DNA of 64,000 bases from Arthrobacter sp. CDRTa11 (GTDB lineage Bacteria; Actinomycetota; Actinomycetes; Actinomycetales; Micrococcaceae). Under the pieces are notes generated by a model. The model was not told the DNA's origin. It made no database searches and saw only the letters and a list, made by a program, of their open reading frames with translations. The stretch lies in the NCBI RefSeq assembly GCF_026427775.1, contig NZ_CP044532.1, forward strand, positions 2,480,001-2,544,000. Reading direction: 5' to 3'. Of the stretch, positions 1 to 64,000 are shown one piece after another (the first letter of the stretch is position 1; every line of letters starts with the position of its first letter). Position numbers and translations under genes: made by a program.

Positions 1-492
1 TACCGCCAGGTCCTGGGGAAGCTGCCGACAGGGGTCGTGGCCATCACCGGCATCAACGACGACAACGAAAAGCTCGGACTGGTGGTCGGAACCTTCCAGT
101 CACTGTCCCTGGAGCCGCCACTGGTCATGTTCTGTGTGGACAAGTCGTCCTCCAGCTGGCCGAAGCTCCGCAAGCTGCAGAAATTTACCGCGAACATCCT
201 TGCCGATGACCAGATCGCCATCTGCCGGTCGCTGTCGCGCAAGGGACCGGAAAAGTTCGAGAATCTGCCCTGCACCGAAGGGCCACTCGGCACCCCACAC
301 CTGGACGGGGCCACCGCCTATATCGACTGCCTCGTCACTGCCGAGGTGGTCGTCGGTGACCACTACATGGTGGTGGGCGCAGTTAGCCACATGACCGAGG
401 GCAACGGCGACGCGCTACTGTTCAGGGCTGGAAAGTTCGGCCAGTACCAACCCCTTGAAATCCCCACCGAAGCAGCAAGGAGCGCATCATGA
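1..492 (+). CDS. Flavin reductase-like FMN-binding protein (5' partial)
   Basis: The reading frame is open from the first base, so the N-terminus lies outside the window. The visible part begins with the motif LPTGVVAIT and continues with SLSLEPPLVMFCV, typical of the HpaC/DIM6/NtaB flavin reductase family, which uses NAD(P)H to supply FMNH2 or FADH2 to a partner monooxygenase. The Ser-Leu-Glu-Pro-Pro segment normally lies by the isoalloxazine ring. The family is usually about 160-190 aa, so only some 10-30 residues are missing. The stop overlaps the next ATG by 4 bp (ATGA), indicating translational coupling. The partner monooxygenase is probably encoded upstream, outside the window. Confidence 0.85.
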   Translation, partial: YRQVLGKLPTGVVAITGINDDNEKLGLVVGTFQSLSLEPPLVMFCVDKSSSSWPKLRKLQKFTANILADDQIAICRSLSRKGPEKFENLPCTEGPLGTPHLDGATAYIDCLVTAEVVVGDHYMVVGAVSHMTEGNGDALLFRAGKFGQYQPLEIPTEAARSAS

Positions 493-905
493 GCACCAGA
501 CGGGAAACAATTCTCAAAGCTTGGAACGGTGCATGGGGAGACGGCGACGTTGACGCCTTCGAACGAATCCTCGCCCCCGGATACATCCGCCGGTCCAAGT
601 CCGGGACCGAGGACTACGCCAGTTTGCGGAAGACCATCCAGGCAATGAACACAGCATTCCCGGATTCAGCGATCGAGATCCTGCAAATAATCGAGGACGG
701 CGACAGGGCGGCAATCCATTGGCAGACCCGCGGCACCCACCAGGGAACCTACATGGACGTACCCGCCACCGGCCGGACCGTCACTGTTACCGGGGCATCC
801 TTCCTGCGGTTCGAAGACGAGAAACTCGCCGAGGAATGGGTCGTCTGGGACCCGCGGGAACTTCTTTCCGCTCTCGGCATCTGGCACCTGGGCGCCGGCA
901 ACTGA
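489..905 (+). CDS. SnoaL-like ester cyclase / NTF2-fold protein
   Basis: 138 aa with the SnoaL-like (NTF2 superfamily) pattern: an N-terminal helix containing WNGAWGDGDVDAFERIL, a central AFPDSAIEI, then RAAIHWQTRGTHQGTYMD and the closing strand pair around FEDEKLAEEWVVWD. Members are small cone-shaped barrels acting as cyclases, isomerases or hydrolases, or with no known activity. It is coupled by ATGA overlap to the flavin reductase and followed about 75 bp later by an aldehyde dehydrogenase, so it probably handles an intermediate of the same pathway. The family assignment is good; the reaction is not predictable from sequence. Confidence 0.75.
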   Translation: MSTRRETILKAWNGAWGDGDVDAFERILAPGYIRRSKSGTEDYASLRKTIQAMNTAFPDSAIEILQIIEDGDRAAIHWQTRGTHQGTYMDVPATGRTVTVTGASFLRFEDEKLAEEWVVWDPRELLSALGIWHLGAGN

Positions 906-981
906 ACCGGACCGCTGCCGGCCCGCAGCCGGGGCACGGGTCCACGCACGCACATACCTCATCCTCACAGGAGACTCGACA

Positions 982-2568
982 ATGACACTTAACGGACATT
1001 CCCTGATCGCTGGGCATTCTGTCGCCGGCACGGACGGCACGTCCTTCGGTATCAACCCAGCCACGAATGAAGCGCTGGAACCGCCCTACACACTGGTCAG
1101 CGAGGATCAGCTTAAGACAGCAAGCGATGCCGCCACGGACGCTTTCGAGTCCTTCCGTAACCTCCCCCCGGAGCGCCACGCCCTGTTTCTGGAAAGCATC
1201 GCCGACAACATCCAAGCCATCGGTGACGAGCTAATCGACCGGGCCTCGGCGGAGACGGGGCTGGGAACTGAGCGGTTACGCGGCGAGCGTGCCCGCACCG
1301 TGGGCCAGCTGCGTTTGTTCGCGAACGTCGTGCGTCAGGGTGACTTCCGCGGCGTCCGCATCGACCCCGCCCTGCCCGGCCGGACGCCGCTGCCCCGCGC
1401 GGACATCAGGCTCCGCGAGATCCCCCTTGGACCCGTCGCTGTGTTCGGTGCCAGCAACTTTCCCTTGGCCTTCTCGGTCGCAGGCGGGGACACCGCCTCG
1501 GCCTTGGCAGCTGGCTGCCCCGTCATCGTGAAAGCACATAACGCCCACCCAGGTACCTCGGAACTGGTGGGTCACGCAATCAGCCGGGCCATCCGCGACC
1601 TGGACCTGCACCCCGGCGTCTTCTCACTGGTCTACGGATCCGGAGCAAGCATCGGCCAGGCGCTGGCCGCCGATCCCGCCATCAAGGCGATCGGCTTCAC
1701 GGGTTCCCGCGCCGGCGGCACCGCGCTGATGCGTACAGCTGCGGCCCGTCCGGAACCCATCCCCGTCTACGCGGAGATGTCCTCGATCAACCCGGTTTAC
1801 GTACTGCCTGGCGCCCTCGGCGGCGACGTCGATGCCCTGGCCCGTGGTTACGTCGCCTCGGTCACGGGCAGCTCCGGCCAGCTGTGCACCTCGCCGGGCC
1901 TCCTGTTCGTCCCCTCCGGCGAAGCTGGCGATCGGCTTGCGGCCTCCATCGAGACAGTGATCGCCGAACAGGCAGGCCAGACGATGCTCAGCCCCGGAAT
2001 CGCCATGTCCTGGCAGCAGGGCCATGACTCCCTGGATGCTGTTGCCGACGTCGAACTGATCGGCAGGGGACTAGTCGGCAGCACGGCCAACGCCCCCGCC
2101 CCTGCCGTCTTCGGTGCGGACCTTGACGTCTTCATGGCCAACAAGGTCCTGCATGAGGAAATTTTTGGGGCCGCCAGTCTTATAGTGCGCTACAAGGGCG
2201 TGGAGGATCTCCTTGAGGCCACCATCAAACTCGAGGGTCAGCTGACTGCCTCCGTCCACGCCACGGAAGGGGACTACGCCTCTGTCGCAACCCTTATTCC
2301 TGTACTGGAACACAAGGTGGGCAGGATTATCATCAACGGTTGGCCCACTGGGGTAGAAGTTGGCCACGCCATGGTCCACGGCGGACCGTACCCGGCAACC
2401 TCGGACTCGCGGACCACTTCAGTGGGAACACTGGCCATTTCCCGCTTCCTGCGGCCTGTCTCGTACCAGAACTTTCCTGAGCAGTTGCTTCCAGCGGCCC
2501 TGCAGGATTCCAACCCGTGGAAGGTAAACCGGCTCGTCAACGGCGAGGCGGAGAGCCAGACGCGCTGA
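982..2568 (+). CDS. NADP-type aldehyde dehydrogenase, alpha-ketoglutarate-semialdehyde dehydrogenase family
   Basis: 528 aa, the usual length of the 2,5-dioxovalerate (alpha-ketoglutarate semialdehyde) dehydrogenase branch, which has longer and more divergent sequences than classical ALDHs. The cofactor-binding segment VFGASNFPLAFSVAGGDT lies near residues 154-171, the general-base Glu is E265 in AEMSSINPV, and the nucleophile is C302 in GSSGQLCTSPG. The start has GGAG about 10 bp upstream (cacaggagactcgaca). Known members end sugar-acid and hydroxyproline routes by making 2-oxoglutarate. With a hydratase and an FAH-type hydrolase downstream it may oxidise the semialdehyde of a 2-keto-3-deoxy-acid or a ring-cleavage product. 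The substrate is uncertain. Confidence 0.85.
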   Translation: MTLNGHSLIAGHSVAGTDGTSFGINPATNEALEPPYTLVSEDQLKTASDAATDAFESFRNLPPERHALFLESIADNIQAIGDELIDRASAETGLGTERLRGERARTVGQLRLFANVVRQGDFRGVRIDPALPGRTPLPRADIRLREIPLGPVAVFGASNFPLAFSVAGGDTASALAAGCPVIVKAHNAHPGTSELVGHAISRAIRDLDLHPGVFSLVYGSGASIGQALAADPAIKAIGFTGSRAGGTALMRTAAARPEPIPVYAEMSSINPVYVLPGALGGDVDALARGYVASVTGSSGQLCTSPGLLFVPSGEAGDRLAASIETVIAEQAGQTMLSPGIAMSWQQGHDSLDAVADVELIGRGLVGSTANAPAPAVFGADLDVFMANKVLHEEIFGAASLIVRYKGVEDLLEATIKLEGQLTASVHATEGDYASVATLIPVLEHKVGRIIINGWPTGVEVGHAMVHGGPYPATSDSRTTSVGTLAISRFLRPVSYQNFPEQLLPAALQDSNPWKVNRLVNGEAESQTR

Positions 2569-2670
2569 CTGACCCTGCCTGAACTCTTGATATCCGGCTC
2601 CGGACGCGTCTGGTTGACCCAGAAGGCGTCCGGGGCCGGATTTTCACACACATTGAAGGAACTTCATCCC

Positions 2671-3456
2671 ATGTCTACCACCACACTCGAGGACATCGCG
2701 GGCACGCTCCGCACCGCCCGGCTGCAGGGCGAACCCATCGCAGCACCAACCAAGACGTGGCCGGACCTCGACGCCGATGCCGCGTTCGAGGTTCAGGAGA
2801 TCAACGTCAAACACGCGGTCGCCAACGGTGACCGACTCGTGGGTTACAAGCTGGGGAACATCGCCAAGGTCATGCAGGACGCCTTTGGTCTCGACCAGCC
2901 GGATTACGGGCACCTCCTGTCCAGCGTCTTCGCCTATGAAGGAACGACGCTGGAGCGGGACAAGTTCATCGAACCATTCGTGGAACTTGAGCCTGCGTTC
3001 GTGCTGCGTAAACACCTCCGCGGCCCGAACACCACCATCGCCGACGTCATCGATGCAATCGAATTCGCCCTGCCGGCCATTGAAATTATCGACTCGCGCG
3101 TCAAGGATTGGGCTATCGGCCTTCCGGACACGCTGGCGGACAACGGTTCCACAGGCGCGGTCATTCTGGGCGGCACCCCTCGCCGCATCACGGATTTGAA
3201 CCTGCGGGATACCCGCGGAGTTCTGCGGTTCAATGACCGGGAAGTAATTGCCGGAACTACCCGGAACATCCTCGGCAACCCGTTCGCCGCCGTCGCGTGG
3301 CTCGTGAACCGCCTGTCCGAGTACGGCGTCGGGTTCGAACCGGGACATGTCATCCTTCCCGGCAGCTGCCTGAAAGCCGTGCCCATGAGGGAAGCCGGCC
3401 GCTGGTCGGGCACCTTCGAAGGCTGGGGCACGGTCGAATTTGACGTTACGGCTTGA
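2671..3456 (+). CDS. 2-keto-4-pentenoate hydratase / 2-oxohepta-3-ene-1,7-dioate hydratase family
   Basis: The ATG at 2671 was chosen because GAAGGA sits about 11 bp upstream and the protein (261 aa) then has the normal family length; an upstream in-frame GTG-type extension has no support. It belongs to the MhpD/HpaH/DmpH branch of the fumarylacetoacetase superfamily: GYKLGN near residue 60, EPAFVLRK with acidic metal ligands, ALPAIEIIDSR, and the C-terminal VILPGSCLKAVPM. Family members hydrate 2-hydroxydienoates or decarboxylate 4-oxalocrotonate with a divalent metal. It sits between the semialdehyde dehydrogenase and another FAH-fold enzyme, a pairing typical of lower meta-cleavage pathways. 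Which of the two reactions applies cannot be read from the sequence. Confidence 0.82.
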   Translation: MSTTTLEDIAGTLRTARLQGEPIAAPTKTWPDLDADAAFEVQEINVKHAVANGDRLVGYKLGNIAKVMQDAFGLDQPDYGHLLSSVFAYEGTTLERDKFIEPFVELEPAFVLRKHLRGPNTTIADVIDAIEFALPAIEIIDSRVKDWAIGLPDTLADNGSTGAVILGGTPRRITDLNLRDTRGVLRFNDREVIAGTTRNILGNPFAAVAWLVNRLSEYGVGFEPGHVILPGSCLKAVPMREAGRWSGTFEGWGTVEFDVTA

Positions 3457-3554
3457 ACTAAAAACCCGACACGGAGGGGCAGCCCCAGGACGGGCTTAGC
3501 CCCTTCAGGCACGGTACTGATTCCTCCGATCCAGCCCTTCAACTGAAAGCACAC

Positions 3555-4409
3555 ATGCGCCTGGCCAACATCTCCAACCGGCTGACCTTGATAAACCGGA
3601 ACAGCGAGATCATCGACGTCTCGGAAGAAACCGGTGGGCTCTTCAGTCCCCGCATCGAGGAATGCTACGAGCGATGGGATGAACTCCTGGAAGTCGCTGC
3701 AACGCTCGGAGGCATAACCGGAAGGCCTCTGGCTGAGATTATGCCCGAGGAGTTCGGGAATCCTGCGCCGCAGCCGAGGCAGGTCTTTGCGATAGGGCTC
3801 AACTATGCCGCTCACGCGGCGGAAGCATCCCTGGCGGTGCCGCAGGATCTTACGGTGTTCACGAAGTTTGTCACCTCGCTGGCGGGACCGTACGGAACCA
3901 TCACACTCCCGCCCGGGACCGTGGACTGGGAGGTTGAGCTCGTCGTCATTATCGGCCGGGGCGGCCGCCACATTCCCAGGGAGCGGGCGTGGGGGCACGT
4001 TGCAGGAGTTTCCGTTGGGCAGGACCTGTCAGAACGCACCATGCAGGCTGCCGGTCCCGCACCCCAGTACAGCCTCGCGAAGTCCTTCCCCGGATTCGGT
4101 CCGATCGGCCCGCTGGTGGTGACCCCGGACGAGTTCGATGACCCCGACAATATCGAACTTGGCTGTGTACTAAACGGTAAAGAGGTACAGAAGGGACGTA
4201 CTGCCGACATGGTCTTTCCGGTTCCCGAGATCATCTCCCGCTTGTCCAGGGTCACTCCGCTGCTGCCAGGAGACGTCATTTTTACAGGCACCCCTCCTGG
4301 AGTGGGCGTCGGCCGCACTCCCCAGCGTTTCCTCGCGCCTGGAGACGAACTTGTCACATATGTGCGCGGCGTAGGCGAAATGCGCCACAGGATGAAGGCC
4401 CAAAGATGA
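3555..4409 (+). CDS. Fumarylacetoacetate hydrolase-family protein
   Basis: 284 aa with a short N-terminal domain and a C-terminal FAH domain. FAIGLNYAAHAAE near residue 78, VDWEVELVVIIGR carrying the two metal-binding Glu residues, a further acidic ligand in VGQDLSER, and FTGTPPGVG near the end are all family hallmarks. Close relatives are annotated as ureidoglycolate lyase-like, acylpyruvase or 2,4-diketo-3-deoxy-sugar-acid hydrolases. It lies 98 bp after the hydratase on the same strand and probably closes the operon. The gap contains an imperfect GC-rich repeat (AGGGGC...GCCCCT near 3475-3509). It probably cleaves or decarboxylates a 2,4-dioxo acid. Confidence 0.82.
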   Translation: MRLANISNRLTLINRNSEIIDVSEETGGLFSPRIEECYERWDELLEVAATLGGITGRPLAEIMPEEFGNPAPQPRQVFAIGLNYAAHAAEASLAVPQDLTVFTKFVTSLAGPYGTITLPPGTVDWEVELVVIIGRGGRHIPRERAWGHVAGVSVGQDLSERTMQAAGPAPQYSLAKSFPGFGPIGPLVVTPDEFDDPDNIELGCVLNGKEVQKGRTADMVFPVPEIISRLSRVTPLLPGDVIFTGTPPGVGVGRTPQRFLAPGDELVTYVRGVGEMRHRMKAQR

Positions 4410-4442
4410 GCCTGCGTTTCTTGAGATAGGAAGATCAATGCA

Positions 4443-4730
4443 TTGGAAGGCAAGTTCGCCCTGGTCACCGGCGGGGGTCAACGCATAGGCCGAGGTATTG
4501 TGGATCGCCTCCTTGAGGAAGGCGCGCAGGTGGCGACTGTCCAGCGCCGGCCGCTGGACTCTGACCTGGAGAGGCACCCAAGGGTTCTCGGCATTCAAGC
4601 GGACGTGAGCGACTCGTCAGCGATCCCCGGAGCTGTCAACATACGATGCAACGCAATTGCTCCGGGATGGATTTCATCGCACTTGAGCGAAACCTACGTC
4701 GAGTCCCAAGCTGATTTCGCTATCCAAGAC
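4443..4730 (+). pseudogene. Internally deleted short-chain dehydrogenase (SDR) remnant
   Basis: From a TTG at 4443 (AGGAAG about 10 bp upstream) the frame reads FALVTGGGQRIGRGIVDRL, the SDR Rossmann motif TGxxxGxG, and runs to ADVSDSSAI. It then jumps directly to NIRCNAIAPGWISSHLSE, which in intact SDRs follows the catalytic YxxxK. Roughly 100 residues, including the Ser and Tyr-Lys catalytic segment, are missing. Near 4720 the sequence leaves the SDR and joins a second truncated gene. It cannot encode an active enzyme; I call it a deletion-type pseudogene. Confidence 0.75.
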
Positions 4731-4731
4731 C

Positions 4732-5213
4732 ATGACGGCAGCGGTGCTCACCGGCCACGGTGGTTTCGACACGATCGACCACCGCACTGACGTGACCGTT
4801 CCCCGGCCAAAGCAAGGGGAGGTGCTCATCGAGGTTGCCGCCGCAGGGATTAACAACACGGACATCCACACGCGCATTGGCTGGCATTCCAAGGCCGTGT
4901 CGTCTGGCACTGACGCCGGGGGCGCCTCCGGCTTCGCGGGCATCAATGACACCGACACCACGTGGTCCGGCGAGGCCTTGGCCTTCCCCCGTATCCAGCG
5001 CGCGCCGAACGGGTCCTCATTACCGGGGCGTCCGGAGGGGTCGGCCTGGCCGCCGCACAGCTGCATGGAGCGTAACGAGATTCATCCAGTGGTTTCCAAA
5101 ACATACCCTTGGCCGACATCGCACAAGCTCAACAGGACTTCCTGTCCAAAAGGCACATCAGGAAGCTCGTGCTCATCCCGCCGCCCATATCGTCCTCATC
5201 CGCGGCCCTCATG
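4732..5213 (+). pseudogene. Decayed zinc-type alcohol dehydrogenase / quinone oxidoreductase
   Basis: An N-terminus typical of MDR-family oxidoreductases (MTAAVLTGHGGFD, then GEVLIEVAAAGINNTDIHTR) runs from 4732. After about residue 60 the frame shifts. ALAFPRIQ survives near 4978, and the nucleotide-binding motif RVLITGASGGVGLAAAQL appears around 5010-5064 in a different frame and runs into a stop. A C-terminal piece (IHPVVSKTY, then LADIAQAQQDFLSKR) is visible near 5080-5150, split by a further one-base shift. Several deletions and frameshifts make this a clear pseudogene. It directly abuts the SDR remnant. Confidence 0.78.
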
Positions 5214-5309
5214 AGTGGAAGGGCAGAGGTTGCCCCTCACGAAAATCGCAAGCATCGTGCACTACCGAGTAGACCTTCCCTGAGAACAAGCCTCGGCTTC
5301 GTCCAAATA

Positions 5310-5324
5310 TGAACGTGACGTTCA
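5310..5324. promoter_or_regulatory. Operator box 1, TGAACGTGACGTTCA
   Basis: The box is part of a 17-bp palindrome ATGAACGTGACGTTCAT centred on G5317. A second identical 15-mer occurs at 5400-5414 and variants occur next to the IclR gene and the MFS promoter. The spacing between boxes 1 and 2 is 90 bp with a predicted promoter between them, so looping is possible. Binding by the IclR protein at 8122-8943 is inferred from recurrence and position. Confidence 0.6.
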
Positions 5325-5351
5325 TAACGAGGAAATATTCGACCAAAGTCC

Positions 5352-5414
5352 TTGTTTGCAACCTGTGGCTTATGCCATAATCGATGGACGTTCAATAGAT
5401 GAACGTGACGTTCA
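5352..5414 (+). promoter_or_regulatory. Promoter plus downstream operator for the 86-aa protein gene
   Basis: A -35-like TTGTTT (5352-5357) and a -10-like CATAAT (5376-5381) are separated by 18 bp. Immediately downstream are a half box TGGACGTTCA (5385-5394) and a full TGAACGTGACGTTCA (5400-5414), where a bound protein would block RNA polymerase. The same order (-35, -10, box) is seen at 9029-9072 and 9111-9169. Confidence 0.5.
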
Positions 5415-5454
5415 ATACTTCCTATTGGTCGATCGTTTCAGAGAGGAAGCCATC

Positions 5455-5715
5455 ATGACCATCGCCCACCGCGTTTTTTCCACCGCTTTCGATGCCAGGC
5501 ATGGCCGGCCCCTTCCGCAGGTCGGCCGTGCCCGGTATCGGGACGCTGATCCCACTGACTCCCTGCACGTCGGGCCAACGGGAAGCATCACCTGCTCGCC
5601 TTGGGAAGGTCTCTACCTGGAAGAGGACGGGACGGCCGAACCAGCCATTGATAACAGCGTGGAGATCAGCACAGCACTGGACCGCTTCCTCAGCAGCATG
5701 ATGTACGGCGAATAG
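5455..5715 (+). CDS. Hypothetical protein, 86 aa, IclR-regulon candidate
   Basis: I start this at ATG 5455 because GAGAGGA lies about 8 bp upstream; an in-frame extension to 5356 would run through the promoter and operator. The product (MTIAHRVFST..., ending LDRFLSSMMYGE) has no recognisable domain, no membrane segment and no signal peptide. It is mixed and mildly acidic towards the C-terminus, with ITCSPWEGLYLEEDG in the middle. Its claim to be a gene is the good ribosome-binding site and the operator-flanked promoter shared with the IclR and MFS genes. The function is unknown. It lies tail to tail with the debranching-enzyme gene, about 77 bp apart. Confidence 0.5.
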   Translation: MTIAHRVFSTAFDARHGRPLPQVGRARYRDADPTDSLHVGPTGSITCSPWEGLYLEEDGTAEPAIDNSVEISTALDRFLSSMMYGE

Positions 5716-5792
5716 GACCTGACTGAGTCGGAATAACACGCCACCGAAACCTCCGTTTGCCGGAACTGGGGAGGTTCAGGTATCCGATCCGG

Positions 5793-7948
5793 CTAGTCCC
5801 CGCCTCCCAGACCGGCTTGCTCCATGAGTTCGGTCAGCCACGGCCGGTGTTCACGGTGAAAGAGTATTCCTTCCGGCAGTCCCTCCACGGATGGTTCAGA
5901 TCCTTTGATATCGATGGTGATACGCCCTCCGGCCATGGGCGCATTGGTAATGTGCAGGTCACCGTAGGACTCGGGGAGTTCCGGATCCATCCAGAAGCCT
6001 CCACGGGAAATATGGGCGTCGTTCCTCATCATGCTGGTAATCAACATGATGGGCGCTGTCGCTGCCCACGCCTGTGGTGAACACGCTGTTGGATAGGGCA
6101 CGGGTTCGGGGACTTGGTCGCGGCTGAAGCCGCAGAAGAGCTCCGGGAGTCTGCCGTCGCTGTAATCGGCGGCCTCGAAGAGGGCGTTGGCGATGCGCTG
6201 TGCCTCTTTCACGAACCCATAGCGCATCAGTCCCGCTGCGATGATCGCGTTGTCGTGCGGCCGTACCGAGCCGTTGTGATAGCTCGCCGGGTTGTAGGCA
6301 CCCATGTCGCTCGCGAGGGTTCGGACACCCCAGCCGCTGAACATCTCCGAAGAAATGAGACGTTCGGCTATCCGGGGTACCTTGTCTTCATCCACAATGC
6401 CATGCCAGAGGCATTGCCCCATGTTGGAGGCGCAGGCGTCGACTTGCCGTTTCTTGCCGTCGAGGGCGATGGCGTAGTAGCCGCGGTCGGGCATCCAGAA
6501 TTCCTCATTGAACCTCTTCTTCAACTGGGCTGCTTCTGCGGTGAGCTGGGCTGCTAACGGTCCGTCGCCGGCGTCGTACGCCATCAAGGCCCGGGACAGA
6601 TAGGCGGTGTAGGCCAAAGCCTGCACTTCGCACAGCGCAATAGGAGGTTCGGCAAGGCGGCCGTCGGCGAAGTTGACCCCATCCCAGGAGTCTTTCCAGC
6701 CCTGGTTGATCAGCCCTTGGGGATTAAGCCGCTCATACTCGACGAAGCCGTCGCCGTCCTTGTCCCCGTAATTCCGGATCCAGTCCAGGGCACGGTCCGC
6801 ATGAGGCAGAGCGCGGCAATGGTTTCCTTGGCAAAACCCCAGCGACTGACCGATGCGAGTGTCATCACGAACTGGGGAGTTGCATCTGCGCTTCCGTAGT
6901 AGACGGATTTTCCGCCCAAGGAGAGCCCGCTGGAGACACCCAGCCTGACCTCGTGGAGAATCCTCCCGGGCTCCTCCTCGCTCATAGGATCCACGACACT
7001 GCCTTGGCGGTCGGCCAGCGTCTGCAAGGTACCCCGAGCCAGTGACGGGTCAACCGGCAGCGCCATTTCCGAAGCCCAAAGCGAGTCCCGACCGAAAAGC
7101 GTCATGAACCAGGGGGCACCCGCGGCCACCACGATCCGCTCCGGATGGGCAGGATCCTCAATGCGGAGCGCGCCCAGGTCGTCGTAGCTGCGACGCAAGG
7201 TTCGTTCGATCGAGCGGTTGCTTATGTGCAGTTTGGGGATCTTCTCCACCCATTGCTGGCGCTTTCTGTCACTCGCTGATAGTCCGCCTCGGCCCGGACG
7301 AATGAATGACGCTGCCCGTGTAGTGCCGTCGACGCCCGGCAGTACGCTCACCAGCGTGCTCCAGTGTCCGTGTGGCGGTATAACCGCCCGGTAGGTGAGG
7401 ACCTCGGGGTCGACGACGGCCCCGCTCGCCTTTACCACGACGGCCTTCCGCACGCCCTGCCAGACCGCCCTGATTGTCAGCGAGTCACCGTCCGGCTGGC
7501 GGGACTCTTCCCAGTGCCGCTGGACCCGAGCCTCTTTTACCTCGAAGAGGTCAGCGAAGTCGCATTCAACGCTGAGGTTGACCAGGCATTCGGCTTCGTG
7601 CGAAGAGTAGTTCCTGATCGTGAGCTCCTCGAGGATCCCGGCGCCGACTTCCCGCATCCGCTCCACGATCAGGGGGCTGTCCGCATAGCCGTCCGAGCGG
7701 GGCACGCGGCCAATGAACAGGGCCCTGTAAGGTTCTTTTGTCGTCGCGGTCAACGGCTCGATGGACTGTCCGTTGATGGTCAGATTCCAGCGGGACAGGA
7801 TGCGCGTATCCTCATGGAAAACACCGTGGGGATGTTCCGGATGGATGTCGCCATTCGCCAAGGAGATACAGAAGGAAGAACCCTCCACCAGGGTGACTGC
7901 GCCTGACCCCAAGGGGCCGGCGGCCGTCTCAGCATTCCATCCAGCCAT
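5793..7948 (-). pseudogene. Amylo-alpha-1,6-glucosidase (glycogen debranching type) with one frameshift
   Basis: Two frames together encode one protein of about 718 aa. The 5' part (from 7948, AAGGAGG 5 bp before the ATG) is the N-terminal debranching-enzyme domain, reaching the catalytic-domain motif TLFGRDSLWASEMA and SVSRWGFAKETIAAL. Near 6808-6815 one base appears to be missing: the expected continuation LPHADRALDWIRNYGDKDG is found one frame over and then runs without a break through SWDGVNFADGR, GRLPELFCGF and the C-terminus at 5793. Downstream of the shift no family motif is lost, so this is either a recent inactivating indel or a sequence error. Relatives are predicted (alpha/alpha)6-barrel glycosidases active on alpha-glucans or other oligosaccharides. 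It lies downstream of the IclR gene on the same strand. Confidence 0.72.
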
Positions 7949-8121
7949 CCCCGCCTCCTTCAACGGCTCAAGACCAGGGCGGCGCACCGCGGAATCCGTC
8001 GCCAACAGTCGATTGCCGCTACTACTTCTGCATCGACGCTACGCCCATACTCCCTCCGAGACTAGGCGCCGCGAAGCCCGTCGATTTGAGTCAGCCTGCG
8101 ACATCGGCGAGTATGCCACGG

Positions 8122-8943
8122 TTAGGCCAAGGCGGCCGCGACCTTGTCTGCAGCCTGGCGCACTTCGTGGATCGTTTCGGGCAGGCGTTCCGACTTAAGG
8201 CGCTGCGTGGGACCGTTGACCGTTATGACACCGATGAGTTCCCCGGCCGAGTCCCGGATCGGGCAGCCGACGGCGAAGAGTCCTTCTTCGAGCTCGTTAT
8301 CGAGGATTGCGTAGCCCTGATCACGAACTTTGCCGAGCTCACGAAGAAGGGCATCCCTGCTCGTGATCGTGAACGGAGTGTGGGAGTCCAGCGTCTCAGG
8401 GAGCTCCGCGGCGATTCTATCGTCGCTCTGTTCGGCGAGAATCAGCTTTCCCGTTGCGCTGGCATGGAGTGGATAGATTCCGCCCAGATACTGGTGGGAT
8501 ACGCTCAGGTACCGTGAGCCCAAGGCCTCGGCGATCACCTTGTGGTCCCCTTCGTCGTGCACCATGACGAAGCTAAATGTCTCGTTGATCCTTCGTGCGT
8601 ACTCGTCGAGGATGGGTTGGATCCTAGCCACCACACCAGCGTGGGGATTGGCAAGCCTTCCCAGCCGGGCCACCTGCCATCCAAGCACGTAACGATTATC
8701 GATGCGTTGGACAAAGCCAGTCTGTTCCAAGCCCAGGAGCAGGCGGAAGGCTGTTGGCCGCGTCATGTCACCCGCTTGGGCCAGGTCAGTGACCGTAATT
8801 CCTTGGCGGTGATGCCCGAGTTCCTTAAGCAGTACAGTGGCCTTGATGACGGACTTGTTAGCCAGGTCATCGGGCTCCTGAGACGTTGCCGCGTCGTCTT
8901 CTACCAGTGCTTCCTCCGCTGCTGCGCTTCGAATGGCTACCAT
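8122..8943 (-). CDS. IclR-family transcriptional regulator
   Basis: 273 aa. The winged HTH lies near residues 28-90 (SVIKATVLLKELG, ITVTDLAQAGDMTRPTAFRLLLGLE). It is followed by the IclR effector domain with GSRYLSVSHQYLGGIYPLHASATGK, DNELEEGLFAVGCPI and GVITVNGP. The acidic 25-residue N-terminal tail is longer than usual. The start at 8943 follows a purine-rich GCGGAAGCG stretch. It is transcribed away from the MFS gene. Operator-like boxes lie just after its own predicted -10 and after the MFS -10, indicating autoregulation plus control of the transporter and of the gene at 5455. The effector is unknown; a sugar or organic acid is likely. Confidence 0.9.
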   Translation of the reverse strand: MVAIRSAAAEEALVEDDAATSQEPDDLANKSVIKATVLLKELGHHRQGITVTDLAQAGDMTRPTAFRLLLGLEQTGFVQRIDNRYVLGWQVARLGRLANPHAGVVARIQPILDEYARRINETFSFVMVHDEGDHKVIAEALGSRYLSVSHQYLGGIYPLHASATGKLILAEQSDDRIAAELPETLDSHTPFTITSRDALLRELGKVRDQGYAILDNELEEGLFAVGCPIRDSAGELIGVITVNGPTQRLKSERLPETIHEVRQAADKVAAALA

Positions 8944-9028
8944 TTTCGCTTCCGCTTCCTGCTGGGTCTTGGGAATGTCTCCGCTGTATCCAACTACTCC
9001 TCATCGCTTCGAAGCCGCGTCCACATGA

Positions 9029-9072
9029 TGAACGTCGCATTCAGTTTATGAGGCTTTTTCGTTCACTGTCAA
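9029..9072 (-). promoter_or_regulatory. IclR gene promoter with overlapping operator box
   Basis: On the minus strand, -35 TTGACA (9072-9067) and -10 TAAACT (9048-9043) are 18 bp apart. The next bases downstream form a degenerate box TGAACGTCGCATTCA (9029-9043, plus-strand reading), related to the 5310 and 5400 boxes. This is a standard autorepression layout. Confidence 0.55.
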
Positions 9073-9110
9073 TGGTCCGGCTTGGCAACATGTCATTTTG
9101 CTGGGCAAGC

Positions 9111-9174
9111 TTGACCTCCGCTGTGATGAATGCCATATTTTGATCGTGACGTTCGCTCATTGAACGTGACAAGG
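9111..9174 (+). promoter_or_regulatory. MFS-gene promoter with two operator boxes
   Basis: -35 TTGACC (9111-9116) and -10 CATATT (9134-9139) are 17 bp apart. Downstream are TGATCGTGACGTTCG (9141-9155) and a half box TGAACGTGAC (9160-9169), matching the repeated operator. The first box starts one base after the -10, so occupancy should repress. Confidence 0.55.
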
Positions 9175-9512
9175 GCTTAATGAGCCCCGGAACCATCGGT
9201 TAATGCGAGCTGGAAATTCTCGAACAATGTGGCAAGAGAATGGTTGCAGGACGCACGGTCCCGAGAATTCCGGTGCGGTCGTAGGAATGAGGCCGCCCAC
9301 CTAACGCAAAGAACAATTATTAGTCGTACTGGGCGGGCAATGGCGCGCCGATGATAAAAGGCGGACTGGGATCTGCGCAACAGTTGCCATCGCTCATCGC
9401 AAGTCCAGTGCCTTCACTGACCGGGAGGTCAACATGCTCCAGCGACAACTTCTCAGTGCCGCGAACAGGGCGAATCCCATATCATCCACGCCAGCTGTGG
9501 GGGTGTGACAAA
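9175..9512 (+). other. Long leader between promoter and MFS gene
   Basis: About 340 bp separate the operator region from the MFS start codon. I find no convincing gene. An in-frame open stretch upstream from 9351 has poor residue content and lacks family similarity. The segment may be a long 5' untranslated region or the residue of a lost gene. Confidence 0.4.
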
Positions 9513-10850
9513 ATGTCAGCCATAGACAATACAACTTCCCCACGGGACGTTGCCTCGGCGGCAAGCAAGCGACGCTTCATGATCAGGATGGTCACCGTCC
9601 TGATCGGCGGTATGTTCCTGGACGGCTACATCCTGGGCATCATCGGACCGGTGTCCGGCAGGATGGCCGAGGACTTGCAGCTTGATGCGTTCTGGCAGGG
9701 CCTGATCGCCGCTGGCGCCCTGATCGGAATCCTGATCGGGTCACCGATCGGTGGTTGGGCAGCAGACAAGTGGGGCCGCAAGCCAATTTTCATGTTCGAC
9801 ATCGGCCTGTTCGCGGTCGCATCGGGCATGCAGTTCTTCATCGATTCACCTGTGTGGCTGTTGGTGGTGCGGCTGCTGATGGGCATTGCCATCGGCGCCG
9901 AGTATGCGGTCGGATGGCCCCTGATGGCTGAGTTCTCAGCCACCCATCTGCGGGGGCGGCTCATGGGCGCAATGGAGATCGCCTGGTATGGCGGTTTCAT
10001 GCTCGCGTTCCTGGCCGGCCATCTGCTCGGTGAGTACACCGACCTGAGCTGGCACTTCATCCTGGGTACGAGCACGTTCATCGCTGTGGCCCTGTTCATC
10101 GCTCGTCTCGGCCTGCCGGAATCCCCACGCTGGCTGTGGAGCGTGGGACGCAAGGATGAGGCCCGCGCCCTCGCCGCAAAGTACATGCCCGACGATGCGC
10201 TCGACGACGTCCAGCACGAGGACGTCCGCAAGGGCAGCTTCGGGATGCTGTTCTCGAAGGCGCACTGGCGGTCCACCGTGTTCATCTCGGCATTCTGGTT
10301 CTGCGCCGTGACGCCGTACTTCGCGATCGCCACCTTCGCCGACAGCGTGTTGAACCAGTACGGGCTTTCCGGCGGGCTCGCTGGTGGTGTCGGGCTCTCC
10401 GCCGTCGCCTTGGCGGGGGTCGTGGTCACCGTCTTGCTGATCGACAAGGCCGGCCGACGCGTACTGTGCGTCCCACCGCAGTGGCTGTGCGCCGTCGTGC
10501 TCGCGATCATCGGGCTCTGGGCCGGAGCCCCAGCTCCAATCGTGCTCATCCTCTTCCTGGTCTTCTCGTTCTTCAACGCGATGTACACGACGTTGACGGG
10601 CGTCTACCCTGGCGAGATCCTCCCGACCGAGATCCGAGGGATCGGAACAGGTTTCGCGGCTGCCGTCAGCCGGGTCGGAGCGGGCATCGGCATCTTCCTC
10701 TTCCCGATGTCGATGGAGATCCTCGGGTCCGGCCCGACCATGCTGGTCGCCGCCGCAGTTGCCCTCGCCGGGGCGGGGCTGTCTCAGTGGCTGGCTCCGG
10801 AGACAAAGGGGAAGACCCTCACCGAGGCCGCAGCAGGTTACTCACACTGA
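9513..10850 (+). CDS. MFS transporter, sugar/metabolite-proton symporter type
   Basis: Starting at ATG 9513 gives 445 aa with twelve predicted membrane segments. The first helix contains GGMFLDGYILGIIGPV. The loop 2-3 signature is GGWAADKWGRKPIF, helix 5 carries GFMLAFLAGHLLGEY, and the cytoplasmic loop ends helix 6 with LGLPESPRWLW, a sugar-porter/metabolite-H+ symporter motif. PGEILPTEIRGIGTG near the C-terminus is also typical. The gene is divergent from the IclR regulator and has operator boxes in its promoter, so it probably imports the compound that the regulator senses. It is followed by a good hairpin terminator. The transported substrate cannot be assigned. Confidence 0.88.
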   Translation: MSAIDNTTSPRDVASAASKRRFMIRMVTVLIGGMFLDGYILGIIGPVSGRMAEDLQLDAFWQGLIAAGALIGILIGSPIGGWAADKWGRKPIFMFDIGLFAVASGMQFFIDSPVWLLVVRLLMGIAIGAEYAVGWPLMAEFSATHLRGRLMGAMEIAWYGGFMLAFLAGHLLGEYTDLSWHFILGTSTFIAVALFIARLGLPESPRWLWSVGRKDEARALAAKYMPDDALDDVQHEDVRKGSFGMLFSKAHWRSTVFISAFWFCAVTPYFAIATFADSVLNQYGLSGGLAGGVGLSAVALAGVVVTVLLIDKAGRRVLCVPPQWLCAVVLAIIGLWAGAPAPIVLILFLVFSFFNAMYTTLTGVYPGEILPTEIRGIGTGFAAAVSRVGAGIGIFLFPMSMEILGSGPTMLVAAAVALAGAGLSQWLAPETKGKTLTEAAAGYSH

Positions 10851-10882
10851 GGCTGACCTGACGTAGCTCGATCAAGGCGCGT

Positions 10883-10926
10883 GGCCCTGTTGGACGACTG
10901 ACTGTAAGCAATCATCCAACAGGGCC
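10883..10926 (+). terminator. Hairpin terminator after the MFS gene
   Basis: A perfect 12-bp inverted repeat, GGCCCTGTTGGA (10883-10894) and TCCAACAGGGCC (10915-10926), with a 20-nt loop, lies 33 bp after the MFS stop. No U-run follows, as is common in high-GC actinobacteria. The remaining DNA to 11274 (about 350 bp) shows no gene that I can support. Confidence 0.7.
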
Positions 10927-11274
10927 GCGATTTGTCTGGCCAAAAGGGGTGTGGACACTGTCCACACAAAGTCTGATTTTTGGGAATCACTTTGTGACGT
11001 TAGAGCGCGGATGGGGATCTCGGATATGAGCGGCATGTAGCCCGCTGACGGCGAATGAACAGACGACAGATATTGGGTGCGGCCGCCCGAAATACGTCAT
11101 CGTTGCGCTGAGTCTGAAGTGAAACAAGCTGACGCCTTTCCATCTCGGCAGCCCCCAAAGTGCCGTGAACCTATACTTAGCTCTCACGACCAGGAGCCAG
11201 TCAAGCAAGCCAGAGAACATAGCAACAGGCGAACCTCACACTGTTCGGGACCGCCTTAACCAGGGAGGACGCAC

Positions 11275-11874
11275 ATGAGTGCAGAACTTGCCCAAGGGAT
11301 CGACCGTTTCACCGTGATACAGAAGCTCACGCTGATGGTGAACCGGTACGAGATACGTTCCGTGACCGGAGACGGGCAACCTGGGGACCTGCTTGCCGTC
11401 GCTCAGCAGAAGCGGGCCGCTTTCAAGGAGCAGGTGACCTTTTATCAGGACGAGGCCAGGACCATCCCGCTTTTCTCCTTCAAGGCTCGGCAACGCCTTG
11501 ACCTCGGCGCGACGTATGACGTGCTGGACGCCAATGGCCAACCGCTCGGCAGTTTCCGGAAAGACTTTGGCAAGTCGCTGCTGCGGTCGACCTGGCACCT
11601 GGAAGCGTCCGGGCTCAAAGTCACCGGAAGCGAACGCAGCCTCGGCGTCGCCATCGGCCGCCGCATATGGGAAGCGACACCCCTGGGAGATGTGATCCCT
11701 TCGCCCTTCCGCTTCCACTTCGACTTTGTCGAGTCGATCGGAGAAGTGCTCATGACATCGGAACGGGGAAGGTCCCTGCGCGACCGCTACCTCATCACCC
11801 TCCCGGGCGCCCGACTCGACGGCCGGGTTGCGGCGGCGATGGCGGTGGCGCTGGATGCTCTCCAGTCCCGATAG
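11275..11874 (+). CDS. LURP-one-related (Tubby-like C-terminal fold) protein
   Basis: 199 aa with a GGGAGG-type ribosome-binding site (ccagggaggacgcac) before ATG 11275. The pattern of short beta-strands (KLTLMVNRYEIRS, LLAVAQQKRAAFKEQVTFY, LFSFKARQRLDLGATYDVLD, LGSFRKDFGKSLLRSTWHLE, SPFRFHFDFV) fits the LURP-one/scramblase-like beta-barrel family found in many actinobacteria. The bacterial members have no established function; lipid or membrane association has been suggested for the fold. It is flanked by non-coding DNA and the oppositely oriented RidA gene, so it looks monocistronic. Confidence 0.6.
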   Translation: MSAELAQGIDRFTVIQKLTLMVNRYEIRSVTGDGQPGDLLAVAQQKRAAFKEQVTFYQDEARTIPLFSFKARQRLDLGATYDVLDANGQPLGSFRKDFGKSLLRSTWHLEASGLKVTGSERSLGVAIGRRIWEATPLGDVIPSPFRFHFDFVESIGEVLMTSERGRSLRDRYLITLPGARLDGRVAAAMAVALDALQSR

Positions 11875-12023
11875 ATCCAGATCCGCCAAAACGGTTGGAA
11901 GGCGACATGCCGGCCCCTCAGGGGTGGCGGAAGCTGTCACCGGCCACGCGGCTGGTCGACAAAAGCCCGTGGAGGATGCCTATTCGGATGGTGAAGGGGC
12001 GAAATGGACTCCGCCCGGATTCC

Positions 12024-12404
12024 TCAGCTGACGAAGGCTGTCATGCGGATCGAAACGAGTATTCCCGGCAGGTCGACGCCGAGCTTGGCAACGTAGCGTG
12101 TCGGAGGGTCCTGCGGGAACCACCGTGCATACTCTTCATTCAATCCCGCGAAGTCCGAAGGATCACTGAGGAGCACTCCGACCTCGACCACGTCTCCCAA
12201 CCCTCCCCCCGCTGCTTCAAGGATGGCCTCGCAATTCGCAAGAGCCTGGCGTGTCTGATCTTGAATCCTGTCGCCCGCGAGCTGGCCGTGGATCGGATCG
12301 GTGCCAACGATCCCCGAGACAAAAATGAATGGTCCCGCTTTCACGCCCTGGCTAAAGAACGGCGAACTCGGTGCCTTGGCCGACCTAACGATCTCCCTCG
12401 TCAT
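12024..12404 (-). CDS. RidA-family (YjgF/UK114) protein
   Basis: 126 aa from ATG 12404, with GGAAAGGA a few bases upstream; a longer in-frame upstream extension to 12818 is not supported. Features are YSQ-like FFSQGVKAGPFIFVSGIVGTDP near residue 18, QTRQALANCEAILEAAGGGLGDVVEVGVLLSD in the middle, and the C-terminal VDLPGILVSIRMTAF. The usual catalytic Arg in a VEVxARL-like context is represented by SIRMTAF, which is not canonical, so it may belong to a Rid subgroup without imine/enamine deaminase activity. It has no operon partners. Confidence 0.82.
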   Translation of the reverse strand: MTREIVRSAKAPSSPFFSQGVKAGPFIFVSGIVGTDPIHGQLAGDRIQDQTRQALANCEAILEAAGGGLGDVVEVGVLLSDPSDFAGLNEEYARWFPQDPPTRYVAKLGVDLPGILVSIRMTAFVS

Positions 12405-12848
12405 GACCGATCCTTTCCAGGCGCAGTGGATGCTGGCAGAAGAATGGCAGTCGTAGCCGAATAGCGCAACCCATGGACCCTCTATACTCGCGGGCTGGCG
12501 CATCTGATCACTCACCGGACGCTGTCGCGAGGTAGATTCGACCGCAAGCCCGGGAACCGTGCCCGCGATGCCAACGCTCATCATGAAAAATGATCTCCCG
12601 ACCAGCCTCTGCTGCACAGTACGTGCATGAAGAGAGCCGATACCGGTCCAGTAAGCAGGGTGTGTGGTCCCGCGACGCGACCGTGAGGAATCACTTGGCC
12701 GGCTGCTGGGATGACCTCCGGCGCAGCCCAAGCAGTCACTGTAGCGGCACCCGTCGCCCATTCCACGGCCTACCGCCATCCAGCGTGCAGCGCCCATCGG
12801 CCCTAAGCCAGAAATCAACTAAGAAACACCGCCAAAGAGCGCTCAGAT
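12405..12848. other. Gene-free interval
   Basis: About 445 bp between the RidA start and the sugar-operon terminator. I see no frame with family similarity, no strong repeat and no clear promoter; open frames here are short and biased like non-coding high-GC DNA. Confidence 0.5.
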
Positions 12849-12869
12849 GCATGGCTGGGACAGCCATGC
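12849..12869 (-). terminator. Hairpin at the end of the sugar operon
   Basis: GCATGGCTG (12849-12857), loop GGA, CAGCCATGC (12861-12869) is a perfect 9-bp stem that begins 5 bp beyond the stop codon of the last operon gene (stop at 12874). There is no U-tract, so it could also serve as a 3' stabilising hairpin. Confidence 0.55.
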
Positions 12870-12873
12870 GCCG

Positions 12874-13887
12874 TTAGTCCTTGGTGCTGAAGGCGGCGTC
12901 GAAGGACGTGCTCGACGGCGGGAAGTCGAACTTTTTGAGGGCGGCGAGGGCTTCGGGGGCGCCGTGGAGGCGGTCCATGCCGGCGTCTTCCCATTCAACC
13001 GAGATGGGTCCGTCATAGCCGATGGCTGCGAGCGCGCGGAAGGACGATTCCCAGGGGACATCGCCTCGGCCTGCGGAGACGAAGTCCCAGCCTCTGCGCG
13101 GATCACCCCAGGGCAGGTGGGAGCCCATAACGGTGTTCCGGCCGGTGGGGCGGAGCTTGGTGTCCTTGCAGTCCACGTGGTAGATCCGGTCCTTGAAGTC
13201 CCAGATGAACGAGACGGGGTCGATGCCCTGCCACATCATGTGCGAGGGGTCCCAGTTCAGCCCGAACGCGGGCCGGTGACCGATCGCTTCGAGGGTCCGG
13301 ACGGTGGTCCAGTAGTCGTAGGCGATTTCGGAGGGGTGGACTTCGTGGGCGAAGCGGACGCCGCATTCGTCGAAGACGTCCAGGATGGGGTTCCAGCGGT
13401 CCGCGAAGTCCTGGTAGCCGGCGTCGATCACCTTTTCCGGAACGGGCGGGAACATGGCCACATACTGCCAGATGGAAGAGCCGGTGAACCCGACGACGGT
13501 GTCCACGCCCAGTGCCTGGGCGAGCCGGGCGCTGTGTTTCATTTCCTCGGCGGCGCGGGTGCGGACACCTTCGGGGTCGCCGTCGCCCCACACCTTGGCT
13601 CCGACGATCGCTTCGTGGCGGAAGTCGATGGGGTCATCGCAGACGGCCTGGCCCTTGAGGTGGTTGGAGATGGCCCAGACCTTGAGGTTGTACTTGTCCA
13701 GGACGGCGAGTTTGGATTCGACGTAACCCGGCTCGTCCCACCGCCAGGCGTCCAGGTGGTCGCCGGAGACGGCGATTTCCAGTCCGTCGTAGCCCCAGCC
13801 GGAGGCGAGTTTGGCGACTTCCTCGAAGGGCAGGTCGGCCCACTGGCCGGTGAACAGGGTAAACGACCGGGGCTCTTGATAGGTCAT
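12874..13887 (-). CDS. Sugar phosphate isomerase/epimerase-like TIM-barrel protein (third of three)
   Basis: 337 aa, AP_endonuc_2/xylose-isomerase-like TIM barrel. Landmark segments are LASGWGYDGLEIAVSGDHLDAW, VWAISNHLKG, RFAHEVHPSEIAYDY, FGLNWDPSHMMWQG with an Asp-Pro-Ser-His metal site, IYHVDCKDTK and ISVEWEDAGMDR. The acidic and His residues at strand ends match a divalent-metal centre. It is the distal gene of the operon, 26 bp after the ABC ATPase. Related proteins include epimerases, 3-keto-sugar beta-eliminases and hydratases. It is longer than the other two barrels and probably performs a separate step. Confidence 0.85.
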   Translation of the reverse strand: MTYQEPRSFTLFTGQWADLPFEEVAKLASGWGYDGLEIAVSGDHLDAWRWDEPGYVESKLAVLDKYNLKVWAISNHLKGQAVCDDPIDFRHEAIVGAKVWGDGDPEGVRTRAAEEMKHSARLAQALGVDTVVGFTGSSIWQYVAMFPPVPEKVIDAGYQDFADRWNPILDVFDECGVRFAHEVHPSEIAYDYWTTVRTLEAIGHRPAFGLNWDPSHMMWQGIDPVSFIWDFKDRIYHVDCKDTKLRPTGRNTVMGSHLPWGDPRRGWDFVSAGRGDVPWESSFRALAAIGYDGPISVEWEDAGMDRLHGAPEALAALKKFDFPPSSTSFDAAFSTKD

Positions 13888-13913
13888 GATTGGTTCCGTT
13901 CTGGTGGGATCGC

Positions 13914-15410
13914 TTACGCAGCGGCGTAAGCGATGACGTTTTCTTTGGTTGCTTGGGCTTTGTCCAGTTCGGCCACCACTCGTCCGGCCCGCATGACCAT
14001 CACTCGGTCAGAGAGCTCGAGCAGCTCAGGGAGCTCGCTGGAGATCACGAGCACGGCCACGCCTCTGCGGGCCAGCTGTTCGATCAAGCGGTGGATCTCG
14101 GCCTTCGCACCGATGTCGATGCCCTTTGTCGGCTCGTCCAGGATAAGGACCTTGGGATTGCTTGCCAGGCAGCGGGCGATGATGACCTTTTGCTGGTTGC
14201 CGCCAGACAGGGACTGTATTGGGGTTTCTGCCGACGGGGTCCTGACATCGAGTTCCTTGATGTAGCCGCTGACCATCTTCCTTTCATAGCCGCGCTGCAA
14301 TACGCCCCATTTGCTGACCTGCTTCAGGAGCGTCAGCGTGGTGTTTTCGCGGATGGAAAGCATTGGAATGATGCCCTGCAGCTTTCGCTCCTCGGGGACG
14401 AGGGCAATGCCGGCGGCGATGCCGGCCGATGCGCCATGGAGACTGAGTTTCCGGCCGCTTACCTCGACCGTTCCCGCGTCGGCTTTGTCTGCCCCGTAAA
14501 TGCATCGGGCGACCTCGGTCCGGCCTGCACCCACGAGTCCTGCGAGTCCAACGATCTCTCCTGCGTGCAGCTGGAGGTTCACATCCTCAAATGCGCCGGC
14601 ACGGCTTAGCCCCCGCGCCTCAAGGACGAGTTCACCGCGATCGCGGGGAATATGCTCGTAGAGGTCAACGTCCTTGCCCACCATCAGCTGCACCACGGAT
14701 CGGGCATCGAGTTCATCCGCCGGAACAGATGAGGCCACCGTTTTGCCTTCGCGGATGACGGTGATCCGGTCGGCAAGTGTGAAGACTTCCTCCAGTTTGT
14801 GCGACACGTACATGATCGCCAGGCCCTTGCTCCGCAATCCGTCGACGAGTTTGTACAGTTTTTCAACGTCTTGCTCGGTCAGGGCCGTGGTGGGCTCATC
14901 CATGATGATGACCCTTGCGTCCTGGGCTATGGCGCGCGCGATCTCCACCATCTGACCATCCACTGTTGAGAGCGCCATGGCAGGGGTGTCGAGGTTGAGG
15001 TGGGGTGCGACCTGGTCCAGGGCCTTGCGTGCGCGCCTGCGGATCTCGCGGCGGGAGAGGATGCCCTTGTGTCCGCCCCAGTTTCCCAGAAGAACGTTCT
15101 CGGCCACGGACAGGTCCGGGACCAGGTTGTGCTCCTGGTAGATCGTGGCGATTCCGGCGGCCTTGGAGGCCACCGTGCTGGACGGCATGAGCTCGCCGTC
15201 CACGTACACGCCGCCCTCGTCGGGAGTGTAAAACCCGCTGAGAGTCTTGATAAGGGTTGATTTTCCTGCTCCGTTTTCCCCGCAGACGCAGTGCACCTCT
15301 CCGGCATGAAGCTCAAAGTTCATGCCGGAGAGGGCGACGACGCCCGGAAACAGTTTTACGAGATTGCGTGCTTCAACAATTGCTGGAGCGCGTCCGGGCT
15401 TCTCGGTCAT
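13914..15410 (-). CDS. Sugar ABC transporter ATP-binding protein, two-domain RbsA/XylG type
   Basis: 498 aa from ATG 15410, which overlaps the stop of the preceding gene by 4 bp; an upstream in-frame extension would lie inside that gene and is rejected. Domain 1 has Walker A GENGAGKST, a degenerate signature (STVDGQMVEIARA) and Walker B VIIMDEPTTAL. Domain 2 has a degenerate Walker A (GLVGAGRTEVA), signature LSGGNQQKVIIAR and Walker B VLILDEPTKGID. This duplicated layout is typical of CUT2 importers for monosaccharides and polyols. Its permease and binding protein are encoded earlier in the same operon, separated from it by two enzyme genes. Confidence 0.93.
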   Translation of the reverse strand: MTEKPGRAPAIVEARNLVKLFPGVVALSGMNFELHAGEVHCVCGENGAGKSTLIKTLSGFYTPDEGGVYVDGELMPSSTVASKAAGIATIYQEHNLVPDLSVAENVLLGNWGGHKGILSRREIRRRARKALDQVAPHLNLDTPAMALSTVDGQMVEIARAIAQDARVIIMDEPTTALTEQDVEKLYKLVDGLRSKGLAIMYVSHKLEEVFTLADRITVIREGKTVASSVPADELDARSVVQLMVGKDVDLYEHIPRDRGELVLEARGLSRAGAFEDVNLQLHAGEIVGLAGLVGAGRTEVARCIYGADKADAGTVEVSGRKLSLHGASAGIAAGIALVPEERKLQGIIPMLSIRENTTLTLLKQVSKWGVLQRGYERKMVSGYIKELDVRTPSAETPIQSLSGGNQQKVIIARCLASNPKVLILDEPTKGIDIGAKAEIHRLIEQLARRGVAVLVISSELPELLELSDRVMVMRAGRVVAELDKAQATKENVIAYAAA

Positions 15411-16261
15411 GCCAGTTCCCTCCTGAGGAAAGTGAGTCCATCTCGTGCCAGTTCGTCCATGGATGGCGCCACCGGGCGCCAGAGCGAAACGGCCTTGGCG
15501 ATTTCCTCGACCGTGGGAAGGAATGATTCGACCACAATGGAACCTTGGTAGTTGATCGTTTTGAGTGCGTCGAAGGTCTCGGACCACGGGACGTGTCCGC
15601 TGCCGGGCGTTCCGCGGTCGTTTTCTGACACTTGGAAGTGGAAGACCTTGTCGCCGGCGGCAGTGATGGCCGCACCGATGTTCTTCTCTTCGATGTTCAT
15701 GTGGAACGTGTCGAGCATCAGGCCGACGTTGTCCCGGCCGATCAGCCCGCACAGTTCCAGACCCTGTTCGACGGTGTTGACCAGGTCGGTTTCGAACCGG
15801 TTGAGCGGTTCTATGGCCAGGCTGACGCCGCGTTCAAAGGCGTAATCGGCCACTTCACGCAGGCTGTCGGCCGCCCACTGGCGCTGCTGCCGGCGTTCCT
15901 CCGGGGGAAGCAACCGGGCTTTGCCGGTGGCGGAGTACATCGGTCCGGCCACGTGGGGCGATCTGACGGCCTGGGCGATGTCGACGCACAGTTTCAGGTA
16001 ATCAATGCCCTGCCGCCGCTTCTGCGGATCCTCGTGCGAGACGTCGCGGTCCGGTCCAAACGCGCCACAGATGGATACGGGCAGTCCGGTTCGTTCTGAG
16101 GCGTTCTTCAGTGCTTCCGCGCTGACCACGGCGGGGTCTTCAATGCAAACCTCGATCAGGTCGTAGCCCATCTCCTTGGCGACATCGAACTGATCGAGAT
16201 CCTGGTCGGTGAACGGGGAGACGAGGATGAAGGTGCTGACACCGAACTCGTACTTACTCAT
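15407..16261 (-). CDS. TIM-barrel sugar epimerase/isomerase-like protein (second of three)
   Basis: 284 aa resembling the D-tagatose/D-psicose 3-epimerase branch: YDLIEVCIEDP near residue 34, HVAGPMYSATGKARLLPPEE, LAIEPLNRFETDLVNT with a catalytic-type Glu, VGLMLDTFHMNIEE with Asp and His ligands, VFHFQVSENDRGTPGSGHV and IVVESFLP. The ligand set Glu-Asp-His-Glu of metal-dependent epimerases appears complete. It overlaps the upstream gene by 8 bp and the downstream ATPase by 4 bp, so the three are translationally coupled. It may epimerise a keto-sugar or act as an eliminase/hydratase as in levoglucosan-type routes. Confidence 0.87.
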   Translation of the reverse strand: MSKYEFGVSTFILVSPFTDQDLDQFDVAKEMGYDLIEVCIEDPAVVSAEALKNASERTGLPVSICGAFGPDRDVSHEDPQKRRQGIDYLKLCVDIAQAVRSPHVAGPMYSATGKARLLPPEERRQQRQWAADSLREVADYAFERGVSLAIEPLNRFETDLVNTVEQGLELCGLIGRDNVGLMLDTFHMNIEEKNIGAAITAAGDKVFHFQVSENDRGTPGSGHVPWSETFDALKTINYQGSIVVESFLPTVEEIAKAVSLWRPVAPSMDELARDGLTFLRRELA

Positions 16262-17105
16262 TGGGCCACAGCTCCTGTTCCAGCTTCTTCATTTCGTTAA
16301 TGGCCTTTTCGGTGTAGACGTCCAGGAACTCCAGGTGGCCGCCACGGGCCATCATGGCGAAGGGGTTCGACGCGGCGGGCAGGAGTTCGAAGGTCAGGTA
16401 GCCGTCGAAGTTGATGTCCTTCAACGTCTGCAGTGTCGGACGGAAGTCGGTGTGTCCTACACCGGGGGCTGCACGGGTTGAATCGGCCAGATGGACGTGG
16501 TTGACCCTGCTGCCGGCACGGGCGAAGGCGCCATGAATGCTGTCTTCCTCGATGTTCATGTGGAAGAGGTCACCATGGACGCCGCCGTTTTTCAGGCCGG
16601 TGGCGTCTAGAAGTTCAACGGCGCGGTCGAGCCGGTTCAGGAAATGTGTCTCGTAGCGGTTCCACGCTTCGAGAGTGATGTTGACGCCGATACTGGCTGC
16701 GTATTCGCCGAGCGTGCGGACGTTCTCGACAGCCCATGCCCATTCCTGTTCGTCGCTGGCCAGGGCTTCGGTCTTACCCACCGGGGACGGACCGACGATG
16801 ATGGTCGGAGCTCCGACGGCGGCGGCGAAGTCGGCTACCGACTTGCCGTAGTCCAGGGCCTTCTGCCGGTTGGCGGCGCTGGGGTTGATCAGGTCGCGTT
16901 CCTCGCCGAACCAGATGCTGCAGATGGAGCTGACGTCGATGCCTGCGTCCTTGGTGAGCTGGTTGATTTCTTCGACGTTGTGCGTTGCCGGTTCTCCCAC
17001 GAGTTCGATGGCGTCGTAGCCGTAGCGGGCAACGCGGTCGATGCCTTTGGCGATGTCTTCCTGGTAGTAGACGATGGCGTTGTAGGAATACTTGAAGCGG
17101 GACAT
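16254..17105 (-). CDS. TIM-barrel sugar isomerase/epimerase-like protein (first of three)
   Basis: 283 aa from ATG 17105, chosen over an upstream in-frame start because AAGGAG lies 5 bp before it. The sequence begins MSRFKYSYNAIVYYQED. YDAIELVGEP, ITLEAWNRYETHFLNR, VHGDLFHMNIEEDS, VNHVHLADSTRAAPGVGH and YLTFELLPAASNPF give the expected metal-site Glu, Asp, His and Glu. It shares architecture with the next gene (ETDLVNT versus ETHFLNR; FHMNIEE in both), suggesting paralogs with sequential activities. A GC-rich hairpin at 17138-17167 separates it from the binding-protein gene upstream. Confidence 0.86.
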   Translation of the reverse strand: MSRFKYSYNAIVYYQEDIAKGIDRVARYGYDAIELVGEPATHNVEEINQLTKDAGIDVSSICSIWFGEERDLINPSAANRQKALDYGKSVADFAAAVGAPTIIVGPSPVGKTEALASDEQEWAWAVENVRTLGEYAASIGVNITLEAWNRYETHFLNRLDRAVELLDATGLKNGGVHGDLFHMNIEEDSIHGAFARAGSRVNHVHLADSTRAAPGVGHTDFRPTLQTLKDINFDGYLTFELLPAASNPFAMMARGGHLEFLDVYTEKAINEMKKLEQELWPNE

Positions 17106-17137
17106 GTTTCTCCTTGAATTGGAATTGGTTTGTTGCT

Positions 17138-17167
17138 GCCGGGCCAAGGGCCTGGGCTCGGCCCGGC
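17138..17167 (-). terminator. Intra-operon hairpin after the sugar-binding-protein gene
   Basis: GCCGGGCC (17138-17145) pairs with GGCCCGGC (17160-17167) across 14 nt, 19 bp past the stop of the binding-protein gene. A hairpin here usually stabilises the upstream message or attenuates downstream genes, so that the binding protein is made in excess. Confidence 0.45.
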
Positions 17168-17185
17168 CGTCGCTGCGCTGGGGCT

Positions 17186-18175
17186 CTAGTCCTTGAAGAT
17201 GTTGCCCCAGAGCGTGGGATCATCGACGTTCTCTTTGGTGATGAGCTTGGTGTCGGTCAGCTGCATCTTGGGAACCTGCTTGCCGTCCAGCAGATCAACT
17301 TGGGCCTGAAGGGCCAGGGCTCCCATCTCGAAGGGGTTCTGGTCCATCGTGGCGTCCTGAATGCCCTTGCGGATGCGGTCCAGGGCGAGCGGTGTGCCGT
17401 CGACTCCGACGAGCGGGATGTGGTTTGCGGCTCCGACCGGAGCGTCCTTGTTGATTTGTGAGAGGCCGGAGACGATGCCACGGACCATTTCGTCATTGTG
17501 GCTGAACAGGCCATTGATGCTGGAGTCGGCGGTGAAGTTGTCGACGGTCAGGGAGAGGGCGTTATCTGCAGTCCACTGGGCGTCACGGCCGATGACCTTG
17601 ATATCGGGGGACTGCTTGATGCCCTCTGTGAAGCCCTTGCCGCGCAGAATGGCGTGGTAGGCGCCCTTGGCTCCTTGGTATTCAAGGACGGTTCCCTTGT
17701 TTCCCATGAGTTTGGCCAATGCTTCAGCGCCGAGTTTGCCGGCCTTTTCGTTGTCGAATGCGACGGCGGCGTCGGCGATGTCGCCCGGGATCACCGAGTC
17801 GACGGTGGTGACGGTCTTTCCGGCGTCGTGGATCATCTGGACTCCGGGAACCAGTTCTGCAGAGTTGTTCGGGCTGAGGACGATGCCGTCTACGCCTTGG
17901 GCGAGTTGGTCCTGGATCTGGCTGATCTGGGTGTTGGAGTCACCTTTGGCGTCAAGGACTGTGACCTCCACGCCGAGTTCCTTTGCTTTATCCTTAACGC
18001 CCTGACCGAGGGCAACCATGAATTCAAAACTCTGGCTGTAGAGCAGGACGGCGATTTTCTTTGTCTTGTTTCCGTCGTTTCCTTCCTGGGCGGCGCTTGG
18101 TGCATTGCAGCCAGTCAGGGCGATGGCAGCGGCGGAGATTGCCGCCAGGACCGCAAGTTTGGGTGAGGTCTTCAT
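17186..18175 (-). CDS. Sugar ABC transporter substrate-binding lipoprotein (ribose/inositol type)
   Basis: 329 aa. The signal peptide ends in the lipobox ALTGC (Cys23), so the protein should be anchored to the outer face of the membrane. The mature part is a periplasmic-binding-protein type I fold: KIAVLLYSQSFEFMVALGQGVKDKA, VDGIVLSPNNS, VTTVDSVIPGD, GLFSHNDEMVRGI and IPLVGVDGTPLALDRI. These are CUT2 family traits. Its permease is the gene just upstream (transcriptionally) and its ATPase is three genes further on. The ligand is not predictable, but the enzyme set favours an oxidisable sugar, anhydrosugar or polyol. Confidence 0.92.
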   Translation of the reverse strand: MKTSPKLAVLAAISAAAIALTGCNAPSAAQEGNDGNKTKKIAVLLYSQSFEFMVALGQGVKDKAKELGVEVTVLDAKGDSNTQISQIQDQLAQGVDGIVLSPNNSAELVPGVQMIHDAGKTVTTVDSVIPGDIADAAVAFDNEKAGKLGAEALAKLMGNKGTVLEYQGAKGAYHAILRGKGFTEGIKQSPDIKVIGRDAQWTADNALSLTVDNFTADSSINGLFSHNDEMVRGIVSGLSQINKDAPVGAANHIPLVGVDGTPLALDRIRKGIQDATMDQNPFEMGALALQAQVDLLDGKQVPKMQLTDTKLITKENVDDPTLWGNIFKD

Positions 18176-18240
18176 TGACTTACTCTTTCTGTTGGGTGTT
18201 TAGCTGTGCAGGCTGAGCCGGGTTGTGAGCGGGTGACGTG

Positions 18241-19377
18241 TCAGGCCGGCGTACCGCTGTGCGCTACGGCGGTCCCGGTGGTTGTGGTGCCGGCCGTCTT
18301 CGGGTCTGTCGACGGCGGCGGCCCGATCTTGCGTTTCCGTGACAGGTTCTTTTGGACGTACTTGTAGCGGTACACATCCAGGGCGGCGGCGGCGAAGATG
18401 ACGACGCCTTGGACAATCCGGTCGTACGAAGAGGGGATGCCGAGTAGGTTTACGGCGTTGGAGACCATGGCGATCAACAGCACACCGAGCAGGGTGCCCT
18501 TGATGTTTCCCTGGCCGCCGAAGAGGCTGGTTCCGCCGATGACCACGGCAGCGATGACGGTTAGTTCAATACCGTCGCCGGCACGGGGGCTTCCGGAGGC
18601 TAGCCGCCCGGTGAGCAGGAGCCCGGCCATGCCCGCGGAGAGACCGGCGATGATGTAGGCGTTCATGGTGACGCGATCGACGCGGATCCCTGCCAGCAGG
18701 GCTGCTTCCTTATTGCCGCCAACGGCGTAGATGGAGCGTCCGTAGGTGGTACGGGTCAGGGCAAGGTGAGCCAGGAAGGCCAGTACCAGAACGGCCGGTA
18801 TGAGCAGGGGGATCCCTGCGATTTTCGCGCTGACCATGTCGGTGAGGACCTTCGGCACGGGTGTGATGTTGCCGCCGTCGGAGTAGGCGAAGGCGATGCC
18901 CGAGCCGGCGGAGAGTGTTGCCAGTGTCGCGATAAGTGGGGATATGCCCAGCTTCGTGACCATCAGCCCGTTGATGGCTCCGACTCCGGCACCAACCACG
19001 AGGCCGGTCAGGAGTCCGACTGCCGGCGGCATGTTCATGTTGACGATCACGCCCATGGACAGCACGGACGACAGGGCAGCTGTCGAGCCCACCGAGACGT
19101 CGATGCCGCCGGTAAGGATCACGAACGTCATGCCGATCGCGAACACTCCGAGGATCGTGCACTGGTAGAGCAGGTTTACCAGGTTGACCGTGGTCAGGAA
19201 TACCGGGCTGAGGAACGTCAGCAGTACACCGAAGAGCAGGACGACGACGAGCAGGCCCTGCGCACCGATGAAGTCGCCGACGCCGGATAGCCGTGAACGT
19301 GACTTGTCTTGGAACTTTCCGGGGCCAACCTTCCCGGAAACCGGACCGGCGGGGCCGGTGGCTGTATGTGGCTGCAT
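18241..19377 (-). CDS. Sugar ABC transporter permease (RbsC type)
   Basis: 378 aa from ATG 19377 (GGAGA 7 bp upstream). An in-frame TTG at 19395 is the less likely alternative. There are about ten hydrophobic segments. The conserved CUT2 stretch GMTFVILTGGIDVSVGS lies in the N-terminal half, and the GIRVDR-containing loop and AVVIGGTSLFGGQGNIKGTLLG lie in the C-terminal half. The N-terminus (about 40 residues) and the C-terminus (rich in Thr, Gly, Pro) are cytoplasmic tails. It is followed at 65 bp by the binding-protein gene. Confidence 0.92.
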   Translation of the reverse strand: MQPHTATGPAGPVSGKVGPGKFQDKSRSRLSGVGDFIGAQGLLVVVLLFGVLLTFLSPVFLTTVNLVNLLYQCTILGVFAIGMTFVILTGGIDVSVGSTAALSSVLSMGVIVNMNMPPAVGLLTGLVVGAGVGAINGLMVTKLGISPLIATLATLSAGSGIAFAYSDGGNITPVPKVLTDMVSAKIAGIPLLIPAVLVLAFLAHLALTRTTYGRSIYAVGGNKEAALLAGIRVDRVTMNAYIIAGLSAGMAGLLLTGRLASGSPRAGDGIELTVIAAVVIGGTSLFGGQGNIKGTLLGVLLIAMVSNAVNLLGIPSSYDRIVQGVVIFAAAALDVYRYKYVQKNLSRKRKIGPPPSTDPKTAGTTTTGTAVAHSGTPA

Positions 19378-19422
19378 GGTTGTATCTCCAGTCAATTCGA
19401 CACTTCCTCGGGTCGGAAAGTG

Positions 19423-20466
19423 CTAGTGGTTGCCGAAAAGTTCGGCGTTGGTCTTCAAGGAAATGGGCGCACCGTCCTGGCGGGCGGAGTCGGCGGTGGC
19501 CATGACGAGCTGCAGGCTCTGGATGTTGTCGGTGACGTCTGTCTCAGCCTTATGCCCTGTTTCGATGGCGTCGCGGAATGCTGCGAGCGTCCCCAGGCGT
19601 TCCTCGACTGGCAACGGGTCCAGGTCGACGTGCATGACGCCGGAGCGTTCCACCGCTCCGGCGAGGAAAACGGTGTCGAACAGTGAGGCGAAATTGATGG
19701 TGACTTCGTTGTTCTTCCACGTGATGGCGCCCTTGCTGCCTTGGATTTCCCAGTCGCCGTCCCAGCTGGTTTGCGGGCCGTAGGAGCTCCATGAACCGGT
19801 GTATACGACGCGGGCACCGTTGCGGCCGTCGAACTGCACGACCGCGGAGGCGTTGCCCTTGAACCTGGAAGTGCCAGTGTTCCAGGACCGTGCGCGGACG
19901 GCGGTGGGTTCAATGCCGACGATGCCGCGGAGCTGGTCAAGGTGATGGATCATGGCGTCCACGATGAGGGGTTCATCCATTTCGAGCCGGAACCCTTCGA
20001 ACGGCGGGTTCTTCTTGTAGTCGATGAAGACGTGCTCGAGGTCCCCGATGACCCCTTCGCGGATGAGGCGCTGAACAGTGCGCGCGGCGCGCTTGAAACG
20101 GTAGTTCTGCGACACCATGGCCTGTTTGCCGGATTTTTCGGCCGCCTCGATGATGCGGATGCCGTCCTCAAGGTTGTGGGCGAGGGGCTTCTCTATCAGG
20201 GTGTGCACGCCGGCCTCAAGGGCCGGGATGGCGACGGCTGCATGGAACTCGGGCGGGACGATGACCAGGACAGCGTCGAACGTTTCCTTGTGCTTCAGCG
20301 CTTCCTGGATAGTGGCGTAGGCGGGGATTGCGTACTGTTCACCTGCGGCCCGTGCGGCGTCGGGGTTGACGTCGACGACGCCGGCCAGCTCCCAGGTTTT
20401 GCTTTGGTGAATCACGTTCAGCCATGAAGCGCCCCACGCGCCGAGGCCTACCTGGATGATTTTCAT
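19423..20466 (-). CDS. Gfo/Idh/MocA-family oxidoreductase (second in operon)
   Basis: 347 aa. The N-terminal Rossmann fold has VGLGAWGASW and VVDVNPDAA (Asp favouring NAD). The catalytic-loop motif is LIEKPLAHN (EKP signature), and the C-terminal domain has the MIHHLDQLRGIVG His-containing motif. AAGGAG precedes the ATG, which overlaps the upstream stop by 4 bp. Members oxidise or reduce sugar or polyol hydroxyls, often at C3. With a second family member and three TIM barrels it could be the oxidising or the reducing partner in a keto-sugar pathway. Confidence 0.88.
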   Translation of the reverse strand: MKIIQVGLGAWGASWLNVIHQSKTWELAGVVDVNPDAARAAGEQYAIPAYATIQEALKHKETFDAVLVIVPPEFHAAVAIPALEAGVHTLIEKPLAHNLEDGIRIIEAAEKSGKQAMVSQNYRFKRAARTVQRLIREGVIGDLEHVFIDYKKNPPFEGFRLEMDEPLIVDAMIHHLDQLRGIVGIEPTAVRARSWNTGTSRFKGNASAVVQFDGRNGARVVYTGSWSSYGPQTSWDGDWEIQGSKGAITWKNNEVTINFASLFDTVFLAGAVERSGVMHVDLDPLPVEERLGTLAAFRDAIETGHKAETDVTDNIQSLQLVMATADSARQDGAPISLKTNAELFGNH

Positions 20467-21599
20467 TTACTTACTCCTTCTAGTTCTTTGACCTCTGGGA
20501 CGGCGACCCACTCGCCGCCCTTGCTCGATGCGATGATGCTTTCGGTAAGGACCGCTGACCTGAGGCCGTCCCTAAAGGTGGGCAGGCCATCTTTGATGTC
20601 TCCGTTGATTGCGGCATAGGTATCGGAGACGAATGCATTGAAAGCATCCTGATAACCCTGCGGATGTCCGGCCGGCAGGACACTGAGCCGTGCCGCTTCG
20701 GGGCTAAGCGCGTCCGGGTCGCGGACAAGCAACTGTGAACCCGCCCGTTTACCAAGCCACAACGTCTCCGGGGCTTCCTGGTCGAACTGGAGGGTGCTCT
20801 CCGCACCCGAAATCTCAACCATCAGGCGGTTCTTCCGTCCAGGTGCAACCTGGCTGACCAGGAGGTTTCCCACGGTGCCGGCCTCAGTCGTGAAGACAGC
20901 CGCAACGAGGTCCTCGGTGTGGACGTCCTTGTGGTCTGCCCGGCCGGAGAAGAGAGTGCGGCTCAGGGCCCCGACCTGTGTTATCCGGTCCCCGCTCACG
21001 AATTCGATGAGGTCGCACAGATGGGACCCGATGTCGGCGAACGCCCGCGACGGGCCACCGAGGCCGGCGTCCACCCGCCAGTTGTCGTCGTCCTGGGAAA
21101 GAAGCCAATCCTGAAGGTAGGAACCCTGAATGGTGGAGATCCGTCCCGTTTGGCCGGATGCAATGCGTTCCCGGGCTTCCCGAACCATCGGGTGGAACCG
21201 GTAGACGAAGGGAACGGTGGCAACCGTTCCGGCCGTTGCAGCCAGCTCCACGAGCTGGGTGGCGTCCTGCACGTTCGTAGCCAGAGGCTTCTCGCAGACA
21301 ACGTGCTTGCCTGCTTTCAGCGCGGCCTCGGCCAGAGCGTAGTGGGTGGCGTTCGGGGTGCAGATGTGGATGACATCGATCTTGTCGTCCTGGACGAGGT
21401 CCTGGACGGAGGCGTAAGCCTGTTCGACACCCAGCCGGTCTTTCGCGCGGGCGGCACTGGCAAGGCTCGAGGATGCGATGCCGGCGATCGCCGCCCCTGA
21501 AGCACGGGCGGCTCTGCTGTGCACCTCAGCCATGAACCCGGCACCGACGAACCCGGCCCGTAACCGGGAGGGGGCTGTCGTGGTTCTCTCGTTTTCCAT
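20463..21599 (-). CDS. Gfo/Idh/MocA-family oxidoreductase (first in operon, levoglucosan-dehydrogenase-like layout)
   Basis: 378 aa and the first gene of the minus-strand operon. GAGFMAEVHSRAA and SSSLASAARAK form the dinucleotide site, VCEKPLATN is the EKP motif, and GSYLQDWLLSQDDDNWR followed by RAFADIGSHLCDLIEF resembles the substrate domain of characterised family members such as levoglucosan and inositol dehydrogenases. The C-terminal YQDAFNAFVSDTYAAI is also typical. The ribosome-binding site is weak. The gene starts about 250 bp from the divergent ROK gene, across an operator-like repeat region. It is probably an NAD-dependent sugar 3-dehydrogenase; the exact sugar is open. Confidence 0.87.
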   Translation of the reverse strand: MENERTTTAPSRLRAGFVGAGFMAEVHSRAARASGAAIAGIASSSLASAARAKDRLGVEQAYASVQDLVQDDKIDVIHICTPNATHYALAEAALKAGKHVVCEKPLATNVQDATQLVELAATAGTVATVPFVYRFHPMVREARERIASGQTGRISTIQGSYLQDWLLSQDDDNWRVDAGLGGPSRAFADIGSHLCDLIEFVSGDRITQVGALSRTLFSGRADHKDVHTEDLVAAVFTTEAGTVGNLLVSQVAPGRKNRLMVEISGAESTLQFDQEAPETLWLGKRAGSQLLVRDPDALSPEAARLSVLPAGHPQGYQDAFNAFVSDTYAAINGDIKDGLPTFRDGLRSAVLTESIIASSKGGEWVAVPEVKELEGVSK

Positions 21600-21645
21600 G
21601 CAGAAACCGTGACACGCAGCACATGGCTTTCGTCAGTCAGTCAGC

Positions 21646-21711
21646 AAAAGTCTGCACCATTTGACGCTAGAGGCGCTGGACTGCGCGGCAAAGTTGCACT
21701 TTTTGATGCTA
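21646..21711. promoter_or_regulatory. Direct-repeat operator candidate between ROK gene and sugar operon
   Basis: AAAGTCTGCACC... (21647-21669) and AAAGTTGCACTT... (21690-21711) are a near-identical 22-23-bp direct repeat, both ending TTTGAyGCTA, spaced 43 bp (about four helical turns). The second copy contains the palindrome AAAGT-TGC-ACTTT. The location in the divergent intergenic space suggests ROK-repressor sites. Confidence 0.5.
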
Positions 21712-21845
21712 CGGGCGTCGATGAGTGGACGGGAGCAAGCGGGCACTCGACACTGGGTGACATGATCCCCCCTCGGGGTTCTGTGAGCCTGATGCACGAC
21801 CTCAGTGTCACCATTCACATCTTTTGAGCCCCGAAACGGAGAGTC

Positions 21846-23063
21846 ATGGACAACGGCGGTCCCGGCGAACTTTTACCAATCCTGCGCGACGGACGCCCGC
21901 GAACCAGGGCAGAACTGGCCGGGATAACGGGCCTGGGTCGGGCTGCCATCAGTTCCCGCCTGGAGCCGCTCCTAAAACTCGGACTGGTTATCCCCGTATC
22001 GGATGCGCCTTCCACTGGAGGCCGCCCCTCGGCGCGACTAGCCTTCAACCCGGGTGCAAGGTTGGCCGCTGCCGCTGACGTCGGCGCCACCCACGCCATC
22101 GTGGCTCTGACGGACCTGTCAGGGAGGGTACTCATGGAAACCACGGAGCGGCTTGAGATCTCGAGTGGACCCAAAGCTGTTCTGGACTGGCTGTTGACGA
22201 CGCTAAAAGGCCAATTGAAAGCGATGGAGCGTCCGACAGCGGATGTCATCGCCGTCGGTATCGGGCTACCCGGTCCCGTTGAACACTCCACCGGAAAGCC
22301 AACCAGCCCGCCGATCATGCCGGGATGGGATGGGTTCGATGTTCCCGCTTACGTTCAGCAGACCTTTGACGTTCCCGTACTCGTCGATAACGATGTCAAT
22401 CTCATGGCCCTCGGCGAGCGGGCGAAACGTTGGCCTGACGAGGACAACATGATCTTCCTTAAAGTCGCCACCGGTATCGGCTCGGGGGTTGTAAGTGGGG
22501 GAATGTTGCAGCGTGGCGCAGCAGGGGTCGCTGGGGACGTCGGCCATATCGCCGTTTCCAGGGGAGCAGGAATTCTATGTCGCTGCGGCAAGAGTGGCTG
22601 CCTGGAGGCCATCGCAGGCACTCCGGCCATCGCCAAGCAACTCCGCGGCAACGGACCTGAGGCAATCACCGGAAATGACGTCGTCCCGCTCGTTCGTTCC
22701 GGCGATTTGGCTGCTATTCAAGCCGTCCGACAGGCCGGACGCGACATCGGGGAAATGCTCAACATGTGCGTAAGCTTTATCAACCCCGCGCTGATTGTGG
22801 TGGGCGGATCGCTTTCACATTCCGGAGAACATCTGATCGCCGGAATACGTGAAACGGTCTATGCACGCTCAACACCTTTGGCGACCCAGCACCTGAATAT
22901 CACCCAATCCGAAACCGGGCGGGAAGCTGGAGTGATTGGGGCGAGCATCTTGGCCGTCGAATATGCCCTCGCCCCTCATCGGGTCAATGACCTCGCGAAG
23001 ACGCTGCATTCCGCCGGCCGCGACGATACCGACGATCTGCAGAAAGTGGAGCACGTCGCGTAG
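21846..23063 (+). CDS. ROK-family transcriptional regulator
   Basis: 405 aa. N-terminal winged HTH (RTRAELAGITGLGRAAISSRLEPLLKLG, residues about 17-44), then a sugar-kinase-like domain: AAADVGATHAIVAL, AVGIGLPGPVEH, VLVDNDVNLMALGE with the catalytic-type Asp, and the ROK zinc motif CRCGKSGCLE. The ROK kinase fold is retained in repressors as a ligand-binding site, but the loop here has GDVGHIAVSRGAGI. It is divergent from the eight-gene sugar operon and most simply its repressor, released by the transported sugar or a derivative. Confidence 0.9.
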   Translation: MDNGGPGELLPILRDGRPRTRAELAGITGLGRAAISSRLEPLLKLGLVIPVSDAPSTGGRPSARLAFNPGARLAAAADVGATHAIVALTDLSGRVLMETTERLEISSGPKAVLDWLLTTLKGQLKAMERPTADVIAVGIGLPGPVEHSTGKPTSPPIMPGWDGFDVPAYVQQTFDVPVLVDNDVNLMALGERAKRWPDEDNMIFLKVATGIGSGVVSGGMLQRGAAGVAGDVGHIAVSRGAGILCRCGKSGCLEAIAGTPAIAKQLRGNGPEAITGNDVVPLVRSGDLAAIQAVRQAGRDIGEMLNMCVSFINPALIVVGGSLSHSGEHLIAGIRETVYARSTPLATQHLNITQSETGREAGVIGASILAVEYALAPHRVNDLAKTLHSAGRDDTDDLQKVEHVA

Positions 23064-23282
23064 ACAGCCCATTGAAGTGCATCTCACCCGGGCCTGCGCC
23101 GGCGCCAGAACGCGTCGTGTCGGGTGCCGAGACCAAACGCGCAACGCACCAACCAATCAAAGGTGGACGCAGGTAAAATGGTCCTGACAGCTGAAGTCTT
23201 TTCCGGCCGGTCTTATGAGCCACCGCAACGTCGTGGCAATTCTCAAGGCCACCGTAAAGATCAGGTGGTCCAGGAGGATGGC

Positions 23283-24311
23283 ATGCCTCAGTCAGATAAC
23301 GAGAACAGCGGCCGTCTGCGACTCTATAAAGTGCCGGAGGGGCTCAATCCTGAACAAAGGTTCGAGCATTGGCGAGTGTGGTACGGCAGTGCCGTCGAAA
23401 CCCCAATGCGGTTGGAAAAGTCGACATCTAAGACTCCGGTGTCCTTCAATCCCACAGCTGTTAATCTTGCCGGGCCGGGCTTCAGCCTCATAGAAATGCA
23501 CAACGCCCCCGCATTGGGCTCGTGGGCGCCGAATCCCGACGCCACTGATGTGCGCCTGGCCTACTTCCGTAAAGCGCCGGGACTGACACTCGCTCTCAAC
23601 GGCGTGCCTGAGCCAATATCCCCGGGCTCCGTTAGGTTCATCGATACTTCACGGGGCGGACATTTTGAAGCGCCCGAAGGCTTTCACGCTTTGCAGCTCA
23701 ACATTGATCGCAGCAGCCTGAATGTGAGCGAGGCCGAACTAGGCTCCCTGCTTCGCCTGCCTGACCTGGCAAAGCACCCAATTGTGGGCACTTTCCTGAT
23801 CCCTGCGCTGATGAGCTGGAAGCGGCCGGGCATCGATCGCGAAGCACCGGGAACCGCGGACATCCTCCGATCCGTAATGGCAACCCTTGTGGGCTCCCTG
23901 CTCGAAACGCCGGTCGACGATGAGGCGCAGAGACCGGCACTCAGCCGGGCTATAAAGAAATACCTTGATGCCAGCTATGACAACCCCGATCTGGACGTGA
24001 TGATGGTCGCCGAAAGGTTCAACCTCTCCCGTCGCTCTTTGTTCTACTTTTTCGAGAATGAAGAACTCCGCTTGGGGGAGCGCATACGTGCCTTGAGAAC
24101 GCGGAAAGCGCTCGAACTCCTCCTTCAGGCCGAGGCCAAAAGGACCACCTACTCAGAAATTGCGGCAACGTGCGGATTCACCAATGTGCAAAGCATGCGC
24201 CGTGCGGTGAAAGAGTTCACCGGGATGAATGTAAGGGAGATCCATCGATCAGAGACCGTCGTTCATGTCGCGCTACATCAATTGCGGGCGTCGCTGAACC
24301 CTGGCGCTTGA
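23283..24311 (+). CDS. AraC-family transcriptional regulator
   Basis: 342 aa from ATG 23283, which has AGGAGG 6-8 bp upstream; an in-frame extension to 23124 is not favoured. The N-terminal half resembles the AraC-binding-like domain 2 (FRKAPGLTLALNG, SPGSVRFIDTSRGGHF). The C-terminal pair of HTHs covers LDVMMVAERFNLSRRSLFYFFEN and YSEIAATCGFTNVQSMRRAVKEFTGM near residues 240-320. It may regulate neighbouring catabolic genes. The adjoining operon already has a ROK regulator and the next genes downstream are of different composition, so its target is unclear. Confidence 0.85.
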   Translation: MPQSDNENSGRLRLYKVPEGLNPEQRFEHWRVWYGSAVETPMRLEKSTSKTPVSFNPTAVNLAGPGFSLIEMHNAPALGSWAPNPDATDVRLAYFRKAPGLTLALNGVPEPISPGSVRFIDTSRGGHFEAPEGFHALQLNIDRSSLNVSEAELGSLLRLPDLAKHPIVGTFLIPALMSWKRPGIDREAPGTADILRSVMATLVGSLLETPVDDEAQRPALSRAIKKYLDASYDNPDLDVMMVAERFNLSRRSLFYFFENEELRLGERIRALRTRKALELLLQAEAKRTTYSEIAATCGFTNVQSMRRAVKEFTGMNVREIHRSETVVHVALHQLRASLNPGA

Positions 24312-24376
24312 CCGAGTTGGCGGAGGGAGCTAAAGAACTCCCTGGCCATCGCCTCAAACGAGTCATTCTCCACTCG

Positions 24377-24401
24377 GACCCGGGTTCGTAGTGTCCGGGT
24401 C
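24377..24401 (+). terminator. Hairpin after the AraC gene
   Basis: GACCCGG (24377-24383) pairs with CCGGGTC (24395-24401) over an 11-nt loop, 65 bp after the AraC stop and about 85 bp before the AAA+ gene. There is no U-tract; it is a weak terminator candidate. Confidence 0.35.
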
Positions 24402-24486
24402 AGCCGCTCAGCCCGTTAACGGCTTCAGGGGATGGAAAGCATCGTTCAATCGTGCGGCACCCATGGATGGACCCTAAAATGGATGC

Positions 24487-25521
24487 ATGGCTCCCGGCCG
24501 CAATCCGCTCGACGACCTGCGTGAAACCATCGGCCATCTGGCCGATCAGCTCAAGCTGCCCGGTTCGGAGCGCGTCGACGACCTGGTCGGCGATCTCATC
24601 GGTGCGAAGCCCGGCCCGGCCCGGCCGCTGTCCGAGGTGCAGGCTGAGCTCGACGCGCTGGTCGGACTGGAGACCGTGAAGGAACAGGTGCGGGCTCTCG
24701 TTGCACTACTCCAGGTTCAGGCCCGCCGTAAGGCGCACGGCCTGCCGGAGGTGGCCACATCACAGCATCTGGTGTTCCTCGGAAACCCAGGCACGGGCAA
24801 GACCACCGTCGCGCGGCTCCTGGCCGAGATGTACCGCGCGGTCGGTCTGCTGCAGAAAGGCCACCTGGTCGAGGTCGACCGTTCGGGCCTGGTGGGGCAG
24901 TACGTGGGCGCGACCGCCATCAAGACAGATCGGGTGATCCGGCGTGCGCTGGACGGCGTCCTGTTCATCGACGAGGCCTACGCGCTGGCCCCGGAGGACG
25001 GCCGGATGGACTTCGGCCCCGAGGCGATCGAGGTCCTGCTCAAGCGGATGGAGGACCACCGCCACCGCCTGGTGGTGATCGTGGCCGGGTACCCGCGGCT
25101 GATGGAGTCCTTCCTGCTCTCGAACCCCGGACTGCGCTCCCGGTTCGCCCGTGAGATCACGTTCCCCGACTACTCCGTCGACGCACTCCAGACGATTTTC
25201 CACCAGATGCTGGCCCAGCACGAGTACACACTGGAGCCGGGTGCGGATCAGATGTTGCGCCGCATCTTCACGGGGCTCCACGCGGGCGAGGACTCCGGCA
25301 ACGCACGGTTCGCCCGCACGCTGTTCGAGCAGGCGCTCAACCGCCAGGCGCTGCGGCTGTCGCTCGACGAGGAACAAAGTCTTGATGCGCTCGATCGTGA
25401 GGCCGTCATGACGCTCACCGCGGACGACATCGTCGAGGCCGCGCTGGCTTTGGGCGAGGAGCCGGAGCCGGAACCGACGCCGGAACCGGAGCGGTCACGC
25501 TGGTGGCGCTGGCTGGTCTGA
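24487..25521 (+). CDS. CbxX/CfxQ (SpoVK)-type AAA+ ATPase, orphan
   Basis: 344 aa. After an N-terminal helical segment containing ELDALVGLETVKEQVRALV, a single AAA+ module follows with Walker A GNPGTGKTTVAR (residue about 98), the pore-loop-like segment GLVGQYVGATA, Walker B GVLFIDEAYAL, sensor-region VIVAGYPRLM and arginine finger GLRSRFAREI. The tail is Glu/Pro-rich (EPEPTPEPE) and ends RSRWWRWLV. Family members include the Rubisco activase CbbX and the type VII secretion ATPase EccA. Neither Rubisco nor ESX genes are in this window, so it stands alone. It is more GC-rich in third positions than the AraC gene before it. Confidence 0.85.
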   Translation: MAPGRNPLDDLRETIGHLADQLKLPGSERVDDLVGDLIGAKPGPARPLSEVQAELDALVGLETVKEQVRALVALLQVQARRKAHGLPEVATSQHLVFLGNPGTGKTTVARLLAEMYRAVGLLQKGHLVEVDRSGLVGQYVGATAIKTDRVIRRALDGVLFIDEAYALAPEDGRMDFGPEAIEVLLKRMEDHRHRLVVIVAGYPRLMESFLLSNPGLRSRFAREITFPDYSVDALQTIFHQMLAQHEYTLEPGADQMLRRIFTGLHAGEDSGNARFARTLFEQALNRQALRLSLDEEQSLDALDREAVMTLTADDIVEAALALGEEPEPEPTPEPERSRWWRWLV

Positions 25522-25804
25522 CCGAATCTGCAGCGGCTGTCAAGCGAATGCCCATCCCCCGAGCGGGAAAAGCTCAACTATTCCACTGTCGTGCAACGGG
25601 AGCCGCATGTGGTGGCTATGTCCTGCCAAAGTAGCCGTAAAGAAAACGCGAATCCCTGTAGCCATTCCGGGTCTTTAGCCCGCGGCGTCCAGTGAGTGGC
25701 GAAGGCGCTCGCCATACTCCGCGACGCGCGGGCCGGTTAGGATAGCGATCACTGGAATATGCATCGACCAGCTGAACCAAGGCCAGGATCGCAAGGAGGC
25801 GCTC

Positions 25805-27247
25805 ATGTCCGGTCTGTCGTTCATCCCCCACCTCATCGCAGGGCAGGAGCGCGCGTCGTACGACGACTCGACCCTCGACAATGTCAACCCTTGGACACGG
25901 TCGACGCAGGGAACGCTCGCCTCCGGCGGAGCCCGGGAGGCCGGGGACGCCATCGCCGCGGCAAGGTCGTCGTTCGAGAGCGGCGCCTGGTCCCGGCTTG
26001 GAGAGCGTCAGCGCGCCGCGCTCATGTACGCACTCGCCGACCGGATGGAGCTCCACGCCGAGGAGCTCGCGCAGGCCGAGACGGCCGACATAGGGCGTCC
26101 CCTGGCCGCCTCGCGAAGCTTCGACGTCCCGAGAGCGGTCGGCATGATCCGCTTCTTCGCCGATCACCACTCGCTCTCTACGAGCGATGTCTATCCGATG
26201 AGCGCCGACTTTCATGCCTTCACGGCCTACCGGCCCGCGGGCGTCGTCGTCGCGATTTCACCCTGGAACCATCCGCTCATGCTCGGCGTATGGAAGATCG
26301 CGGCCGCGCTGGCCTGGGGAAACTCTGTCGTCTGGAAGCCCGCGGAGGACAGCCCGACGTCCGCCTACCTCGTGGCGAGAATTGCGCTCGAGGCGGGGTG
26401 GCCCGCGGGGGTGCTCAACGTCGTCCAGGGCAAGGGGGCGGTGATCGGGGATGCACTCATCCACTCCTCGGAGATCGACCGCATCACCTTCACTGGATCG
26501 ACCGCCGTCGGCCGCCTCGTCGGCGCGGCCGCCGGGCAGAATCTCGTGCCTGTCACACTCGAACTCGGAGGCAAGGGTGCGACGGTCGTGCTCGACGACG
26601 CCGATCTTGACCTCGCTGCAGCTACCGCTGCCAGGGCAGTCTTCAACAACACCGGACAGGTATGCCTTGCCGGCACACGCGTGCTCGTCCAACGCTCTGT
26701 GCACGACGAGTTCCTGCGCCGCTTCGCGGAACAGGCTGCACAACTGCGCGTAGGCGACCCGCTTGACCCGTCGACGGACCTCGGCCCGCTCGCCTCCGAG
26801 AAGCAGTTCGACCGAGTTTCCCGCTATTTCGCGCTCGCGCAGTCCGAAGGCGGGACAGTGCTCGGCGGCGGGCCGGGAGAGGGCTGGACGTTCAAGCCGA
26901 CGATCGTCGCCGACGTCTCGCGCAAGGGCCGCGTCTGGCGCGAAGAGGTCTTCGGCCCGATGGCGACCGTCTCCACGTTCGACGATTTCGACCAAGGCAT
27001 CGCACTTGCCAACGACACCGACTACGGGCTGACCTGCACGCTGTTCTCCGAGTCCGCGGCACGTATCCACACCGCCGCATCCCGGCTGAGGGCGGGAACC
27101 GTGTGGGCGAACTGCTACCAGGTCCGCGATCTGCGCGCACCCATGGGAGGGCCCGGGTACTCTGGCATCGGGCGCGAGGGCGGAAACTTCAGCCGGGAGT
27201 TCTTCACCGAGCCGCAGGCCGTCTTCATCAAGACATCGCTGGACTGA
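25805..27247 (+). CDS. NAD(P)-dependent aldehyde dehydrogenase (first of cluster)
   Basis: 480 aa, classical ALDH. The cofactor site lies around SPWNHPLMLGVWKIAAALAWGN and VWKPAEDSPTSA, with FTGSTAVGR. The general base is E253 in TLELGGKG and the nucleophile C287 in NTGQVCLAG. GCAAGGAGG precedes the ATG at about 5 bp. It resembles hydroxymuconic-semialdehyde and aromatic aldehyde dehydrogenases. It lies tail to tail with two aromatic monooxygenases. In the proposed mandelate-type route it could oxidise the aromatic aldehyde released by the ThDP decarboxylase. Confidence 0.9.
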   Translation: MSGLSFIPHLIAGQERASYDDSTLDNVNPWTRSTQGTLASGGAREAGDAIAAARSSFESGAWSRLGERQRAALMYALADRMELHAEELAQAETADIGRPLAASRSFDVPRAVGMIRFFADHHSLSTSDVYPMSADFHAFTAYRPAGVVVAISPWNHPLMLGVWKIAAALAWGNSVVWKPAEDSPTSAYLVARIALEAGWPAGVLNVVQGKGAVIGDALIHSSEIDRITFTGSTAVGRLVGAAAGQNLVPVTLELGGKGATVVLDDADLDLAAATAARAVFNNTGQVCLAGTRVLVQRSVHDEFLRRFAEQAAQLRVGDPLDPSTDLGPLASEKQFDRVSRYFALAQSEGGTVLGGGPGEGWTFKPTIVADVSRKGRVWREEVFGPMATVSTFDDFDQGIALANDTDYGLTCTLFSESAARIHTAASRLRAGTVWANCYQVRDLRAPMGGPGYSGIGREGGNFSREFFTEPQAVFIKTSLD

Positions 27248-27309
27248 TGATCCAACGCCATTCACCACCGCTCATGCCGGCTCCCTCCACCCCGGGGACT
27301 GGATCGACA

Positions 27310-28479
27310 CTAATCGACGGTCAAGACGCGCTCGCGCGCCACTGCCTCCGCGTCGTAGTCGTAGAGCCAGCGGCGGAACGTCTTCGAGTTCTTGATCTCG
27401 TCGTCGCGTTGCCTCAGGTCCTCATAGCCGGAGTCGTAGCGCAGTCCGTTGTCGCGGGCGCCGCTCTGGACACGCGTGGTGCGATCAAGGCGGAGCCGCT
27501 CGTACTCACCGAGCGCCTCGGGGGCCGAACTGGCGGCCGCAGCCCCGAGGAGGACCGCCAGCGTCATCGCGTCCTCGATCGCCTGATTCGCCCCCTGGCC
27601 CAGGTGGGGGAGCATCGCATGCGCGGCATCCCCGAGGAGGGTGACTCGGTCCGTCGACCAGCGTTGGAGCGGTTCGCGATCGTACAGGCCCCACCAGAAG
27701 GTCTGCTCGACCTCCTCAAGAAGCCCCTCAACGCGGTCATCCCATCCCGCGAAGTCGGCGCGGAGTGCTTCGACGTTGCCGGGTGCCGACCAGGATTCGC
27801 GCAGACGCTCGCCGCTGGGCACGAATCCAACGTAGTTGATCAGCTCCCCTGAACGCACTGGATACGTCAGGAAGTGCTTGCCTTCGCCCATCCAGAGCTG
27901 GGCAATGCCGGGTGTCCAGGACCTGAGCCGGTCCGCGCGCACCAGCCCCCGGTAGGCGATCGAGCCCGAGGCGACGGGCTGGGTCGGCTCGGTCACGGCC
28001 GCGCGCACGACCGAGTGGATCCCGTCTGCGCCGACGACGAGATCGGCTGTCTCGGTGACGCCGCTCGCGAACTCGAGGACGACCCCTTCCTCGCCTTCCT
28101 CAAGGCCTATGAGGCGGTGCCCCGTACGCACCACCCCCTCCGGCAGGGCGGACGTGAGGACGCCGACGAAATCGGCACGATGAAGTCCCAGGGTGAAGTA
28201 CCGGCCGGAGCTGTCGGAGGTGGTCATCTCGCCGATGAGCGTCCCATCGGCGCGGTAGTAGACCGATCCGTCCCCGTAGCGCGCGGCGACGGACTCGATC
28301 GCGTCCCTGAGCCCGAGCCGTTCGTAGACCCGCAGCCCGTTCGGCGCGACCCCGATCCCGGCGCCTACCTCGCCGAGCTGCTGCGCCTGCTCGTAGACGA
28401 CCGCCTCGATGCCGGCGTTCCGAAGCGCTATCGCGGCGGTCAGGCCGCCGATGCCGCCTCCAATAATCGCGACGCGCAT
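27310..28479 (-). CDS. FAD-dependent aromatic monooxygenase, salicylate-hydroxylase type (copy 1)
   Basis: 389 aa, group A flavoprotein hydroxylase. GxGxxG motif near the N-terminus (IIGGGIGGLTAAIAL), Glu for the ADP ribose in VYEQAQQLGEVGAGI, DG motif VVGADGIHSVVR and the second FAD motif LLGDAAHAMLPHLGQGAN. This set is shared with salicylate 1-hydroxylase and 3-hydroxybenzoate 6-hydroxylase. AAGGAGACACC precedes the ATG. It is a paralog of the next gene, sharing long stretches such as GDAAH-MLPHLGQGAN. It probably hydroxylates (or oxidatively decarboxylates) a hydroxylated benzoate. Confidence 0.9.
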   Translation of the reverse strand: MRVAIIGGGIGGLTAAIALRNAGIEAVVYEQAQQLGEVGAGIGVAPNGLRVYERLGLRDAIESVAARYGDGSVYYRADGTLIGEMTTSDSSGRYFTLGLHRADFVGVLTSALPEGVVRTGHRLIGLEEGEEGVVLEFASGVTETADLVVGADGIHSVVRAAVTEPTQPVASGSIAYRGLVRADRLRSWTPGIAQLWMGEGKHFLTYPVRSGELINYVGFVPSGERLRESWSAPGNVEALRADFAGWDDRVEGLLEEVEQTFWWGLYDREPLQRWSTDRVTLLGDAAHAMLPHLGQGANQAIEDAMTLAVLLGAAAASSAPEALGEYERLRLDRTTRVQSGARDNGLRYDSGYEDLRQRDDEIKNSKTFRRWLYDYDAEAVARERVLTVD

Positions 28480-28607
28480 GGTGTCTCCTTGATTATTGCT
28501 ACTTTTTCATCAGCTTATGGTTAGTCGTGCGACGGTTGCAACGGAGCGCGAAACCGGTGGAAAAGCCCCTCCACGACGACGGGTTCCGGCTCTGACACCG
28601 GTCATCC

Positions 28608-29789
28608 TCATCGCGGCGCCTGCAGCACTTCCGTCACCTGCTGCACGACGTCGAAGCCATAAAGTTCGCGTCGGAATTCCGCGTGAGCCCTGATTTCCGC
28701 ATCCCTCCGCTCGAGATCGCCCTCCATCGAGTCGTACCGCATGCCGTTCCGTCTCGCGCCGATCTGGACCTCCGCGACCCGCGTTCGGCGCAGCGACTCG
28801 TAGGTCTGGAGGGCGGCGGGGGCGTCCACCGGGTCGCTCGCCCCCAGAAGGAGCGAGAGCGCCATTCCATCCTCGATCGACTGATTTGCGCCCTGGCCGA
28901 GATGGGGCAGCATCGGGTGGGCGGCATCCCCGAGCAGCGTGAGCCGCCCCTTGGTCCACACCGGGATCGGGTCGCGGTCGTACAGCGACCACCGGAACGT
29001 GGACTCGACGTGTGCGAGGAGGTCCGCGATCCTTGGATCCCAGCCCTCGAACTCCTGCCGCAGCTCGTCCGGGTCGCCAGGCGCCGTCCAGGACTCTCGC
29101 ATGATGCCGCGCGCCGGCACGAAGCCGACGAAGTTGATCAGCTCGCCACGGCGCACCGGGAACGACAGGAAGTGCTTGCCTGCACCGAGCCACATCTGCC
29201 AGACGTCCGGTCGCCATCCGTCGAGGTGCTCCCGAGGGACCAGGCCTCGGTAGACGGCGGTACCGGAGAACACGGGCTTGCTCTCGGGATGGACGATGGG
29301 CCGCAGGATGGAGTGGATCCCGTCCGCACCGACCACGATGCCGGCGTCTGCCGCCTCGCCGTTCTGGAAGCTGACCCGCGCGACGTCACCGTCCTGCTCG
29401 AAACCCGTCGCGCGGTGCCCCGTGTGGAGGACCCCGGACGGCAGCCCGCGACAGAGCAGCTCGACGAGGTCCGCCCGATGCATCCCATAGGTGGCGTTCC
29501 ATCCGCTCGGATCCGCCACCTGCACTGGGGCGATCTCTCTGCCATCAAAGCGGTAGTACCGCGAGTCCTCACCGACGAGGGCGCCGACCTCCTCGACCGC
29601 GGGACCGAGACCGACCCGGATGAGGTGGCGGACGGAGTTCGGCGTGAGATACACGCCGGCCCCGACCTCGCCGAAGGCAGACGCCTGCTCGTACAGCACC
29701 ACCTCGATGCCCTGTGCGATCAACGCGTTGGCGAGGAACAGCCCTCCGACGCCACCCCCGACGATCAAAACCCGGTTGCCTGAAGTCAT
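28608..29789 (-). CDS. FAD-dependent aromatic monooxygenase, salicylate-hydroxylase type (copy 2)
   Basis: 393 aa with the same motifs as its neighbour: IVGGGVGGLFLANAL, VLYEQASAFGEVGAGV, VVGADGIHSILR, LLGDAAHPMLPHLGQGAN. By eye the two proteins agree at roughly half of positions, so they are an old tandem duplicate with possibly different substrates. The C-terminus ends around FDVVQQVTEVLQAPR. It starts 54 bp after the flavoprotein gene transcribed in the same direction. It is probably induced with the cluster for a phenolic acid intermediate. Confidence 0.9.
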   Translation of the reverse strand: MTSGNRVLIVGGGVGGLFLANALIAQGIEVVLYEQASAFGEVGAGVYLTPNSVRHLIRVGLGPAVEEVGALVGEDSRYYRFDGREIAPVQVADPSGWNATYGMHRADLVELLCRGLPSGVLHTGHRATGFEQDGDVARVSFQNGEAADAGIVVGADGIHSILRPIVHPESKPVFSGTAVYRGLVPREHLDGWRPDVWQMWLGAGKHFLSFPVRRGELINFVGFVPARGIMRESWTAPGDPDELRQEFEGWDPRIADLLAHVESTFRWSLYDRDPIPVWTKGRLTLLGDAAHPMLPHLGQGANQSIEDGMALSLLLGASDPVDAPAALQTYESLRRTRVAEVQIGARRNGMRYDSMEGDLERRDAEIRAHAEFRRELYGFDVVQQVTEVLQAPR

Positions 29790-29843
29790 CCTTTCCGCTT
29801 CCCTTCTTCATTCGATGCGCGCCGGATGCGACACGCACATTCG

Positions 29844-31295
29844 TCATTCCACGACAGCCCGCCCGGCGACGATGCCGCTGAACACGCTGGGCCCGAAGGC
29901 TGTGCCTTCGAGCGCGGCATGACCGTTGATGTGGCCGCCGGCCATCCCCGCGACCTCGCCGGATGCGAACAGTCCGTCAATTGGCCGGCCCTCGCTGTCG
30001 AGGACCCGGCAGTCGAGGTCGGTGCGCACGCCGCCGAGGTTCTTCCGGGCCAACGGGTGCAGGCGCACCGCATAGAACGGAGCCTCGTCAAGCGGGGCGA
30101 TGCCATCGAGCGGCTTGCCGAAGGCGGGGTCCCGATGAAGGCCGGCGGCGATGGCCTTGTTCATGTCGTTGATGGCGGCCTCCAGATTCCTCCGGTCGAC
30201 GCCGATACGGGCAGCGAGCGCGGCGGCACTCGGGGCGGACTCGACATAGGGCGATGAGCGGAGGAACTCCGCCACGCGATCGCGGTTGATCTTGTTGCCG
30301 TCGAGGTAGTACGGATCGGCGAGGATCAACCCCGATGCGACGCCCGCGTCGAACACGGACCATGCCCGGCCCTCCGTCTGGGCGAGGAGCGCACCGGTCC
30401 CGCTCGCCCCGCCCCGCAGGCTCTCGTCGTGGAATCGGTTGCCCTCATCGTTGATCCAAAGTTCGCCGTCGACCCCGCGGACTGCGAGGCCGCGATCGGT
30501 TCCCGGCTTCAGGTAGTCGGGTGTCCCATACGGGTACATCCACACCGAATCAAGCTCCGTGAACTGCGCGCCGACTGCCTCCAGCATGCGAATGCCCTCA
30601 CCCTTCGCTTCCGGTCCGCCGCCGAGGAGCACGCGCTCTGCTCCGGCCGCCTGTTTGGCGTGCATCGCTACGAGCTCGGCGCTGTTATTGAAACCGCCGG
30701 TCGCCATGACGATCGCCGGCGCGGAGATCTCGACAATTCGATCGCCGTTCATGGCGATGACGGCCGTGATGCGCCCGCCGCTGCGGACGAGCTCCTGCGC
30801 ACGGTAGCCGAAGCGCCACGTGATGTTCGGCAGCGCGCGGGCATGGTGGGCGAGCAGCGACATGACGCGTTTGCCTCCTCCCTCCGGACGGTGCCATCGC
30901 GGCACGCGATTGCCCTCGTGCGGGTGGATGGAGATCCACCTGACCCCCAGCGCTGACAGGTGGTCGAAGAACACATCCCGACTGGCCAGGAGGTAACGAT
31001 GCGCCCATTCGACGTCGACCGAGTCGCCGCCCCAGGTGATCCAGTCTTCGAGCGCAAGGCCGACGGAGTCTTCGACGCCGAGCCGATCCTGGAGCGGGGA
31101 ACCTGCGATGCAGGTGCCGCCGGCCGCACCGGACGCGGTCCCGCCGAAGCTCGGCGCCGCGTCGATGACTGTCACGCGTGCACCGCGCCCTGCGGCCTCG
31201 ATCACACAGGACAGACCGGAGGCGCCGGCACCGATCAGGACGACGTCCACCTGCTGGTCGACGGCAGGTCCGTCGGGGGTGGAGAGAGCGGTCAT
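29844..31295 (-). CDS. FAD-dependent flavoprotein dehydrogenase (fumarate reductase / ketosteroid dehydrogenase superfamily)
   Basis: 483 aa. The N-terminal FAD site is VVLIGAGASGLSCVIEAAGRGARV with acidic ending VIDAAPSFGGTASGA. IVMATGGFNNSAEL is the second nucleotide motif, and the C-terminal cap region carries KNLGGVRTDLDCRVLDSEGRPIDGLFASGEVAGMAGGH, typical of fumarate-reductase and 3-ketosteroid dehydrogenase-like proteins. GGAAGG precedes ATG 31295. Possible roles are dehydrogenation of a ring or side-chain C-C bond, or a reductase. It lies between the hydroxyacid dehydrogenase and the monooxygenases on one strand. Confidence 0.82.
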   Translation of the reverse strand: MTALSTPDGPAVDQQVDVVLIGAGASGLSCVIEAAGRGARVTVIDAAPSFGGTASGAAGGTCIAGSPLQDRLGVEDSVGLALEDWITWGGDSVDVEWAHRYLLASRDVFFDHLSALGVRWISIHPHEGNRVPRWHRPEGGGKRVMSLLAHHARALPNITWRFGYRAQELVRSGGRITAVIAMNGDRIVEISAPAIVMATGGFNNSAELVAMHAKQAAGAERVLLGGGPEAKGEGIRMLEAVGAQFTELDSVWMYPYGTPDYLKPGTDRGLAVRGVDGELWINDEGNRFHDESLRGGASGTGALLAQTEGRAWSVFDAGVASGLILADPYYLDGNKINRDRVAEFLRSSPYVESAPSAAALAARIGVDRRNLEAAINDMNKAIAAGLHRDPAFGKPLDGIAPLDEAPFYAVRLHPLARKNLGGVRTDLDCRVLDSEGRPIDGLFASGEVAGMAGGHINGHAALEGTAFGPSVFSGIVAGRAVVE

Positions 31296-31343
31296 AGTCG
31301 ACCTTCCGTTGTCGATCGGAAACGTCTTGTGGCCTCCGCGCCG

Positions 31344-32528
31344 TCAGCTGCGCAGCCAGTCCTGGTCGAGCGCCTCGACGGATGCGCAACCGAGCAGTGC
31401 GAGGGTGTTGTCGAGCTGCTCCTTCAACAGTTCGATCACCTTCGTGACGCCGGCCTGTCCCTTCGCAGCGAGGCCGTAGATGTACGGTCGTCCGATCATG
31501 CAGATGCGGGCGCCGCGTGCGAGTGCCTTGGCGATGTCGCTGCCTCGGCGGATGCCGCCGTCCATGTACACCTCGGCCTTGCCGTCCACAGCGTCGACGA
31601 CAGCGGGCAAGACGTCGATTGTTGCGGGAAGCCCATCGAGCTGGCGCCCGCCATGGTTGGAGACCCACACCGCATCAATGCCTCGAGCGACCGCCTCGGC
31701 GGCGTCACGCTCATTCGTGATCCCCTTAACAACCATCGGGCCGTCCCAGAGCGATCGCAGCCATTCGAGGTCGTCCCAGGTCATGCCCGGATCGAACCGC
31801 TGATTGACGCGTTCCATGAATGCCATACGCTGGGTCACCGCGGCCTTGCCGCCGAAGTTCCCCATCGTGAGCCCATGCCCGAACATCTCGTCCCAGCCGA
31901 AGCGGGCGACCCACGGCAGGTGCCCGAGCATATCGCCGGTGTGCCGCCAGGTCGGGCGTGGGGGGATCGTGAAGCCGTTGTGCAGATCCCGCTCGCGCCG
32001 CGCTCCGACGGGCACGTCGACGGTGACAACGAGCGCCTTGTATCCGCTGGCCCTCGCCCGCTGGACAACGTCGCTGGTGATGCCACGGTCGCGCCAGACG
32101 TAGATTTGGAACCACTTCGGCGCATCCGGTGTCGCCTCCGCCACCTCTTCGAGGCTCCAGCAGGAGCTCGAGCTGAGGGTCGAGACGATCCCGGCGCCAG
32201 CCGCCGCCAGTGCGGCCGCTCGCTCGCCGAGCGGGTGCGCGAGCGCCGCGAGCCCGACCGGCGCGAGGGCGAGCGGCGCCGATACAGGTGTGCCGAGCAT
32301 GGTCGTCGCGAGCGTCCGGGTGGACGCGTCGGAAAGCGCGCGTGGGCGGAACATGATCGCATCGAGGGAGTGCCGGTTACGGTGCAGGGTGATTTCGCCT
32401 TCACCACCGCCATCGATGAAGTCGCTGACCGCCGCCGGCAGCCGCCGATTCGCGATCGCGCGGACGTCCTCGACGTTGACGGCGTGACTCAGCTCCAGCC
32501 CTCGGGGCGGTACGGTGCCGTTTCTCAT
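31344..32528 (-). CDS. FMN-dependent alpha-hydroxy-acid dehydrogenase/oxidase (mandelate-dehydrogenase type)
   Basis: 394 aa from ATG 32528 (GAGGGA 6 bp upstream; an in-frame GTG at 32534 is an alternative). The alpha/beta-barrel FMN family shows SAPLALAPVGLAALAHP, VSTLSSSSCWSLEEV, FQIYVWRD, LVVTVDVPVGARRERD, the active-site His-Arg motif SNHGGRQLDG, and MDGGIRRGSDIAKALA with GRPYIYG at the C-terminal FMN phosphate site. Family members oxidise lactate, glycolate or mandelate. Next to a ThDP enzyme of decarboxylase type, mandelate-like 2-hydroxyacids are the natural proposal. Confidence 0.88.
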   Translation of the reverse strand: MRNGTVPPRGLELSHAVNVEDVRAIANRRLPAAVSDFIDGGGEGEITLHRNRHSLDAIMFRPRALSDASTRTLATTMLGTPVSAPLALAPVGLAALAHPLGERAAALAAAGAGIVSTLSSSSCWSLEEVAEATPDAPKWFQIYVWRDRGITSDVVQRARASGYKALVVTVDVPVGARRERDLHNGFTIPPRPTWRHTGDMLGHLPWVARFGWDEMFGHGLTMGNFGGKAAVTQRMAFMERVNQRFDPGMTWDDLEWLRSLWDGPMVVKGITNERDAAEAVARGIDAVWVSNHGGRQLDGLPATIDVLPAVVDAVDGKAEVYMDGGIRRGSDIAKALARGARICMIGRPYIYGLAAKGQAGVTKVIELLKEQLDNTLALLGCASVEALDQDWLRS

Positions 32529-32555
32529 GGTCACTCCCTCGCTCTGGCGTTGGCC

Positions 32556-34244
32556 TCAGATGTACTGCGCGTAGAGCGGCGAGCGGACATCACGCGTGAT
32601 CCGGCAGTCGAGGAAGAGCGGGCCGCTGCGGTCCCAGCCAGCGAGCGCCGGTTCGAGGTCAGCCACCGTTGAGATGACTGCGGCTTCGGTGCCGAGGCTC
32701 GCCGCGATTTTCGCGAGGTCCGAGACGCCGAAGATCGCCTCGTCGGCGGGAAGGCCAGCGATCTCAGAGAGCACGATCTCGGACCCGGCGGCACCGTCGT
32801 TGAAGCAGACGACGAGGATCGGGATCCGTTCCCTGGCCGCGACCTCAAGGTCGCCCAGCGACATGAACAGACCGCAGTCGCCGATGTAGAGTGCGGTCAG
32901 CCGATCAGGGCGTCCGATGCACGCGCCGATGGCTGGCCCGAGGCCGCAGCCCATCGCGCCGAAGTCGCAGGTCCACATCAGCGAGTCAGGGCTCGGATGA
33001 TGCATGAAGGCGATCGGCCACACCGTGAAGTGGCCGCCGTCAATGACAGCCGCCCGCTCGGCAGGCAGGAGGCGGTCGAGCTCGGTCGCGAGCGCACGGG
33101 GGTCTATCTGTTCCGGGGCGGAGACATCGGTGAAGCTGGACCCCATCTGTGCCGGTGCGGTGGGCAAAGGACGCCTCGGCACCATCGGCTCCGCCTCGAA
33201 GCGGGCGATGAGTTCCCGGGAGACGATCGCGGCGTCACCGAGGACCGGGACGTCCGCACGGTCGTACTTGCCGAAGGCGAGGGGGTCCTCATCGACCTGG
33301 ATCACCTGGGAACCGAAGAGGAGAGTGGAGCGGCGGGTCTGGATGTAGTTCAGGCTGGCACCGACGGCGAGGATGCAGTCCGCCTCGCGGATGATCCGCG
33401 CGCCTTCGGGGGAGGTGAAGCCGCCGAAGATGCCGAGGTTCGCCGGGGACTCCTCGAAGATGCCGATGCCCTTGACCGAGGTGGCGAGGTAGGCCCCCGT
33501 CAGCTTCGCGAGGCGCTTGAGGAGCTTCGCCGTCTCCGGGGCGCTCCCGCCCCGACCCGCGAGAAGCACGATCTGCTTAGCCCCGCGGATGGCGCGCTCC
33601 GCCGCGGCAATGTCCTCCGGGGTGGGTTGCACCTTACCAGAAGGACCTGACAGCCTGGCGATGGCCGGTTCGATGTCCGACCCACTCGGCAGCGACTCGA
33701 TGCCGTGCGGGATGATGAGCGCAATCGGGGCGCACCCGTGCAGGGCGGCCTGGTACGCAGACACGGTGTCCTGGGCGGCTGTCGCGGCGCTCGCGCGGAC
33801 CACTGCGACGCCGATCTCGCCGAGCAGCGCATCGGGGGCGAGTCCCTGATTTCCGACCTCGAAAGGAGCATTACGGGCCGGCGTGCCCATCACGTCGCCC
33901 ATGATGAGCACGAGGGAGCTGCGCGCCTTGACGGCGGTCCGCAGCGCGGTCAGCGCGTTCGTGAATCCCGGCCCGTGCACCACGCTCGTCCAGCCGACCT
34001 GGCCGGTTGCGCGTGCGTAGCCGTCGGCACCGCCGACCGCGCCATTCTCGTGCCGGAAGTGGTGGAGGACGGCGCCGGCGTCCTCGAAGGCGTGCACGAC
34101 GCGCATATTCGACCCGCCCATCACCTCGAACAGGTGCGTGGCGCCCAGTCGAACCGCCGTCGCTGCGATAACACCGGCCGTATTGCGGGCCGCTGTCACG
34201 CCGCCGGCGTCCTTCGGATTTCCGGTGATCCCCGTCGACGTCAT
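32556..34244 (-). CDS. ThDP-dependent enzyme, benzoylformate-decarboxylase/acetolactate-synthase-like (first)
   Basis: 562 aa from ATG 34244, where AAGGGA sits 9 bp upstream; ATG 34253 in frame is a close alternative, while an extension to 34586 is rejected. The N-terminal PYR domain carries the cofactor-activating Glu in RHENGAVGGADGYARATG and HGPGFTNALTAL. The C-terminal PP domain has GDCGLFMSLGDLEVA ending FNDGAAGS, so the usual GDG is GDC here. The protein is adjacent to the hydroxyacid dehydrogenase and divergent from the demethylase. A 2-oxoacid decarboxylase acting on a vanilloylformate-like compound is proposed, but acetaldehyde-transferase activities of the same family are not excluded. 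Confidence 0.82.
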   Translation of the reverse strand: MTSTGITGNPKDAGGVTAARNTAGVIAATAVRLGATHLFEVMGGSNMRVVHAFEDAGAVLHHFRHENGAVGGADGYARATGQVGWTSVVHGPGFTNALTALRTAVKARSSLVLIMGDVMGTPARNAPFEVGNQGLAPDALLGEIGVAVVRASAATAAQDTVSAYQAALHGCAPIALIIPHGIESLPSGSDIEPAIARLSGPSGKVQPTPEDIAAAERAIRGAKQIVLLAGRGGSAPETAKLLKRLAKLTGAYLATSVKGIGIFEESPANLGIFGGFTSPEGARIIREADCILAVGASLNYIQTRRSTLLFGSQVIQVDEDPLAFGKYDRADVPVLGDAAIVSRELIARFEAEPMVPRRPLPTAPAQMGSSFTDVSAPEQIDPRALATELDRLLPAERAAVIDGGHFTVWPIAFMHHPSPDSLMWTCDFGAMGCGLGPAIGACIGRPDRLTALYIGDCGLFMSLGDLEVAARERIPILVVCFNDGAAGSEIVLSEIAGLPADEAIFGVSDLAKIAASLGTEAAVISTVADLEPALAGWDRSGPLFLDCRITRDVRSPLYAQYI

Positions 34245-34278
34245 GGGGGCCATCCCTTCGTGTCGCTCTCGTGCGTCA

Positions 34279-34304
34279 TTGCACCAGACCTGTTGCACCA
34301 GACC
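34279..34304. repeat. Direct repeat of TTGCACCAGACC in the divergent leader
   Basis: TTGCACCAGACC occurs at 34279-34290 and again at 34293-34304 with a 2-bp spacer. It lies in the predicted 5' leader of the ThDP gene. It could be an operator or simple duplication. Confidence 0.4.
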
Positions 34305-34370
34305 GTTGCCCGACCCGCATGGCAAGTACGACCGGCCCTTCGACGTCGGCGCACGGCACTCCCGGTCCGC

Positions 34371-34421
34371 TTGACAACTGTGGCATACCTCACAATAGTT
34401 TAAACAACGGAACGCGTACAA
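34371..34421. promoter_or_regulatory. Overlapping divergent promoters for ThDP gene and demethylase gene
   Basis: Plus strand: -35 TTGACA (34371-34376), 17 bp, -10-like AATAGT (34394-34399). Minus strand: -35 TTGTAC (34421-34416), 18 bp, -10 TATTGT (34397-34392). The two -10 elements overlap, so transcription of the two arms could be mutually exclusive or coordinated. A GTTTAAAC palindrome is included. These calls rest on consensus matches only. Confidence 0.4.
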
Positions 34422-34569
34422 TACGTCCGGATAGCGTACGAGCGTGAAAAACCGACGTGAAAAATCGACGCATTGGATCGATCCCCGGAAGGGATTCTCG
34501 GCGCTACCTTCGTCCTCGAGGAAGAGGACAGGCGGGCACCGGTCGGCGACCCAGAGAGGAAGTGTTCGC

Positions 34570-35982
34570 ATGAGCGCTTCGCCCACAGTTCACTCCCTGC
34601 AGGACCTAATCGACTCGAAGCCGGATCTGGTCGACTACCTGTATAACGACTCGCCCGGTGCACACTCCCGCGGCCGCGCCGACCTCACGCCGGTACGGCA
34701 GGAGTTCACGAACTGGCGGGATGAGCAGCGTTCCTGGCGCGAGACGGCAGTCCTGTTCGACCAGTCGCACCACATGCCAGAGCTCGTCGTCAAGGGCGCG
34801 GACGCCAAGCGGCTGCTCAATCATGTTGGTGTGAACAGCCTCGCGAACCTCCAGCCGGGGCGTGCGAAACAGTTCCTCGGGGTCAATGAGCGGGGACAGA
34901 TGATCGGCGACTGCATCCTCTACGCCCTCGAGGATGAGACCTACGAGCTCGTCAGCAGTATGCCGCTCCTGAACTGGCTCGAGTACCAGATCCTGACCGG
35001 CGATTGGGACGTGACCTACGAGCGTGACAACAACACCTCGGACAATCCCACCGGAAGCCGCAAGCTCTTCCGCTACCAGCTCGACGGCCCGAACGCCGGT
35101 GCGATCTTCGACGAGGTCATCGAAGGCGGTGTGCCCGACGTCGGTCCGTTCCGCACCGCCAGGGTGCGAATCGCCGGCGTCGACGTCCTCGTGCTGCGGC
35201 ACAGCATGTCTGGTCACCGGGGCTATGAGGTCTCCGGCCCGTACGAGCAGGGTGAAAGCGTCGTCCTAAAGGCGATCCTCGATGCGGGCGCCCGGCACGG
35301 GCTTCTCCAGGCCGGAGCGAAGACGTACTTCAGTGCGAGCTTCGAGGGCGGCTGGATGGCCTACCCGCTGCCTGCGGTCTACACCGGCGAGGAGCTCCGG
35401 GCGTATCGCGAATGGCTGCCCGCCGATTCGTGGGAGGGGAAGTTCCAGCTCGCCGGCAGCTTCCGCCCCGAAAGCGTGGAGGACTACTACGTCACGCCGT
35501 ATGACATGGGCTATGGGAAGCTCGTGAGCTTCGATCACGACTTCATCGGCCGCGCGGCCCTTGAGGAGATCGCGCAGCACAAGACCAGGACCAAGGTGAC
35601 GCTCATCTGGAACAGGGACGACATCCTTAAGGTCGTGGGCTCGCTCTTCGACGAGGATGAGCTGCCCTACAAGTACATCGAGCTGCCGGTCGCCGACTAC
35701 GGCAACCTCACGCACCGCGACGAGGTCTACAACCTCGATGGCGAGATGATCGGCGTCGCGACGAAGGTCGGCTACACGATCAACGTTCGGAAGCTCATCT
35801 CGGTCGCCATGATCGACCTCGACCGTGTCGCGGTCGGCGACGAGGTCGAGATCGTCTGGGGTGAGGCGAATGGCGGCTCCCGCAAGCCGCGGGTCGAGCG
35901 CCACCGTCAGGTACGGGTCCGCGCAACGGTCGAGCCCGCACCGAACCCGGCGTCGGTGAAGCTACCGAAGGCCACAGGCTGA
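34570..35982 (+). CDS. Tetrahydrofolate-dependent O-demethylase, LigM/DesA-type (GcvT fold)
   Basis: 470 aa from ATG 34570 (GAGAGGA 9 bp upstream). The protein is of the aminomethyltransferase (GcvT) superfamily and matches, from memory of LigM, in length and motifs: NWRDEQRSWRETAVLFDQSHHM near the start, EGGWMAYPLPAVYTGEEL, YREWLPADSWEGKFQLAGSF, VEDYYVTPYDMGYGKLVSFDHDFIGRAALEE, KVTLIWNRDD and EANGGSRKPRVERHRQVRVR. LigM moves the methyl group of vanillate or 3-O-methylgallate to tetrahydrofolate, giving protocatechuate or gallate. Here it opens a plus-strand operon with an aldehyde dehydrogenase and an importer. The vanillate-type substrate is inferred. Confidence 0.85.
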   Translation: MSASPTVHSLQDLIDSKPDLVDYLYNDSPGAHSRGRADLTPVRQEFTNWRDEQRSWRETAVLFDQSHHMPELVVKGADAKRLLNHVGVNSLANLQPGRAKQFLGVNERGQMIGDCILYALEDETYELVSSMPLLNWLEYQILTGDWDVTYERDNNTSDNPTGSRKLFRYQLDGPNAGAIFDEVIEGGVPDVGPFRTARVRIAGVDVLVLRHSMSGHRGYEVSGPYEQGESVVLKAILDAGARHGLLQAGAKTYFSASFEGGWMAYPLPAVYTGEELRAYREWLPADSWEGKFQLAGSFRPESVEDYYVTPYDMGYGKLVSFDHDFIGRAALEEIAQHKTRTKVTLIWNRDDILKVVGSLFDEDELPYKYIELPVADYGNLTHRDEVYNLDGEMIGVATKVGYTINVRKLISVAMIDLDRVAVGDEVEIVWGEANGGSRKPRVERHRQVRVRATVEPAPNPASVKLPKATG

Positions 35983-36033
35983 GCGGCGACGTCCTCGCCC
36001 TACGGTGATGGATTGCCTGCAGAGGAGAACAGG

Positions 36034-37575
36034 ATGACGACGACGGAACGCCTGCCTGCGGGGGAGGTCGAGCTCAAGCTCGCCGCGCGGCACGCCGCGG
36101 CCGCAGGGGCGCTGCCGACGCGCTACGTCGACGATCTTTTCATCGCCGGCGAGTACCGTCCGGCGAAAAGCGCCGAGCGGACCGAGCTCGTCGACCCCGC
36201 GACCGGGGACGTATGGGGAGCGGTGCCGGTGGCCGATGCGTCGGACGTTGATGCCGCGGTGGCGGCTGCGGCCCGCGCGCTTCCCGAGTGGAGCCGCCGC
36301 GGGCCATCGGAACGCGCGGAACTTCTGCTCGCGATGGCCGACGCGATCGAGCGTCGCGCCGAACCGCTCAGCATCACGAGTACGCTCGAGAACGGCTCGC
36401 CGTTGTCAGAGACAGCCCTGGCTGCAGCGAATGCGGCCGGGATCCTCCGCTACTTCGCCTCACTCGCAGACTGGCTCGCGCAACCCGATTTCCGTGGCTC
36501 GCCGAATGACCGGACCGTCGTGACGTCCGTACACCGAGATCCGATCGGTGTGTGCGCGCTGATCGCACCCTGGAACTTCCCGATCAACCTGGTCCTCATC
36601 AAGCTCGCGCCGGCGCTCCTTGCAGGATGCACTGTCGTGGTGAAGCCGGCGCCCTCTACGCCGTTGTCGGTCCGGTACATCATCGATGCCGCGACAGAGG
36701 CGGGTATCCCCGCCGGCGTCGTCAACCTGGTGACCGGCGACGCCACGGTGGGCGACCGGCTCGTCCGGCACCCGCTGGTCGACAAGGTGGGGTTCACCGG
36801 CTCGACGTCGGTGGGGCGCCAGGTCGCGGCGGCGTGTGGGGAGCTGTTGCGCCCCGTCACGCTTGAGCTTGGCGGCAAGTCGGCCGCTGTCGTGCTGCCG
36901 GACGTAGACCTCGACGTTCTCGGGAGTGCGCTGCTGCGCAGCTGCCTGCGGAACACCGGCCAGACCTGCTACAACTCGAGCCGGATCGTCGCCACCCCGG
37001 AGCGCTATGACGATGTCGTCGAGCTCGCCGCGGCGGCGGTGTCCGCCGCGGTGGTCGGGGATCCTTTCGACTCGGCCACGGTGTTCGGCCCGGTTGCGAC
37101 CGCCGCCCAGCGTGATGTCGTGCGGGGCTATGTCCGGTCAGGCATCCGAGAGGGTGCGCGTGTTGCGACCGGCGGCGACGTGGCGCCCGTCTTCGAGCGC
37201 GGCTCGTGGGTGGTTCCGACGGTGTTCGCGGACGTCGATCCCGGAATGCGCATCGCACGTGAGGAGATCTTCGGACCGGTGCTCTCCATCCTCCGCGCCG
37301 CGGACGTCGACGAGGCGGTGGCGATCGCCAATGCGACGGAATACGGCCTTGGCGGCATCGTCTTCGGCCAAGACGAGGACTACGCCTTCCAGGTCGCGCG
37401 CCGTGTCGATACGGGCAACATCGGGCTCAATTTCTTCACGTCGAATCCCGCCGCACCGCTCGCAGGCCGACACGATTCCGGGATCGGCGTGGAGTACGGC
37501 GTCGAGGGCCTCTCCCAGTACCTGACGTTACAGTCCGTGCACCGCAGGCTAGGGATCCAGGAGGCATCCATGTAA
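36034..37575 (+). CDS. Aldehyde dehydrogenase (second of cluster)
   Basis: 513 aa from ATG 36034 (GAGGAGAACAGG upstream). Motifs: APWNFPINLVLIKLAPALLAG, VVKPAPSTP, FTGSTSVGRQ, general base E278 in TLELGGKS, nucleophile C312 in NTGQTCYNSS, and EEIFGPVLSI. The N-terminal 30 residues extend beyond the typical ALDH core. It follows the demethylase by about 50 bp and precedes an ABC binding protein. It is a candidate for vanillin or other aromatic aldehyde oxidation, or for formaldehyde-related steps, which I consider less likely. Confidence 0.9.
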   Translation: MTTTERLPAGEVELKLAARHAAAAGALPTRYVDDLFIAGEYRPAKSAERTELVDPATGDVWGAVPVADASDVDAAVAAAARALPEWSRRGPSERAELLLAMADAIERRAEPLSITSTLENGSPLSETALAAANAAGILRYFASLADWLAQPDFRGSPNDRTVVTSVHRDPIGVCALIAPWNFPINLVLIKLAPALLAGCTVVVKPAPSTPLSVRYIIDAATEAGIPAGVVNLVTGDATVGDRLVRHPLVDKVGFTGSTSVGRQVAAACGELLRPVTLELGGKSAAVVLPDVDLDVLGSALLRSCLRNTGQTCYNSSRIVATPERYDDVVELAAAAVSAAVVGDPFDSATVFGPVATAAQRDVVRGYVRSGIREGARVATGGDVAPVFERGSWVVPTVFADVDPGMRIAREEIFGPVLSILRAADVDEAVAIANATEYGLGGIVFGQDEDYAFQVARRVDTGNIGLNFFTSNPAAPLAGRHDSGIGVEYGVEGLSQYLTLQSVHRRLGIQEASM

Positions 37576-37739
37576 CGTATACGCACCGTTTTGCATGTCC
37601 TTGATCTCACCTTGATTTAGCAGCATTTCCCACGAAAAAGCCCTTGCGTTTCACGTCAGGCTGGCCACAATATCCGCGTACGCAGTGTCCGCTAGAGATC
37701 GACGCTAGTGTTTGCACTCATTGAACTGAAGGATCCAGT

Positions 37740-38735
37740 ATGTTCATTCAAAGGCGATTGAAGAGCATCTCGATAGTCGCGCTTGCACTCACGGCGACCC
37801 TCACCACGGTTGCCGGCTGCAGTCCCGGACCCGGCTCGACGAACGGGACGGATGGTTCCGGAGAGACGGTGGACATCGTCGCCGGCGTCGCGGCGAGCAT
37901 GAGCTCCCTGAACCTGCGCCTGGGAATGGAGCAGGGCTTCTTCGCAGAGGAGGGGCTGAATGTCACCACCGTGCCGTCCGGCACCGGCGCCGGCGGTGTC
38001 ACAGGGCTCATCAACGGTGAGATCCAGGTCGCGCTCGGCGGGCTCTCGGGGACCATCACCGCAGCCTCGCAGAACATCCCGGTCGTCTTCGTCTCTGGTG
38101 GCATAGCCGACGCCGAGAGCCCGGAAGGCCCCTGGTACGCCACGCTCGTATCGCCGGACAGCGGCATCAAGAGCTTCAAAGACCTCGAGGGGAAGACAGT
38201 CGCGATCAACTCGCTGAACTGTTGCTGGGACTTCTGGACCCGTGAATCGGTCATCGCCGACGGCGGTGACGACAGCAAGCTGAAGCTGGTTCAACTGCCG
38301 TTCGCCCAGCAGGCCACAGCGCTGGCCAGCGGCCAAGTCGACGCGATCACGACGCAGCAGCCCTTCGCCAAGCAGGCGGAGCTTGAGGGCTTCGTCAGCA
38401 TCGGCGACCCGGCGGCGATCGCGTACGGCGACCCCGAGAACGGCAACACCAACTACTTCATGGCGAAGTCGTTCGTGGACGACAACCCAGGTGTCGTTGA
38501 GCGGTGGCGTGCGGCACTGCAGAAGTCGACTGACTACGCGAAGGCCAACCCCGATAAGGTGCGGGAGGCCGCGATCTCGATGGTGTCGCTCAATCCTGAT
38601 CTCGTCAAAGCTGCCCCGGTGCCAAACTTCGTGGTGGAGCTCGACCGCAACGCGATCGAGAAGGAAACCGGCTGGCTGCTCAAGTACGGAGTGATCCAGA
38701 ACGCGCCGTCGGTCGACAGCCTGATCGTTCCCTGA
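37740..38735 (+). CDS. ABC transporter substrate-binding lipoprotein (SsuA/TauA/NMT1 type)
   Basis: 331 aa. Start ATG 37740 with GAAGGA upstream. Signal peptide ends in lipobox VAGC (Cys23). NMT1/THI5-like type II binding protein: VDIVAGVAASMSSLNLRLGMEQGFFAEEGLNV, INGEIQVALGGLSGTI, FKDLEGKTVAINSLN and IEKETGWLLKYGVI. Family ligands are aliphatic or aromatic sulfonates, taurine, thiamine precursors and aromatic acids such as phthalate. It probably supplies the aromatic acid degraded by this cluster. Confidence 0.9.
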   Translation: MFIQRRLKSISIVALALTATLTTVAGCSPGPGSTNGTDGSGETVDIVAGVAASMSSLNLRLGMEQGFFAEEGLNVTTVPSGTGAGGVTGLINGEIQVALGGLSGTITAASQNIPVVFVSGGIADAESPEGPWYATLVSPDSGIKSFKDLEGKTVAINSLNCCWDFWTRESVIADGGDDSKLKLVQLPFAQQATALASGQVDAITTQQPFAKQAELEGFVSIGDPAAIAYGDPENGNTNYFMAKSFVDDNPGVVERWRAALQKSTDYAKANPDKVREAAISMVSLNPDLVKAAPVPNFVVELDRNAIEKETGWLLKYGVIQNAPSVDSLIVP

Positions 38736-38764
38736 ACCTGATGGATAGACGAGACAATCTGCAT

Positions 38765-38804
38765 CGTTCGGTCGGCTTTTGCGTCACCCGTGGCCGCCCG
38801 AACG
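38765..38804 (+). terminator. Possible hairpin between binding-protein and permease genes
   Basis: CGTTCGG (38765-38771) and CCGAACG (38798-38804) can pair over a 26-nt loop, just before the AGGAGG ribosome-binding site of the permease. Similar hairpins follow the other binding-protein genes in the window. Support is modest because the loop is large. Confidence 0.3.
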
Positions 38805-38823
38805 GCGCCTAGGAGGAACTAAA

Positions 38824-39600
38824 GTGAAGCGTCGTTCATGGCTCGTCCGGTCCCTTCCCTGGATCACGACCCTCGCCATCATCACCTTGCAGGAGATCCT
38901 CGCCCGCACGGGCGTGCTCCCCAACGTCATCCCCCCGTTCACGGAGACCGTCGCTGCAGGCTGGATGATGCTGCCGACCGACGTTTTCCTCACGGGCCTC
39001 GGGCAGATGCTCCAACAATTTGCGATCAGCCTTGCGCTTGGAATCGGCGCAGGCGTTGTGCTCGGCATTCTGATCGGCGTCGCGCCGGTGCTGAACCAGC
39101 TTTTTCGGTATGTGCTCGAGTTCCTTCGCTTCACCCCTAGCGTGGTGTACATCCCGATCCTCCTGCTCCTCATGGGAGCAAGGCCGCCGGTGGCGATCAC
39201 CCTGGCGGCGATCGGGTCCACGTGGCCGGTTCTCTACCAGACCTATTACGGAGTCGTCGGCGTATCGCCGATCCTGAAGGACACCGGACGCGTGTTCGGC
39301 CTGAGCCGCGCGCAGCAGATACGGAGCATCACCATCCCCAGCGTGTCGCCGTTCCTCGCGACCGGGATCCGGATCGCCGCGGCCCATGCGCTCATCATCG
39401 TGGTCGCGGTCCAGATCATCGCCGCCGTCCCGGGCACGGGACGTGACATCCAGAACTACGCCGAGAACGGCGTCTTTCCCCGGATGTACGCCCTCATCCT
39501 GGTAGTCGGCATCATCGGACTCATTATCAACGGGCTGCTCGAGTTGCTCGAGCGCCGTCAGTTGCACTGGCATGCATCGTACCGGGAGAAGCAGGCATGA
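38824..39600 (+). CDS. ABC transporter permease (SsuC/TauC type), first
   Basis: 258 aa from GTG 38824 (AGGAGGA just upstream; an in-frame earlier start at 38779 is rejected). About six membrane helices. The EAA loop region contains DTGRVFGLSRAQQIRSITIPSVSPFLATGIRI, the cytoplasmic ATPase-contact motif of sulfonate/nitrate-type permeases. It overlaps the next permease by 4 bp (ATGA). The short periplasmic segment PNVIPPFTETV follows helix 1, also typical. With the second permease it forms a heterodimeric channel. Confidence 0.9.
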   Translation: MKRRSWLVRSLPWITTLAIITLQEILARTGVLPNVIPPFTETVAAGWMMLPTDVFLTGLGQMLQQFAISLALGIGAGVVLGILIGVAPVLNQLFRYVLEFLRFTPSVVYIPILLLLMGARPPVAITLAAIGSTWPVLYQTYYGVVGVSPILKDTGRVFGLSRAQQIRSITIPSVSPFLATGIRIAAAHALIIVVAVQIIAAVPGTGRDIQNYAENGVFPRMYALILVVGIIGLIINGLLELLERRQLHWHASYREKQA

Positions 39601-40418
39601 CGACCACCACAGCGACCACCGAATCGACCACCACCGAAGCCACTCGACGGCGTGGGTCCCCGCGCTTCAGCGGTACGATCGTCTCGCTCATCCTTCCCGT
39701 GGTGATCCTCATCACCTGGTGGTTCGTGTCGGCGAACAGCACCTCGCCGTTCTTCCCACCCCTCCAGCTGATCCTCCAGACCTTCGTCGAGGCCTGGCTG
39801 TCGGCGCGGGTTATGTCCGATATTGTGCCGAGCCTCACGCGGCTGGTGGTCGGATTCCTGATCGCCGTCGTCGTCGGCGTCTCGCTCGGTGCGCTCCTCG
39901 GGCGGCTGCGGATCGCGGCCTACGCGCTGAACCCGGTCCTGCAGTTCTTCCGATCGCTCCCGGCGACGTCACTCATCCCCGTCGCGGTGGTGCTGTTCGG
40001 CATCGGCGACACCCCGAAGATCGTGCTGATCGCCTTTGTGAGCTCCTTCCCGATCCTGCTGAACACGATCGACGGAGTCCGGAATATCGACCCGGTGATC
40101 GAAGACGTCAGCAGGTCCTTCCGACTGACCAAGATGCAGCGCTTGCGCTGGGTCCAACTCCACGCCGCCTCGCCTCAGGTGATCTCCGGAATGCGTATCG
40201 CGTTGAGCCTCGCCTTCGTCGTCATGGTTTCGTCGGAGATGCTTGGCGCGACGAACGGCATGGGCTATGTGACCCTGCTCGCGCAGCAGGGCTTCCAGAT
40301 TACGCTCATGTGGTCCGGACTTATCCTGCTCGGACTGATCGGGCTGCTCGTCAACGGAATCTTCATTCTGGTGGAGCGCAAGCTGCTCCACTGGTATACC
40401 CAAAATCAGGAGGACTGA
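39597..40418 (+). CDS. ABC transporter permease (SsuC/TauC type), second
   Basis: 273 aa. The N-terminal 25 residues are rich in Thr/Glu (cytoplasmic), followed by six predicted membrane segments. The ATPase-contact loop is DVSRSFRLTKMQRLRWVQLHAASPQVISGMRI. The segment NSTSPFFPPLQLIL is the PPL-type periplasmic motif of this permease family. Translation is coupled upstream by ATGA overlap. The ATPase gene starts 2 bp after its stop codon. Confidence 0.9.
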   Translation: MTTTTATTESTTTEATRRRGSPRFSGTIVSLILPVVILITWWFVSANSTSPFFPPLQLILQTFVEAWLSARVMSDIVPSLTRLVVGFLIAVVVGVSLGALLGRLRIAAYALNPVLQFFRSLPATSLIPVAVVLFGIGDTPKIVLIAFVSSFPILLNTIDGVRNIDPVIEDVSRSFRLTKMQRLRWVQLHAASPQVISGMRIALSLAFVVMVSSEMLGATNGMGYVTLLAQQGFQITLMWSGLILLGLIGLLVNGIFILVERKLLHWYTQNQED

Positions 40419-40419
40419 C

Positions 40420-41244
40420 GTGCTCAGCGTAGAACGGCTGCAAAAGACCTATTCCACGGGCGGCAAGCCCCTTGAGGTGCTCCGAGACGTGAGCTTCACG
40501 GTCAAGGAGGGCGAGTTCGTCACTGTCGTGGGGCCGTCCGGAGCCGGGAAGACCACGCTGCTGCGCTGTATGGCCGGTCTCCTGCCGCCATCCGGCGGGA
40601 AGGTGACGTTGACCGACACCGGCAGGGTCATCGACTCGCCGCCGAAAGAGATTGCCTGCGTGTTCCAGGACTACAGCCGTTCGCTGATGCCCTGGTACAA
40701 GGTCAGTCGCAACGTCGCCTTGCCGCTCGCCAACACCATCAAGGACCGGGACGAGCGCCGGCAGGCTGTCGAGCAGGCGTTGCAGAGTGTCGGGCTCGAT
40801 GGTTTTGGGGACAGCTATCCGTGGCAGCTCTCCGGCGGCATGCAGCAGCGGGTGGCAATCGCCCGTGCCCTCGCCTACCGCCCCGAGTTCCTCATCATGG
40901 ACGAGCCCTTCGCCTCCGTCGACGCGCAGACCCGCGCCGACCTTGAAGACCTCATCCTCCGGGTCCGGCAGAGCGCGGGCGTCACCATCGTTCTCGTGAC
41001 CCACGACATCGATGAGGCCGTCTACCTCGCCGACCGCGTCGTCGTCGTGTCAAACCGGCCGACAGTCGTAATGGACGTGATCGACATCGATCTGCCGCAT
41101 CCGCGCAGCCAGGTCACGACGAAGGGTCTGCCACGATTCGGAGAGCTCCGCACCAAGGTGGCGAAGCTCATCACGCAAGCCAGCGCAGATGCGGCAGCAG
41201 CGCAAGCAGAGGCGGCGGCAGCGCAAGCGGAGGCGAAGGCTTGA
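40420..41244 (+). CDS. ABC transporter ATP-binding protein (SsuB/TauB type)
   Basis: 274 aa from GTG 40420 with AGGAGGA upstream. Walker A GPSGAGKTT, Q-loop CVFQDYSRSLMPW, signature LSGGMQQRVAIAR, Walker B LIMDEPFASVD and H-loop VTHDIDEAVYLADR are complete. The last 25 residues are an alanine/glutamate repeat (AAAAQAEAAAAQAEAKA) encoded by an imperfect repeat of GCGGCAGCGCAAGCGGAGGC at 41184-41241. It is not present in typical SsuB and is probably a dispensable helical tail. It ends 49 bp before the second ThDP gene. Confidence 0.92.
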   Translation: MLSVERLQKTYSTGGKPLEVLRDVSFTVKEGEFVTVVGPSGAGKTTLLRCMAGLLPPSGGKVTLTDTGRVIDSPPKEIACVFQDYSRSLMPWYKVSRNVALPLANTIKDRDERRQAVEQALQSVGLDGFGDSYPWQLSGGMQQRVAIARALAYRPEFLIMDEPFASVDAQTRADLEDLILRVRQSAGVTIVLVTHDIDEAVYLADRVVVVSNRPTVVMDVIDIDLPHPRSQVTTKGLPRFGELRTKVAKLITQASADAAAAQAEAAAAQAEAKA

Positions 41245-41293
41245 CCCGGCGGTCGACACCGGTATGTTGAAAGCGAACGCGAAGGATAGGCAG

Positions 41294-42991
41294 TTGACCA
41301 CCGAGCAGGCTCTCTCCCGAACCACTCCGCGGCCGCTCTCCGGAGCAGAGCTCCTCCTCCGGGGCCTCATCGACCGGGGCGTAGACACGATTTACATCAA
41401 TCCAGGTACCGATACCGCGCCGCTTGCCCGCGCGATCGAGATTGCACTCTCCGAGGCGCGCCCTGCTCCTCGGCTTGTCCTGTGCCCGCACGAGACGGTC
41501 GCACTCGCTGCCGCCCACGCACATTTCGCGGTGACCGGCCAGGTGTCTGCCGTCTTCGTCCACGTCGACGTCGGCACGCAGAATCTCGGCGCGATGGTGC
41601 ACAACGCGGCCCGGGCGGGGGCAGGCGTCATCATCATGGCTGGCCTCACCCCCTACGACGAGTACGGCACCGTCCATGGCGGACGCGACCACATCGTCCA
41701 CTGGATGCAGGACGCACCCGACCAAGCCGGCATCGTCCGGCAGTACGTGAAGGCCACGTTCAATCCCTCCCACGCCAGCCTCGTCCATAAGACCGTGCAG
41801 CGGGCGATCGACATCGCCGCGGCAGCCCCGTCCGGGCCGGTTTACCTGACGTTCGGGCGTGAGATGCTCATCGAGACGGCACCGGAGCCCGAGGCCCCGC
41901 GGCTGGGCTCATTGTTCAGCTCCGGCCCGAGCTCGGAGGCAACCGCGGCGAGCCTTCGGGAGATCCGGGCGAGCAAGCACCCCGTGCTCGTCACATCCCG
42001 GGTGGGGCAGGACCCCGAAGCGGTCGCACCGTTCACCCGGCTCGCGGAGCTCATCGGTGCGACCGTCATCGATCCGCTCAAGGAACGGATGAACTTCCCC
42101 CCGACGCACCCGCTCGCCGCGACCAACGTCGCGGCCGCCTGGGCGGAGGCCGACCTCGCCATAGTCCTCGATGCGCCCGTACCCTGGATCCTGGGGAAGG
42201 AAGGCCCCCGGCGGGACTGCCGGATACTCCTCATCGACACCGATCCGCTCCACGTCGCGATGCCGAACTGGGCGTTCCCGGCGGATGTACGCGTCGCCAG
42301 CTCGCCGCGCGTCTGGCTCGAGACGATAGTCGCGCGACTCGAATCGGAGGGTGCGAGGCCCGTCCCGCTCGGGCGGCCGCCTTTGGTGCCCAAACGCCCG
42401 ACCCCCGGCGCATCGCTCACGGCGGAGGACGTCCTTGCCGTTCTCGCCGACCACATCACGGCGGAGGATCGGCTCATCGAGGAGTCGACGACGTCGGCGG
42501 GCTTTGTCCGCCAGTGGCTCCCGCGGACAGTGCCGGGCACCTTGTTCCGCGCCGGCGGTGCCGGGCTCGGCTGGGCCCTCGGCGCGTTGCTCGGGACGAT
42601 GGCCGCAGAGCCGGAGCGGCCGACTTTCGTCGTCGTCGGCGATGGCTCGTTCATATTCAGTGCACCGGTTGCGGCGCTGACCGCGCTGCGGCGCGAGCGC
42701 GTCGACGGTCTCATCGTGGTACTCCAGAACGGTGGCTACGCGGCGAGCAGTCAGCCCGTCCACGACCTCTTTCCCGACGCCGAGCGGCCCCAGCCGCCAG
42801 CGACTGCCTTCCTCGCCGAGGTGGACATCGCCGGGATCGCCGCGGCGTGCGGCGCGACCGGCTTCACGGTGAGCTCCCCGGAAGATCTCGCCGATGGGAT
42901 AAAGCGCGCTGTCGCCGCCTGGAGACAGGGGGGCCTGGTGGTGCTCGCGGCAAGGATCAGTTCGCCATGGATCAAGCCAGCGGACTACTGA
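41294..42991 (+). CDS. ThDP-dependent enzyme, acetolactate-synthase large-subunit-like (second)
   Basis: 565 aa from TTG 41294, supported by AAGGA 7 bp upstream; ATG 41264 in frame is an alternative, and a start at 41189 within the ATPase gene is rejected. PYR domain with Glu in CPHETVALAAAHAHFAVTG; TVHGGRDHIVHWMQDAPDQAG is typical of a subgroup of AHAS-like enzymes. The PP domain keeps GDGSFIFSAPVAALTALRRE and QNGGY. It is only distantly related to the first ThDP enzyme. It could be a decarboxylase, lyase or carboligase; the substrate is not clear. It is co-transcribed with the importer. Confidence 0.84.
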   Translation: MTTEQALSRTTPRPLSGAELLLRGLIDRGVDTIYINPGTDTAPLARAIEIALSEARPAPRLVLCPHETVALAAAHAHFAVTGQVSAVFVHVDVGTQNLGAMVHNAARAGAGVIIMAGLTPYDEYGTVHGGRDHIVHWMQDAPDQAGIVRQYVKATFNPSHASLVHKTVQRAIDIAAAAPSGPVYLTFGREMLIETAPEPEAPRLGSLFSSGPSSEATAASLREIRASKHPVLVTSRVGQDPEAVAPFTRLAELIGATVIDPLKERMNFPPTHPLAATNVAAAWAEADLAIVLDAPVPWILGKEGPRRDCRILLIDTDPLHVAMPNWAFPADVRVASSPRVWLETIVARLESEGARPVPLGRPPLVPKRPTPGASLTAEDVLAVLADHITAEDRLIEESTTSAGFVRQWLPRTVPGTLFRAGGAGLGWALGALLGTMAAEPERPTFVVVGDGSFIFSAPVAALTALRRERVDGLIVVLQNGGYAASSQPVHDLFPDAERPQPPATAFLAEVDIAGIAAACGATGFTVSSPEDLADGIKRAVAAWRQGGLVVLAARISSPWIKPADY

Positions 42992-43094
42992 AGCGCGATC
43001 GGCTCCATCGGGAGCTGAATTACGCTGTATCCGAAAGGCACGTCCGCTTCACGGACGTGCAGGGGTTTCGCGTTCGAGTGGTTGGAGATTTTGG

Positions 43095-43892
43095 ATGAGT
43101 AGGCGACCCGAGGGCCTAGATCAACGCGACTATGTCCAGTCACTCGAGCGGGGACTCTCGGTCATCTTGGCCTTCTCTGATCACCGTCCGCGGCTGACCC
43201 TGACAGAGGTCGCCGCAGCAGCGGGACTGAGCCGTCCCACCGCACGACGCCTGCTGATCACCCTCGAGGCACTTGGCTATGTCCGCGCCAACGGGCGCGG
43301 CTACGTGCTGACGCCGCGCATCCTCACGCTCGGATACGCGTATCTGAACTCGCTCGACCTCAGGGAGATCGCGCAGCCGGTGATGGAGCAGATCGTCGCC
43401 GAGGTGCGGGAAACCTGCACCCTGGCGACACTCGACGGATCCGACATCGTCTATATAAGCCGCATCTCGATGCGGCGGATTAGCAACCTCTCGCTCGTTA
43501 TCGGCACCCGGCTCCCGGCCTACGCGAGCGCGATGGGACAGGTGATCCTCGCAGATCTGTCAGCGGAGGGCCTCCGCCACTATCTCGACACAACCGGACT
43601 TGAGGCGATCACGCCGCATACCATCACCACCCCCGAAGCACTCAAAGAGCGCCTCGCGAAGATCCGCGAGCGCGGCTGGTCGGCGGTCGACCAGGAACTC
43701 GAAACCGGGCTGCGCTCGATCGCGGCGCCGGTCCGCGGAGGCGATGGACGGGTGTTCGCCGGGCTCGGCCTGTCATCGTCCGCCCTGACGACGCGCGAGC
43801 TGCTGGAGCACCTCCCCCTGCTCCAGGACGCCGCCGCTGAGATCAGCGCCGGACTCGGCAGCGAGTTTGCGACCCGCGTAGAGCATCACTGA
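43095..43892 (+). CDS. IclR-family regulator (PcaR/PobR-like)
   Basis: 265 aa, GGAGA 6 bp before ATG 43095. N-terminal HTH near residues 12-70 (YVQSLERGLSVILAFSD, LTEVAAAAGLSRPTARRLLITLEALGYV). The effector domain contains SNLSLVIGTRLPAYASAMGQVILADLS and DQELETGLRSIAAPVRG. The opening YVQSLERGL and the DLREIAQPVMEQ segment are characteristic of aromatic-acid IclR regulators such as PcaR and PobR. It lies about 100 bp after the second ThDP gene and is the natural regulator of the whole 25.8-43.9 kb block. Confidence 0.9.
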   Translation: MSRRPEGLDQRDYVQSLERGLSVILAFSDHRPRLTLTEVAAAAGLSRPTARRLLITLEALGYVRANGRGYVLTPRILTLGYAYLNSLDLREIAQPVMEQIVAEVRETCTLATLDGSDIVYISRISMRRISNLSLVIGTRLPAYASAMGQVILADLSAEGLRHYLDTTGLEAITPHTITTPEALKERLAKIRERGWSAVDQELETGLRSIAAPVRGGDGRVFAGLGLSSSALTTRELLEHLPLLQDAAAEISAGLGSEFATRVEHH

Positions 43893-44147
43893 GCACCGCA
43901 GTCACGCCCCGCGGTGGCTCGGGGGCACCCCCGCAGCCCTCCGCCACCGATGTCTGCCCCTGGGTCGCGCTGGTGGTGTGTCTCCACCCTGGCTATGCGC
44001 AGTCGTGGCTCGCTGAAGGCGCGACTTTAATGAGCCGCGACGGCGTGCAACAGGCTTTGGCGGGACATCCGTTGAATCACTTCCGGGCAGCAGCTTCATT
44101 GTTTCCCCTGGTCTGTTTCCGGATCCTTGTGGTCACTCTCTTGCAGG

Positions 44148-45683
44148 TCAGTCTGGAACTTCGGCCTTTTTGGCCCGAATTGTCCGTATAGGAGCGGATG
44201 CATGCCAGGAGACGGGAACGGCGCCGTTGGCTGGGTGTAGCCGTTCCTCCAGATCCTTGGCCAGGTGCTCTCGTCCGGTGTCGCGGAGATGCCGGGCATA
44301 TTCTTCGGGGTCGGTATACAGTGTTGGGCCTGTCTGGAGCGAGATCTGCATCGGGTCCGGGAGGGCGCCCGGGGTCCCGGCGTAGAAGCTCCACCACGCC
44401 ATAAGCCTGGATCGCATTCCCTCGGCGATTGAAGGCTCGGTTTCGATGAGGTCGTGTTCGAGGTACGGGTCCTGGTCAACATGGAAGAGCGATTCCCATT
44501 CAGCTCTGTAGGCTCCGGGGTGATACGTGCGCATATATAGGTAGTCACGCGTTCGAACAGCGCGCTGGAAAGTATGGGCCCCGTGCCCGAGCACCAGGTG
44601 TTCACGGCTTTTCATGGGTTCTCCTTGAACCGCGGAGGCAAAGGATTCCCCCTGCCACTTTTCCGGTACCGGTAGATCGAGCAGCTTGCAAAGCGTCGGA
44701 GCGTAATCGATGTTGTACAGAAGTGCGTCGTTGGACTTTGCTTCCACGGTGTCCGTGATACCCGGCCAATGGATGATGAGCGGCAGTCGTTGCACCGGTT
44801 CGCTGGCCAGCCCGTGTTCGCCGTAGGCCCCGAGTTCACCGAAGGCTTCTCCGTGATCGGCGCTTACAACTATGGCGACTTCTTCTCGAATGCCGAGGGT
44901 ATCGATCGCGGTGAGTAACCGGCCGAAATGGTGGTCCCAGTAATGGATGGCACCATCGTAGCCGTTGATTAGGTGCTCAAAGTCAGCGCGGGTGCGGATT
45001 GCATCGGGCATGTTGTAGGGGACAGGGGAAGGGTTGGGTCCACCAAAGTAGTGAAGGTCCAAGGCAGTTCGTGAACCATAGATCTCTGCGTGCCTGTCAA
45101 TGGCTTCCTGGGTAGGCCAGGCAGGGGGTGGTCCGCTGGCCGCGGCTTTGTCGGTCCATTCGGGGGGCTGAAGGTAAGACACGTGAGGATCCCAGTACGT
45201 AAGGTGCAGGTACCAGTTTTCCCCGTCCTTGTTGCGTTCGATCCAGTCCACGGCCTTGTCGGTAATGATCTCGGCAGGCTCATCACCGATTTCGGGAGCC
45301 GCCCGGATGTTTTCCTGGAAATTGCCAGTGAAGAAGTAGGCGCGGTGCCGCTCGGCGAACGATGAGACGCAGGCGGTTAGATAGCCATTCTGAGTCAGGT
45401 GCTGGCCGAGCAGCGGACGGCCCGGTTCTGGACGGTGACCCGAGTCCAGCCGAAACCGCGCCGCGTCTCCGGCATGGCCCACAACTCCGTTAGTGATACC
45501 GAATTGTCCACTGGTCAGGGCTGTCCTGGACGGCAGGCATGGGGAATCGGAGCAGTAGTAGCGGTCGAAGCGGACACTGCGCTGTGCAAGCTCATCCAAG
45601 TGTGGAGTGATCCTCCGCTGGTATCCGTATGGCCCGGTGTGATCGGGGCGCAGACTGTCCACATCGACGTAAATGATCTTCAT
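44148..45683 (-). CDS. Type I sulfatase (alkaline phosphatase superfamily)
   Basis: 511 aa. Metal-site start VDVDSLRPDHTGPYGY (Asp7 and Asp9), formylglycine motif CLPSR with Cys49 and continuing TALTSG, and later VVSADHGEAFGELGAYGEHG carrying the Asp-His pair. No signal peptide is visible, so a cytoplasmic exo-sulfatase acting after uptake is likely. The gene lies just downstream of a TetR gene on the same strand, and both are next to copy A of the ABC transporter. The Cys must be converted to formylglycine by a maturation enzyme; none is encoded in this window. The substrate is unknown, probably a sulfated sugar. Confidence 0.9.
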   Translation of the reverse strand: MKIIYVDVDSLRPDHTGPYGYQRRITPHLDELAQRSVRFDRYYCSDSPCLPSRTALTSGQFGITNGVVGHAGDAARFRLDSGHRPEPGRPLLGQHLTQNGYLTACVSSFAERHRAYFFTGNFQENIRAAPEIGDEPAEIITDKAVDWIERNKDGENWYLHLTYWDPHVSYLQPPEWTDKAAASGPPPAWPTQEAIDRHAEIYGSRTALDLHYFGGPNPSPVPYNMPDAIRTRADFEHLINGYDGAIHYWDHHFGRLLTAIDTLGIREEVAIVVSADHGEAFGELGAYGEHGLASEPVQRLPLIIHWPGITDTVEAKSNDALLYNIDYAPTLCKLLDLPVPEKWQGESFASAVQGEPMKSREHLVLGHGAHTFQRAVRTRDYLYMRTYHPGAYRAEWESLFHVDQDPYLEHDLIETEPSIAEGMRSRLMAWWSFYAGTPGALPDPMQISLQTGPTLYTDPEEYARHLRDTGREHLAKDLEERLHPANGAVPVSWHASAPIRTIRAKKAEVPD

Positions 45684-45718
45684 CGTTTGCCTTTCAATTC
45701 AAGGGAAGTAGGTCGCCG

Positions 45719-46402
45719 TTACGCAGTGCCTTGCACGGCAACAGCTCCTGTGCCGGCGATTGACGGTTGAACCTGACCGGTCCACCTCGCGAGGAGGTGC
45801 TCCAAGTGGGTGGTGAAGAGGCCAACGAGATCAAGTTCGGGGTGGAGCAGCCATTGGAGCTCAATGCCGTCCATCAGTGCCACGAGTCCTCTGGCTTCGC
45901 TTTCGATCTGCTCCGGGGGCATGGAAACTTCCCCCGCATCAATCGCTTCACGGATCCGGGCGCTGAGGCTGGCCACGGTAATTTCGTATCGTTTTACGAT
46001 GAAATCCCGGGCGGGGTGTTCTGGATTCGATGCCTCTGCGGCCAGAGTAAGGAAGAGCTCTATGAGGCCCCGATGGGTGAGGTGGTAGGCCATGAGAGTC
46101 GGAAGCTGGCGGATGTGGGCAAGGCCTGTGGCCGGGTTGCCGGCCGACTGGCTTTCCTCGTTCCAGTACTCCAGTACGGCCGTGAGCAAGCCCTCTTTGC
46201 TCTGAAAATGCCTGATGAGGGCCGCACTGGTGACGCCTACTTCGTCGGCTATGTTCCGCAGAGAACCTGCGTGATAGCCGTACTGGGCAAAGATACGCGC
46301 TGCCGCCCTGACGATTTGCCTGCGGCGCTCGACGCCCTTGGGGTACGCGCCTCTGGTTCCTGGCTTCGCTGCCATGCCCATCACCACCGTTCTGTTCCGC
46401 AT
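45719..46402 (-). CDS. TetR-family regulator (A)
   Basis: About 227 aa from ATG 46402 (AAGAGG 9 bp upstream; later in-frame ATGs are possible). The HTH is residues about 25-75: RRRQIVRAAARIFAQYGYHAGSLRNIADEVGVTSAALIRHFQSKEGLL. Its ligand domain resembles the other TetR here: both have the sequence G-x-Y-x-KG before helix 1 and AAxNPEHP in the ligand domain. It is divergent from the binding-protein gene across a region with two palindromes, so it probably represses copy A and itself. Confidence 0.87.
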   Translation of the reverse strand: MRNRTVVMGMAAKPGTRGAYPKGVERRRQIVRAAARIFAQYGYHAGSLRNIADEVGVTSAALIRHFQSKEGLLTAVLEYWNEESQSAGNPATGLAHIRQLPTLMAYHLTHRGLIELFLTLAAEASNPEHPARDFIVKRYEITVASLSARIREAIDAGEVSMPPEQIESEARGLVALMDGIELQWLLHPELDLVGLFTTHLEHLLARWTGQVQPSIAGTGAVAVQGTA

Positions 46403-46415
46403 TTCCAAGTACCTC

Positions 46416-46478
46416 TTGCCAAAAAGTTACCAGACGCTTATATTTTTGAAAAGTAAGCGATCGGTGATTATTTACCGA
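46416..46478 (+). promoter_or_regulatory. Binding-protein promoter with overlapping TetR operator candidates
   Basis: -35 TTGCCA (46416-46421), 17 bp, -10 TATATT (46439-46444). An inverted repeat CGCTTA-N13-TAAGCG (46435-46459) spans the -10. A second near-palindrome TCGGTGATTATTTACCGA (46461-46478) follows at the expected transcription start. Both positions suit a TetR repressor. The ATG at 46554 leaves a leader of about 100 nt. Confidence 0.5.
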
Positions 46479-46553
46479 AGCTACGGAATGCGCCCCGTCA
46501 CCTGAGAACGGAGTGCGCTGTCCTACCACAACGAAGTTCTAGGAAGAGAAGCG

Positions 46554-48098
46554 ATGAGCATCAGAAGCCGAATACTCACCACGGCGGTAACAGCCGTCGT
46601 CTCAGCTTTGGCCTTTACCGGGTGCAACAGCACGCCCCAGGAATCTACTGGCAGTCAGCAGGGGCCAGATACCGCCCCGCTCTTGCGGATAGGTTCCCTG
46701 CAGGAGCCGCAGAGCTACGACCCGGCGCAGGCGAACGAGGGCCATCAGGCTCCTATCTACCAGGCCGTCTACGACACCTTGATCAAGCGTGAAGCAGACG
46801 GGGCGCTCAGCCCCATGCTGGCCACATCATGGGAGAAAAGCCAGGACGGCCTGTCCTACACCTTGAAGTTGCGTGAGGGCGTGAAGTTCGCTGACGGCGA
46901 GGTATTCGACTCCGCCGCGGTGAAGGCCAACGTTGAGCACTTCAAGAAGGCGAACGGACCGTTCGCCAGCTCAATGAAGTCAGTCATCGGCGTAGACACG
47001 CCCGACGCCGCTACTGCTGTGTTGAAGCTGACGGAACCCGATCCCGGGCTTCCATATTCCCTTTCCAACGCCCCCGGCTACATGGGCAGTCCGAAGGCGC
47101 TCGAGACGACCGAAATCAAGACCAGCCCGGTGGGTTCCGGTCCCTACGTCCTCGACGCCGCCAACACCGTGGCCGGATCCAAGATCACGCTGACCCGTAG
47201 TGCAGATTACTGGGGCGACAAGCTTCCGTACGACAAGGTTGAATTCCATGTTCTCGCCGACGAGACTGCCCGGCTGAACGCGCTGAAGTCCGGTCAGGTG
47301 GACGCTGCAGTCTTCCAGCGGGCCGCCACAGCGGCAGAAGCTGAAGGCACAGGACTGCTGCACGAACCATATGCCACCAACTGGGAAGGTATTTGGTTCT
47401 TTGACCGGGAGGGCACCAAGCTCCCGCAACTCAAAGACGTCCGTGTCCGGGAGGCGTTGTCCCTGGCCATCGACCGCGAGGCCCTGCTGCAGAGTGTCGC
47501 GCTGGGCAAGGGCGAGTTGACCAGCCAAACTTTCGGCCCCGATACGAAGGGGTATGACCAAGCCCTTGACGGCAAGTACACCTATGATCCGGACCGCGCC
47601 CGTGAACTTCTGAATGAAGCCGGCGCGGAAAACCTGGCAATCACCCTTCCGGTCAGCCCGGTTTTTGATCCCGCGATCTACGATTCCATCGAGCAGAACT
47701 GGAAGGACGTTGGGGTTACGGTCACCCGTCATCAGTGGGGGCCAGGCCAGGCGATTCCTTCCATGCTGCGTGGTGAGTTCCCAGTCGCTTACATGTCCCT
47801 GGTGCAGCGCGATGACTGGCGCCACATCCAGCTCCTCCTGGCACCGAACGCAACGTGGAACCCCTTTAAGACTGAGCGTCCGGAGATCAACGAACTGATC
47901 AAGAAGGCGCAAGCCGGGGATGAGAAGGCCATCGGCGAAGCTGCGAGGGAGATCAACAACATCGTCGTTGATGAGTACTGGTTCAGCCCCCTTTACAGGT
48001 TGGAGCAGCACTTTTACCACAACGACAAGGTTGATGTTCAGAACCAGGCTGAGCAGGCTGTCCCGTCAATCTACAACTACAAGCCCACTGGCAAGTAG
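46554..48098 (+). CDS. Opp/Dpp-family ABC substrate-binding lipoprotein (copy A)
   Basis: 514 aa. Lipobox AFTGC (Cys24). SBP family 5 features: LRIGSLQEPQSYDPAQANEG, TLIKREADGALSPMLATSWEKS, LSYTLKLREGVKFADG, VREALSLAIDREALLQ and YMSLVQRDDWRH. AGGAAGAGAAGCG precedes the ATG. Members bind peptides, nickel or oligosaccharides; with sulfatases and a GH3 enzyme nearby an oligosaccharide is plausible. A paralog encoded at 63256-64000 agrees at roughly 70% of compared C-terminal positions by eye, much less than the permeases do. Confidence 0.92.
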   Translation: MSIRSRILTTAVTAVVSALAFTGCNSTPQESTGSQQGPDTAPLLRIGSLQEPQSYDPAQANEGHQAPIYQAVYDTLIKREADGALSPMLATSWEKSQDGLSYTLKLREGVKFADGEVFDSAAVKANVEHFKKANGPFASSMKSVIGVDTPDAATAVLKLTEPDPGLPYSLSNAPGYMGSPKALETTEIKTSPVGSGPYVLDAANTVAGSKITLTRSADYWGDKLPYDKVEFHVLADETARLNALKSGQVDAAVFQRAATAAEAEGTGLLHEPYATNWEGIWFFDREGTKLPQLKDVRVREALSLAIDREALLQSVALGKGELTSQTFGPDTKGYDQALDGKYTYDPDRARELLNEAGAENLAITLPVSPVFDPAIYDSIEQNWKDVGVTVTRHQWGPGQAIPSMLRGEFPVAYMSLVQRDDWRHIQLLLAPNATWNPFKTERPEINELIKKAQAGDEKAIGEAAREINNIVVDEYWFSPLYRLEQHFYHNDKVDVQNQAEQAVPSIYNYKPTGK

Positions 48099-48102
48099 TC
48101 AT

Positions 48103-48135
48103 GTTCCGGCGGCCGGCCCGTCCGGCCGCCGGAAC
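48103..48135 (+). terminator. Strong hairpin between binding-protein and permease genes (copy A)
   Basis: A perfect 14-bp stem GTTCCGGCGGCCGG / CCGGCCGCCGGAAC with loop CCCGT follows the stop by 4 nt and precedes the permease GTG by 30 bp. It is followed by CCACTTTTCG. It probably protects the binding-protein mRNA end and attenuates expression of the membrane genes. Confidence 0.65.
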
Positions 48136-48165
48136 CCACTTTTCGATCCGAACTAGGAGTCATCG

Positions 48166-49107
48166 GTGACTTTCTTCCTACTGCGGCGCTTCCTGTCGGC
48201 GGCGGTCCTGCTCGTTGCGGTGTCGTTCCTGGCCTACGTGCTGCTTTTCCCCACAGCGGGGGACATCTCCCGGAACATCCTTGGTGAAAACGCCACGGAG
48301 GAACAGGTTGCTCTGAAGAACCAGGAACTCGGACTGGACCAGCCCCTCCCTATCCAGTACCTCGCCTGGTTCACCAAAGCCGTATCGGGCGACCTCGGCG
48401 TCTCCTACTTCAGCAGCCAACCGGTGTGGGACACCCTCATGATCCGGCTCCCCGTCACCCTGAGCCTGGTGATCGTGGTGACGTTGCTGACCGGAATCCT
48501 GGCGTTCGCGGCCGGCATCTATGCCGCCGTGCGGAAGGGATGGGTGGACCGGACCCTGCAAATCCTGGCCACCTTCGGAGACGCGCTGCCCTCCTTTATC
48601 GTGGCCCTCTTCCTGGTCACGTACTTCGCGATCCAGTTGAAGATGTTCCCCGCAACCGGCTACATACCGCTCACCGAGTCCCCCGCAGGCTGGGTCAGGA
48701 CCATTACCCTGCCGGTCATCGCGCTCGCCATCTGCGGGGTCGCCGGCGTGGCCCAGCAGGTCCGCTCCGCAACGTTGGGGGTCTTACGCAATGACTACAT
48801 CCGCACCGCGCGCAGCCGCGGCCTCTCGGAGCGCCGAATCATCCTGACCAACGTGCTGCGGAACGCCTCCACGAACGGCCTGACCAGCCTCGCCGTCCAA
48901 GTGGTCGGCATCCTCGGCGGAGCCGTCGTCATTGAAGCGGTGTTCGCGCTGCCCGGACTGGGCTCACTCGCTGTCGAAGCGACCAGCCGGACTGACCTTC
49001 CCCTCATCATCGGCGTCATACTCGCCGTCGTACTCATCGTCGTCGCCGTCAACCTGATCGTCGACATCCTCGTAGCCTGGCTCAACCCGAAAGTCCGCCT
49101 GTCATGA
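48166..49107 (+). CDS. Opp/Dpp-family ABC permease B (copy A)
   Basis: 313 aa from GTG 48166 (TAGGAG upstream). Starts with a hydrophobic helix (LLRRFLSAAVLLVAVSFLAYVLLFP), followed by the periplasmic domain with YFSSQPVWDTLMIRLPVTLSL. The EAA loop is LGVLRNDYIRTARSRGLSERRIILTNVLRNAS. Six membrane helices overall. It overlaps the next gene by 4 bp. The copy at 62253-63194 is nearly the same protein and has the same GTG start. Confidence 0.93.
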   Translation: MTFFLLRRFLSAAVLLVAVSFLAYVLLFPTAGDISRNILGENATEEQVALKNQELGLDQPLPIQYLAWFTKAVSGDLGVSYFSSQPVWDTLMIRLPVTLSLVIVVTLLTGILAFAAGIYAAVRKGWVDRTLQILATFGDALPSFIVALFLVTYFAIQLKMFPATGYIPLTESPAGWVRTITLPVIALAICGVAGVAQQVRSATLGVLRNDYIRTARSRGLSERRIILTNVLRNASTNGLTSLAVQVVGILGGAVVIEAVFALPGLGSLAVEATSRTDLPLIIGVILAVVLIVVAVNLIVDILVAWLNPKVRLS

Positions 49108-50906
49108 CACTTGCGACCGAAGTACCCACCGACGTGGACCCCGTCGTCCCTCGTTCGGGCCTCCTGAGGCGATTCGTCCGCAACCCGCTCGGACTGATCT
49201 CCACCATTGTGCTCCTGGCAGTCATCGTCATCGCCGTGGCCGTACCCTATCTGGGGCTGCCGGACCCCAACGGCGTAAACCTGCGCGAAGCCATGCGCCC
49301 CCCGGGAACTGGCCATCTTCTGGGCACCGACAGCTCCGGGCGAGATACCTTCAGCCGTCTTATGTGGGGCACCCAAGTCATCCTCATCGGCGCAGCACTC
49401 GCCCTTGCCGTTGCCCTGGTCATAGGCACCGCAACAGGCCTGCTGGCCGGGTACTATGGCGGCTGGTTCGACAGCGCCGCTTCCTGGGTCAACAACCTGA
49501 ACATGGCACTTCCCGGCATCGTGGTCCTGCTCGCCGTCCGAGCCGTCGTCGGACCCTCCGTCTACATCGCGATGGGTGTTTTCGGCGTCCTCCTGACGCC
49601 GGCCTTCTTCCGTGTGGTCCGCGGGGCGGTGCAGGCAGTCCGCAACGAACTCTACGTGGACGCCGCCAGAGTCTCGGGCCTCAGCGACGCCAGGATACTC
49701 GCCCGCCACATCTTCACGGTGGTCCGGGCACCGGTCATCATCCAGGCCGCCAGGGTGGCCAGCATCGCTATCGCCATCCAGGCCGGACTTGAATTCCTCG
49801 GCGTCACCGACAGCTCCGTCCCCTCCTGGGGCAATATGCTCAACGAGGGCTTCCGAAAAATAGCCTTAAATCCCGGACTTATCCTGTGGCCCAGCCTCGC
49901 AATCGGGCTGGTCTCCATGGCCCTGATCCTCTTCGGCAATGCACTCCGCGACGCCCTCGAAGACCGTGGGCACGCCACGACCCGGGCGGTCAGGCTCCCG
50001 GCCCGACCCGCCGTCGAGCTTTCCTCAACTGGGTCCGCACCAGCAGCCGCCCATCCCGACAACGCGCTCCTGTCCGTCCAGAACCTCAAAGTCGCCTACG
50101 GCACCGGGGCCGGGGAAAAGGAAGTGGTCCACGGCGTCAGCCTTCACGTCGCCCCGGGCGAAGTACTGGGTTTGGTGGGGGAGTCCGGGTCAGGCAAGAC
50201 CCAAACCGCCTTCTCCATACTCGGTCTCCTTCCCGACGGCGGGCGCGTTTCGGGCGGCTCGATCCTGTTCAACAGTAAAGAACTCACCACCCTCGGAAAC
50301 AAGGAACGCACCGCCCTGCGCGGCACCGAAATCGCCTACATTCCGCAGGAACCGATGAGCAACCTGGACCCCTCCTTCCGGATCGGCCACCAGCTCACCG
50401 TCCCCTTGCGGACAAAACTCGGGCTCTCCAAACAGGACGCCACCAAACGCGCCCTTGCCCTCCTCGCCCGCGTCGGGATCACCAACCCGGAAAAGACCTT
50501 GAAGTCCTACCCGCATGAAATTTCCGGCGGCATGGCCCAGCGCGTCCTGATCGCCGGGGCAGTCTCCTGCAACCCCCGCCTGCTCATCGCCGATGAGCCC
50601 ACCACCGCCCTGGACGTCACCGTTCAGGCCGAAGTCCTGGACCTGCTCCGGGACCTCCAGCGCGAAACCGGTATGGCGGTGATTATGGTCACCCACAACT
50701 TCGGCGTGGTAGCCGACATCTGCGACCGCGTGGCCGTGATGCAGGCCGGGCGACTTGTGGAAGTAGGCACCGTCGACAAAATCCTTACTTCACCGTCACA
50801 GGCATACACCCAGAAACTCCTCGATTCCATGCTCGAGGACGGACCGGTCCGTCCTTACCCCTTCGACGAGGACCACCTCGCAGCCACCCTCACCTCCAAG
50901 GACTAA
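49104..50906 (+). CDS. Fused Opp/Dpp permease C and ATP-binding protein D (copy A)
   Basis: 600 aa. Residues about 1-290 are a permease (helix 1 [22 protein letters not shown] loop [20 protein letters not shown]). Then comes a Pro/Ala linker and an ABC ATPase from about residue 320 ([11 protein letters not shown], Walker A GESGSGKT, signature [13 protein letters not shown], Walker [15 protein letters not shown]). DppC-DppD fusions of this kind occur in actinobacteria and are functional. The C-terminal end has the usual oligopeptide-ATPase extension HPYTQ-like (SQAYTQKLL). It is encoded between permease B and ATPase F, so the transporter is complete. Confidence 0.9.
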
Positions 50907-50909
50907 CCC

Positions 50910-51755
50910 ATGCCCCACACCAACCGGCTACTGGAAGTCGAGAAGCTCGCCGTGGAATACCCCGGCCATGGCCGCAAACCTCCTTTCAAAGCTCTGGAGG
51001 ACATTTCCTTCGCCATCCGCCAGGGCGAGACCCTTGGCCTGGTGGGCGAATCCGGTTCGGGAAAAACCACGATTGGCAGGGCGATCCTTGGCCTGGTCAA
51101 ACCCACAGGCGGACGGATCCTCTTCGACGGCAAGGACATCACCCACGCCAGCCGCCACGACCGGCGTGCCCTGAGTCGGGACATCCAGGTGGTGTTCCAG
51201 GACCCCTACACCTCCCTGAACCCATCGATGACGGTCGAAGACATACTCTGCGAACCCCTCACCATCCAAGGGATCGCCAAGAAGGATGCCCTGGACCGGG
51301 TCCGCGGGCTCCTGGACCGGGTCCACCTTCCGGCCAACTCAGGTGGCCGGCTTCCCCGTGAGTTTTCCGGCGGACAGCGGCAACGCATCGCCATCGCCCG
51401 CGCCATCGCCGTCAAGCCACGCCTCATCGTCTGCGACGAACCCGTCTCCGCCCTGGACCTCACCACCCAGGCCACCGTCCTGGACCTCTTGGTCGAGATC
51501 CAGGAAGCGACCAAAGTGGCCTACCTCTTCGTCTCCCACGACCTCAGCGTCATCCGCCACATCAGCCACAACGTCATCGTCCTGTACAAAGGACACATCG
51601 TTGAACACGGCCGCGCGGCGCAGGTCACGTCCCAACCCGTCCACCCCTATACCCAAAAACTTTTCACATCCGCTCCGGTGCCCAACCCTGCCCAGCAGAG
51701 GGAACGGCGGGAAACGCGCCGCCAGCTCGCTGGCACTGCCGGGCAGGCAGCATGA
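50910..51755 (+). CDS. Opp/Dpp-family ATP-binding protein F (copy A)
   Basis: 281 aa. Walker [14 protein letters not shown]-loop VVFQDPYTSLNPSM, signature FSGGQRQRIAIAR, Walker B LIVCDEPVSALD, H-loop VSHDLSVI and the C-terminal VHPYTQKLF typical of OppF/DppF. The start lies 3 bp after the previous stop. Its stop overlaps a following ATG (ATGA) that opens a short frame resembling the start of the GH3 gene. Nearly identical in protein sequence to the gene at 59612-60460. Confidence 0.93.
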   Translation: MPHTNRLLEVEKLAVEYPGHGRKPPFKALEDISFAIRQGETLGLVGESGSGKTTIGRAILGLVKPTGGRILFDGKDITHASRHDRRALSRDIQVVFQDPYTSLNPSMTVEDILCEPLTIQGIAKKDALDRVRGLLDRVHLPANSGGRLPREFSGGQRQRIAIARAIAVKPRLIVCDEPVSALDLTTQATVLDLLVEIQEATKVAYLFVSHDLSVIRHISHNVIVLYKGHIVEHGRAAQVTSQPVHPYTQKLFTSAPVPNPAQQRERRETRRQLAGTAGQAA

Positions 51756-51931
51756 GCGTGGAGCTTGCGACCGAATGCTTCGGTCTGGTACGGCGACAGA
51801 CCGCAGCTATGTCCGGCCCTTCCAGCCAGACTCCAGAATCTGCTCCTGTATCCCGCCAAGACCTCACAGCAGCTTTCCCATCCGTCTCCGTCCGGGCCAG
51901 CGTGCCGGACCCTAAAAGCAGACAGGCTTGA
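51752..51931 (+). pseudogene. 59-aa frame, probable remnant of a GH3 gene start
   Basis: An ATGA overlap with the ATPase stop opens a 59-codon frame that begins MSVELATE, close to the start MSVDLEPE of the GH3 enzyme that follows ATPase F in copy B, also with ATGA overlap. After about eight codons the similarity ends and the rest (LVRRQTAAMSGPSS..., ending PDPKSRQA) matches no domain I know. Its stop overlaps the spacing before the oxidoreductase at 51934. Read as a truncation scar, or possibly a real small coupling peptide; I favour the scar. Confidence 0.45.
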
Positions 51932-51933
51932 AG

Positions 51934-53037
51934 ATGAACATAAACTCAAAGATCCCCTTGACCGGCAAAGACCGACGTATCGGAGTTGGATTCCTGGGTG
52001 CCGGGCCAGTAACCCAGGCGATCCACCTGCCCAGCCTTGCCCGTCTGACCGACCTGTTCCGGGTGAGCCACGTCATGGATGTCAATCAGTCAGTTGCAGA
52101 GTCGGTTGCCGCGCGGGTGGGTGCCCGTTCCTCTTCCGCCGTCGACGATTTGCTGGCGGATGATTCCGTTGAAGTTGTAGCCATTTGCAGCCCCCATAAG
52201 TTCCATGCGGAACAGGTCATTGCCGCTTGCCGTGCCGGAAAGAAGGCTGTGCTGTGCGAGAAGCCTTTTGCAGTCTCAGCTGCAGAGGCGGCGGACATAT
52301 CCGAGGTTTCAGCGGAAACGGGGGTACCGGTCATCGTCGGCGCCATGCACACCTTCGACCCTGGCTGGCTCGAAGCAGAGAAAATCTGGGGAGACCTCCC
52401 CGAAACGGCGCATTACATACGATCATCAATCGTCTTGCCTCCGAACGCCCGTTTTGAGGACTTCTCAACCGAGGTAATCACCCGTCCCGTCATGCCGACG
52501 CCTGATTACAGCGACCCTTCCGTCGTCAAAGCCCGTTTTGAGGGCATGGTGCTCGGTCTTGCCATTCATGATCTGCCGCTTGTCCGCCGCTTCGTGCCCC
52601 GCTTCGATGACCTTAAAGTACTGCATGCCGCAATCGCCAAGCCTTTCGGCTACTCGATCACTCTGAGGTCCGGTGGCCGCACGATCGAATTGTTGGCCTC
52701 CATCAACAAGTCCTGGAAGCCCGATTGGACGCTCGAAGCTTACGGACCTGAGTCGGCGTTGAAGGTCACCTTCACGCCGTCATACGTGCAGGCCGGTTCC
52801 GCGGTGGCGGAATACACTGCCGAATGCCGGAAGCTGGTCGCGGGACCATTTACCTACAACGGCTATGAGGGTGAGTGGCGGCACATTGCGGACATCATCG
52901 CTGGCACCGCCAGCGCTCCCGCAGCCAAAACCCTGATCGAGGATCTGAGCTTCGCGATCAAGATAGCCGACGCCGCCGCAGCGGTTGCCACAGCCGGGAT
53001 GGTCCCGGCGCTACAGCCTGAGGAGGCCCACGCATGA
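51934..53037 (+). CDS. Gfo/Idh/MocA-family oxidoreductase (glycan locus)
   Basis: 367 aa from ATG 51934 (an in-frame TTG at 51928 adds two residues). Rossmann motif GVGFLGAGPVTQAIHLPSLARL, followed by MDVNQSVAESVAARV; EKP motif VLCEKPFAVSA; and MVLGLAIHDLPLVRRF in the C-terminal domain, where His-Asp are catalytic in relatives. The N-terminal tail of about 17 residues precedes the fold. It overlaps the next gene by 4 bp. Probably an NAD(P)-dependent sugar or uronate dehydrogenase acting on the product released by the sulfatases/GH3. Confidence 0.87.
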   Translation: MNINSKIPLTGKDRRIGVGFLGAGPVTQAIHLPSLARLTDLFRVSHVMDVNQSVAESVAARVGARSSSAVDDLLADDSVEVVAICSPHKFHAEQVIAACRAGKKAVLCEKPFAVSAAEAADISEVSAETGVPVIVGAMHTFDPGWLEAEKIWGDLPETAHYIRSSIVLPPNARFEDFSTEVITRPVMPTPDYSDPSVVKARFEGMVLGLAIHDLPLVRRFVPRFDDLKVLHAAIAKPFGYSITLRSGGRTIELLASINKSWKPDWTLEAYGPESALKVTFTPSYVQAGSAVAEYTAECRKLVAGPFTYNGYEGEWRHIADIIAGTASAPAAKTLIEDLSFAIKIADAAAAVATAGMVPALQPEEAHA

Positions 53038-53822
53038 ACGTCCCCTTCACTGTCGGAGCAGACGAAGCAGCACGCAAGTCCGGGGCCGTAGACAGCGTCG
53101 TCGCTTCGCTCCCCGTTTCCCTGGCCCACACCATTTCACAACCTGACATTGTGGCCATTGATGGAAGTGGCACCGCCTGGATGCAGAAGGCCCAGAAGGC
53201 TCTCGACGACGGTGCCCGGGCAGCAATCATAATTTCACCAACACTGGAGTCCGATCCTGCCCCTAAGTCTTCCTCCCGAATACTGTTTGATTGGGCTTTT
53301 GCGTCTAATCCCGCAGTCCAAAAGGCCGCTGAAGCAGCAGGCCGGCTGGTCTCCCCGGCGGTGCTCCTGGAATCCAGGCTCGTTGTTCCGCCAGGAGTGG
53401 ACCTGAATCAGGTTTTACTGGACCAGCTAACAGCTGTGACCGAAATTGTTGGAGAAGGCGCACTGCCTGCCAACTCCCTTCGCTGTATCCATGCCGACGA
53501 CCGTGGCTATCAGTTTGCCGGCAAGCTCGCTAGCGGCGCTCCCGTGACCGTCTCGGCAGTGGTCACCACCGCCGTCGGCCCGAACCTCCGGGTCCGGCTT
53601 TTGACGGTGGAGGAGAGCCTGACGGCTTCTATTCCCGGGCCTGATACGGCAGCGCCGGCTGAAGTTTATGTGACGACACCCGAGGGGGAAGTGCTCCTGC
53701 CAATGGAGTACGAGTCAGCCCACCGCTCCACCTGGCGACGCGCCACCAGGAAACTCTCGGAAGGGACGGATGCCCAGGACTTCGCCAGGCTTACCAAGGC
53801 CGCGTCGGTCGTGCACGCGTGA
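53034..53822 (+). CDS. Unknown protein coupled to Gfo/Idh/MocA oxidoreductase
   Basis: 262 aa, starting inside the stop of the oxidoreductase (ATGA overlap), so the two are co-translated. I do not recognise a domain. Its first part (residues about 20-140) looks like a parallel alpha/beta fold, with PDIVAIDGSGTAWMQKAQKALDDGARAAIIISPTLES resembling the substrate-free half of a Rossmann protein. The second half is beta-rich: GYQFAGKLASGAPVTVSAVVTTAVGPNLRVRLL, then a C-terminal stretch ending LTKAASVVHA. No signal peptide. A non-catalytic or second subunit of the dehydrogenase is a reasonable idea; it is not proven. Confidence 0.65.
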   Translation: MNVPFTVGADEAARKSGAVDSVVASLPVSLAHTISQPDIVAIDGSGTAWMQKAQKALDDGARAAIIISPTLESDPAPKSSSRILFDWAFASNPAVQKAAEAAGRLVSPAVLLESRLVVPPGVDLNQVLLDQLTAVTEIVGEGALPANSLRCIHADDRGYQFAGKLASGAPVTVSAVVTTAVGPNLRVRLLTVEESLTASIPGPDTAAPAEVYVTTPEGEVLLPMEYESAHRSTWRRATRKLSEGTDAQDFARLTKAASVVHA

Positions 53823-53926
53823 ACATCATGCCCGGTGCGAGTCGTTGTGTGTGGGATCGGCCCTAACGAATCCAAACCCTGCGGCCGCCATCGAGTTCGA
53901 TGGAAGGATACCTGCGGTGGGGTGGC

Positions 53927-55435
53927 TTAACTGGATGCCCGGAGGGCTTGGGCGTACTTTTCGACGCGCTCGAGTGTCCCGGCATCGTGGGGACCCCACT
54001 CCGGATGCGGAGTGCCGGGCCCGGCGTAGGGCTCGTCCCGGTAGTGGCGCTGGTACTCGGCGAGCTTCTGTTCCAGTTCGGTACGGATGTCTGCGTAAGC
54101 GGGATCGTCAGCTACGTTGCGGACCTCTGCGGGATCGTTACGGAGGTCGTACAGTTCCCACTCGGCGTCGAACTCACGCTCCGAGGCGCCGGGGACGCCG
54201 AGACCTGCGCCGTAGTAGTGGATGAGCTTGTAGTCCGTGGTGCGGATGCCGTAGTGACCGGGTGCCGCATGGATGGGGTCGTCGTGTTCCCAGTACCGGT
54301 AGTAAGCGGCATCCGGCCAATCGTCGACCTGCTCCCCACGCAGGAGCGGTCGGAAGCTGCGGCCCTGCGACGTCGGAAGCGCGTCAGTGGCACTGATGCC
54401 GCAGATGTCCAGGAACGTGGCAGCGAAATCGACGTTGGTGATGATTGCCTCACAGCGGCTGCCGGGCTGGATTTCGGCAGGCCACCTCATCAGCATGGGC
54501 ATCTGCAGGGATTGATCAAACATCAGCCGCTTATCGAACCAGCCGTGGTCCCCGAGGAAGAACCCCTGGTCCGAGGTGTAGACCACCAACGTGTTCTCGG
54601 CGAGTCCGCGCTGCTCGAGGTGGTCCAGCAGGCGGCCCACGTTGTCATCGATGGACTGAACGCATTGCAGATAGTCGCGCATGTAGATCTGGTACTTCCA
54701 CCGCATCCGCGCTTCCCGGTTCCCGGGCCCTCGCAGTTCCTCCGGGACCTCTGTCTTGAGGTCGTCAGCACCCATATCGTCCGCGATGGTCATATGTACG
54801 CCGCGCACGGCCTGGCTGCGGGTGGCGTAATCGTCCAGGAACGTTTCCGGCTCCGGGATCTGCCCGTCCGCGTAGAGGTGCTTGTGCTTCTCGTCGGGAA
54901 TCCATGGGCGGTGCGGTGCCTTGTGATGGACAAGCATGCAGAACGGTTCCTCGCCGCTCAGGCCGTCCAGCCAGTCGATGGAGAGGTCAGTGACGATGTC
55001 TGTGGCGTATCCGGGCATGGTCGCGCTGCCGTTCTCATCGAGCATTTCCGGATCGACGTAGTCGCCCTGCCCGGGAAAGATCTTCCATGCATCAAACCCC
55101 CGAGGCAGGGCTTTTCCGTGCTCTCCGAGATGCCACTTCCCGAACAGGGCGGTCTTGTATCCGTCCGCGTGCAGCACGTCCACGAACGTGGGGACCCGAT
55201 AATCCATCTCGGTCCAGATCGACGAGACGCCATTGATGTGGCTGTAGGTACCGGTGAGGATGCTCGCCCGCGACGGGCTGCAGATCGAGTTCGTGCAGTA
55301 CACCGAGTCCAGGCGCATGCCGCCCTCGGCGATGCGGTCCAGATGTGGGGTCGAGTTTACGCGGCTCCCGTACGCCGAGATGGCATGCGCGGCATGGTCG
55401 TCGGACATAATGAAGATGATGTTCGTCTTCGACAT
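53927..55435 (-). CDS. Type I sulfatase (arylsulfatase A-like)
   Basis: 502 aa. Metal site FIMSDDHAAHAISAYG (Asp12, Asp13), formylglycine motif CSPSR with Cys52 (then ASILTG), ALFGKWHLG Lys/His in the active site, and VVYTSDQGFFLGDHGWFDKR with the Asp/Gln-Asn type metal pair. AAAGGAAG precedes the ATG. No signal peptide, so intracellular. Similar in layout to heparan/N-sulfoglucosamine sulfatases. It is the last gene of the minus-strand series that begins with copy B of the transporter, 12 bp after the third sulfatase. Confidence 0.92.
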   Translation of the reverse strand: MSKTNIIFIMSDDHAAHAISAYGSRVNSTPHLDRIAEGGMRLDSVYCTNSICSPSRASILTGTYSHINGVSSIWTEMDYRVPTFVDVLHADGYKTALFGKWHLGEHGKALPRGFDAWKIFPGQGDYVDPEMLDENGSATMPGYATDIVTDLSIDWLDGLSGEEPFCMLVHHKAPHRPWIPDEKHKHLYADGQIPEPETFLDDYATRSQAVRGVHMTIADDMGADDLKTEVPEELRGPGNREARMRWKYQIYMRDYLQCVQSIDDNVGRLLDHLEQRGLAENTLVVYTSDQGFFLGDHGWFDKRLMFDQSLQMPMLMRWPAEIQPGSRCEAIITNVDFAATFLDICGISATDALPTSQGRSFRPLLRGEQVDDWPDAAYYRYWEHDDPIHAAPGHYGIRTTDYKLIHYYGAGLGVPGASEREFDAEWELYDLRNDPAEVRNVADDPAYADIRTELEQKLAEYQRHYRDEPYAGPGTPHPEWGPHDAGTLERVEKYAQALRASS

Positions 55436-55447
55436 TTTCTTCCTTTC

Positions 55448-57112
55448 TCAGTTGATCGTGATGGCGACCTCATCGCTTGGTTCAAAGCCAAGGCGCCAGG
55501 CGCGGACCCACAGTCTGGTTCCTTCTTCTGCGGTAACGGGACCGGTGTACAGGTTCCATTGGCGTCCATCATTCTGCGGAGCTCCGCTAACCTGCTCCAA
55601 CGGGCTGCCAGCTTTCATCCCGTCGCCGGGCGGGTCGAACGTCCACCCGATTGATGCCCCTGCCGTGGAGCATTTGGCTTCTAAGCCCCCCGAGGTCAGC
55701 GATACATCGGGGACGTCCGTGGGGCGGAGCCTTCCCCCGGGCCTCCATTGTTCGATCAATTTACGTTCAGGCACCAGCCCCAGGTCTCCATAACGGTCCT
55801 GCCAGTCCGCGAGTGCAGACCGAAGCTGTTGCATTGCGGCACCGTGGGCAGGGTCCTCAGCCAGGTTGACCGTCTCATGCGGATCCGCAATGAGGTCGTA
55901 CAACTCTTCCTGAGGTCGTCCAGCCGCCACGACGCTGCGTTGGAGTTCCGTTAGCCGGTTTGGCAGCGTGCCGCTGCCCAGCTGGTTGGCCTCCTCGGCG
56001 GCCAACTCCCGGAATTCGGCCCACGTTTCCAGGTGATCCGGGTACTGGGTGTGCTGCATTCCTGAACGGTCCGGGTGGTAGTGCCGGATATATCGGTGGC
56101 GGGCGTCCCTGACGGTCCGGGACATGTCCTCGGCCTCGTCCATGCGGTCCCTGCTGCCAAATACAAAGTCGTTCTGCTGCCCGGAGAATTCCCCGTTGCC
56201 GTTAAAGAGGGGAATGCCATGCATATGCGCAGGGATGGGAAGGCCGCAAGCCTTGAGCATGGTGGGGGCGAGGTCCATTGTGTGGACGAGCTCCGTCCGG
56301 ACTGTCTCCGGAGGAATCGCGCCGGGCCACCGGACGATTAGCGGTTCCCGTAGCCCGGCTTCGTTCGGCCATCGTTTGGCCCGGGGCATGCCGCGGCCGT
56401 GATCGCTCCAGAACACCACGATGGTGGATTCGGCCAGGCCGTCCTCTTCCAGCTGGGCCAAAATGTCCCCAACCCAGTGGTCCATCTCAGTGATGAGGTC
56501 GCTGTACCTTGCCCATGCGCGCCTGAACACAGGAGTGTCCGGGTAGTAAGGCGGCAACGGTGCTTCATTGGGGTTATGCCTGGCTCCCGATCCCACGTTT
56601 CGGGTGGTCTCCGCGAAGGCCTCCTCATCCAGGTAGATCCGTGACTCGTGGGTGACCATGCCGTGGAAGGCGGCAAAGAACGGGGTCTCTGGATCGGGAC
56701 GGTTGCGCCAGTGTGCGGTGCTGCTGCAGTCATCGAACGTCGTGGGAGGTGTGACCACCTGGAAGTCCGTGAAGCTGTTGTTGGTGCAGTAGTACCCGGC
56801 TTGTCTGAAGTACTCGGGCAGAAGCCGGACCTCCGGCGGCGGCACCGCTTTGGTGCGCATGTGCATTGTGCCGATGGCCGTAGGAAAGCAACCGGTCATG
56901 ATCGCAGAACGAGCCGGGGCACAGACAGGAGCGGACGCAAAAGCGTTGTCAAACCGGGCACCCTCAGCGGCGAGCCGGTCGAGGTTCGGTGTCGTGGCGT
57001 ATTCTGCTCCTGGCCAAACCCCCCGATAGCACCCCAGGTCTGGATTTATGTCATGTGTGGAGATCCAGACGATGTTCGGTGATTTCAATAAAAGCTCTTT
57101 GTCTGCCTTCAT
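55448..57112 (-). CDS. Type I sulfatase with CAPAR motif
   Basis: 554 aa from ATG 57112; an in-frame extension to 57187 overlaps the TetR gene and is rejected. Metal site VWISTHDINPDLGCYRG (Asp21), motif CAPAR with Cys64 and then SAIMTG. The Ser of the usual CxPSR is Ala, a tolerated but less common version of CxPxR. VVFWSDHGRGMPRAKRW holds the Asp-His metal ligands. The C-terminal 100 residues (from about 455) add a beta-rich domain not seen in minimal sulfatases. It lies 13 bp after the TetR stop, same strand. No signal peptide. The substrate is unknown. Confidence 0.88.
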   Translation of the reverse strand: MKADKELLLKSPNIVWISTHDINPDLGCYRGVWPGAEYATTPNLDRLAAEGARFDNAFASAPVCAPARSAIMTGCFPTAIGTMHMRTKAVPPPEVRLLPEYFRQAGYYCTNNSFTDFQVVTPPTTFDDCSSTAHWRNRPDPETPFFAAFHGMVTHESRIYLDEEAFAETTRNVGSGARHNPNEAPLPPYYPDTPVFRRAWARYSDLITEMDHWVGDILAQLEEDGLAESTIVVFWSDHGRGMPRAKRWPNEAGLREPLIVRWPGAIPPETVRTELVHTMDLAPTMLKACGLPIPAHMHGIPLFNGNGEFSGQQNDFVFGSRDRMDEAEDMSRTVRDARHRYIRHYHPDRSGMQHTQYPDHLETWAEFRELAAEEANQLGSGTLPNRLTELQRSVVAAGRPQEELYDLIADPHETVNLAEDPAHGAAMQQLRSALADWQDRYGDLGLVPERKLIEQWRPGGRLRPTDVPDVSLTSGGLEAKCSTAGASIGWTFDPPGDGMKAGSPLEQVSGAPQNDGRQWNLYTGPVTAEEGTRLWVRAWRLGFEPSDEVAITIN

Positions 57113-57125
57113 GGCACCGGGCACT

Positions 57126-57755
57126 TCATCCCTCGGCGACGGCCGGAACAGTCGGGCTCGTGCGGACATAGCTGTTCCAGAAAGCATCCAGCGTCCCAGC
57201 CAGGTCCACGGCAGGGTTGATGGCCCATTCCGCCTGCAGCCCGTCGGAGAGCGCCAAAAGCATACGGGAGATCACCTTAGGGTCAGCGTCGGGGCTGAAC
57301 GTCCCGGCCTTTTGGCGCTTTTCGATGTCCCGGGTTATCCGGGCGTGGACCACCAGATCCCGGTCACGGAAATAGTCATGGCAGGGATGCTCAGGGTTAA
57401 CGGCCGCTGCCTGGAGGCTGACGTACAGCTGCACGAGGCCAGGGACCTCCATGTTGTGATGTGCAAGCTGGATAATCAGCGGAAGTTGAGTGATGTCGGC
57501 TGGGCTGAAATGCTGCCTGTCCACTTCGTCACGTTTTCTAAGCACCTCGGCCAGGAGGTTCTCCTTGGTGTCGAAGTGGTGGAGCAGCCCGGCCTGGGTC
57601 ATGCCCGCCTGATCTGCGATGTCGCGAAGCGAAGTGGCGGTGTAACCCTTTTTGCTGATGACTTCCAGAGCTGTTTCAAGGATTAATTCCCGTGCGGCCC
57701 TGCCTTTCGCGTAGGTTCCTCGCCTCCGCGGCGGCACTTCGGTGTTTGCGGCCAT
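57126..57755 (-). CDS. TetR-family regulator (B)
   Basis: 209 aa. HTH in residues about 21-70: ARELILETALEVISKKGYTATSLRDIADQAGMTQAGLLHHFDTKENLL. It shares with TetR A the G-T/A-Y-x-KG motif before helix 1 and AAVNPEHP in the ligand domain. The ATG at 57755 immediately abuts the GH3 stop (57756-57758), so it is part of the operon of copy B rather than divergent. It probably represses the copy B operon from a promoter upstream of the window edge. Confidence 0.88.
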   Translation of the reverse strand: MAANTEVPPRRRGTYAKGRAARELILETALEVISKKGYTATSLRDIADQAGMTQAGLLHHFDTKENLLAEVLRKRDEVDRQHFSPADITQLPLIIQLAHHNMEVPGLVQLYVSLQAAAVNPEHPCHDYFRDRDLVVHARITRDIEKRQKAGTFSPDADPKVISRMLLALSDGLQAEWAINPAVDLAGTLDAFWNSYVRTSPTVPAVAEG

Positions 57756-59615
57756 TTAAAGCTCCAATCCGAACCCGCACTCGTACAGCGGGTCCTTTGT
57801 GTCTCCGGGAACGTCAGGTCGGGAGGCTATCACGGCTGCCTCCGAGCGGGGGAGCTGGAACGGCAGGCGGCCTTCGGGCGGGACAATTCCGGTGAGTGCC
57901 TGAAGGACGGCGATGTCGGATGCGCCGTAGACGGCGGCGATGGCGGCACAGTGCGGTTCCAGCGGGGTCAAAACTGCGGGGCGGTCCAGATGAGGAACCA
58001 GAATGACCGGGAGCACCGCAGCCAGCTGCTGGACTCTGTTAGTGGTCTCGCTGTCGAATTCCAGGCTTCCTGCGTGGAAGCTGGCTTCCAGCATGTAGGT
58101 GTCGCGGAATTCAAAGGGTGCCGCTACCCGAACAATTGCCACATCAGCGTCGGCGGGATCGGCGGCTGGGATGAGACCGGCTTCGGTAAGTACGTCCGGG
58201 CTTAGCCCGTCAGAAAATACGCGGAGACCTGACGCCAGCGGCAAGAGCGCCGAGCCGTCGCTTATTTCGTTCTTCAGGACGGTCACGGAGCGGGCCTGGG
58301 CCCGCTGGCCCGCCGCCACATATTCGGGCAGGCCGGTCCGTTCTTCAGCTTGGATTTCGTCGATGTACGGGTTGTCGAACAAACCCAGTTCGAACTTCAC
58401 CTTCAACAGCCGGCGGACCGAAGTGTCGATCCGCGCTTCGCTCAGCCGGCCGTCGCGGACCAGCGCTACCACGAGTTCGGGGGATTCTTCACCGCCGAAC
58501 TGGTCGCAGCCGGCTTCGATGATCTTCAGGACGCGTTCCGTTTCGGAGAGGTGTTCAACGCCCCAGGCGCGCGGCGGGAGTTGGCGTCCAAAGAGACGGG
58601 ATTCGGTGACCAAGCCCCAGTCGGTGCACACGACGCCGTCGTAGCCCAGTTTTTCCCGCAGGAGTCCGGTGATGATCTGCCGGTTGTACCCGAAACCGAC
58701 TTCTTCAACAGGTTCGCCGTCCAGCTCCAGGCCTATGGGCATGCCGTAGTAGGGCATGATGGCCGTGACGCCGTGGGCGATGATGCGCTTAAAGGGCTCA
58801 AGGTGATGCTCGAACATGCCGCCGGGGTAGACCTGTTCGCGTCCATAGGGGAAGTGTGGGTCTTCGCCGTCCCGTTGCGGGCCGCCGCCGGGGAAGTGTT
58901 TGGCCATGCAGGCGACGCTGCCGGCGCCCAAAGGCTGGTCTTCGAATCCCTCCAGGTAGGCCAGGGCGAGGCGGGCGACAAGGTCCTTGTCCTGGCCGAA
59001 GGTGCTGTATTGGCGTGCCCACCGGGGTTCGGTGGCGAGGTCGAGGGTGGGGTGGAGGGCGGCACGGATACCGATCGCGGTGTATTCGGCTCTGGCGATG
59101 GCTGCGAATTCGCGGACCAGCTGTTCGTCCCTCACGGCGGCGAGGCCGAGTGGCTCGGGCCACGCGGAGAAGTACGCGGCGGTGAAGGATGCGCCCCAGT
59201 TTTCGATGAAGGAGTGACGGGGGTCGGTGGACAGTGTCACCGGGATCCCGTGCGGGCTGGAGCTGGTGGCCATGCGCTGCAGTTCGTTCACCCAACGGGC
59301 TGCGAGTTTTGGCTCGGGCACGAAGTGGAGATTGAGGTGATTGATGTACTTGTCGGCGACGACTTGCTGAACAGTGGCCTGGCTTGGCCGGGGGGTCTCG
59401 TATCCGAGCTTTCCGTTCTCGGCGGCGCTGACCACTGTTTGGAACATCAGTCCCACTTTTTCCTCGAGGGAAAGTCTGCCCAGGAGATCCTCCACCCGCT
59501 CGGCTACGGGCAGTCCGGGATTCTCGTACGGGTCCATAACACCGTTCCCGTTGAGGTCCCGAAAGACAGTACCCTCCGGAGTGCGCTGGAATTCGGGCTC
59601 AAGATCCACACTCAT
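57756..59615 (-). CDS. Glycoside hydrolase family 3 beta-glycosidase
   Basis: 619 aa. GH3 N-domain with GRLSLEEKVGLMFQ near residue 50, VACMAKHFPGGGPQRDGED, and the nucleophile Asp332 in GVVCTDWGLV. The C-domain includes SVTVLKNE and the NAG/beta-glucosidase (alpha/beta)6 sandwich. There is no signal peptide, matching intracellular cleavage of imported oligosaccharides. ATG 59615 overlaps the ATPase F stop by 4 bp. GH3 is broad (beta-glucosides, xylosides, N-acetylglucosaminides); in a sulfatase locus it may remove neutral sugars from a desulfated oligosaccharide. Confidence 0.9.
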   Translation of the reverse strand: MSVDLEPEFQRTPEGTVFRDLNGNGVMDPYENPGLPVAERVEDLLGRLSLEEKVGLMFQTVVSAAENGKLGYETPRPSQATVQQVVADKYINHLNLHFVPEPKLAARWVNELQRMATSSSPHGIPVTLSTDPRHSFIENWGASFTAAYFSAWPEPLGLAAVRDEQLVREFAAIARAEYTAIGIRAALHPTLDLATEPRWARQYSTFGQDKDLVARLALAYLEGFEDQPLGAGSVACMAKHFPGGGPQRDGEDPHFPYGREQVYPGGMFEHHLEPFKRIIAHGVTAIMPYYGMPIGLELDGEPVEEVGFGYNRQIITGLLREKLGYDGVVCTDWGLVTESRLFGRQLPPRAWGVEHLSETERVLKIIEAGCDQFGGEESPELVVALVRDGRLSEARIDTSVRRLLKVKFELGLFDNPYIDEIQAEERTGLPEYVAAGQRAQARSVTVLKNEISDGSALLPLASGLRVFSDGLSPDVLTEAGLIPAADPADADVAIVRVAAPFEFRDTYMLEASFHAGSLEFDSETTNRVQQLAAVLPVILVPHLDRPAVLTPLEPHCAAIAAVYGASDIAVLQALTGIVPPEGRLPFQLPRSEAAVIASRPDVPGDTKDPLYECGFGLEL

Positions 59616-60460
59616 GCTGCCTGCTCCGCGGTTGCGGTGACCAGCTGGCGGCGTGCTTCGCGGCGTTCGCGTTGCTGGGCGGGGTGGGGAACTGGAGCGG
59701 ACATGAACAGCCTTTGCGTGTAGGGGTGGACGGGTTGGGAGGTGACCTGCGCCGCGCGGCCGTGTTCAACGATGTGTCCTTTGTACAGGACGATGACGTT
59801 GTGGCTGATGTGGCGGATGACGCTGAGGTCGTGGGAGACGAAGAGGTAGGCCACTTTGGTCGCTTCCTGGATTTCGACCAAGAGGTCCAGGACGGTGGCC
59901 TGGGTGGTGAGGTCCAGGGCGGAGACGGGTTCATCGCAGACGATGAGGCGTGGCTTGACGGCGATGGCGCGGGCGATGGCGATGCGTTGCCGCTGTCCGC
60001 CGGAAAACTCACGGGGGAGCCGGCCGCCGGAGTTTGCGGGCAGGTGGACCCGGTCCAGGAGCCCGCGGACGCGTTCGAGGGCGTCTTTTTTGCTGGTGCC
60101 CTGGATGGTGAGCGGCTCGGAGAGGATGTCTTCCACTGTCATCGACGGATTCAGGGACGTGTAAGGGTCCTGGAACACCACCTGGATGTCACGGCTGAGG
60201 GCACGCCGTTCCCGGCGGCCGGCGTGGGTGATGTCTTTGCCGTCGAACAGGATGCGCCCTGCGGAGGGTTTGACCAGGCCAAGGATCGCCCTGCCGATGG
60301 TGGTTTTGCCGGAGCCGGATTCCCCGACGAGGCCCAGGGTTTCGCCCTGGCGGATGGCGAAGGAAATGTCCTCCAGAGCTTTGAAAGGAGGTTTGCGGCC
60401 GTGGCCGGGGTATTCCACGGCGAGCTTCTCGACTTCCAGTAGCCGGTTCGGGTTCGTCAT
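59612..60460 (-). CDS. Opp/Dpp-family ATP-binding protein F (copy B)
   Basis: 282 aa. It is almost the same protein as the gene at 50910-51755: same Walker A ([12 protein letters not shown]), signature (FSGGQRQRIAIAR) and Walker B (LIVCDEPVSALD). Differences are few, such as SAGRI versus TGGRI after LVKP and SRHDRR versus GRRERR. It ends in an ATGA overlap with the GH3 gene. Both copies presumably couple to their own permease-ATPase fusion and could be exchangeable. Confidence 0.93.
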   Translation of the reverse strand: MTNPNRLLEVEKLAVEYPGHGRKPPFKALEDISFAIRQGETLGLVGESGSGKTTIGRAILGLVKPSAGRILFDGKDITHAGRRERRALSRDIQVVFQDPYTSLNPSMTVEDILSEPLTIQGTSKKDALERVRGLLDRVHLPANSGGRLPREFSGGQRQRIAIARAIAVKPRLIVCDEPVSALDLTTQATVLDLLVEIQEATKVAYLFVSHDLSVIRHISHNVIVLYKGHIVEHGRAAQVTSQPVHPYTQRLFMSAPVPHPAQQRERREARRQLVTATAEQAA

Positions 60461-62256
60461 GGGTTACTCCTTGGCGTGATGGGCGACGGAAGGTCGTCGT
60501 CGAAGGGGTAGGGGCGGGCGGGGGCGTCCTCGAGCATGGAGTCCAGGAGTTTCTGGGTGTAGGCCTGTGACGGTGAGGTGAGGATTTTCTCCACGGTGTC
60601 CACTTCCACGAGGCGCCCGGCCTGCATCACGGCCACGCGGTCGCAGATGTCGGCTACGACGCCGAAGTTGTGGGTGACCATAATCACCGCCATCCCGGTT
60701 TCGCGCTGGAGGTCCCGGAGCAGGTCCAGGACTTCGGCCTGAACGGTGACGTCCAGGGCTGTGGTGGGCTCATCAGCGATGAGCAGGCGGGGGTTGCAGG
60801 AGACGGCGCCGGCAATGAGGACGCGCTGGGCCATGCCGCCGGATATTTCGTGGGGGTAGGATTTGAAGGTTTTTTCCGGGTCGGTGATGCCGACCCTGGC
60901 CAGCAGTTCAAGGGCACGTTTGGTGGCGTCCTGTTTGGAGAGCCCGAGTTTTGTCCGCAAGGGGACGGTGAGCTGGTATCCGATACGGAAGGAGGGGTCC
61001 AGGTTGCTCATGGGCTCCTGGGGGATGTAGGCGATGTCGGTGCCGCGCAGGGCGGTGCGTTCCTTGTTTCCGAGGGTGGTGAGTTCTTTGCCGTCGAAGA
61101 GAATGGAACCTTCCGAGACGCGTCCGCCTTCGGGCAGGAGGCCGAGGATCGCGAATGCTGTCTGGGTCTTGCCTGATCCGGATTCGCCGACCAGACCCAG
61201 TACTTCGCCGGGTGCGACGTGGAGGGTGACTCCGTGGACCACTTCCTTTTCGCCGCCGGTGCCGTAGGCGACTTTGAGGTTCTGGACGGAGAGGAGCGCG
61301 TTTTCCGGGTGAGCAGGTGCGGGTGCCGCCGTGGCGGCGGTTGCTGCAGTGCTTTTGGCCGGGAGCCGGACGGCGCGGGTCATGCCGTGGCTGCGGTCTT
61401 CCAGGGCGTCGCGCAGGGCGTTGCCGAAAAGAATGAGTGCCATGGAGACCAAGCCGATGGCGAGGCTGGGCCAGAGGATCAGTCCCGGGCTGAGGGCGAT
61501 CCTGCGGAAGCCTTCATTGAGCATGTTGCCCCAGGACGGAACAGCGGGGTCCGTGACGCCGAGGAACTCCAGTCCTGCCTGGATGGCGATGGCGATGCTG
61601 GCCACACGGGCGGCCTGGATGATGACCGGTGCCCTCACCACGGTGAGGATGTGGCGGGCGATGATCCTGGCATCACTCAGGCCGGAGACGCGGGCGGCGT
61701 CAACGTACAGCTCATTACGGACCGCCTGCACCGCTCCGCGGACCACCCGGTAGAACGCGGGCGCCAGGAGAACGCCGAAGACAGCCATGGCAATGTAGAC
61801 GGAAGGTCCAACGACGGCGCGTACTGCGAGCAGGACCACGATGCCGGGAAGTGCCATGTTCAGGTTGTTGACCCAGGACGCGGCGCTGTCGAACCAGCCG
61901 CCGTAGTAGCCTGCCAGCAGTCCCGTTGTGACGCCGGTGACCATTGCCACGGCCAGGGCAATACCCGCACCGATAAGGATGACCTGACTGCCCCACATGA
62001 TGCGGCTGAAGATGTCCCGGCCCGAGGCGTCGGTGCCCAGTGGGTGTGCGGGCCCCGGGGGGAGCGCGGATTCGCGAAGGTTTACGCCGTTGGGGTCAGG
62101 CAGCCCGAGGAATGGCACCACGATGGCGATGGTGATGACGGCCAGGAGCAACAGGGCGGAGAGCAGTCCGAGGGGGTTGCGGACAAAGCGCCGAATCAGG
62201 CCAGAGCGGGCGACGACGGGTTCGACGTCGGTGGGGACTTCTGTCGCAAGAGTCAT
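60457..62256 (-). CDS. Fused Opp/Dpp permease C and ATP-binding protein D (copy B)
   Basis: 599 aa, paralog of the gene at 49104-50906 with the same domain order: permease about residues 1-290, linker rich in Ala/Pro ([16 protein letters not shown]), ABC ATPase with Walker A GESGSGKT, signature [13 protein letters not shown] and Walker [15 protein letters not shown]. Protein differences are scattered and conservative ([22 protein letters not shown] versus [21 protein letters not shown] in helix 1), with the linker most divergent. It overlaps the neighbouring genes by 4 bp on both sides. Confidence 0.92.
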
Positions 62257-63194
62257 GACAGGCGCACTTTCGGGTTGAGCCAGGCGACGAGGACGTCGAC
62301 GACCAGATTGACGATGACGACGATGAGCACGACGGCGAGGATCACTCCGACGATGAGGGGCAAGTCAGTGCGGCTGGTTGCCTCGACGGCGAGCGAGCCA
62401 AGTCCGGGGAGCGCAAAAACTGCTTCAATGACGACCGCGCCGCCGAGGATTCCCACTACCTGCACTGCCAGGCTGGTGAGGCCGTTCGTGGAGGCATTGC
62501 GCAGGACGGACGTCAGGATGATCCGGCGCTCCGACAGCCCACGGCTGCGAACGGTCCGGATATAGTCGTTCCGAAGCACCCCCAGGGTAGCGGAACGGAC
62601 CTGCTGAGCCACGCCTGCCACACCCCCGATCGCGAGGGCGATCACGGGCAGGGTGATGGTTCTTGCCCAGCCCGCTGGTGACTCAGTCAGTGGTATGTAG
62701 CCCGTTGCCGGGAAGATTTTCTGCTGGATGGCGAAGTAGGTGACCAGGAACAGCGCCACGATGAACGAGGGAAGGGCATCCCCCAGGGTGGCAAGGATCT
62801 GCAGGGTGCGGTCAACCCAGCCTTTGCGCACCGCGGCCCAGATGCCGGCCGCGAACGCCAGGATTCCGGTCAGCAGGGTAACCACGACCACCAGGCTCAG
62901 GGTAACCGGGAGCCGGATCATGAGCGTGTCCCACACTGGCTGGCTGCTGAAGTAGGAAATCCCAAGGTTTCCGGAAATAGCCTTGGTGAACCAGGCGAAA
63001 TATTGGACCAGGAGGGGCTGGTCAAGGCCGAGCTCCTGGTTCTTCAGAGCAACCTGTTCCTCCGTGGCGTTCTCGCCCAGGATGTTCCGGGAAATATCCC
63101 CTGCGGTGGGGTAAAGAAGCACATAGGCCAGGAAAGACACGGCCACGAGCAGGACGACGGCGGAGAGCAGACGCCGCAGCAGAAAAATAGTCAC
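62253..63194 (-). CDS. Opp/Dpp-family ABC permease B (copy B)
   Basis: 313 aa with GTG start at 63194, TAGGAG upstream. Nearly identical to 48166-49107 (for example YFSSQPVWDTLMIRLPVTLSL and LGVLRNDYIRTVRSRGLSERR). Six membrane helices and the EAA loop. The hairpin before the gene and the 4-bp overlap after it match the layout of copy A. Confidence 0.93.
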   Translation of the reverse strand: MTIFLLRRLLSAVVLLVAVSFLAYVLLYPTAGDISRNILGENATEEQVALKNQELGLDQPLLVQYFAWFTKAISGNLGISYFSSQPVWDTLMIRLPVTLSLVVVVTLLTGILAFAAGIWAAVRKGWVDRTLQILATLGDALPSFIVALFLVTYFAIQQKIFPATGYIPLTESPAGWARTITLPVIALAIGGVAGVAQQVRSATLGVLRNDYIRTVRSRGLSERRIILTSVLRNASTNGLTSLAVQVVGILGGAVVIEAVFALPGLGSLAVEATSRTDLPLIVGVILAVVLIVVIVNLVVDVLVAWLNPKVRLS

Positions 63195-63221
63195 GAGGGA
63201 CTCCTATGTCCGGTAGTCACC

Positions 63222-63245
63222 GTGCCGGGGCCGAAGCCCCGGCAC
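63222..63245 (-). terminator. UUCG-capped hairpin between binding-protein and permease genes (copy B)
   Basis: On the transcript strand GUGCCGGGGC pairs with GCCCCGGCAC over a UUCG loop, closed by C-G, the extra-stable C(UUCG)G tetraloop. It lies 10 bp after the binding-protein stop and ahead of the permease, in the same place as the different hairpin of copy A at 48103-48135. Confidence 0.65.
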
Positions 63246-63255
63246 GCGCTGACTG

Positions 63256-64000
63256 CTACTTGCCGGTGGGCCTGTAGTTATAGATGGACGGCACGGCCTG
63301 TTCCGTCTGCGGCTCCACGTCGACGGAGCCGGTGAAGTAGAAGTGGGACTGCAGCCGGTAGAGCGGGCTGAACCAGTAGTTGTCCACGATGAAGTTGTTG
63401 ATCGACTTGGCTGCTTCCTTCTGCTCAGCCTCGTCGCCTGACTGCGCCTTCTGGATAAACCCTTTCAGTTCAGGGTCCTCAACCTTGAAGGGGTTCCAGG
63501 GGGCGCTGGGTGCGAGCTGGAAGATGGTGTGCCGCCAATCATCACGCTGGCTGAGGGCCATGTAAGCGATGGGGTATTCTGCGCGGAGCATGGACGGGAT
63601 TGCCTGGCCAGGGCCCCACTGGTGCCGGTTCACCGTTACCCCGACATCCTGCCAGTTCTGGATGATCGAATCGTAGATCGACGGATCGAAGACCGGGCTG
63701 ATCGGGAAGGTGAACGTCAGGTTCTCCGCACCGGCTTCCTTGAGGAGCTCACGGGCACGGTCGGGATTGTAAGTGTACTTGCCGTCAAGGGCCTCATCAT
63801 AGCCCTCAGTGCCGGGCCGGAAGGTCTGACTGGTCAGCGTGCCTTTTCCGAGGTGGACGGCCTGGAGGAGTGCTTCCCGGTCGATGGCGAGCGTCAGGGC
63901 TTCCCGTACCCGCACGTCGGCGAGTTCCGGCAGTTTGGTTCCATTGCGGTCAAAGAAGAAGATGCCCTCCCAGTTCACCTCGTTGGGCTTGTGCTGAAGT
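63256..64000 (-). CDS. Opp/Dpp-family substrate-binding protein (copy B, 5' partial)
   Basis: The frame is open to the window end, so the N-terminal half and signal peptide lie outside. The visible 247 residues (LQHKPNEVNWEGIFFFD..., ending VPSIYNYRPTGK) align with the C-terminus of the copy A binding protein. Shared segments include DVRVREAL, DREALLQ, HQWGPGQAIPSMLR and YWFSPLYRL; there are many substitutions in the probable ligand-facing parts (NWEGIFFFDRNG versus NWEGIWFFDREG; FQLAPSAPWNPFK versus LLLAPNATWNPFK). Different oligosaccharide specificity from copy A is likely. Confidence 0.9.
   Translation of the reverse strand, partial: LQHKPNEVNWEGIFFFDRNGTKLPELADVRVREALTLAIDREALLQAVHLGKGTLTSQTFRPGTEGYDEALDGKYTYNPDRARELLKEAGAENLTFTFPISPVFDPSIYDSIIQNWQDVGVTVNRHQWGPGQAIPSMLRAEYPIAYMALSQRDDWRHTIFQLAPSAPWNPFKVEDPELKGFIQKAQSGDEAEQKEAAKSINNFIVDNYWFSPLYRLQSHFYFTGSVDVEPQTEQAVPSIYNYRPTGK

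What the first reader, a model, noticed from the sequence alone, without database searches (positions are those of the whole stretch)
25805..43892. Mandelate-type pathway fused to a LigM-type O-demethylase: a candidate vanillylmandelate (methoxy-mandelate) degradation island
One block holds all the parts of a mandelate-like route: FMN 2-hydroxyacid dehydrogenase (31344), ThDP decarboxylase-like enzyme (32556), two aldehyde dehydrogenases (25805, 36034). A tetrahydrofolate-dependent demethylase (34570) follows, with LigM motifs FDQSHHM, YREWLPADS and FDHDFIGR. In the known mandelate pathway these enzymes give an arylglyoxylate, an aldehyde and a benzoate. Adding LigM suggests a 3-methoxy-4-hydroxymandelate input and protocatechuate output, with the two FAD hydroxylases, flavoprotein, second ThDP enzyme and importer as extra steps. 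Such a combined cluster is not familiar to me. The substrate is inference; the families are clear from sequence.
Basis: partly seen in the sequence, partly recalled or inferred. Interest (0 to 1): 0.78.

Follow-up and report, generated by a model that had tools for sequence, protein, structure and literature searches.

The report
Island for methoxylated aromatic acid breakdown

Summary
The named gene families are present and the block is a real unit. A Naasia MAG has 12 of its genes in the same order at 74-89% identity; Pseudoclavibacter and Microbacterium carry rearranged versions. Ten genes recur in 4 of 4 genomes: demethylase, FMO1, flavoprotein, FMN hydroxyacid dehydrogenase, ThDP enzyme TPP1, four importer genes, IclR. 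FMO2 is in 3; TPP2 and ALDH1 in 2 each; ALDH2 in 1.

The demethylase fails both curated cut-offs (LigM 469/580, DesA 494/800), sits in a separate clade and lacks LigM Arg122; the same genome has two true LigMs elsewhere. Signature residues resemble dicamba demethylase Dmt06, which yields a salicylate and rejects vanillate and syringate (PMC9404685). Both FAD enzymes belong to the salicylate-hydroxylase family. The 32556 enzyme is acetohydroxyacid-synthase-like; the decarboxylase-like one is TPP2 at 41264.

Best reading: a rare, horizontally moved island (67% versus 62% GC) that shortens a 2-hydroxyacid side chain, removes a methyl group (perhaps ortho to a carboxylate) and hydroxylates the ring. 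Substrate unknown.

The parts
25805..27247 (+). ALDH1, aldehyde dehydrogenase; also beside the demethylase in Pseudoclavibacter (68.5%)
   Evidence: PF00171 516 bits; nearest NCBIfam models HpaE 434, hydroxymuconic semialdehyde DH 417, none over cut-off
27310..28479 (-). FMO1, FAD aromatic hydroxylase, salicylate hydroxylase/TrlE family; Arg/His/Tyr triad of TrlE type; in 4 of 4 islands
   Evidence: triad residues from PMC11110157 (passages)
28608..29789 (-). FMO2, paralogue of FMO1 (51% Naasia FMO2 to window FMO1); Arg/His/Phe as in salicylate hydroxylase; in 3 of 4 islands
29844..31295 (-). FAD_binding_2 flavoprotein, flavocytochrome c/ketosteroid dehydrogenase-like; lacks the fumarate reductase His504 and Arg544 equivalents by the printed alignment; in 4 of 4 islands; role unknown
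31344..32534 (-). HADH, FMN 2-hydroxyacid dehydrogenase (database start at the ATG two codons in, 394 aa); in 4 of 4 islands, only 45-46% identical in Pseudoclavibacter
   Evidence: PF01070 447 bits
32556..34244 (-). TPP1, ThDP enzyme nearest to acetohydroxyacid synthase and hydroxy-keto-acid synthase BbmA; in 4 of 4 islands
34245..34569 (.). Divergent promoter region: TTGACA-type -35 box shared with Naasia, and a degenerate copy (34410-34434) of an inverted repeat CTATACGGAC-N5-GTCCGGATAG found before the demethylase in three relatives
   Evidence: motif chosen after the fact
34570..35982 (+). Tetrahydrofolate-type O-demethylase of the GcvT/LigM/DesA superfamily, third clade (not LigM, not DesA)
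36034..37575 (+). ALDH2, aldehyde dehydrogenase, only in the window's copy among 4
   Evidence: PF00171 500 bits
37740..38735 (+). Periplasmic-type binding lipoprotein (NMT1/THI5 family) of the importer
   Evidence: 4 of 4 islands
38779..39600 (+). Importer permease 1
   Evidence: 4 of 4 islands
39597..40418 (+). Importer permease 2
   Evidence: 4 of 4 islands
40420..41244 (+). Importer ATPase
   Evidence: 4 of 4 islands
41264..42991 (+). TPP2, ThDP enzyme with the benzoylformate decarboxylase Glu and two catalytic His aligned; over the cut-off of PRK08327 (465/456); in 2 of 4 islands
43095..43892 (+). IclR regulator, just over the cut-off of the PcaR/PcaU/PobR subfamily (286.5/284.75); in 4 of 4 islands

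Best explanation
The block is a horizontally moved catabolic island for one small methoxylated aromatic acid. Inferred order of work: the NMT1-type importer brings the acid in; the FMN dehydrogenase oxidises a 2-hydroxyacid side chain to a 2-oxoacid; a ThDP enzyme (TPP2 where present, otherwise TPP1) removes CO2; an aldehyde dehydrogenase (ALDH1/ALDH2, or one encoded elsewhere) makes the ring acid; the third-clade demethylase moves the O-methyl group to tetrahydrofolate, most likely freeing a hydroxyl ortho to the carboxylate as the dicamba demethylases do; FMO1 and FMO2 hydroxylate that salicylate-like ring, one probably with loss of CO2; ring opening is left to enzymes encoded elsewhere (hydroxyquinol-type or protocatechuate dioxygenases); the IclR protein switches the block on. 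Shown here: the gene families, conservation as a unit, linkage of demethylase with TPP1 and HADH, failure of LigM/DesA membership, catalytic residues kept. Inferred: every reaction, the order, the ortho position and the substrate.
For: Same 12-gene order in Naasia; rearranged sets in Pseudoclavibacter and Microbacterium; contig-length linkage 15 of 18 against 0 of 44. Demethylase: LigM Tyr247, His60, Gln57, Met61 and Trp256 kept in 117 of 117 relatives, Arg122 replaced by Ser or Gly in 117 of 117. Residues C and S at two signature columns in 121 and 124 of 126 third-clade rows, against G/A/S and W/F in 8 LigM/DesA-type rows; the published dmt06 primers encode VVGDCIVY and VELSGPY, the third-clade state; Dmt06 makes 3,6-dichlorosalicylate and does not act on vanillate or syringate (PMC9404685). 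FMO1/FMO2 are salicylate-hydroxylase/TrlE relatives with the substrate-site Arg and His kept. TPP2 has the benzoylformate decarboxylase His pair. The regulator is of PcaR/PobR type. The host has PcaGH and three intradiol dioxygenase plus maleylacetate reductase pairs; rhizobial third-clade demethylases sit beside such pairs.
Against: No substrate or product is known. Overall identity of the Dmt06 primer peptides does not separate the clades (13-22 of 30 in third-clade rows, 13-18 in LigM/DesA-type rows), and no full Dmt sequence was available, so its place was not tested by a tree. The flavoprotein has no role in this scheme. TPP2 is missing genome-wide in Pseudoclavibacter (best 28%) and no ALDH1/ALDH2 orthologue lies in the stretches fetched from Naasia and Microbacterium, so the decarboxylase-ALDH steps are not core. 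HADH in Pseudoclavibacter is only 45-46% identical, little above its paralogues at 40-44%. Pseudoclavibacter has intradiol dioxygenase matches at one place only, so a hydroxyquinol exit is not open to it. No ring-cleaving gene was found among the block's scanned proteins.
Confidence: 0.5

Rival explanations
1. One reading: a vanillylmandelate (3-methoxy-4-hydroxymandelate) pathway with vanillin and vanillate as intermediates and protocatechuate as product.
For: HADH, a decarboxylase-like ThDP enzyme and ALDHs are side by side; IclR of the PcaR/PobR subfamily; the host has PcaGH to use protocatechuate.
Against: Demethylase is outside LigM and DesA; true LigMs exist elsewhere in the host and in Pseudoclavibacter, 13 kb or less from the island gene; two salicylate-type hydroxylases would be superfluous; TPP2 and ALDHs are not core.
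Confidence: 0.07
2. A ring-dismantling route without a ring-cleaving dioxygenase: FMO1/FMO2 dearomatise or hydroxylate the ring, the flavoprotein reduces or dehydrogenates a ring bond, and TPP1 cleaves a 1,2-dicarbonyl or acyloin bond, as cyclohexane-1,2-dione hydrolase does; HADH acts on the fragment.
Confidence: 0.13
3. The methyl donor is not a benzenoid methyl ether but a methylated heteroaromatic or alkaloid-type acid, with NicC-like hydroxylation of a heteroaromatic ring.
For: FMO1/FMO2 also match 6-hydroxynicotinate 3-monooxygenase (181-182 bits) and FMO1 has its type of active site (PMC11110157 passages); members of the wider superfamily act on alkaloids and lignans (BrdA, SesA; PMC5547118).
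Against: FMO scores are higher for TrlE and salicylate hydroxylase; PMC5547118 gives BrdA 26.7% identity to LigM and DesA, a different branch from this one (45-47% to LigM-type rows); no heterocycle-specific gene was seen.
Confidence: 0.12
4. A phenyllactate- or arylpyruvate-type route: HADH acts on an aryl-lactate and the ThDP enzyme makes an arylacetaldehyde.
For: ALDH1 scores highest with HpaE and phenylacetaldehyde dehydrogenase models (434, 409 bits).
Against: None of those models reaches its cut-off; ALDH1 is not in all islands; no phenylacetate pathway gene was found among the block proteins scanned.
Confidence: 0.1

Closest known systems
Dicamba demethylases Dmt50/Dmt06 (THF-dependent)
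   Same: GcvT/LigM superfamily; Dmt06 primer peptides show the third-clade residues GDC...Y and SGPY; methyl goes to THF (PMC9404685).
   Different: Their substrate is a chlorinated herbicide and the natural one is unknown; identity of the window protein to them could not be measured; the paper passages I saw describe no HADH/ThDP/FMO island.
LigM and DesA (vanillate/3-O-methylgallate and syringate O-demethylases of SYK-6)
   Same: Same fold family, catalytic Tyr247 and neighbours kept.
   Different: Below both curated cut-offs, separate clade, Arg122 lost.
Mandelate pathway mdlABCD and the bzf cluster of Pseudomonas LLC-1
   Same: 2-hydroxyacid dehydrogenase, benzoylformate-decarboxylase-like enzyme and ALDH logic; 4-hydroxybenzoylformate decarboxylases of RHA1 and Pf-5 act on aryl C2 lignin fragments (as cited in PMC7760541 passages).
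   Different: No racemase found; TPP2 scores 143 against a cut-off of 493 for benzoylformate decarboxylase; TPP1 is of another ThDP branch; ring demethylase and two FAD hydroxylases added.
TrlE and salicylate hydroxylases (group A flavin monooxygenases)
   Same: Best solved relatives of FMO1/FMO2 (251-260 bits TrlE, about 200 salicylate hydroxylase); substrate-site Arg and His kept.
   Different: Substrate unknown; no tropolone biosynthesis genes were noted in the island.
ThDP-dependent HKA synthase BbmA and acetohydroxyacid synthases
   Different: About 25-27% identity; TPP1 family has a GDC motif and His or Gln before GPG in nearly all members aligned; reaction unknown.
Rhizobial plasmid clusters with third-clade demethylases
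   Same: Third-clade demethylase at 53-55% identity, import system.
   Different: Branched-chain-type importer, methyl-THF recycling genes, intradiol dioxygenase and maleylacetate reductase in several; no FMN dehydrogenase listed; a TPP1-like gene (32%) only near the Bosea copies.

Membership tests
LigM vanillate/3-O-methylgallate O-demethylase | Score over the NCBIfam equivalog cut-off (580 bits) | tested here: not met
   469 bits for the window protein; controls in the same genome 910 and 856 bits
LigM vanillate/3-O-methylgallate O-demethylase | Catalytic Tyr247 (role recalled from the LigM structure papers) | tested here: met
   Tyr in the window and in 117 of 117 listed relatives over 440 aa
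LigM vanillate/3-O-methylgallate O-demethylase | Arg122 in the substrate site (role recalled) | tested here: not met
   Ser in the window; Ser or Gly in 117 of 117; Arg in 6 of 6 LigM-type rows; His/Leu in 2 DesA-like rows, so loss of Arg122 alone does not exclude a carboxylate substrate
DesA syringate O-demethylase | Score over the NCBIfam equivalog cut-off (800 bits) | tested here: not met
   494 bits; own-genome DesA-like paralogues also fail (545, 527)
Dicamba demethylase (Dmt50/Dmt06) group | Same clade in a tree | not testable with these tools
Dicamba demethylase (Dmt50/Dmt06) group | Shares the residues that separate the third clade from LigM/DesA | tested here: met
   GDC...Y and SGPY in primer-encoded Dmt06 peptides and in the window; overall peptide identity 17 of 30 is not decisive
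Mandelate pathway (mdl) | Mandelate racemase gene | tested here: not met
   No such family among the 14 block proteins and flanking proteins scanned with Pfam
Mandelate pathway (mdl) | (S)-mandelate dehydrogenase-type FMN enzyme | tested here: inconclusive
   FMN_dh family certain; glycolate oxidase 282, mandelate DH 260, 4-hydroxymandelate oxidase 223 bits
Mandelate pathway (mdl) | Benzoylformate decarboxylase over the curated cut-off (NF005485, 493 bits) | tested here: not met
   TPP2 143 bits; TPP1 not listed for that model among its best 25
Benzoylformate decarboxylase-like chemistry | Catalytic Glu47, His70 and His281 equivalents (numbering recalled) | tested here: met
   TPP2 aligned to 4q9d and 6a50 keeps all three
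Salicylate hydroxylase/TrlE family | Substrate-site Arg and His with Tyr (TrlE type) or Phe (SalH type) | tested here: met
   FMO1 R/H/Y in 4 of 4, FMO2 R/H/F in 3 of 3
Salicylate 1-monooxygenase equivalog (TIGR03219) | Score over the cut-off (446 bits) | tested here: not met
   238 and 232 bits
PcaR/PcaU/PobR regulators (TIGR02431) | Score over the subfamily cut-off | tested here: met
   286.5 against 284.75, a narrow pass
bxd benzoxazinoid cluster | Lactonase BxdA as first gene | tested here: not met
   No lactonase family among the block proteins scanned; cluster content from PMC11297187 passages

The most novel reading that the evidence does not exclude
The island is the natural home of a dicamba-demethylase-type enzyme: a mobile actinobacterial pathway for a plant- or soil-derived ortho-methoxyaryl 2-hydroxyacid, in which a ring is taken apart by demethylation, two successive flavin hydroxylations and an acetohydroxyacid-synthase-like ThDP enzyme, with no ring-cleaving dioxygenase of its own. 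It would show what these herbicide-degrading demethylases did before the herbicide.
Probability: 0.18. Interest if true: 0.7.

Novelty: new variant of a known kind. Interest (0 to 1): 0.47.

Why it matters
THF-type aryl demethylases are central to lignin use and to dicamba tolerance, yet PMC9404685 (passages) leaves the natural role of the dicamba type open. This island gives one third-clade demethylase a fixed set of partners (importer, FMN dehydrogenase, ThDP enzyme, salicylate-type hydroxylases, regulator) in four genera, so its substrate can be found by induction and knock-out. It also shows that a LigM-like motif match should not be read as vanillate demethylation: the same genome has true LigMs elsewhere.

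Tried and rejected

Literature statement: that such a combined island is not described rests in one open-licence library only.

Correction to my notebook: entry 5 gives 17-22 of 30 for Dmt06 peptides in third-clade rows; the call shows 13-22. The first linkage count used unequal contig thresholds and missed rows; one search replaces it (0 of 44).


Full report
What is there. The block 25805-43892 holds fourteen genes. Left of centre on the minus strand are FMO1, FMO2, a flavoprotein, HADH and TPP1; on the plus strand are the demethylase, ALDH2, a four-gene NMT1-type importer, TPP2 and an IclR regulator, with ALDH1 at the left edge. GC is 66.6% against 61.7% and 62.3% outside. The AAA gene just left of it is kept in 4 of 5 relatives, but DNA homology stops at both ends of that gene in all four, so this is a variable place in the genome. 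The host is probably an Arthrobacter or close kin (inferred: TPP1 is 94% identical in Arthrobacter sp. D1-29).

It is a unit. A Naasia MAG carries twelve of the genes in the same order at 74-89% identity, without the two ALDHs. Genome G1085, whose demethylase is identical in the tree to a Pseudoclavibacter endophyticus protein, has ALDH1, demethylase, FMO2, FMO1, importer, TPP1, flavoprotein, HADH and IclR within one stretch, in another order. Genome G1309, matching Microbacterium immunditiarum in the same way, has FMO1, flavoprotein, IclR, importer, demethylase, TPP1 and HADH, plus an Amidohydro_2 gene. Ten genes are thus in 4 of 4 islands; FMO2 in 3, TPP2 in 2, ALDH1 in 2, ALDH2 in 1. For Naasia and Microbacterium the absences refer to the fetched 40 and 50 kb; only TPP2 and HADH were sought genome-wide, and in three genomes. 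HADH (45-46%) and the flavoprotein (44%) are the least similar parts in Pseudoclavibacter. In the protein database, 15 of 18 demethylase relatives at 69% identity or more, on contigs of 6 kb or more, share a contig length with a TPP1 or HADH relative, and 0 of 44 less similar ones do. The proxy undercounts: the Microbacterium HADH (78%) is not in the listed HADH hits.

It is rare. With strict limits the demethylase was found in 2 of 199 relatives (one only 55% identical), 1 of 394 genomes of the class, 1 of 396 of the order, 2 of 398 of the family of G198 and 1 of 366 of the genus of G198; the sets overlap and include the own genome where it belongs.

The demethylase is not LigM. It scores 469 bits with the LigM model (cut-off 580) and 494 with DesA (cut-off 800). 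The same genome has two proteins at 910 and 856 bits for LigM and two DesA-like ones near 5.04-5.06 Mb, among genes of a gallate-type pathway including a 4-oxalomesaconate tautomerase. Pseudoclavibacter also has two LigM equivalogs close by (902 and 709 bits). A quick maximum-likelihood tree of 45 rows splits LigM plus DesA-like rows from a third clade of 37 rows with SH-aLRT 100 (midpoint root, no bootstrap). All 117 listed relatives over 440 residues (two shorter ones dropped) keep LigM Tyr247, His60, Gln57, Met61 and Trp256, and all replace Arg122 by Ser or Gly. The roles of Tyr247 and Arg122 are recalled, not read here. DesA-like rows have His or Leu there, so the change does not by itself exclude a carboxylate substrate.

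A lead to the dicamba demethylases. Dmt06 is a 473-residue THF-dependent enzyme that turns dicamba into 3,6-dichlorosalicylate and does not demethylate vanillate or syringate; relatives at about 70-98% are reported in rhizobia and Microbacterium (PMC9404685, passages and section 6). Its published primers encode VVGDCIVY and VELSGPY. At the two diagnostic columns the third clade has Cys in 121 and Ser in 124 of 126 rows, while eight LigM/DesA-type rows have Gly, Ala or Ser and Trp or Phe. Overall identity over 30 primer-encoded residues does not separate the groups (13-22 against 13-18). So the link is good but not proven.

Partners. FMO1 and FMO2 have TrlE as best solved relative and salicylate hydroxylase next. 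FMO1 has the Arg/His/Tyr set described for TrlE, 3HB6H, NicC and TropB; FMO2 has Phe in place of Tyr, as salicylate hydroxylase does (PMC11110157 passages). Neither passes the salicylate monooxygenase cut-off. TPP1 is closest to acetolactate synthase models and to the HKA synthase BbmA by sequence and fold; fold matches are nearly tied across ThDP lyases, oxidases and decarboxylases. TPP2 aligns with benzoylformate decarboxylase with its Glu and both His in place. HADH is a general member of the FMN 2-hydroxyacid family. The flavoprotein is of the flavocytochrome c/ketosteroid dehydrogenase type and does not keep the fumarate-site residues by the printed alignment. Remote TPP1 relatives (32-34%) sit beside a putative cyclase in Rhodococcus R138 and in a Deinococcus, with an ABC importer in the former, and 4 kb from a third-clade demethylase on a Bosea plasmid.

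Outlets. The host has PcaGH over cut-off, a class III extradiol enzyme over a subfamily cut-off and three intradiol dioxygenase genes each near a maleylacetate reductase homologue. Several rhizobial third-clade demethylases lie beside an intradiol dioxygenase and maleylacetate reductase. Pseudoclavibacter has intradiol matches at one place only, two adjacent genes that look like PcaGH by arrangement. The exit may therefore differ between hosts.

Conclusion. The specific vanillylmandelate-to-protocatechuate proposal is not supported. The best-supported reading is an island for an unidentified methoxylated aromatic acid with a third-clade demethylase that may work ortho to a carboxylate. Every reaction step remains inferred.

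Noticed in passing
G000 C1 5.030-5.070 Mb (L011, L012): Syringyl/guaiacyl-type cluster of the host: two LigM equivalogs, two DesA-like paralogues, 4-oxalomesaconate tautomerase, RraA-like aldolase, a PurU-like formyltransferase.
   Followed up: partly
window 24487-25521: AAA ATPase gene 84-95% identical at DNA level in 4 of 5 relatives searched, with homology ending at both gene ends: a variable chromosomal site.
   Followed up: partly
window 44148-63978: Three sulfatase-type genes (44148 and 53927 confirmed by Pfam, 55448 by eye), a GH3 enzyme and two near-copies of an oligopeptide-type ABC importer (46554-51755 and 59612-63978): a possible sulfated-glycan region.
   Followed up: no
window 982-4409: Aldehyde dehydrogenase and fumarylacetoacetate hydrolase family genes near the left edge, perhaps the end of another aromatic pathway.
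   Followed up: no
L028 8492-15638 (Bosea vaviloviae plasmid): Third-clade demethylase and a TPP1-like ThDP gene 4 kb apart with a TRAP transporter between them.
   Followed up: no
L026 8047-8988 (Microbacterium): Amidohydro_2 gene between importer and demethylase in the island that lacks FMO2; possibly a non-oxidative decarboxylase in its place.
   Followed up: no
window 34410-34434; L001 9853-9877; L026 10516-10540; L021 19394-19418: Inverted repeat CTATACGGAC-N5-GTCCGGATAG before the demethylase gene, 6, 2, 3 and 5 mismatches; a candidate operator, chosen after the fact.
   Followed up: partly
G000 C1 about 0.09, 0.11 and 2.76 Mb (L047, L046, L048): Three intradiol dioxygenase plus maleylacetate reductase pairs in one genome; the 2.76 Mb one also has an amidohydrolase-like and an FAD monooxygenase-like gene.
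   Followed up: partly
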